NCBI GenBank assembly: GCA_018902385.1
Contig: JABSSW010000046.1
Span: 168,758-232,757 of the forward strand
DNA from: Physcia stellaris
Lineage: Eukaryota > Ascomycota > Lecanoromycetes > Caliciales > Physciaceae
DNA length: 64,000 nt
Direction: 5' to 3'
The position numbers and the translations under genes were made by a program. The notes under the pieces were generated by a model, which saw nothing but the letters and a program-made list of their open reading frames with translations, had not been told where the DNA came from and made no database searches. Of this stretch, positions 1-64,000 are shown piece by piece; the stretch's first letter is position 1, and the number at the start of each line of letters is the position of its first letter.

Positions 1-1514
1 AGAGATCTGTCAACCTGAGCGACGTCACGAGCGTGACCTTCTCCGCCACGGGCTTGCTCCTGTCCATCTACCACTATCTTTCCTTGAGAAGAGAGATTTG
101 ACTAAGACATTACCGCCACGGCATATTGATAGGCTACGCACTATACTGCAGTACTCCAAAAATTTGCACCTCTCTCTTCCTACGCCGCCTTACCATCTTA
201 TGAAATACGACAGCGAAACGACCGGCCTGCGGATTCATCTCGGTGCAGTACGCATACGATGGGTGCGCGCTTTAGCAGACCTGAAGACTCAAGAATTTGC
301 TAGAAGGCTGGGGTTATCGGAGGAAAGCGATCTCAGGTCACCGAGTCATGGAGATGGATACTAGGAGGGGGAAGTTAGGATGGATTCTGAGAGGGAAGTG
401 CAGGGTTATGGTGAGGGGGCGATGGGGGGAGGATTGAGATGATGGGTGGAGGACTTGTGTATCTATGCGTATACTGGGAAATATATGTTGGATAATGGTT
501 AATGTAATAATGGCTGCAAAGGGGGCAATCGAATCACGGCCCATTCCTTAATCTACCTTATGAGATGATTTATCCGAACTCCTTTCAGTAACTTTGACAT
601 TGCGATCAAGCCCAAAGCAACCCACAAATCTGAAACACGTCCGAACGATCCCAATATCCATGCATCATCTCCAATTCCTATCCTTGTACTCCAAAGGATT
701 CAATTCCAATGGTGCCTTTCGTTGCAATTCCCCCGAAGTGCCCACAGCTAGAACCCTAATCTACACGTGATCAAATCGGCTAGGGTTCGCTGATAAAGAT
801 ACGCTACGTCTGTATTGGTTAGTGGGCTTGGCAAGGGGGCTTAGGAGATGGAGATTTTGCGCGAAAGAGTTTTGCTCCTGTAAGCTACAGCGCAGAATGA
901 GTGAGATGCGATCTGTCTAGCAATGATTGCTGAAGCGATGATTCAATTGCTTTGTTGGTTGTTTTGAGATTTATTGAACATTTGATTTTGTTTTGGCGTG
1001 CAGCTTTTTTTGCGTACTTTTTTCATGCTATGTATCAAAACTTTGGTATTTTGAGTCCGGTCAGTTTGTAAGTTTTCTGCCGAGCGCGAACTGGCTCAGT
1101 AGAGCAGCTTTCAGATCTTGGCTACTCTTTTTGCCTCTGCGACTGGATTGTAGAGCGAAACTCCTTCATTGAAACTGAAAACAAAGCCTCCCTCGCCTCC
1201 TAAAGAGGTGGAAACCCCGAAAACGGCCAATAATAGGAGTGGGCGAGCGAAGCAGAAAGGAAAGACAAATATGGAGGATGGAGAAGATGAGGCATTGACA
1301 TTCTATCAATTGGGAGGCCTTCCTTGCAACGCCTTTTTCATTTCGTCGTTTCTGCATTAGCACCCATGTCTAATCTGGACGACAATCCGCAAGAAACCAT
1401 GGATGGAGCTTGCGCAGCATGCTATCTTGGACAAGCATAACTTATACCGCGTCCCTCACTATGATTGTCCCCGCAAAAACTCAAAGTGTTGTGCTTTGCG
1501 ATTAACTTCGCTAT
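1..1514. other. No assignable gene; window edge and 3' flank of K1
   Basis: I see no ORF here with a recognisable domain. A stretch open on the plus strand at about 98-364 starts with TTG rather than ATG and could be the last exon of a gene cut by the window edge, but nothing supports that beyond its openness. The rest is AT-rich non-coding sequence downstream of the minus-strand kinase gene ending at 1515. Confidence 0.4.
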
Positions 1515-3828
1515 TTACGCCGTCAGCGCAAGGCTCGTCATCGGCTTGTCCTCCTCTTCAAACAGGTAATCCAGCTCATCCTTGCACTCCTTGTTCTCAG
1601 GCAGCTCTGTTGTTGAGATCTCGGTAGTACTAGTGAATGATGTGTCTTCTGCTTTTGACGCCAATATTGAGGTTGTGGCGCTGGTGTCAGCATCTGTGGT
1701 GATGGAATGAGTTTCTGACTCTATCGCTGCTTTTGGGTGCTTGGTGTTTCCCGGCTTGCCAGCTACGTCGGATACTGAACTGACTGTCCGCTTGTGCCGA
1801 AGGCCAGAAGTAGTTGTCGTTGCCAATTTCTGAAGGATCTGATCTCTACCGCCGGCCTGCGGACCTTCAGCATACACATCTTCAAAGGAATCGAACTTCG
1901 GTCGCTTCATAGCCGCATGAGGCCTTGTGTCACATGCTAAATGAATGACATTAGTATCGCAAATCTCCGAACCGTGAACTTCAACTTGAGGTGTTAAGGA
2001 ATGAAACAGCTAGTACGGACTGACAGTCTCGTCCTGGGATTCTACATACCTGAACGTGAAGAGATAGCTTTAGCCTCCTTTGCTTTTTCTAACGACTGAC
2101 CGTAAGTCTTTGGAGGCAGAGCGCGAGACCTCTGCAAATTAGGTCCCTCGAATCGCGCCCACTCATACGCAACCTCCTCCATACATGGCCGGTCAGCAGG
2201 ATTCATCGCGATCATTCGACGAAGCAGGCGGGAGTAATGTGCAGCGGGTTCAGAGCTTGAGGCGCATTTCTCAAGAGCTCTGTACGCTGCTTCGAGCCAC
2301 TCTTTACTCTGACGATGATTACAGTTGTAGGTAGGCCACCGTTCAACCTCTGGGAGCAGGATAGTCGTCATTGCAAAACCAAGGGAGTAGACATCCGCCG
2401 GCTTACCATATTGGGTCTGACCATCAATCTCCGGTGCTCGTGTGGCGGCTGGTCCAATCTCTTCTGTACTGCTAGTTGACTTGAGAACGGCTTTGCCAAA
2501 ATCCCCGAGCGCTCCACTCAATGGAGGGCCGGGAAGGACGAACATGTTCAGCGTGGTGACATCGCGATGGAGGTAAGCGTCGACGTGTAGTATCCTCAAT
2601 CCTTCTACTACCCCTTGAAATACCATAACGATTAATGCAAAGCTTGGCCTGTCCTGGCTCCATCGCCAGAAGTCGACAGCTAACGGTAAGACCACAAAAA
2701 TCTTGTACGCCAAAGGACTGGTCTTTAGGAATCCTTGCATTTTGATTGCTTCTCCAGGGAACCAGGTGTTGCCTCGGTCGTCGCTAATCTCTTTGGCCTG
2801 TATCAGTCCTCTCCGACCCTAGACTATTGTCAATATTTTCATTTCGGCTGGATGTTACAATGCGTACCTGGTAGCTCAAGTAAATGGTCAGCTCGTTCAA
2901 CAAACCCTGCAGTATATATTCTCTATGGATATGCATTTCTTTGACAGCCCATGGTCGAGCAGTGGATTTTTCGACAGCTGCCCATACAGTGCCAAAAGCC
3001 CCTACTCCTAGCAGCGGATGGAAGACCATTGAACCAGCTTGTCGCCGATGGACTTCCCTTGGCAAAGGATCAAAACGCCCGTCCGGCTGACGCATTCCGT
3101 TGGTGTTCAAAGCAGTGTCGCGCAAAGTTACATAGTGATGTTGCTCCATGAGATTCATGATCCTAAAGACGAAAATGAATTGGAGCCCTCCGAGCTCAAT
3201 ACGCGTCCGGATATGGTCGAGTACATGTCGATGACCATTTCGGAGAACCTTCGCTTCTGCATTGACGAACACCGTGACCGTATGATTGTCATTGAGGGCA
3301 AGCAGATAAATTTGTCCAGAGTCTTGATCGATCTCGATCTTCACGTGTCGGGCAGCGACTCCTCGAGGATCCTTGCCGGGTCGGCCGATGAGATGTGTGA
3401 CACCTCTGGTAGGTCCAAACTTTGAGGCGCCCCGACCCAGTATCCAGCTACAATTTATCTTAGCATCCGGCTGACGACGAAATGCTACCTCGTAATCTCC
3501 CTGGTAGGTAAGTTTACGGGTGACCATGTCAGGCTCATAATCGCTGGTGTCTTCATCGAGGGGGTACACTTTCTCGGGATAATCCTGGAGTTCTGCCCGA
3601 ATGTTTTCTCGGAGCGAAGGGTGCAACTGCTGCTGGTATTGGCTAACCTCGTCGAATGTCCTAGCTGCGACCTCGTTGGCGGGTTCGATGGTGGCTATGA
3701 CGAATGGAAGAAGTGTGTCTATGTCTGGTTGCTGTGGTTATGATTGCTAGTAAGTACTAATTCACAAAACATGTACCAAGGACTACCTTATCTCCAGCTA
3801 CCTGGGATGGTGTCATCAATCTGGACAT
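1515..3828 (-). CDS. K1: FHA-like domain plus protein kinase, four exons
   Basis: Predicted 699-residue Ser/Thr-type protein kinase. Exons 3828-3777, 3724-2868, 2818-2050 and 1936-1515 keep phase at every junction and sum to 2100 bases. After a short leader comes an ATIEPANEVAARTFDEV segment shared with K2. An FHA-like region follows (about residues 90-206; GRGASKFGP, GVAARH). The kinase domain has a complete glycine loop GVGAFGTVW (about 257-265), AVK lysine (about 279), helix-C NEL, HRDVTTLNM (about 387-395), GDFGKA (about 408-413) and APEIDG. All catalytic residues are present, so it should be active. The C-terminal 160 residues are Ser/Thr-rich and acidic. FHA plus kinase recalls the Rad53/Cds1 architecture, but identity to that family is inference. 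Exon 1 is the least certain part. It is divergent from P1 at 4776. Confidence 0.85.
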
Positions 3829-4775
3829 GATGTTTAAGAAAGGCGTGTTTGATTGTAGACGTCGTGGAGGATGCTAAGTTCTGCTCTCTAGACAGCCTTA
3901 CTGAACAGGCTCAAGATGTGATCAAAACAGACCGACAAACATTCATGATCACCCTCGCTGACCACAGGGAGTTACCGATTGAAGAGAAGGAACCCGTAAT
4001 GATGAGAGAAGTTATAGATGAGGGTGAGTATTTAAATATAACGGTACATCCGATTACAGTGTGTTCGAACCCAGACACGTGGTAGCCTTGAGCGTTGACA
4101 GAATGGCAAACAGGTGTTATGGAGGTGTTATGATCCCATGGTCTGATGGGATGCGAGCGCTATGTCCATGCATCGCCACAAAGACGCCCACTATAAAAGG
4201 ACGCTCGCCTGACCGTGGCACATCGCGTGTGAATTGGACATGAAATGATCACAGTCCTCCGATTCCGCCCCAAGTCAGGTACATATAATCGGAGGTCTAA
4301 ATCGCACCATTGAGCACTAGGCCATGAGATATCTCGAAATGTGTTTTGGAATTCAGGCAAAGCATAAAATAGACTCGCACTTGATGGTATCATACTTCCA
4401 TCAATGAGAAGGACTATCGGTCAACTTTAGTGGTGGAACAACACCATGTATGAGAAGATGCATCACACTTGGAGAATCCATAGGCATATCAGGAAGTGAA
4501 TCCAGAACCCGTCAGTGTCAAATCATGACGTAGCCGTCAAGTGTTAAAAGACAGACACCACTCAATGAATACATCTCCTGGGGTTGTCACAAGCGATGTT
4601 AATTTTACACCCTTCTGCCCCACTTCTGTAGCCTCCTTCCTCGTTGCAACCATACCCGAATTCTGATTCTGTTCCCCAACTTTATTATCGGCCTCAATTC
4701 CAGCTTGTTCGGGCATTCAATTCGGCTCATTGATAACATAAAAGCAAGAGCTAGGACTCTTTTTCAAAGGAGAGA
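3829..4775. promoter_or_regulatory. Divergent intergenic region between K1 and P1
   Basis: About 950 bases separate the proposed starts of K1 (minus) and P1 (plus). No credible ORF lies in it; the short open frames at 3849-4393 lack domains. It must hold the promoters of both genes. An AT-rich TATTTAAATATAA stretch near 4029-4041 could be a core promoter element. I found no sequence clearly shared with the other three intergenic regions by eye. Confidence 0.5.
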
Positions 4776-6851
4776 ATGTCTCAACCTCTAGTCGACAAAC
4801 CTAGCTACCAGGAAACCTTCCATGCGAATGAGCAGAGAATGTCCACCAATGGGTCTACGAGCACTTCTATTTCGAGCTCAAGAGCTCCAGGCTACGATGA
4901 CTCCCCGCCAACGCTTTACTTTACCCCTGATGGACTGCCACCAAAGCCGCTAACACCCGGGGAGATCCTCCAAAAGGAGCGCCGACATGAGCGAGAAACG
5001 TTGCGAGTGCTTCTTGCGAGGAATGGCCTACCGCTTCCTGGATTCATAGAAAATGAATCTTTGGATAGACCATCGCCTTTGTGGGACCTTGGTATGGCCG
5101 AACAGATTGTCACTTATCACCGCGCGCTCCGAGACTCTGAAACCACTAGAATCACTTCCCTCCTCACTTCGCCTTACAATTGTGTTGAAGACATGGAGCC
5201 ACCATCGGAAGCACCTGCTTGCGGGTTGACTTCATCTCCTTCTTCCTCCCCGAACAGCCTGGACACTAAAAACCACCTGACCATTCAATTCGATGGCTCA
5301 AAACTGGAATCAGCCTATCCCTCCGACCCCGAAGCCTTCCGGCGACAGCGCCTTCACGAGCGTGAGAGCCTACGGCACTCACTAGCCAAACAAGGGTTCC
5401 CTCTTCCGGAGATGATCGAAAAGGAAGACCTAAGCCAGCCATCCCACTTGTGGTGTCCTAGCCGAGTGGAAGCCATAGCGAGATACCACCGTGAGATTCG
5501 CGATTCTAAAACCACCGTACTTCTGAGTTCACCATACTACTCCTATACGATTCCCAAGCCGCAAAAGCTTCCTGATACGGGAAAGCGCACCTCGGACTCG
5601 CCGCCACCTGACGCAAAGCGAAGGAGGACAGAGACGGTGTCTCCACAGCATGAGGATGAGACTCTACTATTGGACAACACCAATTCTCTCGCTACGGGTG
5701 AAGAAGTGCATCAAGTTAGTCAGCCCACCATCAAGGTCCCAACAGCGGCAGAAATCGGTCGAGAGGTGAGGAGGAGGATTACAAACGCACCTACACGCAA
5801 ACCAAAGATGACGGAAACCTTCATAAACCGTCGGCCAGCCAATGCAGAAGCGCATTGTGAGCTTCCTGAAGATAGCTCTCTGCTCAGCGCGGCAGAGATC
5901 CCGGCCATGAAGGACCAGGCATCAAAGTCAGAAGACCACTTGAAAACATACGAGGGACCGGACAGCATTAAGGCCGAGGACAATACTTCGGCTGATGCAG
6001 AAGCTCCCACACCTCACGAAAACATACCTTCATCAACCCTAAACGAACGAGACCCCCTCCGAGCGCCATACGACCATGTAGTAGGCTTTCCACCCGAACG
6101 GCCAGCAGAAGCAGAACAAAACAAGATTCATGTATCATGGCCTGAGCCATTCCGCGGACATTCCTCGATAGTAGGGGCATATGCTACTTTGCAGGAGGAA
6201 GACAGTCACAATAGTACAATACTCGAGCCGGAGGCAAACTTGGATGGAGACAAGCATGAAGTAGAAGAGAACGTAAATTCCTCAAAGGATTTACAGTCAC
6301 GGATGGCTTCGGTGAATGAGACGGAGCAGGTAGTTGAGAAGTCAAAGAGTCAAGATGAGATAGGCACGGATATTAAAGACCTTGATCGGGAGGCGGAAGA
6401 ATGTCATCAGGACTCTCAGACCCAGGACAATTGCTTGGGCGATGAAACCGATGCGCCAGCAGCCTCGACTTCTGGCTCTTACACCATACGCCCCTCAGAC
6501 TGGGAAGTAGTCGAGGAGATCGTTATTGCGTCTCTGGATGTAGCGACCTCCACACAACAGTATGAGGTGGAGCTGCTGGATGAGGATGAGGGTCAGGCTC
6601 GTGTAGTTAAAGAAGAGACACCCAGCTTTGCAGAATTCCCTACATATCCCGCTGCAGATGACAGTCTGGAGAACACCACCACAGAAATCCGTTCGCCAAA
6701 GAAGTCCGGTCGCAAAGATGGTAAATACGAGACGCTTGGAAAGGGCGTGCAGTCATCGAGGGTTCAGAAGGCTTCATTGCGGAAGCAGAAGAAGATCAAG
6801 GAGCACACGTCACTGAAGGCTATCAGACTGGAGCGCGCTTGTGCAATTTGA
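4776..6851 (+). CDS. P1: 691-residue disordered partner protein with tandem module
   Basis: Single-exon ORF starting at ATG 4776 (MSQPLVDK), the first Met of the frame. No named domain is recognised. The N-terminus carries LYFTPDGLPP (about residues 47-56). Two copies of a module of about 70 residues follow, at about 63-134 and 185-254. Each reads HERE(T/S)LR, then LA, G(L/F)PLP, IE, a PS-LW pair, YHR, RDS-TT and SPY. A basic cluster AKRRRTE (about 280-286) suggests nuclear location. AAEIGREVRRRI (about 323-334) has counterparts in P2 and P3. The C-terminal half is acidic and low complexity, ending in a Lys/Arg-rich tail. It is divergent from K1. A role as substrate, adaptor or regulator of K1 is inference only. 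Confidence 0.85.
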   Translation: MSQPLVDKPSYQETFHANEQRMSTNGSTSTSISSSRAPGYDDSPPTLYFTPDGLPPKPLTPGEILQKERRHERETLRVLLARNGLPLPGFIENESLDRPSPLWDLGMAEQIVTYHRALRDSETTRITSLLTSPYNCVEDMEPPSEAPACGLTSSPSSSPNSLDTKNHLTIQFDGSKLESAYPSDPEAFRRQRLHERESLRHSLAKQGFPLPEMIEKEDLSQPSHLWCPSRVEAIARYHREIRDSKTTVLLSSPYYSYTIPKPQKLPDTGKRTSDSPPPDAKRRRTETVSPQHEDETLLLDNTNSLATGEEVHQVSQPTIKVPTAAEIGREVRRRITNAPTRKPKMTETFINRRPANAEAHCELPEDSSLLSAAEIPAMKDQASKSEDHLKTYEGPDSIKAEDNTSADAEAPTPHENIPSSTLNERDPLRAPYDHVVGFPPERPAEAEQNKIHVSWPEPFRGHSSIVGAYATLQEEDSHNSTILEPEANLDGDKHEVEENVNSSKDLQSRMASVNETEQVVEKSKSQDEIGTDIKDLDREAEECHQDSQTQDNCLGDETDAPAASTSGSYTIRPSDWEVVEEIVIASLDVATSTQQYEVELLDEDEGQARVVKEETPSFAEFPTYPAADDSLENTTTEIRSPKKSGRKDGKYETLGKGVQSSRVQKASLRKQKKIKEHTSLKAIRLERACAI

Positions 6852-7571
6852 TTTCGCAGGATACAGATAAGTGTCTGGTGTCGAATTAGGTTGGGAGAGA
6901 TGGTCGGGATTTGCTCAGGTGGCTGACTACGGATGAGGCCCAGAAGACATGCAATTCTCACAGGGACCGAAACGTTGCAGCTGGATGTTCGGGGTAAAGT
7001 TACGGGACACGAGAGACTTTCATCCTGAGATCGTGAAGGGGTGCAACTCAACGTATGGCACAAGTATGCTAGTGGGAAAACATTATGTCGTCGGCGGATA
7101 CATGCTTCTTGTCTAATAGTGTGTAGACAGGTGCTTCATGTCGATTTGATCCTCTGCTCATGGTCTACGAAGTACATACTCGAGATGATAAGGTACTCTC
7201 AAGAGTAGGTAAGGGAGTTCAGGGGCTTAAGTCCGATCGACCCGAAGCTACCGCAGCGCTTGGCGCCAAGCCATCCACATACGACTTCCTCCCGAACAAC
7301 CAAGACATCATCACAGCAAGCAATTTCGATCAACGGGACGTAGTAAGTTCAGTGAACAGTAGGTCTATGGTTTGCAGCATGATAGCCAAAGCACAATAAG
7401 CCATGCAAAGAAAACGCAGCCGTCTATGCCCCATGCCTCTCCCACCCACTCCTCTTCCGCTTGCTTTGCAGGCCAACATCCAGGGTTTTCTGGTCAGAGA
7501 GGCTGTTAAGAATGTTAGCGTCCCCACTCTCTGCTAGGAAACGTAATCGACATACCCAACCCAAGTCCAAC
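6852..7571. other. Intergenic region, no clear gene
   Basis: Between P1 and the small minus-strand ORF ending at 7572. A 79-codon plus-strand frame starts at an ATG at 7160, but it has no recognisable domain and no visible upstream signals. I treat it as unsupported. Confidence 0.35.
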
Positions 7572-7799
7572 TCATCTCCTGGAGCCATAAGCCCTCTTCG
7601 CCTCCTCTCCCACGTTGGCAGGTGGGTGGGCAAGGGGATTGAGGGGCGTACGAGGGCTCTCTCTAGGCGTCTCGTTCAGCCATCGCTGCATGGCGTAGCT
7701 CATAGTGGGTGGGGAGGGCGGGCGTTGGGGCTCAGAGGATGTGTTGGTTGGTTTGTCGTCGGGGGCTTTGTCGTCAGACGAAGATTTCTTTGATGGCAT
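7572..7799 (-). CDS. Small Pro/Ser-rich protein, 75 residues
   Basis: Short ORF starting at ATG 7799 (MPSKKSSSDD). The N-terminal half is hydrophilic and Lys/Asp/Ser-rich. The C-terminal half has a more protein-like segment with MQRWLNETP, SPRTPLNPLAHPP and GEEAKRAYG before the stop. This ordered tail is what makes me think it is real. No family is recognised with confidence. The start is chosen over an in-frame upstream GTG because eukaryotic initiation needs ATG. An extra exon cannot be excluded. Confidence 0.5.
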   Translation of the reverse strand: MPSKKSSSDDKAPDDKPTNTSSEPQRPPSPPTMSYAMQRWLNETPRESPRTPLNPLAHPPANVGEEAKRAYGSRR

Positions 7800-8064
7800 G
7801 CTGGGCACTGTGAGTCCTAGGTTGAATGAAGGAGTATGAGGGCTGAGAGTGGGAGATTGGAGTGAGGATTGGAGTTGGGAGTTTGGTTTTGGAATGCTGG
7901 AGTTTAATACTGGAGTTGGAATGGGATGTGAGGGTTTGGATCGAATGGTTTGGAGATTGGGAAGAGAATCGAGGGCTGGCTCCCTTTTATATTCCAGCTC
8001 CCGTCATTTCCTCCGAGGTATCGGCTAATGGGAAAGACGTTACACAACACAACTACTAGAGGGA

Positions 8065-8249
8065 GTGGAGACGGGCAATGATCATAAAGGTTTTGGGGCG
8101 CTAATGGAGACAGGGGAGCGACTTATCTCCTCTATTCTACTACGGAGCCCTGCAAGAGGCTGTGGAGATTGGTAACGAGCATAAAGATTTTGCTGCGCCA
8201 ATGGAGACAGGGGAGCGAGTTGTCTCTTCTACTTCACTACGGAGCTTTG
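8065..8249. repeat. Tandem duplication, unit about 97 bases
   Basis: Two adjacent copies, about 8065-8152 and 8162-8249, run in the same order: GTGGAG, CATAAAG-TTTTG, a CCAATGG-like box (CTAATGG in the first copy), AGACAGGGGAGCGA, then CTACGGAGC. They differ mostly at single bases. They form the first two units of the larger element cluster upstream of the Clr5-type gene. Confidence 0.75.
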
Positions 8250-9278
8250 AGAGCGGCCGGGTTCAGGCTGTTGCACAATCTTCTCGATTAGATAGTGGAG
8301 CGGGTCTTTGGAGGAGCAAGAGGTCAGGCACACTCTACGATATGGGGTTTAGTCAAGTGATGGGATCTGGCTGGTGACGCTGCAGCAGCATAGCTGTGCA
8401 GCGATGATGTCTTGTGCGTTTCCAGATTCCAGACTAGCATTAGAGGAAGGAAAGCACACTAGGTACTGATCCCGGCAACAAGAGCCGACACTTCCATCAT
8501 TGTCATTCGTTGTTGCTGGTGTGCAGCTGAAAAGCCGATGGAAGCTCTCGCAGCATCCCTGATGATGGTTCCGCTAAAGCCAGTCAGGGGTTGCTGGCGG
8601 GTCATAATCATGACCAAGCATACGTATTCAGGGGTGTTGGGTCAGGCTTACAGCTGCTTGTACGCGTGTTGACGTTGGCAGTGGGGAAAGCTCACCTACC
8701 TGCGTGTGATAAAGGCCATAAAGCTTTTGGCGGCAGCTGATGTCAATTGGTGGCGTCGGAGCCTTGATCGAGTCCCAGACACACATCGAATGAAACATAA
8801 AGCTTTTGTTGCACCAATGGAGATGCAGAGATTCAGTAACGATCGTTGGGGTGAGCAAGCGGTGCGTAAGCTGGCGGGTCATGATATTGATCAAGCATAT
8901 GAATTCAGGGGTGTTGGGTCAGGCTGACAGCTGCTTGTACGCCTGTTGAGGTTGGCAGTGGGGAAAGCTCATCTGTCGGCGTGTGATAAGGGTCATAAAG
9001 CTTTTGACAACCGATCTCAATTGGTGGCGTCTAAAGCCTTGACATGGTCGTAGTGGGCGGTATCTCGGATGAAGCATAAAGCTTTTGTCGACGGCTCTGG
9101 TTGGCGCACAGTATTCAGGCGCATCCTTTGTCGTTATCATGCAGGTTACCAGAAATAGGTTTTCTTCCCACGCTCTCTCTGGCCGGGACATGGGTAGCCA
9201 ATCAGACAAAAGCTCTATGCAGGTCTGCAGATCCTCTGTGGAAGGGAGACGATGCACCAATCAGTCAAAATCTTTATG
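8083..9278. promoter_or_regulatory. Cluster of eight CATAAAGCTTTTG-like elements with CCAAT boxes
   Basis: Six direct copies begin at 8083, 8180, 8717, 8796, 8994 and 9075. Two inverted copies lie at 9207-9219 and 9266-9278. The consensus is CATAAAGCTTTTG. Most copies are followed within about 5-20 bases, on the element's own strand, by a CCAAT-type or ATTGG-type box (for example CGCCAATGG, TCAATTGG, TGATTGG). The cluster ends about 190 bases before the ATG of the Clr5-type gene at 9470. CCAAT boxes are known binding sites of the fungal HAP/CBF complex. That the longer element binds a partner factor is inference. Confidence 0.6.
8593..9048. repeat. Direct repeat, two copies 277 bases apart
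   Basis: Copies at about 8593-8770 and 8870-9048 share a long stretch: CTGGCGGGTCAT, then ATTCAGGGGTGTTGGGTCAGGC, CAGCTGCTTGTACGC, TTGGCAGTGGGGAAAGCTCA, GTGTGATAA, CATAAAGCTTTTG and AATTGGTGGCGTC. Differences are scattered single bases. This duplication multiplied the CATAAAGCTTTTG element. Several copies fit a history of local tandem duplication followed by divergence. Confidence 0.75.
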
Positions 9279-9469
9279 CATGATTGCCTCGTCGCCTTCC
9301 GCCAACCTCAAAAGTGCCGGGTGACAACTCTTTGGTTCGCGAATCCCCACCTGGGCGCTCGGATGCTACTTCATTGCCTACATTCGCAAATTATCTTTAC
9401 CCTCTACCCTTCTTCTTCTTCTTCTTCTCCTCATCATCACTTCTGGCTTGTTCGTACAGCTGCATCGCA

Positions 9470-11074
9470 ATGTCGACGTTCTCAAATACCCCAAAGCCAC
9501 TGTTGCCGTACATCAAGCCTGGCCAGAATACAGGTACGGCTCATGGCTCTAGTACCATCATGGCACCTCCCGAGCTTCCGCCCCTCTCAGCAAATACAGC
9601 GCCGCAGCCACGACGTAAACCCAAAGCACCGACAAAGACACGAGAGCAATGGGAGGCCCAACGAACGAATATCCATCAACTCTACATCGTTGAAGACCTC
9701 TCCCTTGGGGACGTCATGAAAGCAATGGAGGACAACCACGATTTTAGGGCCTCGTATGTTGCTGCCTTCCCAGCATGTGTCCCCTAGATAGATGTAGCTC
9801 ACGTCCATCCAGCAGGATCCAATACGGCTCGAAGCTCAAGGAATGGGGGTTCGAGAAGAATATCAAAGAGAAGGATATGCGAGTCATAGCGCGCAAGAAG
9901 ATTCAACGCCAGAACGAAGTTGGGAGCAAGGCTTCTGTCTTTCGCCTTCGCAAGCGGCCTGTTCCGGAACAAAGGGTAGAAAGATATATCAAGGATAAGG
10001 GAATCGATGAGAATACAGTATTTTCGGATGCTCGTGGGTTGACGAAATCCGTGTCCGTATTTGCTGCAGACTGATTCATGTATCTAGCAACACCATCCGA
10101 TATCAGCTATGACACGCCTCGCTCGATCCCTAGCCCGTCTCCGGACACTTCCTCTGCGTTAATGCAACATATCGATACCAGGGGGTGGCCGTTCGGGCTA
10201 GGTAAGCTCTCGAGGGCTGGAATTGTCATTCATGAAATTCACCGACTCCTTGATCTTACAGAAGCCCTTTCATTGGGACTTTCGACCTTTCCAGGAACGT
10301 ACACTTTCGATGAGCGGTTAAGTCACGAGGCTGCCAAGGGTGACATGATCCTCTGGCTTGAGTTTACATCACTGCGGCCCATGAGTCCAGAGAAATCTCA
10401 AAAAATCCTTCATCACATGTGGACAAAGCTCCGGGGGGCTTCACTGACAATGCAATCTATCTATGGATCACTCAACCTCAAGACTGATCTACATGACAAA
10501 CTCTGGAAATCCCTTTTTGAAACCCTGTGTGCCATTGGAAGCCACGGTCAAGGCGATACAATGATCTCACCACGGTCTGTCGGTAGATACGGGTTATGGA
10601 TGGTCTTGGCCCTTCATGAGATCAACATCTTTACAACTAGATGTTGGTGCACCGACTGCCAGTATCTCTCCACACTAATTCAATCTAAATTTGATCCGAA
10701 GGTGCTGGCATGCATACTGCAAGATGTCGTGTCTATTACCGAAGACAGAAGTTTAGATTATTTTCTCTATTGTGACTCGCTCATGCAGGTCAAATCCTTT
10801 TCAGAGGCTTCCAAGACCTGTTGTGTATCCTCGTTATTGGTTCGTACCCGATAGCATCAAAGGAGTATATTCGGATGGGGAGGTAACCAGCACCCAGATC
10901 AGGAAATTGATCGAGTGGCTGGAGGAGCGAGATGGAATTGCGAGTTCTCGAGAGGAGGATGAAGCTTTGAAGCGAATAATCTTTTTGGCTAACAATTATG
11001 GGAATTTTCTCCGATTACGGGTCTCAGGTGTGGAGCTTGATATGCACCAGTGGTGCCCATCAGGTACGAGATAG
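9470..11074 (+). pseudogene. Clr5-domain protein, probably frameshifted near its 3' end
   Basis: Exon 1 is 9470-9753 (ATG preceded by a long pyrimidine tract), exon 2 is 9813-10033 and exon 3 starts at 10088; all junctions keep phase. The first two exons encode a Clr5-type domain: REQWEAQRTNIHQLYI, then DLSLGDVMKAMEDNHDF, then YGSKLKEWGFEKNIK. That domain is common at the N-terminus of fungal nuclear proteins of unknown role. Exon 3 is open to 10854. From about 10790 the protein-like reading moves to another frame (PRYWFVPDSIKGVYSDGE, then a helical stretch) that runs to 11074. No intron of plausible length joins the two frames. I therefore suspect a one-base indel near 10790-10830, either real decay or a sequence error. 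Confidence 0.6.
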
Positions 11075-14000
11075 AGAACATCCATTTCTAGCATGCACTT
11101 ATCGATCTCTCGTCCCATCATACTCATCTCAATCGCACTTCTCGTTCAAATTTCTCTCAATACCTCAAGATGTTGCTCGTTGACCGACAGCAACAATATG
11201 GCTCTTGCTCCTTCCCAAATTTTGCGCAGAAGCCGACTGTCACTATGAAAGAATAGAGATGAAGGAGCCCGCTATTCCCAACTCAGCACCCTTCTATTAT
11301 ACCCAATACACAAAACGCCAAAAGTAAGCAGCACCTTGCAAGCCAATCAGGAGGCCATGCCAGGCGCGCGCAAAGTAGCAGAAGGCGTTATCAGCTCTTT
11401 AATCTCAAAACACTCAATCAACGACTGTCCCGCAACTCGACACTCGTCCATCCTTCACATGATTGCACTCTACTACTCAGTATCCAATTTCGCGGGAGTT
11501 GGGGACCCGTGGCTGATTCCGAATTGCGTTACTGGTGGTTCCCATCGAGACTGGCATCGATCACCATCAACACCAATCCGTGTCGAGCAGGATCATAACC
11601 ACAAGCGATACTGTCTTCTTCAAATCAGCATTCATTCTACCTATCTCCATCTAGATCCCCTGGACACTTAGGCGGCGCTGTAACGCCGAGGAGCGATTGT
11701 GATGGAGATGGGATATAGCAGGAAGAGTGATTTGGGTCAATCTAGCCTTTGAGGCTGTTGCTCTTTTGATATCTGCGGAGTTTCGGTGGATACTTGTGCT
11801 GATTAATCGTCTACTCCCAATTTGTCGATTCAGATGATCAACGCCTTCGCTAAGAAGAATGAAAAGTCTGGCGATCTCCAGATCCATGGATCGGCGCTCG
11901 CAGAAAATCCATCCTGGCCCAAGCTGCTCGTCGGCGGCGAGTGGAACAAAAGCCCCTCTGCATACCCCGACCAAAGCTAGATCCATCCCTCAACCTCCAC
12001 CCAATCTATTTCTCCCTGCCTAATGATCACGAACAGCCTCCGCAGGAAAGGTGCTGTCAGGGTCCAGGGCAGTTGTATGAACCGGCTGATTGGGACTAAT
12101 TCATGGAGACTCGCGCCATTTTGGCCGATATCTTATCTTATGCTTGGAGACGACGGGATGCGTGGTTGATGTGGTGATGCTATGGTGGATGAGGATGGAT
12201 GAGGATGGTTGTTCCACTCCTTCTCCCTCGAATCCCACCAACATCAATTGTCTTACTTATCCCCAACCCCAACTCCCACACCAACAGCGCTCGTACCTCC
12301 CTCCACTGTTCAAATAAATTCTACAAACTCCCTCCCCGTCTAGACACAACCCTCCTAGCGTCCGCCCCCTCAAACTTTCCTGCCTCCTCTCGATGGCTCT
12401 CTACCCGGCTACAGTTCCATCGTATCATCCCCGGCACAGCACCGATACTGTCATCAAGAGGTACGACGATTTACCCGCCCCGGTGACAGAAGCCCAAAAT
12501 CTCGTTCCCTAGCCATCCCCCAGATCACTGCCTGGACGCCCTCTTACTAGAGCTTTCATGAGGGAAGATATAGATATCGGGCGGGCTTCTGGAGATTGGG
12601 TGCTAAAGGAGGTGGGATTGTTGGTGCTTTGCGTTGGAAGCGGTGGGGAGATGGAGGATGGGAGATGGGATGAGAGGTGTGGATGGGTGGAGGTAGTAGA
12701 GGCCGGATTAAGTGGGGGCGGTGGAGGAGGAGGGCAGTAGGTAGAAGTGCTTTCTGGAACGGGAGCTAGGTACCTAGGTGGAGGTGATGTCGTAGATTGG
12801 TGAGCTTGAAGCGGGTGTGAGAAGGTGAGTAGAAAGTGAGGCATCTGGTTATCAGGGAATGAAGGGGGGAAGGAACGAGGAAGAGACGGGAAATGAGAAA
12901 TTGAAGCTTGAAATTCGAGGGTTTAGAAGATGTGAGATGGGAAAAGAAAAGATGTAAGATTTTTACTTCTTCGCGAGTTATAGAAGGATATCTACAGATT
13001 GAGAGATGACACATTGAGATGAAATGGAGACGCTTCAAGGTTGTTTACTCCTAGAAAAAGGACGGTATTTCGAAATCCTATACCCAACCATCCTCATCTA
13101 AATGAAAAGCAACGACAATTTTATTCCACCTTACCATCTCCCAATATCTCCCCTCCTCTCTCCACCCCACCAACCCCCCAGTCTCTTCCCCCCCTCCGCC
13201 CCCTCCCACCTTTATCTCCCCCTCACTCACTCCCCCATCCCGAATTCCGCATATCTCAACCCACACCACCATCCTCTTGTATCCCCCTCTGACCTCGTGC
13301 AAATTCCACCTCTCACGCATCACCACTTGGCTGGCAACCAGTCGTGTACCCATCCATCATTGGCACAAAAGCTTTGAATACATTTCAGATCCCGTCCCAA
13401 GTCGGGTAATCACAGATCGGTCGAGGGATATCTCACGATAGATTAGCACCAGGCTAAGGGAGTTTAAAAAAGAGCTGGGAAGCTCTCAAGTACCTCGGGT
13501 TGGAGGCACATGTGTTCGGAGGATCTAAGACTTACCCGGCCATTTGCATCTCGGATTCGTCGTTAAATGTAGCTGAAGTACTACGGCAGTGTGTAGGAGA
13601 GTAGACGGTCCTGTTTTTGGTGGTTGTTGGCCAAGAAGGAGAAGGAGAAGGGGAGCGTCGGGTTTATTGGATGGACGGTGTGACTTCCGCTGGGAGTTTG
13701 CAAAAGACCTTCGAGTAAGGTGCGGCTGTGATGATCGGATTTGCGTCCTTGGGTTCATTTAGGATGGTGTTGTTAGGGGTATGGAATACGTGATATGGTG
13801 CAGCTCCGAAATAGCTCAATGCTGGTACACATCAGAGAGTGGGTGTATCTTCGGCGATGGCTTCGAAAGGACAATTATGACAGAAAGTTTGTATACCTCC
13901 ACCTACTGTGGATTAGTAATCCGTTGTTGATTGTAGAATTTGCTTACCTCAATCCCAACATGCTCTCCTCGATATTCCGGTGCAAGTACGGAGGTGTCAG

Positions 14001-14672
14001 CTTCTGACCTGTCGCTGGAGTTGCCCCCTAAGAAGACCGAGGGCTTTCGGTCGAAGATTGTGGGGACATCTAGTATCAGCTTACTCGCCAGAGAAAGTGA
14101 AGTGAATTGCGGGTGGGACTGGGGTTTACCACTTCTAAGGGCCATTGCACCAACATAAGGCGAACTTGGTTGCCTTGCAGCTGCCTTGCGGCGAAGATCA
14201 TGAAACTCAACGATAAGTAGCAACACTTGCGCGAAGAATGCGATCCTGCAGTTACCTTAGATGAACGCCCGTTGTCACCTACCTGATTTAACGGTGTTGA
14301 GTTTGGAAGCTCAGCAGACAGTGGATGATAGAGAACAGGATTCTCAAGATAGATAAAGGGGCGAACCATTGAACATGAAAGGGCCGGCTTTCGCTGTTCG
14401 ACATTTCAAATCCAGCTGATAAACTTGTGTGAAAAGGCCTGGATGATCGAGTAAACGAGGTTATCGTCAAGACACAGTTTCACCCCTTTCTTGCGTCAAA
14501 TTGAACGCTCTTTTGCTTACTAAGCCATGCGTTGCTAGTGAGGTTCATTTCATGCATCTACCGTCGTATCGTGAAGCATCGGCTACAAGCAATGCAATCG
14601 CCATCATTCTCATCAATATTGCACAAGCGATAACCGCAAGCCTGCTCGCGAGCTTGTCGTAGCGATACTCAC
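11075..14672. other. Long stretch without a supported gene, pyrimidine/purine-biased
   Basis: This 3.6-kb stretch has strong strand-biased low complexity: C/T-rich plus strand around 12200-12480 and 13130-13300, G/A-rich around 12560-12740. The ORFs this produces are Pro/Ser-rich by composition. Two minus-strand frames look slightly more protein-like: the tail of the one ending at 12509 (RPISISSLMKALVRGRPG) and about 14150-13903 (VPTIFDRKPSVFLGG). Neither gives a coherent gene model. Confidence 0.4.
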
Positions 14673-16311
14673 CTACTTGATCCGCACAATCCACCCTTCT
14701 CCCTCTACCTCTCCCTTCGCGTTCTTCCCTCCCCACAACACGACCCCGTTCCCATCGATACCTGCAGCACCGAACCATCCCCGCGGACCAGGGTGGCTCT
14801 TCCCTCCACCTTGACCCGTCTCCATCTTACCGGCTTCTTTCTTTTCGGGGGCCTCGTCTTGCCCACTCTCGACCACTTCTTCCACATCAGCCACTATGGT
14901 GACCTCTGCCCACGTGCCTTCACCTGTGGCTATACCGAGCGATGAACGTGTCGCATCTTTGATGCCGGAGGCAGTGGCAGCTTGTGCGGGAGTCTGATAT
15001 GACCAGACATCACTCCAGTAAAGCGGCTCTTCCGACGCAGGGCCTTCGCTTGTCTCTTTGGAAGGAGATGATGAAGACGCAAGTCGTTCGCCAAGAAAGT
15101 AAAGAAGGTATTCGCGGCCATTACCGGTGGTCACAGGTACCAGACCTGCACCTTTTCGTGGTCTTGGCCCTGGCGCTAGTGGATTGCTTGGGAAGGGCAA
15201 CGTAGTCCAGTCTCCTTTCTTCTCCGCCTCCGATTTCTCTTGGCCACCAAACATGGGCTGTAGATTAGCATTGGGATCTGCTTCAGCACCTGAAGCTTTG
15301 CTATCGTAGAAGACCGTTTTGGGCAACGGTAAGTAAAGCATTTCGCTGCCGACGTCTGATGATGAGGTTATGGTGTAGAGTCGGTTATGAGTAAGCGCTA
15401 TACTGGGTGCCGAGGAAAAAGTAATAGAAGAAGGAAGAGAAGGAAGCTCGGTCCAGGTGCTGGTGAGAACATTGAACGACCAAGCGTCCTTTAGAGCTTC
15501 ATTTGAAGATGAGGAAGACAGTCCAGAGCACAGTATAATTGTTCCGTGAGGCTCCTTGGGCGTCATTGATTTGCCAAGAAGGGAAGGGACTTTGGCGAGG
15601 GTGTTTTGTATTGATTCCTTGTACGTGGATGCTGGGGTGTCTGGAGAGTTGCTGGGTAGTGGATGCTCACTGCTTACGCAGCCGTGTTGAAATCTTCCCA
15701 CAGGATATGGCGTGCCTGACGCAGGGTCGATGAAGCTCCAGTGTAGTGTCTCGGTATCGAATATCCATAGTCTTCCCTTCTCTTCAATAACGTTCCCATC
15801 TTCTCCCTTGCCACCAAAAAGATAGATCTGCTGCCCTGAACCTACCGCTGTATGCCCTGCCCTTGCAGTAGGGACCTCTCCGTCACTGCCCTCCTCCTCT
15901 TTTCCATCCGCTAACTTTGTAATGCTACCTCCCAATGCGGGGACGACCTTGTATTCCGCGGCACCTTCCACGCTGCCCTTCGATTTACTCTTTGCTGGCA
16001 GTTGTACGATGTGCATGTCACTACCTGCCAAGCCTCCTCCGCTGTCGTAGCCACCCCATATGTAGCCTTTGCCATTGATTATGGTGAGAGTGTGGTGTGA
16101 ACGTGGTAAGAAGGCGGGAGAGGAGATGGAGTTGAAGGTTGCGGAGAGGGGTTGTGTCTTCTGTGCAAGGCCTAGAATGGTCAGCATTCCTCCATTTATC
16201 AAACAATGATCTGTGAGTAGGCATGGATATACCGTAAGCGGCAACAGCGCCAGTCTCGAGTGTGGTCGAGACAACCTGCTCCGCTGCTATGAGGGTTGCT
16301 GGATCGGCCAT
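14673..16311 (-). CDS. Kelch-repeat protein, two exons
   Basis: Exon 1 is 16311-16233 (MADPATLIAAEQVV) and exon 2 is 16171-14673. The junction restores GLAQK and gives 525 residues. Several Kelch blades are visible: HTLTIINGKGYIWGGYD near the N-terminus, HTAVGSGQQIYLFGGKG, RLWIFDTETLHWSF, DAWSFNVLTSTWTELP, DVWSY, and GVVLWGGKN near the C-terminus. The repeats should fold into a beta-propeller, generally a protein-protein interaction scaffold. The loops are long and Ser/Pro-rich. No signal peptide or other catalytic domain is seen, so a cytosolic location is likely. Partner and process are unknown. Confidence 0.85.
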
Positions 16312-16590
16312 GGCGATAACGGATACACCACGGAGGCAGTACGAGATTGAGTATTAGGAGTAGTCACAAATTAACCAGGCCAGTGAGGTCTTAAATGAAC
16401 AATGGGGCGACTTGATGACGTTGTTGACGCAAAGATTCACGCGAGACGCTCCCCACGACACGACGTCCGTTTAGGGCTGTCTTAGGGTTACATAAGGGGT
16501 AGGTGCTCCGAAGAACAAAATCTCACTCGGCCATGAATTTCACCGCAATTAATTTGAGTGAGCATACAAAAATTCAGTTATGATTGTTCC

Positions 16591-17469
16591 TCACTCCTCA
16601 ACGGTAAAACCGACCAGATTACTTGCAGCAAGAACGACAATCGGCGTGTCCAAGCTCCCCAGCTCAGCCCACGGAGGTTTCTTCTCATGTTTTAGTTCCT
16701 GCATTCGTTATTAGCAGAGACTCCCATTGGGTTACCAGATCTGGTTGATAGATGCTGACCTCAAGATTTGCAAGCTTCCACCATCTGAGCCAACTTCCTC
16801 GAAAATTGACACAATACTCCACTCCTTCCTCTAATTTTACCCCTGTCCCCGAGTACACCAACTTGGCTTCCACTTGTACACTTTCGCCAACAGCCAGACT
16901 AGCGAAACCATGTTCTCGAACAATGGGCACTTCACTGCCCACTTCGCTATCAAACGGCGGGCATGACGTATCATGATCATCGTCTAGTTCCTCCATTTCG
17001 CCGTCGGCAGTGCGGCGCAGTATAAGCCAGGGATAGAGATCATTGTCGTGCAAAGTGGTAAGGCACGTGTCCTTCAAGTCAAAGGTGATGGGTTTGTTAT
17101 CGGGATTTCCACTGGTGTTCGCGTGGTGTGTAATTGTTGATATGATGGAAAAGGGCTTGCTGAGAGACATCGTAGTGGGCGCCTGGATGTTGACTGATAG
17201 GTGCGGACTATTGGCACTATTTCATGCAAGAGTATCAGCACTCACTGAGCTTGGCGGTTCCAGGAGGAGCAAGGTACTTAAGAAGAGGGTAAGAACACTT
17301 ACTGTTGTGAAGGGTCGTAGAATTTGGGAAGATTGAGTCGTGCTCGCTCTCTCTTCGCTGGCATAATTACTTTGGCGGCTTTACCCGAAGGATCTCGCAA
17401 GTTGTGGCGGGCTTCTTCTTCATTGAGCTGTGCGTCCATAACGCTTCGGTATTTGAACGTCGCTGACAT
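16591..17469 (-). CDS. Three-exon gene, 243 residues, unknown function
   Basis: Exons 17469-17303, 17216-16760 and 16698-16591 join with correct phase and sum to 732 bases. The donors are GTAAGT and GTCAGC. The first exon encodes a basic segment (KAAKVIMPAKRERARLNLPKFYDPSQ). The second encodes a beta-rich domain with LYPWLILRR, VGESVQVEAKLVYSGT and NFRGSWLRWWKLANLE. The last ends SNLVGFTVEE. I do not recognise the family. The beta-strand pattern and the YCVNFRG motif suggest an immunoglobulin-like or arrestin-like sandwich, which is inference. It lies tail-to-head with the Kelch gene, about 280 bases apart. Confidence 0.7.
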
Positions 17470-18449
17470 TGTCGTGTGTGCTTCGATGAATGGAGTCTCG
17501 ATCCTTGTACAGAGAGGTCCTGGGGTTTCCGGTCTGATTATGGTCAGTAATCACAATTGGCAGAGATTATTACACATTCACTTTTTAAGAAGATGACACG
17601 TTGAGGTGTCACTGGTTTATGCAGCTGCTACGTCATAAGGAAGCCTTCCTTCAACAGGTCAGGTAATCAGACGAGAATCAATCTGTTTCCTGTCAAAGGG
17701 GTCAGGATCGATTGCTGAGCCTCCCATGCATCACACGCGGCACGGTTGTGGCAGGTAAAAGCTTAGTAATCCCGCACTCCAGTTAGAAGGCAGCACACAT
17801 GATCTGTTTGACAGCCTAGTCAGCTTTCCTTGCAACAACTTGTGCGAATGGATCCAATGTTGCAATGGCCCCCAATTTAGTCATCAACTGCCAACACAAA
17901 CCCCATGTCCGGTACGGTCACAACAACCCGCGGCGCCCCGGCCCTTTGCTTTTACAAATTACCGAGTACCGAGTCCAGTACATGAAACAAGAGATCGTTT
18001 CGAAGTTGCCTTTGCCTCACACGAGATGCTTCCGACAAAAAGGACATGATTGGCCCCTCGGGTCCACACGAGCCGCAGTCCGTTATGGATGCGGATGATG
18101 GGAATCCTTCAACCACACACTGGACAAATGATTGAAATGAAGTCATACCATCCACAATGCTGACTGAAGTTTCACGCGCATTTGTTGAAACGTCACATCC
18201 GTTGAACAAAGCATAGCCATGATTATCGATGCTTGGTGCTTACAATAAGATTGAAAATATGGTCATACTAGCAGACATATATAAAAGGTCAGTACCTGAA
18301 GGCACAATATTCTCAGCCCAGAGTCTCTACATTCTAGCATATCACGAAATTTTTTGTCAAGATCATATTCAATTAGATTGCTTTTCGCCTTCTAGCATCA
18401 TACGATAAACATTTCATTCGTCGCATCCAGCTTGAACATCATTAGTACC
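17470..18449. other. Intergenic region with promoter of the metalloprotease
   Basis: No supported ORF. A TATATAAAAG element lies at about 18277-18286, some 165 bases upstream of the ATG at 18450. It is followed by a CT/CA-rich leader, an arrangement usual for fungal promoters. Confidence 0.5.
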
Positions 18450-19721
18450 ATGCGTTTCATGCCTTCAGCAATGCAATATCAAGCTATCGCTGTCGTGTTA
18501 CTGGCCTGCTCAGCAACTGCTATACCCACCAGAACGGACGACACCAAACTTGCAACTGGCTTCCAAAGACGAGAGTATGTATTTCGATGTATAATATCAC
18601 CTTCTTCTCGCTAATGAAAGTGCCAGCACTCTGCTACGAAGACAATGGACCATGAACTGTGGTAGAAGCAAGGACGACGTGGATCTCATCAAAGACGAGC
18701 TGAACAACGCAAAGCGCATTTCCAAGTACGGTCATGATCATTTCGACGACGACTCAAAGAACTCCAAGCTTTACCTCGAGAAATTCGTCTCCCAGGGCTT
18801 GAGGGACATTCCTGATAAATACATCATCAACCAATTGAGAGACGAATATCAGCATGGGTCCGACATGCTTGGAGACAGTGACAACTATAAGATGACAATC
18901 ACCTGCGATGACAGTTCGGATTTCTGCAAGAAAGGCTACTATGCCCACATGAGCGACAGTAAAGCTACCATGAACATCTGCAGCGCATGGTTCGACCCGA
19001 AGGGCACGCCCGCAGAAAAGCTTTCAGCGCCATACCTGGAGAAGACAGAAGACATCTTGAAGGATTGTCACGACCTCGAGAAGACAAAATTCAAGAACAT
19101 TGAAGACTTCTGGGCCGGAAAAGGTATGCTGACCCCCCAAGTGTTCTCTTCGCTCGCGTTATCTACCTTGTTAACACTACTGCAGCTCAGGCTCTCCTCC
19201 ATGAGGTCACGCACACCAAATTCTTCACCGGGAGTCAGAAGTAAGACCCTGTTCTCCAGCGAACGACCAGCGAATGCTAATCTCGTCTTCAATCATCTCA
19301 GGACCCTAGACTACTGCTACGGTGTTCAGAACTCCCTGAATCTAGCCGCTGGAAGCTACAAGGTTGGCAAATCCAGAGAGCTAAAGTCCGATGGAACACC
19401 ACTCTGCCCGGACCCGAATGACCCGACGAAACCTGGCTACTGTAATGCCGATGTCTCCGTCGATAACGCTGATACCTTGGCGATCATGGCTGCTGGTAAG
19501 TTTACATCGTGCACTATTTCGCAAAAAGACTTTTTGTTTTGTTTATCCGGTTTTCTTAGGGGGTTTCTAACGGGTGCACAGGCATCTTCTGGAGCGCGAA
19601 AAAGCAATGCCATCGTGACATCGACATTGGACTTAGCCCACAACCACCATCGGCTGATCCAGCGGATGTCGCTCACGCAGTGGTCGATGAGCCTCTCAAT
19701 GATCCAAATGGAGGTGATTAG
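18450..19721 (+). CDS. Secreted zinc metalloendopeptidase, aspzincin (deuterolysin) type, five exons
   Basis: Exons 18450-18574, 18627-19123, 19186-19240, 19302-19495 and 19582-19721 keep phase and give 336 residues. An acceptor six bases earlier for exon 2 is also possible. Residues 1-24 form a signal peptide (hydrophobic AIAVVLLACSATA). A propeptide-like stretch follows, with a LLRRQ segment. The catalytic signature spans introns: LLHEVTHTKFF supplies HExxH, and TLDYCYG supplies the downstream Asp ligand typical of aspzincins. DNADTLAIMAAG is also characteristic. Paired cysteines suggest disulphides. It probably cleaves extracellular protein. The raw single-frame reading hides the HEVTH motif, because exon 3 is only 55 bases long. 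Confidence 0.85.
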
Positions 19722-20150
19722 ATGTAGAAATTTGTTTAGCGCCATCATGGCCAGATTTGGGAGATAAGTTCGCACTTTGAATCAGCGTCAGATCTTTCTT
19801 TCTACATTGTACTTGTTGCTAGGTCTTGAAATGTACTTTTAGCTTTTTGACTACTGACAGAGTGATTACATGAATATTGCATAGAGACTTGGTATCATTG
19901 GAATGGAATATGTGAAGATCTAGACGGGGGAATTCCGTTGAAATCCTTCTCAGCTCTCAGATTCACACGCTAACACTGACTAGGATAGCTAAGCGAGGCT
20001 TGGCACGTTGCAGACTCACATGTAAATATCACTCGTACACTCCTACCTCCCTGGTCTGCAATTAACCAACGAACCGGATGCAACGACTGCATGTTGTTCT
20101 AACATCAACTCACTGCCAATAGTGGACAGATCTGCTCGGCGAACTCGGTC
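19722..20150. other. Intergenic, nothing seen
   Basis: AT-rich 3' flank of the metalloprotease and 5' flank of the DUF3632-type gene. No ORF or repeat noticed. Confidence 0.5.
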
Positions 20151-21350
20151 ATGGCGGCAACAACAGAGGGTAAGACGTGCCGCTCTTTGCTGAAACACAT
20201 GCACCACTCCTGCGATGAATCCTTGACTAATTGCTTCACAGACACAGCTGATTCAAACATCACCGAGTCACCGAACGACACCCTCAGCAGTGCAATTCGT
20301 CGAGTGATTTGCGGAGACGATGCGAGCGATCCCTTGAATGCTCTCCTCTACAATCTTATTGAGGGCAACACGCCGCCCGCTCTTGCAGCCGCGGATTTGC
20401 TTACTACTGCACGCAAGAGTCCGGACATCGAATCGTACTTCTCCCATCTCACGGCCCAAATCATATCTCTGGCTAGCCAGTATCCGCTTTTCCATCCCGA
20501 TTTCGTAAGTGTGATAGCTTCCATCATGTATTCCGCAGCAGACTTCTCGTTCGAAATACGCGCTTCCTTCGTGAAAGAGTTCTCAACCGGGATCGGCGAC
20601 TTGACACAGTCCAACTATGGCCATCTCTTCGAAGCAGAGCAGCGCCGCCGGAACCCGCGATTGGGGGAAGAGCATATCAATCTCAATCGCTTCATCGCAC
20701 GTTTACTGTCCGCTCTTGGTGAGCCAAGGAAACCCGAGGAAGGCGTAACGCAGGTCCAGGACGCGCTATTCATCTTGAGCACCGCGCTGGAAGACCATGC
20801 TAGCTCGCATAAATTACCGAATGTGGACGTTCCTGCTGCAGCGCAGTATATGATTCATGCTGGCGGGGTGGTGTTCAGTCAATGCGAGAAAGGGTCAGTA
20901 CGCTTCCTATCTTTCCCATTTCCCTCCGCCTCCTCTTACTCGTCGTTCGTTATATTATCACTTGCAAGCGAACAAACAAGTCTGCCTTTTTTAGGGAGTT
21001 AAATCGTGAAAGGTCATGGGGGTAACTGACTAACTTCCCATAGAACCGGTCGCGATCTCGCCGCCACAAGCCCGCTCTGGGCCACGAGAGGAAAGCTCTG
21101 GACAGGTCCACCCGGTCTCACTTATGAACGGTGGGTCTTCTGGAAGAAGAGATTCGAGGAGATTGCATTGGTGGAGGACCACAACATCTCAGAAGAGACG
21201 AGAGAGACTGCCGCTACGGCAGTCCAAGCTATGGCTCTTTATCCCAATTCGCTTAGGGGTAGGTCAATGGGGAATATACGAGTATCGACCATTCCCCGAC
21301 CGATTTCTATTTGGACAGGGCCCACCAATAAGGGGTCCAATGCGAGTTGA
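20151..21350 (+). CDS. DUF3632-type protein, three exons
   Basis: Exons are 20151-20169, 20242-20893 and 21044-21350; phases agree. The protein is all-helical with NALLYNLIEGNTPP, AAAQYMIHAGGVVF and, in the last exon, SPLWATRGKLW followed by TYERWVFWKKRFEEI. The ERWVxWKxRF pattern near the C-terminus is what I associate with DUF3632 proteins, a large cytosolic family of unknown function in Pezizomycotina. The last codons (after about 21260) are less protein-like, so an intron near there with a different stop is possible. Confidence 0.65.
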
Positions 21351-22283
21351 TAACTCTGGTTCCCTATGCACTTGCACGCTACTTCTGACATGCTTTCTAC
21401 ATGTAGACTAAGTGACCAAGGTCGACTAAATAGCGATTACTATTTCAAGCCTGTCCTCGGCGATAATTTATGCTTTCGGCACCGAATGATCCGTCTAACC
21501 CTCCATGAGTATTCTTGGCCGATCTTGCACTGTAAGAACTGACTATTGAGACTGATCAAGATGTCCTCCAGCTTTTACTGCGATTTCTTAATTACGTCCC
21601 TTTGCCGCTTGAATCGGCCTTGTAATAAGCAAGCCCTTGATCCTTCGAGCGGAAAGAAAAGACAGTTCCCGAAGCCTGCTAAGATCCACTACCACGCCGT
21701 CCTCGCTTCCACTTCTACACCCTCCCTGCTTTCCCTGTGAATCTTCATCCCACTCGCTCTCGCTGCGGGCCGGACTTCGCATCTCAGCTGCCACGACCAG
21801 TGCAATACATACAACGGGTAGGGACAAATACGTGTTCGTGAGGATCTTACATATGCTATGAGAAGCAGTGGATGTCGCCGAATCCAAGCACGTCCAATAA
21901 CCCTGAAATTGATCTGTAAGTCGTCCATGGAATTAAGGCAAAATGCGGATGTGACTGCTGATTCGGAGGACACATATCTCGCTTTAGATAGCCCGATGTT
22001 TGGGATACGCTGAATTAGCGAGCTGGCCCCCAGTTGTAAGCGTTTCTCAGGCTCCGTGCCGCGGTATGCCACGAATCGCCGTCATTGGATTTTTTCATCC
22101 CCAAGCTCGGAAAGTAGACGATAGGGCGCATCTGTTAATCAAAAGCAGAATGACTACTCGTGCCTTTTTCTATTGAATTAACGAAATATTGATGTTTTCA
22201 TCTTCTTGACGGTCAAAGTCTCCGTGGAACTGTTATTCGCTCGGCGGAATCTGTAACCGGAATCCCTCTGCCAAGCGTACAGG
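21351..22283. other. Intergenic, no supported gene
   Basis: Overlapping ORFs on both strands at 21546-22072 lack motifs and contradict one another. I assign none. Confidence 0.4.
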
Positions 22284-24584
22284 ATGACTTCTCGCAATGA
22301 CCTTCAAATGTCGGAATTTGGAGATTCACTGCTGCGTTTCGCGGACATACTCTCGGTTGCCATATGTGATAGATGCGAATCACGAATCAACGCCACCCAC
22401 GTAAGCTATCGCTGCGAACAATGCCCGCACTACGACGCATGCCAGGAATGTTACTCTTCAGCTCCTACATGCTTTAGTGCTTCGACTCTTACATCATCTG
22501 TGGAAGGAATGGACGTGGACTCTTATATGAAGCTAGCTTTACATGCGGTATCCACTCGATAGCAGTCTAAACCAAATACAAATTCTTCATGTGCATCGAG
22601 CAAACAATCACGAGCGTGCCTTAAGGTGGAATCATTGGATATAAGGCAGAGACGCGATGGTACTCTGCGCTGGGGAAGCGGTCTTCTAACACGACATTCT
22701 GTACCAGTCCCCATTACAGAGAACCTGGAATACGCGTCTGATCCGTGACTGGACAAATGCATATCTGGATCAATAAGTCCGCCAACGACGAGAAGGACTT
22801 CCAGATAGAAATGATGCGCAAGAGATCTTCAAAGCAGAGTCCGTGGATATCTACCTTGGCGAGCAAAGCGTGGACTCCCCCGGTTCTCGCGTCATGGAGA
22901 ATGGAGAATGGTGAAGGAGGTAAGTTCGCAGTTAGTATGCGAGGATGCACAGAGTTTGGATGAATATGGAGTTGTGATTGTGGGGTTCTTCGATGGCTCG
23001 TGGTTTCGTCGGGCTTGGGTCGTACAAGAGAGCTCTGGAAATTTACAGGCTACTTATATATGCGGCTCTCTCAAACTGGATCTTGAATTGTTAATTAGTT
23101 GAATAGGTGTCCTGGGATCCGATCCAAATGCAACCCCATATGTTGGGTTGGTGGCCGATCACGCAAACCCGGCATTATTCTCGCTTCGTCTGATCCACGA
23201 GCTAATATTGAGTTGGCTGACGCGTGACATGCCGACCGTACTCTCGCGACTGGATTACGTTGTTCGACACGTAGATGCGCCACCCGAAGATACTCGGCGA
23301 AGTCCTCGTCAACCTACTGGTCAAAGCGCCCTTCTGACTTTGGGGACATTGCTTGAGGAGAGGGCATCGAATATTTCTGCGCAGCCTTACGACCTTCTAG
23401 ATTTGAAGAGATTGCTTGAGGAGAGCGCGTCGACTATCTCTTCACAGCCTTTCAAATTGATCAGTCTTTTAGAACGTTTTCGACGCTTGTCTGCGACAGA
23501 TCCTCGAGATAAGATCTATGCAGCTCTCGGATTAGCTACAGATGCCTCGGATCGGCCCCGTATGAATTACGGACTATGTCCAGCCACTGTGTTCGAGACT
23601 TTCGCCGCCGACCTCGTTCGAAAGGGCGACGGCGTCAGTGTACTACACGCAGCTATAAGCAACTCCCAATCAATGGACTTGCCCTCGTGGGTGCCTGATT
23701 GAAATTCTCAAAAATGCACGTATGCGCCACTAAATTTATTGCTTGACCCGAGCATTCAAGCAGGTGGGAATACTATCCCGAACCTGGAGCCGTTGGATGA
23801 CAGAAAGGCCATCAGACTTTCCGGCCGTATAGCGGATCGAGTCTGGTTTATGAGCGGATCGCTCAGCCTCGAGCTCGTGGAGGAGACCGCAACAGACCAG
23901 AAGATGCAGTTCATCAGCATGCTTTGGCACGATCGCGTCTCTGCGCCAGACCACGATGGCCGAGAATGGTCGGTCCGAGAAGGCATCAAGGAGAACCGCC
24001 TCGGCCGGATGCGCGAACGTAACCGTGCATTCTGGTACCCTGAATGGCTTTCGTGGCTTAGCATTATCATATCTTTGAAGATGTTCGCCCACCTCCGACC
24101 AGAGGAGGTGCGAGACATAGCTGAACGCCAAGAAAAGTGGCAGGCCACATTGCCAATAGCCCACGATAGAAATCCGCTAAGCCATGGCAATGACGGTGCT
24201 CCACCCCCGACAAGCGATACCGAGCCAGCGACAAGACCATTTGGAAACCTCGAAGCTCTCATGATCGATGCAGTTGACCCTGCCACATTCGTACCAGCGT
24301 CGAATCCAGAGTGCCGCAAAGATGAGAACTACTATTTGTTAGAGAACCGCTGCTTGTGCATCACGCGTCGCGGCCCCTTAGGCTTGGTACCTAGAACCGC
24401 TCAAGAAGGAGACGAGATTCTGGTTTACCCTGACGCTGTTACGCCTTTTGTCGTTCACGGTCCTGGAATTGCAGATGAGGATGATACAGAGGGGAGGAGA
24501 CTCGTAGGGGATTGCTATATCCGGGGCTTGATGCACGGCGAAGGCTTACTCGAGGATGAAATGGGCCAAATTCTGATCATTTAA
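22284..24584 (+). pseudogene. Decayed HET-domain gene with N-terminal ZZ zinc finger
   Basis: The start (ATG 22284) encodes a ZZ-type zinc finger: ICDRCESRI, YRCEQCPHYDACQECY. Further on are fragments of a HET domain in changing frames: IWINKSANDEKDFQIEMMR, then KAESVDIYLGEQSVDS, then WFRRAWVVQE. After that come RFRRLSATDPRDKIYAALGL, LPSWVPD, and the typical C-terminal NRCLCITRRGPLGLVP with DCYIRGLMHGEG ending at 24584. The reading is broken by a stop at 22560-22562, at least one frameshift near 22820, a TGA near 23099 and a TGA at about 23699, where LPSWVPDW is expected. HET proteins trigger heterokaryon incompatibility and cell death in filamentous fungi; this copy should be inactive. Confidence 0.8.
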
Positions 24585-25739
24585 GCTTGTTGCATGCACT
24601 GCTTCTTCGCTACTGATGCAAACGGAGGTTTTCAACTTGAGTGTCTCGGTACGTTGGTGGTTACCTTATTACTTTTCTTCAACACGACGATCATAACTCT
24701 CTGTGATAAGCATACAAGTCGACCGTGCGCAGGGAATGGGACTGGGGTAAGAAGACAGGAAGGGGAAGACCTCTTACCGAAGCCCTCAAAATGTGAAATA
24801 TGTACTGATTCTTTCCGCTTCAGCCGTATTGCGCGAAACTCCGGACGATGGAAAGCGACTCACCTCGAGTGGCGGTATTCGATCATGATTGAGCTCTCTG
24901 CTATCACCAATTGAAAGGGAGAGAATGATAATTCAATGATGCAGGCCGACAGCTGAAAGTTTCTTCATCAGTCGAAGTCCGTCGCGTCGGATTTATCCCC
25001 GTGATTTACATGCGTTGCAGTTCGACCGGCCAGATCGTACTGATAGATCTGCGGACGATGAAGACTAATTCGAGGAACGGCATCGTAAAGGTGAAGATAT
25101 CGACGAGTGATGAACGTCTGGTCGGCGGCAGGTTGATTATAATTGGCATTCTGACAGTTGATGGAAGGAAGGGATGGAGCACAACAGTCTGATGGCTCAC
25201 GTTACAGAGCCTTGGTGCGAGTAACTCTTTCTTCATCTTTTGTTTCTTTCTCCGCAACATTTTTCTATTTTCGTCCAATTGTCATATGTTTCGAGTCTTG
25301 GGATTTTCCAATGATGATTCAAATCAAACATTCGCGCTTGTAGCTACTGTTTATTCCAGTATCTCACCAAGCAAGCCAAATTCGGGCGATTAAAAGTAAC
25401 CAATGGAAAGACTTCTATATGCATGCTTTCATCCTAGTTGACCATCAAGACCTTCGCCGTCCCGACTTCAAGCCACTCTTCACCGAAACGCAGGGACCTG
25501 CACTGGCTCGAATCCACGAATCGCCTAGGATGACGGGTACAAAGCGCCACCACCTCATCCCCAGCAATCGAATACGCTATTGGATCGTCCCCCTGCATCC
25601 CGGCGATCCCTACACAGCTGTCAGCGACGCGCCATCTACTTCCCCCTCCTTCCAATGCTTCGACCAGGATCCGTGAGCAGCCATACCGCCCCCAAAGAAA
25701 AGTACCAGACGCTGACAAAAGAGAACAAGGATGACTCAC
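24585..25739. other. Intergenic, no supported gene
   Basis: 3' flank of the HET pseudogene and uncertain 3' part of the small secreted-protein gene. A minus-strand frame at 25434-25739 (ADSCVGIAGMQGDDPIAY) may hold a further exon of that gene. Confidence 0.4.
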
Positions 25740-25996
25740 GCAGCAGAATCGATAAGTCTGACCAGTCCTGCAGGGCGTTTTGGGATCAGCTGGATAACCT
25801 GGTCCGATGTGAGTTTTGCCTTGCTGGATAGAGGGTATAGAGGGAAGGAAGTACAGTTGATGCCTTGCAGATAGTTGGGGTTCGAGGGCTGGGTTGCGAA
25901 GGTGTTACAGCACATGATGCTGAAGCCCGACGGACAACTGTCTGCGGCAGCGAGGAGGGCTATTGTGCTAAGAATGAGGAAGGGGGAGAGATGCAT
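25740..25996 (-). CDS. Small secreted cysteine-rich protein, 3' end unresolved
   Basis: ATG at 25996 opens a clear signal peptide (MHLSPFLILSTIALLAAA). The mature part starts DSCPSGFSIMCCNT. Exon 1 ends at 25855 and exon 2 is 25819-25740. The junction rebuilds a Cys codon and reads through PADPKTPCRTG to RFCC. A GTGAGT donor follows. The next acceptor is not certain: the closest AG gives an intron too short to splice. The minus-strand frame with ADSCVGIAGMQGDDP further on could be the last exon. Length, Cys spacing and secretion signal are those of fungal hydrophobin-like or effector-like proteins, but no family is assigned. Confidence 0.55.
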
Positions 25997-27708
25997 TGCT
26001 GGGAAAGGGAACTGAGAATTTGGAGGATAGAAGGAATAGGTGGTTGACTCGATACGAGAATAATATGGTAGCGGGCTGGCGTGTGATATATCTGTGAGAT
26101 CGAAGAGAAAAGAGAGTGCGGGGGTGTGTGATACATGCGGGTTGGTGCTGAAGCACAAACACTTATGCAGCCAAGGACGTCTGGGCTTTTGAGAACTGCG
26201 GAGAAGGTGCTGGGATAGAGTTTGGTGTAGCGTTCCTGCAGCATCATCGTCGCCAGAGTTGGGAGGTTATGTCTGCATATGATCTGATTCAACGATGGCT
26301 CAAGACTGAGAGACCTTGCTGAAGGGAGGCTCTATTGCTGTCAGCTTGCTCTGTATTTCAGGCTCGCCAACCTGGCATGGGATTGGGGGACAACAGCAGT
26401 GAGAACGGCATCGCAGACATCATTGTTGCTTCTAAGTCCATCCGTGATCGCGTGACCTCCAGATCTTTCCCCTGAGCTTGTACTTCTGGCTAGATCTAGA
26501 ATGGAATTCCGATGCTTGGCTGCTGATAGGAGCTAGCCTCTTGCAGTCTTTACTAGCGAAGAGTGGTTACACGAAAACTGCATGCGGAGTTGCTAGGCTT
26601 GGGAATGAGGATCTGAATAATGCATGAACCTAAATGAGCCTTCATGCAAGGTCGAGGAGACTTGAAGTATCTGTTGGCGGTGGAAGATGGCAGTGTCACT
26701 CTTCTGGACCACATAGATTGGTTGGAGTCAAAGCATCGTAGTGTTTGCGAGAGGGCAGAGGCAATCTCAGTCCATTTATGTAGCCATTAAGTTGAGACGA
26801 GAAAGGGAAGTTGAAGATGTAGAGAATTGCTGGCCAAGGTCGAGAACTTGTGACAGGAAGTGCGGCTCCCGGGCCGACAGTCGCTTCCGAAGCCAACGAC
26901 GTTTCTTGGCATTTTCGTTGATCGCCTTCCTGGACTTCTTCTGGCTATCAGTCTCAGAATTCCAGATACTGGTTGTCGTGAACCTGATAGGTTCAGTTGT
27001 GCGGGGATGATCTCAGCGCGACACGGGAATTGAAAGCTCGTTCCATCAGCGACACCACTCTCCAAAAAACCGTGTGATTCCTCTTTGTAACTTACGACAT
27101 CCTGAGAGTCTAGAATATGCTTTCAGGTACCTCGGTTGACGTCTTTTCTCTAATCGTGTGTCTGACGATTACTATTCATTCGTATATTCGGCTGTACTTG
27201 CTAATCTCGGTATGGAAGAATTTGTCTAATTTCCGATGAGTAATCGTATGATCTTGATTGATCTTTCACCTTTTCAGGTTGTCCAAGTGGTGTTATCGGA
27301 GTATAATCATGCTACGCTCAAGAACGTTAGTCATCCAGGCTAATGGAGGCGCCTTCAGTTCTTGGTGTTGCCGCGTCTGCCATCTTACCACACTCATTGC
27401 GACATGCACGTATTACTATTCCTTGCTGTTGTGGCATCTTTGTAAGCACATCCAAGTAAGCACTCTCCCGTGATTAGTAAACAACATGGTCTTGATGACG
27501 TAGGACTAAGATTACCGTTTTCTACCAGTTCTGATCAGCTCGGCCACCATTCTGTGCGCTCGAAGGTATAAAGAAAGACATCGATCCCTCTTCATACCAG
27601 CCTTTCAAAAATCGCGAAAAGTCCCCAATAAACAGGCAAAGAGACACAGAACTCACCAACAAGATATCTACTTCCCAGCAACCGTACCAGCCGTGCGCCA
27701 GCACCACC
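25997..27708. other. Intergenic, nothing supported
   Basis: About 1.7 kb with only short, motif-free ORFs on both strands. A CA/AG-rich leader precedes the ATG at 27709. Confidence 0.45.
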
Positions 27709-28605
27709 ATGTCTCTTTCGCCCCTCCGAGCAGACGTGTTCCTAGCACCTCCCATTCCCGCTGTTCCGCCCAGCCCAATCCCCGACAATATAACTCCCCT
27801 CTGGTCACCGACAGCCGCCACTCTTATAACCTCTGCCCACGAAGCCGTCCTCGTTGATCCCCTCTTCACCAAGGCTCAAGGCACCGCTCTAGCAGACTGG
27901 ATCGAAACGAGATACCCCGACAAACGTCTCACCTACATCTACATAACCCACGGTCACGGCGACCATTTCTTCGGCCTCTCCACCATCCTAGCCCGCTTCC
28001 CCAACGCCACCCCAGTCGCAACGGCCGGAACCGTGGCACACATGGAGGAGCAACTTACACCGGAAAGTCAAGCCTTCTGGAATAGCTGGTTCCCCGGTAA
28101 CCAGATCTCGTTGCCGACTGCATCGCCGCCGGCACAGCCTCTACCGACCGATGACCTGACGATCAAAATGGAAGGAGGGCGCCATACGCTGCATGCTGTG
28201 GCCGCAGGCCACTCCGACACCGACTCTTCTACTTTCCTATGGGTGCCTGAGCTCGAGCTCGCTGTCACGGGCGATATCGTCTATAACGGCGCCTATTCTT
28301 ACCTTGCTGAATCACTAACGCCCGCGCTCCGAGAGCAATGGATCGCTGCGATTGATAAAGTGGCATCGTTTCATCCGAAAAGTGTGGTGGTGGGCCATAA
28401 ACTACCTGGTACTGTTGACGGGGCTTGGGCGCTGGATGCGACGAGGAAGTACATCCGGTTGTGGGGCAGGCTGGCGGAGGAGGCGAGGGATGCGAGGGAT
28501 CTGTTCGAGAGGGTTAGGAGGGCGGTTCCGGATTATACGGGGGAGTTTGTGCTGTGGTGGAGTTGTCTGCAGCAATTCCCTGGGAATGCGACGGTGGGAG
28601 TGTGA
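27709..28605 (+). CDS. Metallo-beta-lactamase-fold hydrolase, 298 residues
   Basis: Intronless ORF from ATG 27709, preceded by ACCACC. The metal-binding signature HGHGDHFFGL (about residues 79-88) gives the HxHxDH motif. AAGHSDTDSSTF provides the next His, and AVTGDIVYN provides the bridging Asp. VVVGHKLPG provides the last His, so the di-metal site is complete. EAVLVDPLFT before it is the usual beta-strand with Asp. The protein has no signal peptide. It belongs to the broad MBL-fold hydrolase group; lactamase or lactonase activity cannot be told from the sequence. Length is normal for the fold. Confidence 0.88.
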   Translation: MSLSPLRADVFLAPPIPAVPPSPIPDNITPLWSPTAATLITSAHEAVLVDPLFTKAQGTALADWIETRYPDKRLTYIYITHGHGDHFFGLSTILARFPNATPVATAGTVAHMEEQLTPESQAFWNSWFPGNQISLPTASPPAQPLPTDDLTIKMEGGRHTLHAVAAGHSDTDSSTFLWVPELELAVTGDIVYNGAYSYLAESLTPALREQWIAAIDKVASFHPKSVVVGHKLPGTVDGAWALDATRKYIRLWGRLAEEARDARDLFERVRRAVPDYTGEFVLWWSCLQQFPGNATVGV

Positions 28606-29175
28606 AGGGGTTGGGACTTGGCTAGGTACTTTTGAGGTTTTGCTACATGTTTTTCTAATTGGAAAAGCTAGTGATTGGGATCATTGTGGAAGAGCCTAGA
28701 TTCTTGTCGTGTCGGGAGACAACGATTAAGTGTGGTCGCAACGAGTCCAGCTAGCAACGGCGCTTGAGAACCTAAGAGTCGTATTGGTCTGTCCAGAGGT
28801 AGAAACCTCAATCAAAACGCAGGCTATGCCAACTAGCGGAGACATGGCTTTGGTCGTAATAATCTATTTTGCTTTTCATCAAGCAGAGGTTGAAAAAGCT
28901 AGGGCGGCCAGGGCGGCTGGCGCGGATGAAGTTGTCCGGGCCGACCTCCGAGTCCGGAGCTAGTGGCATTCTTTGGCATATCTGATTGCGTCGTTCTCAA
29001 ACCCGTCTCTAAAGGCATGTCAACAAACCTGTCAGCTTGGTAATTCCTTGTCAACCAGAACATGTCCTCGTCAGCTATGCGACAGTTGGTGTCGAAAAGT
29101 CTGGCGCACGATGACTTCTGACCTCAGAGTCTGAGTCTTAACAACCCTTTTCAACCGCCGGCTGCGTGGCTGTAC
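28606..29175. other. Intergenic, contains one copy of a dispersed repeat
   Basis: A small open frame at 28829-28963 (MPTSGDMALVVIIYFAFHQ) is related to inverted sequence near 41000-41110, so I treat it as a repeat copy rather than a gene. Confidence 0.45.
28829..28940 (+). repeat. Dispersed repeat copy, related to minus strand at about 40990-41110
   Basis: The plus strand here and the minus strand at 41110-40990 share ATGCCAA, AGCGGAGACATNGCTTTG, TCAAGCAGA and AAGCTAGGGCGGCCAGGG in the same order and similar spacing. Both are open for a short distance, encoding an SGDxALxVI start and an ARAAR segment. This points to two remnants of one small gene or mobile fragment. Confidence 0.55.
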
Positions 29176-29982
29176 ATGATGGCTCCTTCAAGAAGCCAGA
29201 CGATGCCTCCAGAGTACTATGCGTCAACACCAGAACCCATCGCGCGCAGTATGACAGCATTTGCAAGAGAATGGACGCCCGCGCCACCCCCGGAAGTAGT
29301 CGGCCATCCGGAAATGGAACACGTGCACACCTTCAATCTTCACCAGACATCGCGCAATACCCAAGCCTTAATACCGACGCAGAAGAACTCAAATTTACCG
29401 AGCTACACGGCTTCGTCAATACAAGAGCCGGAATACATGCCTTTGCCAACTTACCACGTCAAAAGCTATGCCTCGGCGGGCTTCATGAATCGCAAGCCAG
29501 ACATGACAGTGACGCGTGTGGATGATGGCAAGGATACAAAGATTGCGGATGCGCGTTTTGACCGGCTGACGGCTAGAACCAACATCAGCTACCCCGAAAC
29601 GACAGTATCGCAAGAGCTGGAGTTGGAGAGCGGGATGACGCAGAAGTATACACTGGTCATCAATCATATGATGTGTCACTGGCAGCCAGGTCTATCGAAG
29701 CGCATATTCGAGTTGATGACTGAGGATGAGATGCTTCTGGCGTCATTTTCCTACGCGCAAGAACCCAATTACACTGGGCATGCCCCTCCGACCAAGAATG
29801 GCGAGGTCGGCATATTACACGTGTCGGAGAAGCTGGAGAAGCTAGTTGGTGGACAGACTGCTTTGCAGCAAGTGCTATGCAGTGCTGTGGTTATGGTGGA
29901 GAGAAAAAAGAGACGGGCCGCGAATATGGGCTCTTGTGGCGGTTTCGGCAGTTCTTCAGGGGGCACTTTGGCGTATACCTAG
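29176..29982 (+). CDS. Hypothetical protein, 268 residues
   Basis: Intronless ORF beginning MMAPSRSQTMPP; the first or second Met could be used. The N-terminal third is Pro-rich and probably flexible. From about residue 100 it becomes beta-rich with DMTVTRVDDGKDTKIADARFD, YTLVINHMMCHWQPG and LLASFSYAQ. This suggests a compact beta-barrel (Tubby/LURP-like is a guess). A helix with LEKLVGGQTALQQVLCSAVVMVERKKRR follows, then a Gly/Ser-rich tail. No catalytic motif is visible. Confidence 0.6.
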   Translation: MMAPSRSQTMPPEYYASTPEPIARSMTAFAREWTPAPPPEVVGHPEMEHVHTFNLHQTSRNTQALIPTQKNSNLPSYTASSIQEPEYMPLPTYHVKSYASAGFMNRKPDMTVTRVDDGKDTKIADARFDRLTARTNISYPETTVSQELELESGMTQKYTLVINHMMCHWQPGLSKRIFELMTEDEMLLASFSYAQEPNYTGHAPPTKNGEVGILHVSEKLEKLVGGQTALQQVLCSAVVMVERKKRRAANMGSCGGFGSSSGGTLAYT

Positions 29983-30160
29983 GATGGAGTTGTGCTACCA
30001 TAAAAGAGCCATTAGAGCGATCAAAACGTGATAATTCTCCGCCTTCCCCTATATATTTTCTTTGGACCCAGTAAATCGCTTGGCAACGGTGGATTCCGGC
30101 GCTATTTGTCGCGCGTAGACGCGTCTCGCGAACTCAACTTCAACCCCCCGGATCACAACC

Positions 30161-31150
30161 ATGCTCATCAGAAGGCGCACCATCAGTCTGCTAGGACCGG
30201 AAAGTCAGAGACGCGCACGAAGCCCTCGAATTGCATCATCCTCTTCAACAGATCCCAAATCTATCAGTCGCAGCAACTGGAACTCATGGCGCGCACTGCT
30301 CCGAATCCTCGGCATTGCCCTCAGCCTAATCAGCATCGGCTGTGTAGCCTGGGCATACGCGACTGGCCCTAAATCCACAATCGACCACCATGTCTCTGAT
30401 GGCCAGGACGTTCCCTGGGTTTTGATTCCCGTAAGTTGCCCCTTCCTCTCATGCCCCTACCAATCTCCAGTCTCCCCTCTTCAAGCTAAAACCCACAGCT
30501 CACCCTCTCAACCATCTACAACTTTCTCTCCCTCCTCTCTACCGCCCCTTTCTCTCCCCTTATTGCTCTCCAACCAATACCTACCCTCCTCTGCGACCTC
30601 TTCTCCCTCCTCACCCTGTCCGCTATAAACCTCATCTCAAACTTCGGCGCTGTTCAAACGCTTCAATGGACCGCTGCACAGTACTACGACGATGCCACAT
30701 CGGGTCACGATGAGTATTACATCCTGAACCCTCACGACGGAGAGCCTGGGCAGCCAAGGTATCTGAAGGTGCCGCCAGCAAACGCAACAGTGTGCAGTGG
30801 CTGGGGCGGGGACTGCGAAGCCCAGGGTAAATTCGAGAGAGCGACATTTCGGCGGGCCAGAGTGGAGATTGGAGGCGTGGCGTGCGCTTGGGGTGCCGTG
30901 TACGTCTTCAATCTAAAAATGCCCAGCTGGAATGGGTGCCAGGGGATGATTTAGTGTGACGAAGTGTGCTGACTGTGGTAGGGTGCCGCATCTTGTTGTG
31001 TTTGTGTATGCTTGTGTTGCGTTTCACCACTTCCGGAAGGCGAAGAAGAGGGTAAGGGTGCAGAGGATGGGGTTTAATATCGCGAGGACAGTGGTTGAGG
31101 AGCGGAACATTCCAGTGGATTATCGGTTTACGTCACGTCGATATGCATGA
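30161..31150 (+). CDS. Four-helix integral membrane protein, three exons
   Basis: Exons 30161-30430, 30499-30899 and 30982-31150 join in phase and give 279 residues. Four hydrophobic segments are visible: LLRILGIALSLISIGCVAWAY; IPLTLSTIYNFLSLL, spanning the first junction; TLLCDLFSLLTLSAINL; and ACAWGAVVPHLVVFVYACV, spanning the second junction. The long loop between segments 3 and 4 contains YYDDATSGHDEYY and two Cys. The tail after the last helix is basic (FRKAKKRVR). The layout is like fungal MARVEL/SUR7-type tetraspan proteins, but I see no diagnostic motif. Reading the last exon in phase restores the fourth helix, which supports the model. Confidence 0.72.
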
Positions 31151-31612
31151 GCTGTGACGGGCTTTACTTGCGCCAAAACGACCACTCTAATCACAATTTG
31201 ATGAATACTAACGAAGTGGTACGTAGTTTTGCAAACTTGAGTCTCACGACCAATGGTTTCCGGGTCTACCAAATGGCCCATTCGGTACCCGTCCGTTTGG
31301 TCCTTACACGGTCAAAATGTCGGTCGTGAAGACCTGCTGAAAAGGCAGCTCAACGATATTCTCAACAGATAACATCGGGAACATGAACGCCTCACGAAAG
31401 CTTCAGAAATCTTTTCTTGAACATCGGCAAACCTGCTCATACATACAACATCCTCTGAATGTAAGGTTCGCGATCCCTAACACAATTCCAGCGCCTGGCT
31501 TTCAACGTCCCGCCGTTGTCCCGATGTTAGGTCTACCAACGCTTACATCAGTTCTCGAACTAATTACATTGACCCTGTCTTTCAGCAGTAAAGCGTATCT
31601 TTTGCCAATCAC
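31151..31612. other. Intergenic, nothing seen
   Basis: Convergent 3' flanks of the membrane-protein gene and K2. Short ORFs only. Confidence 0.45.
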
Positions 31613-33844
31613 TTAATCATCATCCCAGAAAAGACCTCTTTCATATTCGTCCAGCTTTTCTTCTTCATCGGACACCATCGCATCAGTTGTTTCTCCTGTG
31701 GGAGTTTGATCAGGGACTTCAATCATCGAAGACTGACTAGAGGATGAGTCAGTGTCGCTCGAAGTCTGCGTGTCTTCACTTGCGAGTTTGTTGACGCGAT
31801 CTTCGGACTGCTTCTTCTCTAACTTGACATGCAGCTCTACAGCTATGGGCGAAAACACTTGTGGTTCGTTCTTAGATACCTCACGTGTTGTGGCGGTTGA
31901 TATATCAAGCGATGCGACGGTGGTGCCCTCCGTCGATCTTTTTTTCTTGGTGCCCTCTCTTGCGTCCGTCGGTTGCAAGATTTCATCGGATAAGCGCTTT
32001 CGAGGAGCAAGAGATTCTGAACCGTGAGCTGTTTGTACTGAATCCATTTTCTGGAGACTAGAAGGCTGAGCAATCCTAGCTGCTGTGGCAGAGTCCTCCT
32101 GCCGTTCCTTGAGGGGATGATCACGAGGCCATTCAGCTAAGAGACTGGCTGCGGACGGACGGTGGGCTGGACTCGGTGCCATCATCCGATGGAGGATCCA
32201 TGCAACGCGTCCAGCGAGTACGGACTCCCGGGCACAGAGATCAACTTGCTGAAACATCTCCATCATCCACTGAGAGCTCTGAGGGCGGTCTGGTCTGTAA
32301 GATGGGAGGTGAACAATACGGGGTAGTAGTATCATCGCAAAAGCAAGACCAAGAGAAAAAATATCTATCGAGTTAGTGTAGCTTGTTCTACCATTAATCT
32401 CTGGAGCCATTGTGGCAGCTGGTCCAATATGAGGGCAGGTGTCCGTGAGCGCCTGGATAGCCTTTCCCGGGTCTCCAAGTACTGCTTGTATCGGATGCCG
32501 CACCAGAATGAAGCAGTTCTTGGTGGTGATGTCTCGATGCATGTACCCTTCACTATGCAGCTTGCACAGCCCCTCTAGTATCCCTCGAAAAGCTGCAACT
32601 ATCTCCTCCAAGGACGGCGAGAATCTCCACTTCCAGTCGTGGAAGTCGTAGCACAGAGGCAAGATCACGTTGACCTTGTATGGAAAGGATTTAGACATCC
32701 AGTATTCCTTGGCTGCCTTGTGTTCACCAGTTTCCCAGGAGAGTCCGTTACCGTCGCAGATTGCTGAGGCTTGCATAAGTCCTGGTTGATCCTACAGATC
32801 TAGTTAGTCTTCAACTCCACGACCTCCCCTCGTGACACAAGGAGTACTCACTTTATAACTCAGGTATATGTCAAGCTCATTCTGTATCTCGTTCCGAAAC
32901 TTGGGACCATCGACATCCATTCTCTTAATAGCGCATGGTTTTCCAGCAAGGGTATCGATACCAGAGAATACTCTGGCCATTGCACCACAACCGATTTCCT
33001 TGTGCAGGACATATGGTCCAACTTGCTCTAGCACCCGTCCCATCGGAAGTGCCCGAAGGCGCCAATCTGGAACGTTGAACCCAGCTTCTTCAAAAGCTTG
33101 GTCTCGCAGAGCAACATAGAATGTATATTCCTGTTCAGTCAGCTCTCTTATGGCTAGAGTCAATCCGTGATCGCCTAAGTAGAGCTTAGTTCTCATACGC
33201 TGGACTCTATACTCCTCTCCCTTGATCACTTCTATTACCTCTTCGCTATCACCAGGGTAGATCCTGATCGGCCGTCCCTCAGTAAGAGCCACCAGGATTA
33301 AGGCTCCGGTTCCCTCTTCAATACGAAGCTCCATGTGGCGCGCAGCCACGCCTCGAGGATTCTTTCCTGGACAAGACACAAGATGTGTCACTCCTCGGTC
33401 TTCTCCAAGATTCGATGCTCCACGACCAATCGTCCAGTTCAGCTTTGGCTTTCCACTCACATCATTGAGAAGAGCCACGCTCCAGTGTCCCTGGTATTCT
33501 GCCTGCCACATCTGGTCGTCGCCATCGAGCTCGAAGTCACTCATTCCATCATCATACTGATAGTGTGCCTTTTGAAGATCGGTCTTCACCACATGCATAT
33601 TACGGGAGAGATGAGGTCGTGTCCTGGTATAGCGGCAAACTTCATCGAAACTCCTCAAGGCCACTTCATTGGTAGGCTCTATAGTGGCAAAGATGAAGGG
33701 GGGACGATGTTCCATGTTTTTTTCCTATGGGAGTCCCATGATCAGCCTTGGATCTAAAGTGTTTGCGCAACAATGAAAGTCTTCATGTCAATGCGAGTCT
33801 AAGATAATTACCACGCTTCGCGCGACCAGGCCAGGCGATGCCAT
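31613..33844 (-). CDS. K2: FHA-like domain plus kinase with altered DFG, three exons
   Basis: Exons 33844-33812, 33724-32852 and 32791-31613 keep phase and encode 694 residues. The N-terminus (FIFATIEPTNEVALRSFDEV) matches K1 closely. The FHA-like region has TIGRGASNLGEDRGVTHLV and PRGVAARH. In the kinase domain the glycine loop is GCGAMARVF, the AIK lysine is present, and helix C has NELDIYLSYK followed at once by the conserved intron. The catalytic loop is HRDITTKN and APEING is present. The metal-binding motif is DPG instead of DFG (LGDPGKA), so the key Asp remains but the Phe is lost. Activity may be reduced or regulated differently. The C-terminal 170 residues are acidic and Ser/Thr-rich. 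Divergent partner: P2 at 34721. Confidence 0.85.
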
Positions 33845-34720
33845 ATCTGTGATGGTGGGTTCAAAATGATCACAACGATTCTGGAGCTGACTGGCATAGA
33901 GTATGAAGATCGCTGTGTCAACGGAATGGAAGGAATAAGATATAATCGAAGAAAGCTGTTCTAGCAAGTAATTGGACTAAATTCTTAGAGTAGGTAGGAC
34001 GTGTAGTCCTTAAAGTACGAGGAAAAATGTAAGTCGGTCGTCGAACGTTCTACTCACTGGTGTCAGGATACATAATAACACTTCATTGTGTTGGCCGTCT
34101 GTCTGAGACTTTTATATATATAGTAGTTGGCGTGTTCAATATATAAAAAACCGATGTAAAGGAGGCTTCAAATCACAGATTCGGAACGAATTCGTGTTCT
34201 GCTACTAAGATAATGGTATTACAGAAACCTACTTTTTCAGAGTGTTGAGGGAGGAGATCCATTCATTGTGCTCTATCAAAGAATCGAAGAAAAGGTCGCA
34301 GAATATAGTGTGAGCCTCCCTGACGCAATGACATAAGATGTGATGGCGCTGTTTATTGTGACATAGACCGACATTCAAGACCTCGCAGCTTATTGAGTTT
34401 GGTGTTCTGACAAGCAGAGATTAAAGCTGCGAAACCCTAGTGCACCAGGGAATCATCACTCACGAGATGAAGCTATGCTAGTGTGATGTGTTAGAACAAT
34501 CACGGGAAATTATGCAGCTTACTAGCGCATTTTCATCGATTCGTCGATATCGAAGTTTTAACATCGTGAGACTTATATTCAGCCCCATTCATTGAAATCT
34601 TGGCTAAGTCCGCTCTCCCAGAATTTCAATACCTTTTCAAAACTCGAGAAAGTCCAAGTTCCTAGCATCCAACCTTCGTTGATCCTGTTAATCCAGCAAG
34701 AGCCGAAAGAAGAAAGCAGC
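33845..34720. promoter_or_regulatory. Divergent intergenic region between K2 and P2
   Basis: About 880 bases without a supported ORF. A strong AT-rich run TTTATATATATAG lies near 34111-34123 and a second AT-rich run follows at about 34138-34150. Either could serve as core promoter sequence for one of the two divergent genes. Confidence 0.5.
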
Positions 34721-35995
34721 ATGTCGCAATCCGACAGTGTTACGTTTGATGATCCCCAAGGCATCCACAACCCAATGCTCTATCCTCGCTTTGCTTCATC
34801 AATCGACGATCCATTCCCGTATTCTCCACTACCCACCGGTCTTCTATCTCCAGATCCGAGCGACCACGGTGCTAACTGGCCTCACACAGACTTCCCAGGC
34901 CTCGACTCGCACCCGTCGGAGTTAACCTTTTGCTCCGAAGAAGGGGACCTCTGGATGCGGCAAGGCAATCTACCACCATCGGAGTCAGAGGCAATTCGCA
35001 GGTATTATGACCAGCTACATTATTCGGCGCCATTCTGTCTCATGACTCAGCCGTTCTTTGACGACGGGGCTGGTAGGGTGGTATCAAAGAGGGAATTGGA
35101 GCCAGAGGTGGAGCCGCCCAAGCCGAAAAAGCGAAGAATGGTCGAGGATAGCTCGGTGTCGTCTTCAGGGTCTTCAAGCGCAGGGGGAAGTTGCGGAAGC
35201 GTAATGGTTCAAGAGGAGAAGAGTGGAGACACCGATCGTGTGTCATTCATCTCGACGGCTGCGGAAATCACTCGGATGGTGAGGCAGAGGTCAAAAGTCG
35301 ATCGTCATCATCGTAAGAAGAACATCAAAACCATCAAGTCTGAGACTTCGGCGTTCGTCGCGCAGACCAAGGCTACAGAAAACCCTTCTAGATCTAGTGC
35401 GCCCTTCACATCGTCTTCTAGCCCAATACGACCTCTCGAGCATCATATCGATGAAGGTACCACCGGCGAGAGATGCACGACGGCTATACACGACAAAATA
35501 CAGGAGAAATCACAATCATATAACGGAAGTCACCATCCGGAAGACGAAGAAGACAATGAGAAAGAAGACGACATCAATCCGGGATCGTATGATATGACAA
35601 AAGTACCAGAGCTGGAAAAAGAAGCTGTTCAATGTCCAGATGCCGAGGCTTCTACCAATATTCGGCTTCCAATCCGCTCAGACATCCCCCAGACCAATGA
35701 TCGGTACACAAAAATTCCGGAACTCACAGCTTCTCTAGCGAGTCGCCACCAAGAAAATACTCGACTCAGCGCCAAGTCCTTCAATCGCGAGAAAAGCAGG
35801 AAAGACAGCAAGCTCAGAGACTTACCGTTCAGAACCTCTAGAACTTCTTCCACTAAACCGCCAACATCGAAGGTTGCTGATAGCTTGAATACAACGATGT
35901 TTACCAGCCGGATGACCCGCTCAAAGTCCAGCCCCGCAGACAATTTTCTTGAGTTGGACAGAGCGGGAAACATTGTGAAGGCTCCGGCGAAGTAA
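34721..35995 (+). CDS. P2: 424-residue disordered partner protein
   Basis: The frame is open upstream to 34592, but the first ATG in a good context is 34721 (MSQSDSV, like MSQPLV of P1). The N-terminal box reads FPYSPLPTGLLSPDPSD, comparable to TPDGLP of P1 and P3. GDLWMRQGNLPPSESEAIRRYYDQL appears to be a degenerate single copy of the P1 module (LW, then EAI-RY). A basic cluster PPKPKKRRMVED matches the P1 NLS-like site, and TAAEITRMVRQRSK matches AAEIGREVRRR. Near the C-terminus SRMTRSKSSPADNFLELDRAG resembles a P3 segment. Otherwise it is Ser/Glu-rich and low complexity. No known domain is seen. Confidence 0.82.
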   Translation: MSQSDSVTFDDPQGIHNPMLYPRFASSIDDPFPYSPLPTGLLSPDPSDHGANWPHTDFPGLDSHPSELTFCSEEGDLWMRQGNLPPSESEAIRRYYDQLHYSAPFCLMTQPFFDDGAGRVVSKRELEPEVEPPKPKKRRMVEDSSVSSSGSSSAGGSCGSVMVQEEKSGDTDRVSFISTAAEITRMVRQRSKVDRHHRKKNIKTIKSETSAFVAQTKATENPSRSSAPFTSSSSPIRPLEHHIDEGTTGERCTTAIHDKIQEKSQSYNGSHHPEDEEDNEKEDDINPGSYDMTKVPELEKEAVQCPDAEASTNIRLPIRSDIPQTNDRYTKIPELTASLASRHQENTRLSAKSFNREKSRKDSKLRDLPFRTSRTSSTKPPTSKVADSLNTTMFTSRMTRSKSSPADNFLELDRAGNIVKAPAK

Positions 35996-38597
35996 GATAT
36001 CCATTGGGTTGGTCTGTTGGTCGGTAGTCTTCTTGATGAGCCGACCCCTGTCCGCGCCACGTTCTCAAACCTTTACAAAGGATCTACCGATGCCTTTCCT
36101 AGGAATTCTAGACGATCCGCCAGTTGGCAAGTATGGCTAGAAGCAAGGTTCCCGGCAATTCGATAAATCTGCCAAACAGAGTGGAATACGAGAGCACTTC
36201 CCATTTAATTCCAGAGAACGCTATCTTCTCTTGTGAGCTAATAGGGGTTGCATCGACCTCGACACGGACGGTCTCAGATGAATTACTGGACTATCTCCAG
36301 GGTGAGATTAATTTTTCAAGCAATCGGGATTTCGAGGATTTATGTCAGTAATAGATTCAATGATGCGAATCAGAGGGTCAGAAGACATACAGTCATATCA
36401 CGACCGCATGAACATCAGATCACGGCATCATGTCTACAGATTTAGTGGCTTGTATGATGAATCTTTACGAATCTGTACAACTTGTATGGAAGGTCTTGAC
36501 CCTGGATAGACGAAGGAAGGTAGCTCGTCTAGCGACTCCGTCAGTAGAGGAAGTCGGTTCATGACTTTTATTCAACCTGATCTGACTCAAGAGTCGAATT
36601 GTCGTTTGACGCAATCTGATATATCTCATTAACCATATGAATACAAAGGCATTTGATCTCAGCGCATGTCATCCCTCTCTTGATCCGAATCATTTCAAGT
36701 TGAATAAGAAATGGTAATGAAGGCTATTGTAGTAGAACACAAAAATCGCGGAGGTATTGAGAAGCTACTCGCCAAGACGCTGCAGAAGCCAGAGAGTCTA
36801 AGCGGACGTGATCTGCTCGTGAGATAGATTTACCACGCTCTTTGTGATGGATCGTCTCTCCGGCGCTGCCCCTTGGAAAGCTCCCGGAGTGCTGTAGGCA
36901 GACAATGATATTCCCACCACCAAAATCCGGGGAAAAGATAAGTTAGGAATCTCGAGAATGTCCACCAGATCTCGCCCATGTTGTCCCATACTGCCCTGTT
37001 CCAGAGCTTGCTACAGGGCAGCAGAACTCACTAGAAGGGAAGCTTCTTGACCCCGAGAATCAAGAGTCAGAGCTGCTTCCGTTCATCCCGGTCGATAACA
37101 ACGTGAGAGGTGGCGTGTATGATGAATTGCCCCAGGAAGTGTGTTCCACTTTTGGCTTATTTATCACTAATTTACGCTGTACCAACCCGATCAAACTTGC
37201 GGCTGTGCACTCTCACTCGAAGCTTCCCGCTTGGAATCGGTTCTGAATCCTTCAAGCGCGATTTTCCAAAGGGTGCCCTAGAGGGGTTAAGGAAGGCCCA
37301 TGAAGCCATTGAGCGAGGTGGGAGTGTGGGGGAGAATGGCCTTGTGGTTCTGGATAAGGGGGGAGGCTTTCGCGTGATCTGTTGTTGCAGTTAGAGAGTA
37401 CTTTGCAAAAACCCGAAATTAGTCAATCATCGATTATCGCTGGAACTTCCCAGAGAAAAAAATAGCATCGAAGTGTATTTCGGGGTTGTCTCTCCTCTTC
37501 CCTGCCATGTTTATACTGTCTCTCTAAACCCTTTGCAGTTGGATCTCATTCTTTCCAAACCTTAACTTCAACTCCAAACGTCTCACAAAAAGCCCCCTCC
37601 CACTCCCTCCCCATCTCTTACCCATCGCTCCCCCCTCCCATAACTATTAACTGCTTGCATTATACTCTCAAACCCTCATACTCCCTCCACTCCTCCCTCT
37701 TGGTTTTGAAGCTCCCTATAAAACCACCCTACCACACAGACCCTGACCGCTACCCTGCATCTTCACCAGCATGCCGTCAGGCGTCCAGAAGAGTATCTAT
37801 CTCTGCTGAGGGCACGGAGCAACCGGTCCCTGCGGTGATATGCGCGAGGACGTTGTGGGTGGTGTGGGATGGGGAGGTTTAGCTGGAGATGGGATTTGTG
37901 TGGTGGGCGGCGTGGGAGCTGCGCTGCCGACGATTGCCATCTTTTCGTTTGGCGGTTGTTTGAGGAGGTGAATAGCGTGGATTGGATTGCGGGAGTGGGA
38001 GATTGGAATTAAGGGGACGGGGACGGATTTATAGCTAGAGATGTGTTAGCGAATAGACTTGGTCGAATGATGGTTATGAGGTTATTCAGAAACATGCCGT
38101 ATTCTCTGTCGGGCTGAGTTCTAGCGGATCTGACAGATGGCGCGGAAGCATAGGACTACGCAAGCGCTTCTCTCTCGCTCGTCGTGGGCTTTACGCAGTG
38201 CTATTACAAGGCGGCTGATTGAATATTCATAGGAAACACCTGCGACGAACGCCGGGAGTGGCCTCTTTCGCATAGAACGAGGTATGAGGGGGTTCGTCGT
38301 ACATGTATTGACAACAGATCTCAAAGACCCGAGATCTAGGAGCAATGGATTCCCGCGAGGTCGAGTTCGGAAGTTCTCATCTATTCGAGCTTTTCGCTGT
38401 ATGAAAGAACAGGCTGTGGTGAATCAAAAATACCGTCCGGCGTAAATGACGGGATCAACACCCCTTTTCTGCAATCAAAATTTTTATACTCAACCAAGAC
38501 GAATCTCGCGATCCACAACTGCGATCTACCACACAACTCCTGCGAGTAGGTATCTCCTTCGCTCCTTCACGTAGCTGTTCTAATCCCACACCAGACA
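35996..38597. other. Long intergenic stretch with only weak ORFs
   Basis: Three frames were considered. About 36133-36351 plus (ATG, MARSKVPGNS) looks mildly protein-like. 37110-37394 plus ends with GALEGLRKAHEAIERGG. A Pro/Thr-rich minus-strand frame lies at about 37940-37790. None has a domain, splice support or a paralogue in the window. Around 37540-37700 the plus strand is pyrimidine-rich. Confidence 0.35.
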
Positions 38598-39305
38598 ATG
38601 TCAATACTCACGCGTGGTGAGATTCCAAGCATTGAGGATCTCCGGAGCATGCCGGCCGATGACGTTAAACACCTCGCGAAGAGACATGGAGAGTCGTGTA
38701 AGCTCCTCACCCAGCTAGCAAGCGGATTATCGTTCGAAGCTTCATCGCTGATCTGATTTTGCAGATCGCATCCTGCGCGGTGCATTCCTGGAGCTACTCT
38801 CCGCGCGCAAAGCCCTCCGACGCGGCCAACTACCCAACACGTTGCGGCCTGATGATTGGAAGCTGGAGGAGTGGGTGGCGAAGGTATATAGCCCCCTTTC
38901 CACCGCTATAAACGCCTTACCTTGTTCTATTACGCTTATACTCTGTGTGCTGCTCTACTGCTGTGCCCCCTTACTCGGACTCCTGCAATCGCTCCCCCTA
39001 CCTCCCTCACAGTTGAGAATAGTGACCACTTCCCTGTTTGGTCTCTACTTTTAGGCATATCAATCAGAGAAATAATAGGATCGCTAAAAGCAACGATAAT
39101 CTAGCTCGATGACGACCGCCTATCCACGTGCTCCCCCATGGCGAAATTGGTGTACATGAGTCTGCAATCCTGGACCTGGTTCGAGCGGTGGGACGAACTC
39201 GAGGCGGAGGTTGCGGATATGAAGGCAAAGCTTCTCGCGCAAATTGGGCCGGAGACGGAGGAAGAGGACATGGCGAGGAAGGGGGCGCAGGCTATGATTC
39301 GGTAA
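38598..39305 (+). CDS. Small three-exon gene, 139 residues, unknown function
   Basis: Exons 38598-38697, 38765-38883 and 39105-39305 are joined by GTAAGC and GTATAT donors and keep phase. The product starts MSILTRGEIPSIEDLRSMP and is almost entirely helical and charged. It includes RILRGAFLELLSARKALRRG, RPDDWKLEEWVAK, QSWTWFERWDELEAEVADMK and EEEDMARKGAQAM. The pattern of heptads in the last exon suggests a coiled coil. No family is recognised. The consistent phase across two introns and the absence of stops make a real gene likely. Confidence 0.65.
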
Positions 39306-39501
39306 TTGTCTGTGGTGGAGCTGGGGATCGTGCTGTAAAGCAATTAGAGCGAGAAAGCTAGACATGCAGCTGCGAATCCGGCAGAGAAGAGAGCTTTTTG
39401 TCGATTGTTCTATCTACATGCCGTTTTCAAGGTGATTACGAGTGAGTGGCGTTCGGGGGGAACAGCGCGTCGATTCAGTTGGAAATCCCTTGAAGGATCA
39501 T

Positions 39502-40579
39502 TTACAGCCATACTTGCCTGTTCTCTTGGATCCATTCGTCAAAAGTCTGGCCCTTCTCGCCCACAACCTTCTCAAAGTCTCTGTCGGGTCTTGCCTCCAT
39601 CCCATTCCCCTCGGCCATCCGGACTTCGAGACTCGTCATGAACTGTGAGAACGGCTCGAGGAAGCCGAGTGACATGTATATCTTCACCTTTTCCTCGCGT
39701 GAGACTTTTATGTGCTTGATCTCGCGTCCGAGGGCGTCGGTGAGTTTTGCGGCAATCTGTAAGGCCTTGTTAGCGCAATCTTCAAGTCAATTCTCCACTA
39801 CGCTATGTGTTCAACGGGATGTTGTTCCGCGCTTGATGGGAAGGACATCAAGCAGCTCAACAGAGTCGTACGTCCGACGAAAACAAGTCGCTTACTTCGT
39901 CGCAAGTCAGCTGCTCAGGCCCCAAGACCATGTAGTCTGTATTGTGCGGCTTCTCGTCCATGAGTACCCGGAAGGCGACCTTGGCAATATCTAAAGAGCT
40001 GACCCACGGTGCTTTGCCGTCTCCGTTCGCCGTGTAGAATTTGCTCTCATTCCTGATGTCGGAGAGATACTGTTGCTCGGAGAATTGCTCCCTGACAATG
40101 ATCAGATGACGTCTTCGTTTCGAATCCAATACGATAGTAGCAAAGAGGAAGGCCTGGATCACTCACATGAACCAAGTACACCGCAAGACAGTATGGTCCA
40201 CCCCAATGTCCTTCAGATGCTGCCACACAGGACCAGTATAGATAGGTCCTGGTTCTGTCGTAGTGCCAGTCATGAACACGAAGCGCTTGATGCCCTTCTT
40301 TTCGACCGCATAATCAACGAAGGCATTCATGGCAGGAGCTGGATCCGGAACTTCGGGGGCGATGAGGTAGATAGCGGATATCTTCTCTCCGTTGGGAAAT
40401 TGGTGCTGGAATGGGTTCCCGAATGTGCTATTGTCTGTGTAGTCGAACTTTGCGGCAGGCATGTCTGGCTTGGAGACTGCTTTGCGGGAAGCTAGGATGA
40501 AGGGAACGCCGGCATCTTTGCAGAGGCGGGCGCAGCGTAGGGAGGTCTTGCCTGTTCCACCAGTGAGGAGGATAGCCAT
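39502..40579 (-). CDS. NmrA-like reductase of the ergot-alkaloid (festuclavine dehydrogenase) type, three exons
   Basis: Exons 40579-40167, 40091-39896 and 39756-39502 keep phase and give 287 residues, the normal size for this family. The N-terminal Rossmann nucleotide loop is MAILLTGGTGKTSL. AIYLIAPEVPDP, KRFVFMTGT and LRCTWFM follow as in NmrA/EasG-like proteins. The second exon reads YTANGDGKAPWVSSLDIAKVAF and GPEQLTCDE. The third encodes the helical C-terminus IAAKLTDALGREIKHIKVSREE. Members use NAD(P)H in alkaloid pathways or act as redox-sensing regulators. No prenyltransferase, P450 or other cluster gene lies nearby, so a role in alkaloid synthesis is not supported by context. Confidence 0.85.
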
Positions 40580-41340
40580 ATTTGTGGGTTTGGATTGGCT
40601 AATATGATTGAGGAAGCAGAAAGGTTGAAGACTTGTTTGTGGCGTAGAGTCTAGCCAAACAGATTTACAGATTAGATAGAAATCTTTAGATAATGTGTCA
40701 AGATGTTGCAATGCTTTTGTCAATCAGCAGGAACATGAAGAGGGTATAGGATTCAATTCGAGATGTTATATATCGGACGTGAGATACTTCCATATCGCCA
40801 GCGACTTGATAATCCAGATTATCTCCGCTGATTTAACTCCGGGGTCCGAGCGGCGTTTATCGCTAAGCAGGCTTGGCGCCAAGATAGCGGCTGTCGGAGA
40901 TAATTCCGCCGCTTTTCCTATCTCCCCTATCTCCCTCCGTCCGATTTCTGTGACTTGGACTTCCTTTCTCCTACCACCAATATCTCGTACACTACCCTGG
41001 CCGCCCTAGCTTCTTCAGCCCCGTCCTTCTGCTTGTTGAAGACAAAGCCGGCGATCACACTTCCGCATATATCACGATCAAAGCGATGTCTCCGCTTGGC
41101 ATGATCAAAGCTGACTCGTACTTTGACACTAAATTTATTGATAGGAGCAGAATACGTTCTGTTCAATGACCCTTACCCGACCCACAACAACATTCTCCTC
41201 CACGCAAACTTTCGGGAAATCCGTGCCGATCTCTATTTGATAGACTGGTCTGGGTTCTTCCATAGCATTGCCGCTGCACCTGTGCCACCACGCCGGTCTC
41301 TCCAAGTTGTTATGGACTTCACTCGAGACCAACCTCATTG
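40580..41340. other. Intergenic, with second copy of a dispersed repeat
   Basis: The minus strand at about 41110-40990 matches the sequence at 28829-28940. A plus-strand frame at 41123-41353 is open but has no recognisable domain. Confidence 0.4.
40990..41110 (-). repeat. Dispersed repeat copy, related to 28829-28940
   Basis: Read on the minus strand it begins ATGCCAAGCGGAGACATCG and later contains AACAAGCAGAAGG and AAGCTAGGGCGGCCAGGG, matching the plus-strand copy at 28829. A TGA interrupts this copy after about 15 codons. Confidence 0.55.
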
Positions 41341-42203
41341 CTGTCCACAGTGAGCCAATCTCCTTACGAGCGAGCGGTTGGCAAGGACTCGTTTAGGATT
41401 CTCATCTTGAAACCGGGAAAAGACAACCAGCAAATCAGCTGTACTCTCACACCATGCAACTTCTTCAGCAACGTCACATACGAAGCAATCTCGTACGCCT
41501 GAGGGGGCGAGCTGTTCAAAACGACGATTAGGTGCAGTAGCACAAATCTACATATTACGCATGATCTGGAATTGTGCTTGAAGGCATCCGTAGCGAGAAC
41601 GAAACGAGAAGTCTATGGATCGACCAGATATGTATCAACCAAGACGATCCAGAAGAAAATTCTGCTCAGGTATCGGTAATGGGGGCCATATATCGCTCGG
41701 CGGCCCGTGTCCTGGTATGGTTAGGTCCAGCAAGCCCGAATAGCGGCCAAGCCCTGTCCTTTGCTGTCGAGCTATGCGAAGCTTTCCTGGCATTTTTTCA
41801 ATATCATGGCACTGAAGTTCCTCCATTCGTCAGCCAAAATGAAAGTGTCACAATGGAGCCTACTGGTTTCGAGCTCCCAATTCAGAGCGACCCACGGTGG
41901 ATGGCACTTGCTGAACTGCTCAACAGGCCATGGTTCTCAAGATACTGGATTATCCAAGAGGTGATGGTTAACGATGAAGTTATTGTTCAGTGCGGCGATG
42001 GTCAAATAGATTGGTCTATACTAAGGCGGCTGAGTGAGCATCTGTCTCGACATCCTGCTCTACTAACGGCACTATGCTCCCATAAAATTGCTGTACCTGC
42101 AGGCCCTGGACTTCTTGCGGCTCTAAACACAGCAGAAGTAGTTCTTAAGAGAAGCAACCAACCGACCGAGTCAACAGAGTCTTCTATCATCATGATGGGG
42201 TAG
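41341..42203 (+). pseudogene. Truncated and mutated HET-domain gene
   Basis: The reading runs PYERAVGKDSFRILILKPG, then YEAISYA followed by TGA at 41500-41502, exactly where the invariant Trp of YEAISYxWG is expected. After a change of frame near 41570, the core HET domain continues clearly: SLWIDQICINQDD, IYRSAARVLVWLGPAS, and RPWFSRYWIIQEVM. It then fades into a motif-free tail ending at 42203. The usual C-terminal half of HET proteins is absent, and no ATG is evident upstream. HET proteins mediate vegetative incompatibility; this copy should be non-functional as written. Confidence 0.78.
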
Positions 42204-42503
42204 ACATACTAGCGTTTAGCATTCTCCATCTTGCTAATCCCAAGAAGTAGAATTACACAACGCAGCTTTCATCTAGGTCAGCAAATAGCCTCTCCAAGGA
42301 AAGTCAATAGGAAAATTCAGGAGATCACAAATAAATGGTGAATACATGGCTTACCCCCCGCTTTTCAGCATCTGAGTCTGGCTGTTATACAAGCCGGGTA
42401 CACGCGAATCGAAGACGAGTTTGATCGCGGGAGATACATAAGATTAAGGCGCCATTTGGAAGAAAACTGCGCCACCCCGGGCTATTGAGTCTACCCTCGT
42501 CAC
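42204..42503. other. Short intergenic gap
   Basis: Converging 3' ends of two pseudogenes; nothing else seen. Confidence 0.4.
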
Positions 42504-43953
42504 CTAGTTCGACTTTATGCAGTTCCTCTTTTCAAAACTAGCGATCAACGACCGACGCAAGCATTCCCACTCCCTAAGAATGCGTTCAGCCGCTTTCCAG
42601 CTCTGGTTGTCATTAAGTCCGTCCTTTGCAATTCTGAAAAGTCCCCTGCAGAGTCTATAAGACTCTTCATATGCTAGATACCGATACTCGGATCCGGCAT
42701 GCTCGTCAAAAAGTTTCTTTAGCTCTTGCTTCTCCAACGTTGGTGGTGTGGCATTAGCTCCATCCAGTTCGTACGGCCAAGGATCCAGATCATCTTCATC
42801 ATAACGGTGTTCAGCAAAGACGGTGTCGTCCCACAGCCAGGCCAGTGGCATGCAGGCCATGAACTTGGGAGCAATGACTGCTTCATCCCAGTCTAGTATG
42901 CCAGTGATATCAACGGTTCCATTGGGTTTGACCAAAGCCATAATATTACCAGGATGGAGGTCCACATGGCACAGGCAATTGAGCTTTCTCTCAAAAAGTT
43001 TAAGGGCTTCCATCTCCTGCACCGCCTCGAGCATGCTATCCCACAGCGAAACCTCACTGTCAGTTTCACCTCCGTTGGCGGCAAGAGCGATGGTTCTCCA
43101 ACGACCGAACTGGAACTGGAACAATTCCAAGGTGTTTTGTATATTGTATGGAACGATCGGCTTTGGATTTGCTTTCAGACTGCTTTCATCTGTGTCTTCG
43201 TCCTCATTTCGATCGTCAATCTCGAACGGAATCACCTCGAAAGGGTCTTTGTGCATGACACCTTCCCTTCTTGCCTGAATGAGTCCAGCAACTTTGCTTT
43301 CCACACAAAGAGCGACCGAACAATGACGCCAAGCTCCTTGGCTATCTTACATTGCTGCGAATGGTTAAGATCCGTCCACATAGTGTTTAAAGAGCTTCCT
43401 GGGACTCGACGTTGAAGCACGAAAGGCTTTTCGAGAGCATTGTTGCAGGTAAAATCCGTTTTAACAACTATGGGGACCGGGACAGTCGATTTTGGCGTAC
43501 AAAGTCCAGGATGGCGATCTCGCGCTCAATTTTATGATGGTCCCAGCGTGGTACCCGAAGAATTAGATCACGCCCCTCGGCTTCGGAAAACCAGGGTACT
43601 GTTATACTTGTGATGTGGTTCAGATCACCGCCTCGTAGGCGCTCAATCTGTGGTGCCTGTGGTGCTGGTATCAGTGAGCGGAGACCCTTGATCGGATGTA
43701 ACCATCCCGCCACACGATACTTCAAAGACGTTGGCGGAGGCCACAAGTCCTTGCTTAACTTTTTCACTTTGTGGTAGAAAAGTTCTTCTGCTTCTTGCTG
43801 TTCTCGGTCCCAGGTGGCCGTCGAAATACTTTTTATGGAACTGCTCGAAGAGAGCGTGGGCGAGGGTAGTCCATCATTAGCCAAGCCGATTTGAATATCT
43901 GCCGCCTGTGTACCAACTTTGGATGAGTCTTCTGGAGAGTTATGAGGAACCAT
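42504..43953 (-). pseudogene. Aminoglycoside-phosphotransferase-family (APH) gene with two frameshifts
   Basis: From ATG 43953 the frame is open to about 43470 (EGRDLILRVPRWDHHK, IEREIAILDFVRQN). The continuing sequence STVPVPIVVKTDFTCNN and FVLQRRVPGSSLN lies in another frame. A second shift near 43285 leads to SKVAGLIQARREG and on to the catalytic part. That part holds CHVDLHPGNIMAL (Brenner motif) and ITGILDWDEA, hallmarks of the APH/choline-kinase fold. The frame then ends at 42504. Neither shift can be explained by an intron of normal length. APH-like genes are common in fungi and usually have unknown small-molecule or protein substrates. Catalytic residues themselves are intact. Confidence 0.78.
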
Positions 43954-44829
43954 TTTGTGTTTGGTAGTGAGATTGCAAGGTTGGTTCTACAGACGGGGTT
44001 AAAACCCACTGCAGGTGATGGTTTGATCAAAGTGACTGTTTCCAGGTTACGATGAGCCGAAGTCACCAACAAAGAATGGTGATAGAGCTAACTGGCTGTG
44101 CAAGCCAGAAGACAAAGGATGCGTTTGTTCTCAGACAAAGAAAAGGCTGTAGCCGCTCATTGGTAAGTCATGAGTTGAGTCTACCAGATGGAGGCTTTGA
44201 GCAACCCTACCAGGTGCAGGACAAATGTTCCAGAGTTCTACTATAGGAGTTCTTGTAGGTGGGTTCTGGGGGTGGGAAGTAATAGCTAAAGATATCTAGG
44301 AGCGCCGTGCAGCTCGATTTCCGAGAGGTCAACGCCAAGCATGTAGGGCTGATCATGTGACGGCTCGCTTATGGACCAATTACAATGCTATCATATCTCC
44401 CCCAGCAAAAATGATTGTCGTATGTGTCGAAAGGTTACTTACTCTGTTGCACAAACTAAGTTTCCTCGCCCGGCTCGAACAATGACGAAGGTTTACCCAG
44501 GCATGAGCGATGCGAGTTCATTGTTTCGAGTCCTAGCTTAATGCGGAACAAGTGATGTAGCCCTTGTCTTTTCGCCATGTGTAACACGTTGCCTATGACC
44601 TAGGACAATTCAAGTTTCTTTGTGCCCCTCGGATGTCTTTTTCACTAATGTGAAGGCAGTGGAACAAAACCAAGATGTATAAGTCCGGGGTAGAAACGGT
44701 ATCTGCAATGGTATTGAAAAAATTTCGTCAAGTGTATCAAAGAGAGGCCATTCGCAATTCTTCGTACGAACACACAATTATCTATAAATCTTCGAAAAGA
44801 TAAGGACAGAGACACAGAGATTGAGCAAC
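43954..44829. promoter_or_regulatory. Intergenic region with promoter of the small Cys-rich gene
   Basis: No supported ORF. A CTATAAATC element lies at about 44781-44789, roughly 45 bases upstream of the ATG at 44830. It is followed by an A-rich leader, consistent with a core promoter. Confidence 0.45.
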
Positions 44830-45009
44830 ATGCCTACCACGCATCATTGCCCCAAACAACGCCAAGGCAATTGCCGGAATGCAAAGGGTTTGGACGGGAA
44901 GCCCATCTGCAGCAAGCATCAGACCAACTGCCGAAACGTTGGCTCCAATGGGAAGACATGCTTAAAGAAGCGCCTTAAAGACGAGGTATGCTCTAAATGT
45001 AGAGTATGA
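44830..45009 (+). CDS. Tiny cysteine-rich protein, 59 residues
   Basis: ATG at 44830 (MPTTHHCPKQ). The sequence contains eight Cys in a repeated arrangement. CRNAKGLDGKPIC and CRNVGSNGKTC look like two copies of one motif, each followed by a basic segment, and the end is VCSKC. There is no signal peptide, so the cysteines more likely bind zinc than form secreted disulphides; this is inference. A GAGGTATGC near the 3' end could act as a splice donor, so the last residues are uncertain. The TATA-like box just upstream supports a real transcript. Family not recognised. Confidence 0.6.
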   Translation: MPTTHHCPKQRQGNCRNAKGLDGKPICSKHQTNCRNVGSNGKTCLKKRLKDEVCSKCRV

Positions 45010-45504
45010 GAGTATGTACAACCCACCTTCCTTCCAGAAGATATCGAGATATGGATCCTCTGATTAGATTCAGATACCATCTCTTACGAGTCTAAACTTT
45101 TGTTTGGGTAGCTTTTAATACGACCCAACTTTCTCATTTTCCATCTTTACCCTCTTTGTGTATGCGGACGTGTCGCTGATACTTTTCATATTGGAGATTG
45201 CGTTGCCCCCTAGCTTTTTTCAAATTAGTATCCAACGTAAATATCTCCTACCCTGCTGTTGTACACCCAACGTTCATATCGTGCTTAATTCTATCCTTGA
45301 GACTGCAGGCAGGATGTTATGGAGTGATCCCACCCTGTACTCGTGTCTATTACCCCATGGATTGGCAACACTCTTCCTCATGGGGTATATTTGACTCGGA
45401 TTACTGCAAAAGCGAGCATGACAGGTAGAATGTGAGATACTTTTTTCAATGGGCCTTCTAGTAACTAATTCATGATACTACTGCACAGGTAGATGCTGAC
45501 AGAA

Positions 45505-45776
45505 ATTGATGATACGATGGTCCGTGATTAGTTCTTGTTTTCACCTTCGCTTTACACGTTAACCAGTCCTTATCCGGCTCTCCTGGTACCCAATACCCTC
45601 GTCAGACCTCTTCTCTATCAGGTTCAAGTGGTTATTGGACAAATTGAGGATACGACGGTGTGTGATTAATTCTTGTTTCTCCTTCGCTTTACACGCCAGT
45701 TAATCCTTTTCCGACTCTCCTGATTCCCAATACCCCATTCAGATTTCTTGTTCATCATGTTCAAGTGGTCTTCAAA
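45505..45776. repeat. Tandem direct repeat, two units of about 138 bases
   Basis: Units at about 45505-45642 and 45643-45776 share ATTGANGATACGANGG, GTGATTA, TTCTTGTTT, CCTTCGCTTTACACG, CCCAATACCC and GTTCAAGTGG in order. Many differences are C/T or A/G. No ORF spans them. They lie just downstream of K3. Confidence 0.7.
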
Positions 45777-45884
45777 AACGCTTCTAAGAATTGCTACAGC
45801 ACTTCCAGTGTAGCGTCCCAATGGCCTGCATCCAAGAAAGCTCTGAGCCGGTCTTACCCCCGAGGTAAGTGAGTAAGTCTCAAT

Positions 45885-47980
45885 CTACGCCTCATTGGCT
45901 TTTTCTTCTTTCTCGCTCTGAACCTTTAAAGCTGCAGCCTGAGGTTTCAAGGCTGAAGGCTGAACATGTGGGTCTCGGGATGGGGTGGTATTGAGGAGTG
46001 GCCCGGTCGCTAAAGCGGCCCGGATGGTCGCTCCTATATCGCCTTGAACAAACCATCCATCTGCGGGTACTGGCGGTGCATTTTCATCGACGTTCTTGTG
46101 GACATCAGATGAGATCCCTTTCGCAGCTGGAAGGTCTTGACCCGTCGAAGTTCCTTTGTGGACAATGTTGACAAATCCAGAGGTCCTCGCGACTTTGGTA
46201 GGGCGATCTTCTATTTCGGTTTCCGCGTCCGAGTCGGAAGGCTTTGTCACGTTTTTCGGCCACTGTTCAAGCACTTGTTCGATCGTTAATCTATGCGTCG
46301 AATGATACTGCAACATACCCTTGACGATATTCGCGAGTCGGCGATGGACACGTGACTGGGTGCCAAAGTCGTCGAGGTGTGTATGTACCTCGCGCACCCA
46401 GGTGCGGCTCTGTGGGCTAGCCCTATTGAAGGATGGCAAAGACCGGATCGCAGGGACGAGGACTCCCCCAATGGAATACCCGGCGCCCCAAATGTCAATC
46501 GACTTGGTGTAAGATCTTGATCCATCTATCTCTGGCGCCTGTGCGTCTTTGGGTGCAAGGCAGTTGGATGTAGCGGTCCCACGGAACGTCACCTTCCCGT
46601 AATCGATCACTGCACCGGTCGGGGGCTTGTGTGACATGACGACGAAGTTGCGAGGAGTGACGTCTCGATGCATCGCCTTTCTACCATGAATATGGCCTAT
46701 CCCTATTAGAGGCCCGTGGAAAGTGTCGATCAAGTCCTCAATTTTCCATTCCTTGATTTTGATTTTGCTGAAGTCATGTCTTCCACACTCGAAGACAAAG
46801 TAAAGCACATCAGGGGTCGAACAAGATTTAAAGGTCCTCTCCAAGTCGGCATAGTTGTCTGGAGTAAAAATATGGCCGTGCTCGCAGCGTACACAGAAAG
46901 TCTTCAGTAGTCCTGGTTTGCCCTTGTCAAGAAAAAATCTAATGTCAGTGGCTATCAACAAGGGTATTGAAGGGTATAGGGTACTCACCGAGAATAAGAG
47001 ACTCATCTTCGCTTCGTTGAGGGGTTCGGACCACCTGTTATCCTTGACAGTGATACTCTTTACTGCACGGGCCTCCCCAGTGGTTACATCTATACCAATT
47101 CCTACCAGGCCGAACCCCCCGGCCCCTATATAGCGGTATATGACGATGTTTCCAAGACGCTTGAGCGGCTTTTCTGTCGGTAGAACGGGAAGCCGAGAGT
47201 CAGGCGCCGCATGTCCAGCTTCTACAAACGCTCTATCCCGGACCTGACGAATGGTGTCGAGGGCGGCCTGCCCAGGGTTTGAGCAGTGGATTTCGGCTTC
47301 AATCTCGCCTACGATAATTCGGCTGACAAGTTGAAACAGTACATGCCACTGTCCAGCTCGGAGTTTGATGTAGACGTTCTCGTCCATGAAGCCAACAGGG
47401 TGTTCGTTGCTGAGTCCTCCTATCATGAGCACTCCGGTTGCTTGATGTAGACGGATGATCGCGTGCTCGCCGATTACTCCGCTCGGGTACTTATTAGGAT
47501 AGATGAGGAGTATATCGACCCCACGGGTCTCCCCGCCGGTCGAGCTGCCTTTACCGATCGATAGACCTAGAGCTGGCAGTATCTTGGAGGCGTCCATGTC
47601 ACCAAAAGTGATCTCGTACTTCGCCGACCACAATTGTCCAGGCTGAGGATCCGAAGGGTCTGGTTCCCAATCGCTCTCGTCAGGATCATCGATAACGTGC
47701 TTCGGCTCTGGGTGCCACGATATCAGCCTGGTTTCTCAGCAACCAAATATTTGTCAATACACATACCTATAGGCGAGACACGTAGAAATCTACGATGATG
47801 AGGGGAAACCTTATCGTAATTCCGCCCTAGATGGGTCGCGGCTTTGGTGCCAGGCTCGCCGATGATGACAAAAGTCGCAAGCACGTGGCTATGTAGCTGA
47901 GTCCAGGGATGATCATTGACCTGAGATAGTCTCCGCTTCCTCCAAGCCGACATTGCTGCCGGGGCTACGTAGTCGCTCAT
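45885..47980 (-). CDS. K3: FHA-like domain plus kinase with DYG motif, three exons
   Basis: Exons 47980-47767, 47707-46989 and 46922-45885 keep phase and encode 656 residues. The N-terminal segment NYDKVSPHHRRFLRVSPI is shared with K4 but not K1/K2. SDWEPDPSDPQPG then precedes the FHA-like region (LSIGKGSSTGGETRGVDILL, PSGVIGEHA). The kinase domain has GAGGFGLVG, AVK, helix-C NEAKMSLLFS with the conserved intron directly after it, HRDVTPRN and APEIDG. The metal-binding motif is DYG (VIDYGKV) rather than DFG, a substitution that can keep activity. The C-terminal 180 residues are low complexity. Divergent partner: P3. Confidence 0.85.
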
Positions 47981-48746
47981 ATTGATGGTATTGAATGATC
48001 AAACTTAAGCTTCGTGGTTGCGTCTTCGACTTGATAAAAAATTTCCGAGACCCAAGGAATTTGTTTGAGGGAAGAGTATTTCAGAAGGTATGGTGGCATT
48101 CTCAAATATATAGTATTTCGAGTCAGATTAGTGTACGGTTGGTGATGGGTATCGCATAGCCTCTAACACAGTATATATCGGTTGCGGCTCGAGGCTGTTC
48201 GTGTTTGGACTCGATTTCATTGTGGAAGATGTCTAGTGGTTCGCTGACACGGGCAAGTGTTGTTATGTGCTTTTATGTCTGTGTAAAGCAAGTCAATTGT
48301 ACAAAAACTAATGTGATTTAGCGACGAAGACACTGACTGCTACATTATAGGTTACTCACTTAGGAAGCCATGTGTTTGAAACTTTTTGCCACAGGATTTA
48401 GCAACATGTCAGATCTGCAGCCGATCCGTTGAACACCAACTTCCTGATTCATTGTATATCGAGAGTCTGGGTTGATGTTGTTGATCTTCACTCATTAACA
48501 TCACAGTTCACGGTGTTGGAACTGTTGCTGGTGAAACGATCTCCGAGCGTTCCGACCTAATTAAAGATATCAGCATCCGTTATTTCTGCTGCATCGAAGC
48601 TTTCAGCAATCAAGTGCCGATTTGCAATCTTCTCCCATTCTAGCCTTCAAGAGACGCATTGACGTTAATACTTCTGAGAACTCTCCAGCTACTCCGCACG
48701 CATCGATACCTTGACCGGCTATGTTGACCGAAGCAGAGTTGGATTT
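47981..48746. promoter_or_regulatory. Divergent intergenic region between K3 and P3
   Basis: About 770 bases without a supported ORF. AAATATATAGTATTTCG near 48104-48120 and AGTATATATCGG near 48171-48182 are candidate TATA-type sequences. An ATG at 48721 opens a 20-codon frame (MLTEAELDLWGL) just before the P3 start; it may be a short upstream ORF or an alternative first exon. Confidence 0.5.
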
Positions 48747-50555
48747 ATGGGGGCTCACTGGAGGCGCACCTTCGCAGCAGTAGGAGGTTTCAAAGAAGAA
48801 GCGGAATGGAAGCCTACCCTTAATGACCTCACGCCAAGCCCTTACTCCATAACCCCTGACGGACTCCCATCCCCCACTGCGAGCGATCACAAGAATGATC
48901 CTTCTCGACCTCATGAACCTCATCCCTGGGCCCAGGACCAGAAGATAGTTGGATATCCAACAGGAGCGGAACTGGTCAAACGCCTGGAGGTCGTGGAGCG
49001 TGAACAAGAGCGCAAGAAGCGTCATCGTCATAAACAGACTGGAGCAGGTTCTGGCTCTCATGATATGATGTCTGATTATGATCTTGACTGTATATTGTCA
49101 GATGGATCCAGTGAGTGGTCTCAAAGTGGCTCTGGGAACAAGACTCCAGCAGTCCTCGACTCAAAACTTACTCAAGATGAGCGATCGTTGGTTGAAAGTC
49201 TGATCGTGGAGTCAGAATCACATCCATCTCCAGGGTGGTTCGACACCCTCAGGGAAGAAGACATGGGACCGTCGGACCACTATTCGAACCTAGAGAGGGA
49301 GGGATCGCAAGATAGCCGTGATAGTGCAACTCCTGCAATTCCAGGCAGCCCTGTTTCCGAACCTACTCAAGCTCAGCGAGCGGCTCTTGAGAGTTTGCGT
49401 GACAGCTCACCACTACCCTCGCCAGACACGTCGTCGAACAGATCCACTCAGGAGAGCACGAAGACATTGAAACGGGATGTGGACTCATCCCCGTTGATAC
49501 AGCTCAAGAAACGGATGACAAGTGCATCTGATGGGCTGAAATCTTCAACCGCGCCCCTTGGAGAAGCTGCTTGTGGTACAGCTTCTCCGACGGCGCTTGA
49601 AGCCTCTGCATCTAATCCAGTCGGTGCTCTTGCTAGGAACGCCGGCATGGAAGTGCGAAGACGGTCCAAGAAAGCATCCAAAAGCAAGCGTAAGCAAACA
49701 GCCAAATTCGGAGCCGGGGTATCTCAGATAAGCACTGGCCATGATTCAATTGAGCAAATGCATTGCGAACCAGCTAATGAAGTCATGGCCACTCCCAATG
49801 GCAAAGGTACGCCAGAGATAATCTCTGAAAGATCAATTTCTCAACCGCAGATAACTGAAACACCATGTCCTACAGCCAAGACAGCGCTTCCTTCTCCTCT
49901 TGTAGATATGACTCCTACTGCCACTAATGGGGATGACTCAATTGAGGTTGTGGGTCATGGGTCGAAAGACGTGTTACCAGAACTTAGCAGGGATCAATCA
50001 AAAGAGAAAGGGGAAAGAAAGACAGATAGCAGCTTTCAAGGTCCTCTTTACCGTGAGACCATGAATCATCGAAGATCCCCACAAGTCTCTCGTCCCGGAA
50101 GGGAGAAGCAAAAGCAGACGGTGCAGGTCGTGATCTACCAGCCTTATGCACAACCAGGAAGCTCAAAAGCACAATCTTCCACCATGAACAACCCGAAGAA
50201 AACACAAAAGTCCCAAAAGCCAAACTCCCCAGCTCGAAGCACACGTTCCAAAACCGACCCCGACACACCCTTTGTACAACTAAACCAAAAAGGCAAACAA
50301 TCCTACATCGACCAGGCGCTCGAAGACAAGAAAGCCGAAGAAGAGGCAGAACGTCAACGAAAAGTGGAGCGTCGCTATTGGAGATGGCACAAGAAGCAGA
50401 AGCGGGAGAAGAAAAACATGCGGCGCGTTTGGAAGGAGTGGTTCGATGAGCAGGATGATGAGTTTGAGCGTCGGCAGGCGGCTAGGGGGAAGTGGTTTCC
50501 AATTTTCGGTTTTATGGTGGCTACGTGGGGGGTGCGCGTTGAGGTTGGCGGATGA
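48747..50555 (+). CDS. P3: 602-residue disordered partner protein
   Basis: The long frame has its first ATG at 48747. The N-terminal box LTPSPYSITPDGLPSPTASD matches P1 and P2. An alternative starts at ATG 48721 and splices 48780-48838 (59 bases, in phase), replacing the first residues. Basic clusters are SPLIQLKKRMTS and GMEVRRRSKKASKSKRK, equivalent to the NLS-like and AAEI-R boxes of P1/P2. STRSKTDPDTPFVQLNQKG matches the P2 C-terminal motif. The C-terminus adds a highly charged helix (EEEAERQRKVERRYWRWHKKQ, probable coiled coil) not seen in P1 or P2. No known domain is recognised. Confidence 0.82.
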   Translation: MGAHWRRTFAAVGGFKEEAEWKPTLNDLTPSPYSITPDGLPSPTASDHKNDPSRPHEPHPWAQDQKIVGYPTGAELVKRLEVVEREQERKKRHRHKQTGAGSGSHDMMSDYDLDCILSDGSSEWSQSGSGNKTPAVLDSKLTQDERSLVESLIVESESHPSPGWFDTLREEDMGPSDHYSNLEREGSQDSRDSATPAIPGSPVSEPTQAQRAALESLRDSSPLPSPDTSSNRSTQESTKTLKRDVDSSPLIQLKKRMTSASDGLKSSTAPLGEAACGTASPTALEASASNPVGALARNAGMEVRRRSKKASKSKRKQTAKFGAGVSQISTGHDSIEQMHCEPANEVMATPNGKGTPEIISERSISQPQITETPCPTAKTALPSPLVDMTPTATNGDDSIEVVGHGSKDVLPELSRDQSKEKGERKTDSSFQGPLYRETMNHRRSPQVSRPGREKQKQTVQVVIYQPYAQPGSSKAQSSTMNNPKKTQKSQKPNSPARSTRSKTDPDTPFVQLNQKGKQSYIDQALEDKKAEEEAERQRKVERRYWRWHKKQKREKKNMRRVWKEWFDEQDDEFERRQAARGKWFPIFGFMVATWGVRVEVGG

Positions 50556-50920
50556 GGGGATTAAACGGTATTGCAATATCGTCTAAGGTACGTCTTTGGT
50601 GCTTTCTTTCCTCGTCAATTTACCCCAGAGCTAAATGGCTTTAGATTCAAACCCAGAGCTGTAGGCTGCTACTCTCGTGATTGAGGATATATGGAAAGCC
50701 CAGAAGATATGCAGACTTGAAATCTGCATAGGGATCAACCACCCCGAAAGAGAGGCATGGAGGGAACGATGAACGATCCACAACCAGCAAGAAAGGCCCA
50801 GAAGAGGTGCAATGTTTCATGAATGCACAGGGACCAGGCTGGATGAGTGGCCGTCTTTTAATGAAAATAGAAATAGACAAACAAAGCAAAACAAACATGC
50901 TAGAGTGAGTTGGAGCAGAA
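50556..50920. other. 3' flank of P3, nothing seen
   Basis: No supported ORF or repeat before the repeat cluster beginning at about 50921. Confidence 0.4.
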
Positions 50921-51846
50921 AACAAGGTAAACGCCTGCAAACTGCAACAGCGCTTTATCGTAGGGTTAGGGCTGTCAAATATCACCACTTTCGCCACCAC
51001 CACCTGGCCGCTCTGTCACCACCACCATCGCTCTGTTGTACGAAACACCACATTATTGACAATACACGATTATACGTTGAAGCATTGATGATTTTGCGTT
51101 CGAATATACACACAATTACGTTCAAATCGCAAAAATCGAGCGTTTCGTTCAAGCAATTCTCAATTGATTCTTGATGAGATCAGCATTTTCACCTTTTAAA
51201 TCATATCATATCATATCATGACATGGCATGGCATGACATGACATATCATACAATATGATATACAATATACTGTATATTTTTTACAAGAATTCTTTTTAGC
51301 GCTTTTTCTTTTAACGTCGTTTTTGATTCGTCGGATGTCGCATGTCGCATATCGTTGATTGCATTATTGTTTCGAGACTTGCAACTCAACGAGACAGCGT
51401 ATCTATTACGAGACTTGCAATTCAATAAGACAGCGTGTTACGAGATCAACTACGAGACTTGATTCAACGAGACAGCGTATATATTACGAGACTTGCAATT
51501 CAACGAGACAACGTGTTACGAAATCAATTACGAGACTTGATTCAACGAGACAGCGTGTTACGAAATCAACGTGACAACAAGGTAAACGCCTGCAAATTGC
51601 AACAGCGCTTTATCTTAGGGCTGGGGTTACCAAATATCACAGCTTTTGCCACCACCTCCACCTGGCATTATCGCTCTGTCATCACCACGACTTTGATGCG
51701 AGACATCCTGACAATTCACGATTATACGTTGAGGCGTTGATGACTTTGCGTTCGAATATACACACAATAACGTTCAAAACGCAAAAATCGAGCGTTTCGT
51801 TCAAGCAATTCTCAGTTGACTCTTGACGGAATCAGCATTCTTCACC
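50921..51846. repeat. Diverged direct repeat pair flanking a short tandem array
   Basis: Copy A (about 50921-51193) and copy B (about 51576-51846) share AACAAGGTAAACGCCTGCAA, GCAACAGCGCTTTATC, GATTATACGTTGA, TTTGCGTTCGAATATACAC and AAAAATCGAGCGTTTCGTTC. Differences are mostly C/T or G/A transitions, as expected after repeat-induced point mutation, although a count was not made. Between them, about 51376-51575 holds five imperfect units beginning with GAGACTTG and containing TCAACGAGACAGCGT. Around 51200-51260 there is a CATATCATATCATGACATGG-type microsatellite. Confidence 0.75.
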
Positions 51847-52100
51847 TCATTTCTCTAGTTAACTATGTTTTCTAGCTAGCTAGATAACAAACATAACAAA
51901 CATACTAACCATACTAATCTTATTATATATCATACACCTTCTATAAGAATTCTTTTTAGTGCTCCCCCTTTTAGCGCGATTTTGTCGCATGATGCATCCG
52001 TTTTCAGCAGCTTTCATGTCACTTTTCATACTAATTCGTATTGCAAAGTACCTTCACAGCTGCAAGTTCTTGACGCATTAGGAGATAACAGGTCGGAAAC

Positions 52101-52386
52101 GCACTAGATTGTTTCGGAATGAAGTTTATCCGAAGGCCGTGCTCCTCACGCTAGGAAACAATTGTTGTACTGGGTTAACGTTATCAAATTTTGAGCAATT
52201 TCTGATTCAGCTGCTCAATTTGTATGATAAATTGTATGATATTCAAACAGTTGATTTGAAAATTCTTTCAAGATTTTCGTCGTATTTCAGAATTAAACTG
52301 AATACGAAATAGACTGTCTCGAAATAAGATTTATCCGCAGGCCGTGCTCCTCACGCTAGAAAATCATTCTTATACTGGGTTAAAGG
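52101..52386. repeat. Direct repeat, two copies about 207 bases apart
   Basis: Copies at about 52108-52174 and 52315-52382 share CGGAATGAAGTTTATCCG (second copy CGAAATAAGATTTATCCG), AGGCCGTGCTCCTCACGCTAG and TACTGGGTTAA. The second copy is directly followed by another repeat at 52385. Confidence 0.7.
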
Positions 52387-52470
52387 GGCGTCACGGGACA
52401 GTGCCGGCTTGGCGCAGATTGTTCTAGATCGCTTGGGTAGTGCACCACGCGAAAAGTCAAATTCAACCTT
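52385..52470 (+). repeat. Dispersed repeat copy, related to 60442-60528
   Basis: Shares GACAGTGCCGGCTTGG / GAGTGTACCGGCTTGG, AGATTGTTCTAGATCGCTTG, AGTGCACCAC / AGCGCACCAC and AAAGTCAAATTCAAC with the copy at 60442 in the same orientation. Both are briefly open in the same frame (IVLDRL). It may be the edge of a decayed element. Confidence 0.7.
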
Positions 52471-53990
52471 CTATCTCGTGCTCTTTGATGCTTTACTCTG
52501 TTACATTCTCTTTTACTTAGCATTAACTTCCGGAAATCACTCGAACCAACTCATTTGGACGCTGATTCGCATTCGCTGGTTCCTCGTCCAATATAGATTG
52601 CACCACGCTCTCATCCTTAGCTATTTATGGCCAGGTGCTGCAGTTAGACCTTTCGGTATTGTGATCAGCGTGGCAACATATCTATTGGAAGATGCTCTTT
52701 ATTTCTGATAAGTGGTAACATGAGCGCCAAACTGCTGGAATTGCATAATTCTGAGCTTCGGTAAGAAGCTGTTTCGCGGTGGATCAGAGATGCACTTTTC
52801 CCGGGTCAAGTGTCTGTACTCTCTACGGCAGTGATGTACAATACTGCGACGATCTTATTCAATGTGCCCATCTCGACTAGATTACCCTCTTCCGTCTGGT
52901 TATGTCTGCGCTACCCAAATGCAAAGATCTTCATGACGAGGAACACTGCTTTACCGATGGAGCGAAGCCAGCGGCTGATTCTATTCGCCATGATCCAATC
53001 CAGCTGATGCTGTTTCTGCTCACAATCTCATTGGTCTAGCCACTGTTCATATGATTCGGCTTCTCGTGGAGGGCTTTCCCAGGGTTCTCGATCTCTGTGG
53101 ATGCAGGATGCAAGGTCGACTGGATCAGGGTTGATCATGGCATAGGCGAATACGATGGTTAAATCATCATTCGGAAGCAAGGTGAAACTACTGCCGAGGA
53201 TGCATCGGAATTCATTGCCTACAGAACACGGGTGGTCTTGTCGGCTAGCAAGAGAATCCGTTAAACCACAAGCGAGATCAGGGTCTAAGAGCTTGATGAG
53301 GAGATTCTCGAGCAATGGGTGGAGAATAGACTTGGAAGATATTTGCTACAATCGACCGTGAGATGAGAAAGGCTCACTGCATCCTTGAGGATGGCTCGCT
53401 AGTATCAAGGATCTGCGCTGTGCCTGCATCAAGCCGCAGCAGCCTAGATGCGCGCCTGCGCTTTTACCTAACATCCAAATTGCGGACTATTAACATCTGG
53501 CTTGTCGAAACGTCCTGCCGTTACAATAATAGTAAGGTCAGCTTCGACCTAAACCCTATCAATTCGGTCTTAGCGAGGGTCACTCACCTGTCTCGCACTC
53601 AACATTTCCCTCTCGACAACCTTGACGGGCCGTTGTCTAGTCGCAGTGAGAGAAAAAGCAGTGTGTAGCACATCCTCGCCATGGATCAATATTTGGCTTG
53701 CTCCTGTCATCCAGTTTTCGTCCTTCTTCGCTTAGGATTGCCAGAATAGTTCAAGCGCGACGCCACAGACAACTGCTTCGGGCTTCTTACACACCCTTAG
53801 GAGCTCAAGACATTCTGCAGTCTACATTGAACACAGATGCCCATCAGAAGAGACCTTCGCTATTGAAAGCCTTAAATCCCAGCATTTTCCCAGACATCTC
53901 TGATATACTTACTATAGATTACTAGACAGAGACAACTCAGTTACTACTTGAAGTCTGGGAATCAGCAACCGAGCTCGTTGCCGTATCAAA
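52471..53990. other. Region without a supported gene
   Basis: Several medium ORFs are present. The minus-strand one at 53315-53028 (LPNDDLTIVFAYAMINPDP, DREPWESPPREAESYEQWL) looks most protein-like and may be the remnant of a gene, but I do not recognise it. Nothing else is supportable. Confidence 0.35.
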
Positions 53991-55047
53991 ATGAGGACTC
54001 GAAATGCGTACGCCGTAGCCCTCTGGGCGTGTCATCTCGCAATGGTAGCAGTAGTCGACGCAGCAACATGCCCTCATGATCGGTAGGTCTTACCTGCATC
54101 TGACTTTGGACGCAGCAAGGATAATATTCTGGGATTTCGCGTTGACAGTAATCTCCAGTTGCTACAGGGCTCTTTTTCCCACGGAATCTCCCTCGCTGTA
54201 TTCGTCTCTGTCGTCTTTTTGCAATACCTACACCAAAACAATCAACACTGCAACGACGGGCCTTCCAGCCAGAGTCACCTCCGGCTGTTACGCGGATCGG
54301 CTGTTGATCAGCTCAGCTTGCTCCTGCAACCCTGGCAATCCCACCCCAACCACCACCACGACCACCGCGAGCTGTGCTCCATCACCAGTCAACAACGTTG
54401 TCCAGAACGGTGGCTTCGAATGTGGCCTCGCGCCTTGGGTTTTTGCGGGAGAGCCTAATTACTCTTACCGCTTTTACGGCGTTGGGGACCATTCGCTACA
54501 TGCAATAATCTTACAAGACAAAACTGGGATCAGCAAATACGCGACTCTAAGCCAGAACGTCACTGTCATAACTGGACAACGCTACACGCTCAAATACCGG
54601 ACGACTACCGATGGATGTAACCCTGGTGATGTCGTGACCGTACGCGCCCTGTTGAACGGCGCAGCCGTGGACTCTGTGAATGAATGCAGCTTACCGCGCG
54701 AATCTTATGTTAGTCGTGCTGCGAGTAAGTCACAAAACACCTCTCCTCGCCCTCTCTTTAGGATTCGACCTAGTATCCCTTTGGTCCCTCGTTAAGCACC
54801 CATCCCCCATGTTGCGAGTAGGATTAGGGTATGTATAAGTATACATGAGAGGTGCTGCTTAACCAGCGAACAAAGGGATATCGGGTATCAGCCTTTCCAA
54901 AGAGCTGTTGAAAGCATGGCAATGCTAACTCTTTCGAATTTCTTAGCCTTCACTGCAACCAAAAATCCTACGACTCTTACTTTCGAGTTCTTCGCTAGTG
55001 ATTTCTCGGACGCCTATCTTGATAACGTTGTTATCGTCAGATCTTAA
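53991..55047 (+). CDS. Secreted protein with carbohydrate-binding-like C-terminal domain, three exons
   Basis: Exons 53991-54082, 54159-54724 and 54947-55047 keep phase and give 252 residues. Residues 1-24 are a signal peptide (AVALWACHLAMVAVVDA). A Cys-containing region with a SACSCN segment follows, then a Thr/Pro linker (PTPTTTTTT). From about residue 125 comes a beta-sandwich-like domain: NNVVQNGGFECGLAPWVFAG, ATLSQNVTVITGQRYTLKYR and, in the last exon, TLTFEFFASDFSDAYLDNVVIV. The opening NGGFEcGLxPW and closing YLDNVVI are typical of CBM4/9-like or galactose-binding-like domains in fungal secreted proteins. No catalytic domain is present, so it probably binds a polysaccharide or cell-wall component. 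Confidence 0.75.
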
Positions 55048-55100
55048 CGAAAGTTTTTCCAGCTAGGTACATACTGCATGTCAGACATACTTGGCGATCT

Positions 55101-55376
55101 TGGATATCCACGTAGGGAATGTAAAAATGAAGAGCATTGGTGAGAAATTGTTCGAAGTTACTGTCCAGTTGCTTCCGCAACGGATTGAGGTCGTTCTTTC
55201 TGTGTGATGATGCTCTTGCAGCAAAGCTATCAAGTATTTGATATACACGTAGCGAGAGTAGACATGAACAACAATGGTAAATTCGTCCAAACCCACTCTT
55301 CCATTTGCATTCGCAATGGATGGAGGTACTTCTTCCATGTGATGGTGCTCGTACAGCAAACACATCAGTATTTCAA
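55101..55376. repeat. Tandem direct repeat, two units of about 138 bases
   Basis: Units start at about 55101 (GGATATCCACGTAG) and 55239 (GATATACACGTAG) and both end near TCAAGTATTT / TCAGTATTT after TGTGATGATGCTC / TGTGATGGTGCTC and CAGCAAA. On the minus strand both encode an EHHHxE segment in one open frame. Similarity is clear but heavily diverged. Confidence 0.55.
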
Positions 55377-56757
55377 ACAATGCATGTTGCACACAGCATT
55401 TGAAAATCTATTCAACCCTCAATTCTCTCCATCGTCCCCCCCAAGAAAAATCAAAATAAGTGGCCACTTCCCCCATTCGAATTAGCCCGCATCTCCAAAT
55501 CCCAGAACTCGATGAATACCTAAAGAATAGACATCAAATCCACAAGCCCCTTTTCCAATAATCCCATCTCCCATGCTCGATGAACATCACGCCTCCCTTA
55601 TGACCACCCAGATCTATCATAGCCACTTCCAACAAACAAATACATATGTCATTAACTTGATAAAGTTCACCTTAAGAGCCGAGCAAATCTCTCGGCTGAT
55701 GAATAAGCTACCTAGGAAACCCACCATGCGCGGCCTCCAGGAATGGAATATCCATCTCAACCACCTGCTGATCTCCTCAACAGCTAAGCCGTCTGGAGGT
55801 CTACACCCACCCAAAGTCCACTCGTACTGATTCAGCATAGTCACCTTTGAAGGTGTTTTTGAGCTCTTGATCAGCCAAACACCTCGCTGAGGATTTGAGT
55901 ACTGGGATTTCGAAAGCTCTGATCTGGGGTCTTCGTATTGGTCTTTTGGGCGATGGGGGTGGTGGGGTTGGGGGATTTGAGGTATGGATCTTGCGCGTTT
56001 GGAGAATACACCAAAACTCTTGTGCAAACAGGGTCCGGGGAGTGGGTGTTGGCGAAATGAGGGACAGAAACTGGAGAGCTAAGGCAATCCAACAGCTTTG
56101 AAAAACATATGGCGATGATTGTCACGACGAATGATAGGCATATGTAACGATCATCGGGATTCGTCATGGTGGAGCTAGCGGTGCGGTTCGTCGCAGCAAA
56201 GTTGGGGCCTCTTCTTGGTTTAGGCTAGGCAGGTTTTGGGGGTTGATAGATTTTGGGGTTTGCTTTTGTTCTTGCTGTCGACTTGTTGTTGGAGTTTAGA
56301 TGTGGGAGGGTTTTGGATGCTGGAAGAAAGGGCTAAAAAGGCTTCTTTGCGGGCTCTGAGCCGTCTTTGGGGGTCAGCAGGACCTAAAAGAGACGGTAAG
56401 TGGTTTGAATGGAAGGGGACCCCTGGCTGAGTCGTACGGATGGGGAAGAGCTGTTGTAGTAGATAGTTGATACCGTTTGCCTTGGGACTACGAGATATAT
56501 TCGAAAAATGTCTTTTTCCGCGTGGAAGTATATGTAGATACAGGATTTGCGTCTCTGTAAGTTTTCGGCCTCGCGCACTCGAGCCAACATAGTAGGTGTA
56601 CATACCCATAGATCCCCTGACGAGGCTCATGACCCTCTTTCCGACCCGGAGAAGCGGTATCATTCCATACCTTGAGCCAGTGTCCACTCAAAATTTGTCC
56701 TAACGCCCATGATTCCTACATCCCCCACATCTCCCCACCCAGCACCTCCACTCCACC
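55377..56757. other. Region without a confidently supported gene
   Basis: Minus-strand frames at 56167-55871 (DRYICLSFVVTIIAICF, a possible membrane segment) and 56027-55617 (EISRWLRWIFHSWRPRM) could belong to one spliced gene for a small membrane protein, but I could not fix a junction. Left unassigned. Confidence 0.35.
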
Positions 56758-59198
56758 CTACGTCGCGCCCCCCAACCCCGCAGTCAGCGCCAAATACCAC
56801 GTCAAGCTCGCCCCGCCATCAAGATACTGCGGATCGAACCCGGGCGCACTAAAAAACGCCCACGCAGTCTTTGGATCAATAAGCGCAAGGTTACTATACA
56901 ACACCCCCTCCACCCCCCCGTAACATTCGCCCTGCCACCACTGAAATACGTGTCCCACTCCTGCTGCACAAACACCTTATCTCTCGTATACCCCGAGGAA
57001 GGATTGATCGGCAGCATATGAATGCCCTGAACATACTCAACATTCCCCCCGAAATACGTCGTGTGATCGACTTTATTCTCGAACAGGATGCCCGTCACCT
57101 TGTTCTTGACAAAGTTGGCGGGGTGTACTGTATTATCGTCTTCCAACAGGAAGTAGTTGTCGAAAGCGCGTTTCTGCACCGCCAGCATGAGGTTGCCGCG
57201 CGCTTCCATGGCCGCGTCGCCGGTGACGTGGCCCCACATCTTGAGCGCGTAGGACATGAGCGCGTCCTCGGAGCTGGACTCTTCGTCTTTGCCGTCGGCG
57301 GAGTCGAAGAGGCCCTTGGCCCAGGAGTGGCCGTGGTACCAGTCGAAGGCGCGGGACTGCGGGAAGTAAGGGTCCAGAGCAGAAGGGTTGGCGGCGTCGC
57401 GGACGAGGCTGTCGATCCACGCTTTGTTGGTGCCGGCGGTGAGCCAGGAAGGGTCGAGGTAGCCGATGATGGAGGCCGCGTGGATGAAGTACGCGTAGTG
57501 GAAGTGGTGGTCGTTGTAATAAGTGTTGCCGAAGTCGGCGCCGCTGTCGCCGGTCACGTATGACGCTGTGGAGACTATGCCGCCCCAGAATGACTCGTAG
57601 ACGAGCGGGTACTGCTGCGTGTTGCTCGTAAAGCGAGCGATTGCGGCTTCGAGCTTCGCGAGCCCGGCGCCTGCGACTGTGATGTCGCCCGCAAGGTCGT
57701 GGACTGCGTAGATCGCCGTGGCGAATTTGCTGAGCGCTTTGCCGCTGTAGTACATGCTGTTGAGGTTCGTCTGCGCGTCGATGTCTTGCGCCAAGTCGCT
57801 CTTGCCGGCGGCGAGGATGGCGGCTTTGGCGGAGGCGGAGAGGGATGCGGTGGAACCTGTTACGGGGTCCCAGGGCGCGAAACCTATTGACGTTGGGAGG
57901 TCGGACTCGGTGAGGGTCCATGCGTCGCCGATCACGGCTGTCGCTATGCCTTTCGTAGTGCTTTGTAAGTTGATGGCAGTTATTGTGGCGGAGGATGTCA
58001 CGAGGGATTGGATGTGGTGTGGGAGGGCGAACATGAGTAAGCCCGCTGTATTCCCGGCACGTGTCCAAGTCAACGAGTAAGTGCCGGTCTCGCCAGCTAC
58101 CGATCCAGATAGCGTTGCACTCGTTGCGTAGGCTCCAGCGCAGGTATCGTATGTAGCTTCAATACTTGCTGCCGCTCCTGGGTTCTTGGCAATCTGGATT
58201 GTGCCTGAAAAGCGGCCCGGTGCTACAAGGCTGGAGGTAGAGACAGCCGTCAGACTTAGGCCAGTGCCGTTGTTGGATCTAGCATAAAGCAGCCAAGTGT
58301 TCCCATCCTGCAGAAGCATACGATACTTAGTCACGCCTGCTGCTGGGGAAGCGACGGGCGTGATGGTTTGGAAAAAGACATTGCTCTGTATATAGGGGGT
58401 GACGTCGTTATATATACCAGTGAAGAAGCCCATACCTTGTACTAAAGGAAATGTGATTGCAGGGGCTGCACCAGCCACAGTGAGTAGATTAGCATTTGCT
58501 GAGAAAGCGGTCAACGAGTCGGTTGTCAGTTGCGTAGTCGAGCTTAATTCAGTCGCCGACATGATGATAGACTGAATACCGAGAGGGTTTGTGTAGTATT
58601 GGACTGGATTCGCCGAGGCGTCAGGCCCAAAGGCCCGCTGCTTCGCATCGATGTGAGAAACACTCATGCCCCACGAACCGGCTGCTCCGGTGCCCTTAGC
58701 CCATTGCAAAGAGTAGGGTTGAGTCCACACTGCATTTGTCTGTGCACCAAGAAAGAAATTTGCATAGAATTTGTTGGTGCCAATCTTGCCGGCTTGAGCC
58801 GTGATGCCTTTCTTGGGTACTGGATGATCCGTCCGTGACCCAATGACGCTCGGTGGTGCGCCTGTACTGATAGGATTCGCAAAAATTGCGGAGACAGTTG
58901 GATTTGCAACTGCTTGAACTACCAGTGCTATTTTGGAGGTACTGCTGACTTCGATCGAAGATGTGACCGATACGGAGGACGTTGGAAACGGCTGAGTACT
59001 TGGGTTTCCGGAGGTTTCCAACGATGTCACCACTGAGCCACTTGTGGGTGATATGCTGGGTGCAGGCAAAGACTGGGTTCCTTCACTGAGAACTGCATTG
59101 GGGCTTGATGCTGGTGGCGCGACTGTGGTGGACGAAATTGGGATTGTCGCAGCAAAGCACAGTGAGGTTGAGAGAAAAAGGGAGGCAATGAATAACAT
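56758..59198 (-). CDS. GH81 endo-1,3-beta-glucanase, secreted, with one-base frameshift
   Basis: ATG at 59198 opens a signal peptide (MLFIASLFLSTSLCFA), then a Ser/Thr/Pro-rich linker to about residue 95. GH81 signatures follow: KFYANFFLGAQ, PYSLQWAKGTGAAGSWGMSV, YNDHHFHYAYFIHAASI with the putative catalytic Asp, and HSWAKGLFDSADGKDEESSSE with the conserved acidic pair. The enzyme hydrolyses beta-1,3-glucan in cell walls, acting in daughter-cell separation, autolysis or nutrition. The frame is intact until a run of seven C on the plus strand at 56913-56919. There, one missing base sends the reading to a stop at 56802. The other frame continues the family C-terminus (VLYSNLALIDPKTAWAFFS) to 56758. 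An error in the homopolymer or a recent mutation are both possible. Expected length is about 813 residues. Confidence 0.85.
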
Positions 59199-61195
59199 GT
59201 TCAAAGAGCAGTCAGAAAAGCAGTCGGCGGTCAAGCACTTGGCTGGTAAAAGAAATAGTATGATTGAACTTGCAATTCCCTAGTAAGTGGAGACAACATT
59301 CTTGGAGATTTGAACATGGAATGAAGATGGATCAGGACAACGAAGAGAATATATACACTATTCAAAAGGAAGACCGTGAGAGAGAAAATGATGAGAACGC
59401 AGCGGGTAACAGATGACTAGAGCACGAGACGTAGAGAGAAGAGGAGACAGCGCATTGTACAGTACATTGATGACGGCGGCATACCCCATGCAATTGCATG
59501 GAGCCATGGGCTTCAACGGACCCGACCACTTCCCGTAGGTTCATAGTCAGATCACCGGGCGGACGTGCCATGGGTCACAAGGAAAAGACAGCTTGAGTGC
59601 AAAAGAGCGAGCTGGAAAGTGAAGGAGGGTGTAGCATGTTCGGCCTTCCAATCCCAAGTGGAGAATGCCAGGCCTCAATCGCGTGTGAGATTACCCTAAC
59701 CCTTAGCGCCTCTCGCTTGCGCTAGCGTTCCCGCGACGCCAAAAAAGCCACCACCCCTTTCCAATATCACATGCAACTCTCCGATGGATGAATTCATCAG
59801 GTCCCGTCTCACTGCTTCGACCCTCGGCCGAGATGGAATGTGTGCGAGATCAAGCAGCTTCTATTATTGCCGTCTTTCGTCTCGTCCGATGTCAATAAAG
59901 CAACCCTCTTTTCTCATCTGAACCGCCGAGTCGACTGGACTTTCTACACCATGTGTGTAAGTCTAAGCATCGCATGTCAGATGAGGGGCATCAGATGGTT
60001 CCAAAGGAAAGGATGAACCTGGATCGCAAAGGGAGAAATCGGTTGCCGGTTGACAATTGTCAATGGATGTGGTCGGCCGAGCCCAGGGATGACTGAGGTA
60101 CAAGAGTCCCGCTAAGTTAAGGCTCATGACATTCCCCTTCATCTTAGGCACCTCTGACGCAACCGTTGCTCTGTCACCCACTGGATACCAAAGACTTCTT
60201 CTCCCATCCGTCCGGACATGGATCGTTCACTCCATCTCTTGATGCGGTGTGCTGCCTGTTAGCTCAACAGAGTGAACCGCGTGCACGATTTCAACCGGTT
60301 AGACACCGTTGTGCAACTCCACAGGAGGGGTCAAGGTATGGCCCCTAATCTCCGAAACCTGTATCCTGACCTTTTCACGATGAGGCACTTCAGTACATGG
60401 CTTGCTATCAATCACGCATGGTTACTAGCAACAGCAGAAAAAGGGACGTCACGTGAGTGTACCGGCTTGGCAGAGATTGTTCTAGATCGCTTGAGTAGCG
60501 CACCACACCCAAAGTCAAATTCAACATCATCTACCCAATCCTCCCTGCTTCATTGTATCTCCTGAGATTTCAATTGGTGGTGATTCTAGCCTCTCATCAA
60601 CCTTTGTAATGACTATTGCACTGTACCGTATAAGTTACTTCCTGCAGTCCTACTTCAATCCAGTCTTCACGACCCCATAGCAGCCCGTGGGTTGCAGACG
60701 GCATGCTCCGGTCGAGGAAAGAGCCACGACCATGGCATTAGCAGACAATACTTTCAATCACGTTGAAAAGCTCTCCGAGCCTAGGACGAAAGAGGCCAAT
60801 GACCATCTCGAGGTGCTAAGAATCGGGTCACTAATAATCGATTCATTGGGGTAATTCATCATAATATCATACAAGACGTGAGGATCGAGGGTGAATTGCT
60901 AATCGCTGTGTTGCCCTGAATACTCTGCGATTCTTGAGCGATCATATCATCACTGACTGCTCAGTAGTCGTCAACAGCCTGTCGGCTCCCCCTGAGATTC
61001 ATCGAATGCCAGCACTATCTCATCGCTCCTTTTGGTCTATTGATATTTGTGGTATGGATTGCGTCCAACATTGGGATCTACCTGGAGACCATCCGCCCAG
61101 GCCCAAATGTCGACATGGCTGCTTGAGCTCGAGGTTGAGCTGTAGCCTGGTTGAGTTTATCGATTTCAATTTCGGGGTCAGGCTGTTGGATTTCT
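59199..61195. other. Intergenic, one dispersed repeat copy
   Basis: About 2 kb without a supported ORF. It holds the repeat copy at 60442-60528. Around 59690-59760 the sequence has GC-richer, gene-free character. The plus-strand frames near 60934-61248 show no motif. Confidence 0.4.
60442..60528 (+). repeat. Dispersed repeat copy, related to 52385-52470
   Basis: Same orientation and order of blocks as the copy at 52385 (AGATTGTTCTAGATCGCTTG as the longest shared block). Similarity fades on both sides. Confidence 0.7.
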
Positions 61196-63105
61196 CTAGC
61201 CGTTTTTGGCCTTCTTTTCAGGTTGTCCGATGTTTCCGACATCTGTAATTCGAGGCCGAGCCCAGTCTGGTACAGGCCAATAGGTTAACAGATCCTTGAC
61301 GCTAGGTCTTTGGTTTGGATCGAAGCTCAACATCAGTCTGAGCAATTCGCTGACCTGCCTATGAAGAGGGGAAGTTAATTCGAATGTTGTGAGCTGACTA
61401 TTTGCCTCCAGGATCCATTCCCTCGTCTGTGGATGGTCCCGTTGATAATGTGCCCAGGTATGCAAGTTCGGGAAAAGAACAAGCAAGAAGGCGAACGCAC
61501 AAGACCAAACATCGGACCCATAAGTGTAGGGAGTCTTGCCATCGAGCTCCGGAGCCTGAGCGTAAAGTGGCGCACCACCAGTGAGGGTGTCTTTAGACTG
61601 CTTTTCCGCTTTCCCAAAGTCGCATAGCTTACCAGCTAGCCCAGGCATGACCACCATATTGTCATGCGTAACATCACGATGCACATAGCTAGAGTGGTGC
61701 ATGGCAGCAAGCCCTTGCAAAACACCCCAGAATATGACGACTTGGACACGTAAGCACCATTGGGAAACGCCGATGTGTCTAAAGCTGGATATGGCCAGAG
61801 GAAAGATCATATAAATTGTGTCTGGGCGAGCACACTGGGTAAAGGCTTTTCGAGTGTCTTCATGTTGACCTGGCCCAAAAGAGTGTCCATGATGACATGA
61901 TACGTATGACGCTTGAATAAGACCTGTCTCTCCCTTACAGGCTATCAGCACCTTCCCAAGGGAGGTTCAGTGAAGACTTACCGTGAATTTCAAAGCTACC
62001 TCGACTTCGTTAATGATCTCAGCTTGAGTAGCTGCATCTTTGATAAGGCAGGATTTCACGGCCACAGCATTTCCGGTATTGATATCTACACCTAGACTGA
62101 GGACGCCAAATCCTCCGGATTTTAGGTCTTTATAAATCTAAAATCATTTAAAAAGTCAGTCTTCCAGTAATTCCAGTTTACAAGCTGCCAAGATATGAGA
62201 AATAACGATTGATGTGCGAGTAGCAGCTACCACCGCAAATTACTACACGGGATGGAGAGAGTTAAAAGTACGTACCTTAACTGAACCAACTCGCCTGATA
62301 GGCGCCTGTAGGGGCAAGATAGGAATCCGAGGATCGGATGACGGAAGTCCTTGTGTGGCCAAGAAAGTCCGGCGCGCTTTTCCCCAGAGCTCAAGTTGGG
62401 CCAGTGCCATCCCGGACAGGGTAAATGTACACTCAATTTGTCCAATGAAGAAGTGGTTGACCCCGCATAGAGCATGCTTTTGGTTGACTCCAAGCGTTTT
62501 CCGTACACCGTTCTCTAGGCAGATTACTGGGTGATCATTGCTAACGCCGACTAACATAGGCCATGCAGTCTGAGGATGAAGTTGAATGACAGCATGTATA
62601 GCGAGGACACCTCGAGGGTGCTTGGTCGGATATATAATCAAGAGATCGACCCCCCGACTGGGACCGGCCGTCCTTAGACCTTTACTGATTGTAATGCCAA
62701 AGCGAGGACCTTGCGCTGCCTGAAAAAGACCGTCTAGGGATAATTCATACACTCCTTCCCATGTAACTCCGGGAGAGCAATCCGAAGGATCAGGCTCATA
62801 TTCGCTATCATAACCATCAAACACAGGTAGGTGGCCGTTCTTCTCTGTAAAGCGAAGAGTTAGTCATATCCGTGAATCATCATCCTCAGCGGGAGATTTA
62901 GTAGAATCCGCAATGGAGACACACCAACACGGTTCACGCGTAAGTATTGTCGGTTATGGAATGACAACTTATCATAGTTCTCGCCTAGATGTTGCATTGC
63001 ATTACGGCCGTGCTCGTTGACAAGCCGCACTCTCGCAAAAACCCCGGACTCCCGTCCAGGAATGCTAAGTGACTGAGTAGCTGTAGGAACGATAGAGGTC
63101 GCCAT
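61196..63105 (-). CDS. K4: FHA-like domain plus kinase, four exons
   Basis: Exons 63105-62925, 62844-62276, 62137-61982 and 61933-61196 keep phase and encode 547 residues. The N-terminus has NYDKLSFHNRQYLRVNRV and SEYEPDPSD as in K3. The FHA-like region includes ITISKGLRTAGPSRGVDLLI. An extra intron lies just before the kinase glycine loop (IYKDLKSGGFGVLSLG). AVAVK, helix-C NEVEVALKFT with the conserved intron, HRDVTHDN, CDFGKA and APELDG follow, so all catalytic residues are present. Unlike the other three it almost lacks a C-terminal tail, ending with a short basic EKKAKNG. Divergent partner: P4. Confidence 0.85.
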
Positions 63106-63640
63106 GAGGATTGAATCGCTATATCCCGGTTGTTTGTTCTCGATAAATTCGATTCAATTGATTCTTCAACAATGCAGAAAGGCGCCCTTCAGAAGTTTGG
63201 AAGGAAAGACAGAGGTTTGAAATGCTTTGATGATAAATATATATTCTTCAAGAGTTCCTAGGCCCGACGCCATGGCAACCTGTGAGAAGGAGAGCTTGAC
63301 ACAGTATTAGCATATCGGGGTTGAACACTTGCCCTTGCAAAATAACACCTGAATCATATGACATTTGACTTGTAGAAAACGGTGGGGTATGGTGATCACA
63401 CATGAAAGATGACACAGATCGAAGCGCCAAGAGATGAAGTTTAGACGCTCAATCTTAATCATAGAATCATATATATCAGACCACGCCCGCACTTCGCTCA
63501 AAGCTCAAAGCATGCATGCAAGCTGTCCCTCTATTCTAAAGAGCTTCGATCCAGCAAGACCAAGAACAAGGCTACTGACTACACTATCTATCTGTACCGA
63601 CCATTCCACTCCATTGACCCTATTATCGTGCACAGCAAAC
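63106..63640. promoter_or_regulatory. Divergent intergenic region between K4 and P4
   Basis: At 535 bases it is the shortest of the four divergent regions. ATAAATATATATTC near 63232-63245 is a candidate TATA-type element. No ORF with a motif lies inside. Confidence 0.5.
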
Positions 63641-64000
63641 ATGGTTATCGAGGGGAACCGAATCGCCCAGCTCCTAGTCGAGAATTTCTTAGAACATGCT
63701 GTCGCAGAAAGTTCGGGTAGAATGCATGAGACAGCTACCGAGCACGATCCATGTGTGGAGCTCTCGAAGCAGGCCGTGGATGAAACCCGGGATAGAGAGC
63801 ATGAGTCGGTGACTTCGACTTGTTCATACAATAAGGACGAAGGATACCCACGAGGCACTTACGTCAATGCATTAGCGCCAACTGACCTCCAGTACCCTTC
63901 CTGGTACATCGATGGCCCCGAGTCATTGGGATTAGATCCTGAGCAACGATGTCCTGCCGAGGCAAAGAACCCCTCAAAACCCGGTTTTCGTGAAGACTTG
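63641..64000 (+). CDS. P4: N-terminal part of a disordered partner protein, cut by window end
   Basis: ATG at 63641 opens a frame (MVIEGNRIAQLLVENFLEHA) that stays open for 120 codons to the last base of the window. It is hydrophilic and rich in Glu, Asp and Ser. The stretch TDLQYPSWYIDGPESLGLDPEQ sits where P1-P3 carry their Y-x-TPDGL box and is loosely similar to it. Assignment to the P family rests mainly on position: divergent from K4 exactly as P1-P3 are from K1-K3. The frame is the only long one on this strand here, and the competing minus-strand ORF at 63858-63505 has no motif. Confidence 0.6.
   Translation, partial: MVIEGNRIAQLLVENFLEHAVAESSGRMHETATEHDPCVELSKQAVDETRDREHESVTSTCSYNKDEGYPRGTYVNALAPTDLQYPSWYIDGPESLGLDPEQRCPAEAKNPSKPGFREDL

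Follow-up and report, generated by a model that had tools for sequence, protein, structure and literature searches.

The 64,000-nucleotide stretch of DNA analyzed here (the window; positions 168758-232757 of contig C46, in an assembly of 44 Mb and 147 contigs) holds part of an array in which at least seven gene pairs lie back to back; in each, a gene of one kinase family (K) is read away from a partner gene (P). K and P have been copied together and have kept their divergent order despite strong sequence change. We read each pair as a unit of duplication, made up of a kinase or pseudokinase scaffold and a nuclear partner of its own that is linked to transcription, and give this reading a little under an even chance of being right.

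Array of gene pairs on one contig

Four divergent pairs had been described in the window by a first-pass annotation, and all four were recovered, each with K on the minus strand and P on the plus strand (K1-P1, K2-P2, K3-P3 and K4-P4). Searches of the organism's own genome using K2 and K3 as queries added three further pairs on C46, about 42-69 kb past the window; in K5/P5 and K6/P6 the entire pair is inverted. The features are as follows, in window positions unless C46 is named.

1..361 (C46 168447-169118), plus strand: P0, segment of a short P-like orphan open reading frame (ORF) with the P1 block
2009-1515, minus strand: likely K1 tail exon
2042..3828, minus strand: K1, N-terminal FHA-like domain and protein kinase (Pfam Pkinase 3.5e-14), catalytic residues kept
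3737-2784 and 2818-2042, minus strand: K1 exons, with a putative short first exon near 3828
3829..4775, no strand: shared K1/P1 5' region, 947 bp
4776..6851, plus strand: P1, ORF, mostly disordered, with a duplicated internal block and NLS-like KRRR
31613..33844, minus strand: K2, FHA-like domain and kinase (Pfam Pkinase 7.6e-13), DPG replacing DFG
33724-32804 and 32791-31613, minus strand: K2 exons, with a putative short first exon near 33844
34721..35995, plus strand: P2, disordered, with SPDPSDHG and TRSK..FLELD..G motifs and NLS-like KKRR
45885..47980, minus strand: K3, FHA-like domain and kinase (Pfam Pkinase 1.7e-18), DYG replacing DFG
From about 47980, minus strand: putative K3 first exon in another frame, placed from the K3 N-terminal block
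48747..50555, plus strand: P3, disordered, with SPTASDHK and TRSK..FVQLN..G motifs
61196..63105, minus strand: K4, FHA-like domain and kinase (Pfam Pkinase 1.2e-19), catalytic residues kept
Start near 63105, minus strand: putative K4 first exon in another frame, plus a putative extra 111-bp intron
63641..64000, plus strand: P4, divergent ORF, open at the window end
33845-34720, 47981-48746 and about 63106-63640, no strand: shared 5' regions of pairs 2, 3 and 4, counterparts of the K1/P1 region
C46 277.5-279.6 kb, plus strand: K5, from own-genome search
C46 276.8 to 275.2 kb, minus strand: P5, divergent partner of K5, read from its surroundings
C46 286.9-289.1 kb, plus strand: K6, from own-genome search
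C46 286.3 to 284.65 kb, minus strand: P6, divergent partner of K6, read from its surroundings
C46 297.1-299.0 kb, minus strand: K7, from own-genome search
C46 299.65-301.3 kb, plus strand: P7, divergent partner of K7, read from its surroundings

A divergent neighbor was found at the P position beside all seven kinases and six of the seven partners could be linked by sequence, in agreement with the earlier proposal that the pair duplicates as a unit. The remaining partner is P4, which is readable for about 120 codons inside the window; these 120 amino acids gave no link to the other P proteins. Further pairs may lie in the 27.5 kb directly after the window (C46 232758-260257), which reads N. 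P0 starts 310 bases ahead of the window, and no kinase partner was found for it. Start-to-start gaps between K and P are 947, 876 and 766 bp in pairs 1, 2 and 3 and 883, 769 and 663 bp in pairs 5, 6 and 7. For pair 4 the gap is about 535 bp when computed by hand from the putative K4 start (822 from an internal K4 point).

K2 exon 1, which spans the N-terminal domain plus the first part of the kinase domain, served as query in a whole-genome search that scores only the best candidates. Up to E 1, the matches listed were the seven array genes, with no eighth place. The corresponding search with K3 produced five matches on other contigs, each limited to the kinase core. The part of C46 from 303501 to 393055 was covered by these whole-genome searches. 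Introns are also present in the window, as are HET, GH81 and Kelch genes; a filamentous fungus would fit as the source.

Kinship and gene structure of the kinases

As had been claimed, K1-K4 are paralogues, with cross-matches at E from 2e-9 to 5e-86 in tblastn over C46; K-K identity is only about 19-41%. Pfam Pkinase matched the best exon of each of these four at E values from 7.6e-13 to 1.2e-19, and all seven kinases align across an N-terminal beta-rich domain and the kinase domain. In a maximum-likelihood tree, in which the rows for K3 and K4 lacked the N-terminal block, K1-K4 formed one clade apart from K5-K7 (support 100/99); K5 and K6 were long branches and the branching order inside K5-K7 was not settled. 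Basic patches were seen by eye downstream of the kinase domain.

The common intron position reported for the window kinases extends to the whole array, with a splice donor at the identical place in seven of seven K genes (GTRNGT in six, among them GTGAGT in K3, and GTACGC in K1). A fitting acceptor was located by script in K1, K2, K5 and K6, and the intron measures 49 bp in K1 (donor GTACGC) and 60 bp in K2. Exons were joined by eye at GT-AG candidates to give the protein models, and the acceptors of K3, K4 and K7 are provisional.

K1-K4 also have in common an extra N-terminal block, which in K3 and K4 is encoded by an earlier exon. Its score was reached by none of 500 shuffles for K1-K2, K3-K4 and K1-K3, by 13 of 500 for K2-K3 and by 72 of 500 for both K1-K4 and K2-K4. 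The shared N-terminus put forward by the first-pass annotation is thus supported by the shuffled comparisons, although as a sequence likeness it is faint across the two sub-clades.

Partner proteins

With respect to the partners, no Pfam families were found above cut-off in P1-P3. Charge-hydropathy analysis of 51-residue stretches placed 87-88% of P1-P3, 80% of P5 and 55-56% of P6 and P7 on the disordered side, the kinases giving 4-39%. The original description of P as a low-complexity basic/acidic protein is incomplete, P5-P7 also having a TFIIB repeat (see below). Nuclear-localization-like basic blocks are carried by P5-P7 as well, and a nuclear location of P is probable from blocks of this kind.

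Similarity among the P proteins was measured in 28 comparisons against 300 local-composition shuffles, with the TFIIB parts of P5-P7 removed first and P7 lacking its middle exon. Scores for P0-P1, P3-P7 and P6-P7 were never reached, and those for P1-P2, P2-P7 and P2-P6 were reached by 1, 3 and 5 shuffles, respectively. In the remaining 22 comparisons the score was reached by 19 or more of the 300, including P1-P3 (44/300) and P2-P3 (79/300), both within chance when compared directly. The P1-P2 central block was not equaled in 500 shuffles. By tblastn over C46, P2 found P1 at E 0.001, P1 found P2 at 0.043 and P3 found P7 at 0.038, and P0 matched P1 at 8e-5. Over the whole genome, P7 found P6 at 3.4e-7 and P3 at 0.64, P3 found P7 at 0.70, and P1 found P0 at 0.02, with P2 absent from the matches listed for P1. 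P1 is internally duplicated, and the duplicated block is also present in the orphan P0.

Two motifs run through four of the partners (P2, P3, P6 and P7), namely TRSK.{3,6}[FYW][ILVF].[LIVM][DNE].{1,3}G, with 4 matches against 0.0 expected in 20 shuffles, and SP.{1,2}S[DE]H[GK], with 4 matches against 0.15 expected, among six-frame ORFs of 25 aa or more in the 276 kb read; both were picked after the proteins had been seen, and the counts are descriptive. P1-P3 had been said to share short motifs. P1 and P2 are indeed similar and P2 and P3 share the TRSK motif, but P3 is tied to the family through P7 and that motif, its tie to P1 and P2 being indirect only. P1-P3 and P5-P7 form a chain of weak, above-chance similarities.

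Local segmental duplication alone would account for the array if an ancestral segment with two unrelated genes had been copied several times, K and P being neighbors by chance and not cooperating. The 22 comparisons that shuffling readily equaled are in keeping with this, as is the result for promoter words, none of which was shared among the gaps above chance (the pair 4 region including the K4 5' exon). Divergent order has nevertheless been kept in seven of seven pairs at the low K-K identity given above, and an unneeded neighbor would be expected to have been lost or replaced in some of them, so that we consider chance neighborhood rather unlikely, though a fair rival. One candidate word, GTGTCAA, is present in six of the seven gaps and stood out against all chunks of sequence, but was rejected, random GC-matched sets having done equally well in 2 of 60 cases with 7-mers and in 2 of 60 with 8-mers.

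N-terminal domain and catalytic state of the kinases

The N-terminal domain had been called FHA-like. No Pfam FHA match was obtained with the N-terminal pieces of any of the seven kinases at E up to 10, and the domain is without a Pfam match in K1-K7; the genome's ten Pfam FHA matches sit on contigs other than C46. Support for the claim is structural: K2 exon 1, modeled with low confidence, matched FHA structures (Foldseek and VIA). The domain may thus be FHA-like in fold, at low confidence, and could conceivably function as one. A model of whole K3 had a mean pLDDT of 47.7, good for a rough look only. Judged against the FHA consensus, the Arg is kept in K1 and K2 only, and in both the Ser is changed to Ala.

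All of K1-K4 have the VAIK lysine, the HRD aspartate, an Asp at the DFG position (DFG, DPG, DYG and DFG, respectively) and APE. At least one catalytic residue has been lost in each of K5-K7: K5 has HGR and is without the DFG aspartate, K6 is without all four of VAIK Lys, HRD Asp, DFG Asp and APE, and K7 keeps HRD without the DFG aspartate, both catalytic aspartates being gone in K5 and K6. A kinase-substrate pair, as suggested by the first-pass annotation, is accordingly possible for K1-K4 with their residues kept but is no general rule, each of K5-K7 having lost at least one of them.

The array differs from Rad53, Chk2 and Mek1-type FHA kinases in having no sequence-level FHA domain in K1-K7 and in the incomplete catalytic residues of three of seven kinases. 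Chk2 and Rad53 were both absent from the best 60 of 2603 structure matches to the K profile, among which were MAPK, PLK3, STK24, PAK and CASK structures. FunK1-type kinases (PF17667) resemble the K family in being fungal, multi-copy and divergent. In a scan of K1-K4, however, K1 and K2 scored 13.3 and 17.0 bits against a cut-off of 24.1, the match being confined to the surroundings of the HRD motif, and the family was not listed for K3 or K4.

A very divergent array of paralogues, in which some kinases have lost catalytic residues, could also suggest a self/non-self recognition (heterokaryon incompatibility) or genetic-conflict module, where mismatched products of paired fast-evolving genes set off a response. 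A HET-domain gene (41565-42203; PF06985, 3.9e-23) does lie between pairs 2 and 3, and this one gene among the window ORFs scanned is the sole evidence for the earlier idea of a self-recognition module kept near HET genes. Filamentous fungi commonly have HET genes, and the scanned parts of K and P showed no further recognizable domains, leaving this explanation a slim chance. It is likewise improbable that the family is decaying and that many pairs survive as largely or wholly nonfunctional relics. The catalytic losses of K5-K7, the short orphan P0, a K4 readable only with an extra intron and the AT-rich appearance by eye of C46 270-274 kb would all suit decay, but long open frames persist in every one of the seven K genes as well as in P1-P3 and P6, and GT-AG introns join most of these frames.

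TFIIB repeat in three partners

As judged by profile comparison, P5, P6 and P7 each end in one TFIIB cyclin-fold repeat, a feature that is new here. Their last exons matched PF00382 at E 2.2e-8, 0.0013 and 4.4e-5, respectively, with P5 (34.4 bits) and P7 (23.9) above the curated cut-off of 23.6 and P6 (19.1) below it. The solved relatives listed were all TFIIB for P5 (8/8) and P7 (6/6). A middle exon (KRKR..DDD..KR.R followed by LVTWL) lends support to the way the P7 gene was modeled; for this exon none of 500 shuffles reached the score against P6 and 4 of 500 that against P5, the P6-P5 comparison being weaker (52/500). No TFIIB repeat or relic was found near P1-P3 with two profiles.

Elsewhere in the genome the TFIIB family is represented by two-repeat genes on C5 and C2, which we take to be TFIIB and BRF1, by three single matches on C12 and by one on C43. 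Outside the array, P7 matched the C5 gene best (1.2e-7). The C43 match, which looks like an ordinary cyclin gene, presumably cyclin C, was set aside. That the parts of a pair are able to stand alone is seen from P0 and the C12 genes; this counts against a dedicated K/P pair, as do the indirect tie of P3 to P1 and P2 and the failure to find a shared promoter element. The likeness of P5-P7 to TFIIB and BRF1 is the cyclin-fold repeat itself. In the known proteins two repeats stand in tandem, whereas P5-P7 show one stretch per protein; no zinc ribbon was found in the P5-P7 first-exon pieces and the P7 middle exon (Pfam, E up to 1), and P5-P7 differ further in their large disordered part and their pairing with a kinase gene.

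The repeat and the catalytic state divide the array in the same way, K1-K4 keeping their residues with P1-P3 showing no repeat, and K5-K7 being incomplete with P5-P7 carrying it. This is to be counted as one contrast and not as seven independent ones, because it corresponds to a single split in the tree. TFIIB repeats and cyclin boxes have one fold, and with such a repeat in a kinase's partner a CDK-cyclin-like complex, in which P would dock on its kinase through the repeat and regulate it as a cyclin would, comes to mind, but the repeat is found only beside K5-K7, where catalytic residues are lost, and not beside K1-K3, and its solved matches are TFIIB and not cyclins, which makes such a complex very improbable.

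Proposed working of the pairs

On our preferred reading, the array would have spread through local duplication of the entire K/P pair. K and P of a pair would use their common 5' region and be produced together, and K would act on or hold its own P inside the nucleus, by phosphorylation of P in the case of K1-K4 and by scaffolding or competition in the case of K5-K7. P, a rapidly diverging protein, may in turn make contact with DNA, with TBP or with the transcription machinery; partners that carry the TFIIB repeat would do so directly, and those without it via short linear motifs.

FHA kinases and TFIIB repeats are known kinds of part; we know of no named system with this kinase and TFIIB-like pairing. 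A more specific proposal, which we regard as doubtful, is that the pairs constitute an undescribed two-gene module of an FHA-fold kinase or pseudokinase and a dedicated, divergently transcribed TFIIB-like partner, each pair rewiring part of transcription, and that the array has diversified in two directions, one of catalytic pairs that have no repeat and one of pseudokinase pairs that have it.

If the pairs do work together, a kinase and its own transcription-factor-like partner would be duplicating together, and a single genome would contain seven such sets in different states of change. The array would then offer a natural series on the change from kinase to pseudokinase along with its partner, and on how a private system that evolves fast comes to take up a repeat from a general transcription factor. 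A directly testable prediction follows from the split between pairs with catalytic residues kept and no visible repeat and pairs with such residues lost and a repeat.

TFIIB-like repeats and an orphan partner-like ORF outside the kinase-partner pairs

A profile search of the genome recovered three more TFIIB-like matches on another contig of the assembly (C12), each consisting of one repeat. The two ORFs holding the first two matches are mutually divergent with approximately 2.3 kb between them, and no kinase gene was noticed near them when the 6 kb around C12:605698-608910 was inspected by eye. P0, an orphan short ORF resembling the partner genes, has a duplicated block in common with P1, the divergent partner of kinase gene K1; no kinase partner was found upstream of P0 by tblastn with the kinases.

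C12:605698-608910, two TFIIB-like single-repeat matches; their ORFs measure 284 and 300 codons between stops
C12:626121-626327, third TFIIB-like single-repeat match
C46 168447-169118 (in part window 1-361), P0

Other genes and repeat-like stretches

A HET-domain gene and an adjoining APH-type phosphotransferase gene were located between pairs K2-P2 and K3-P3. A long ORF elsewhere in the window was matched almost full length by the two GH81 domains. Repetitive peptide frames downstream of P3 lie in a region of approximately 44% GC.

Window 18595-19767, +, ORF with sub-threshold Aspzincin (lysine-specific metallo-endopeptidase) match (19.0 vs 30 bits)
Window 41565-42203, +, HET-domain gene (PF06985, E 3.9e-23)
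Window 42504-43346, -, APH-type phosphotransferase gene
Window 51259-51571, +, repetitive peptide frames, e.g. RDSVLRNQLRDLIQRDS
Window 56802-59279, -, long ORF matching GH81 glycosyl hydrolase (PF17652 and PF03639)

Elsewhere on the window's own contig (C46 270000-274000), frames rich in lysine, asparagine and phenylalanine were seen by eye; judged in the same way, they are of the kind that AT-rich repeat DNA mutated by RIP would give.
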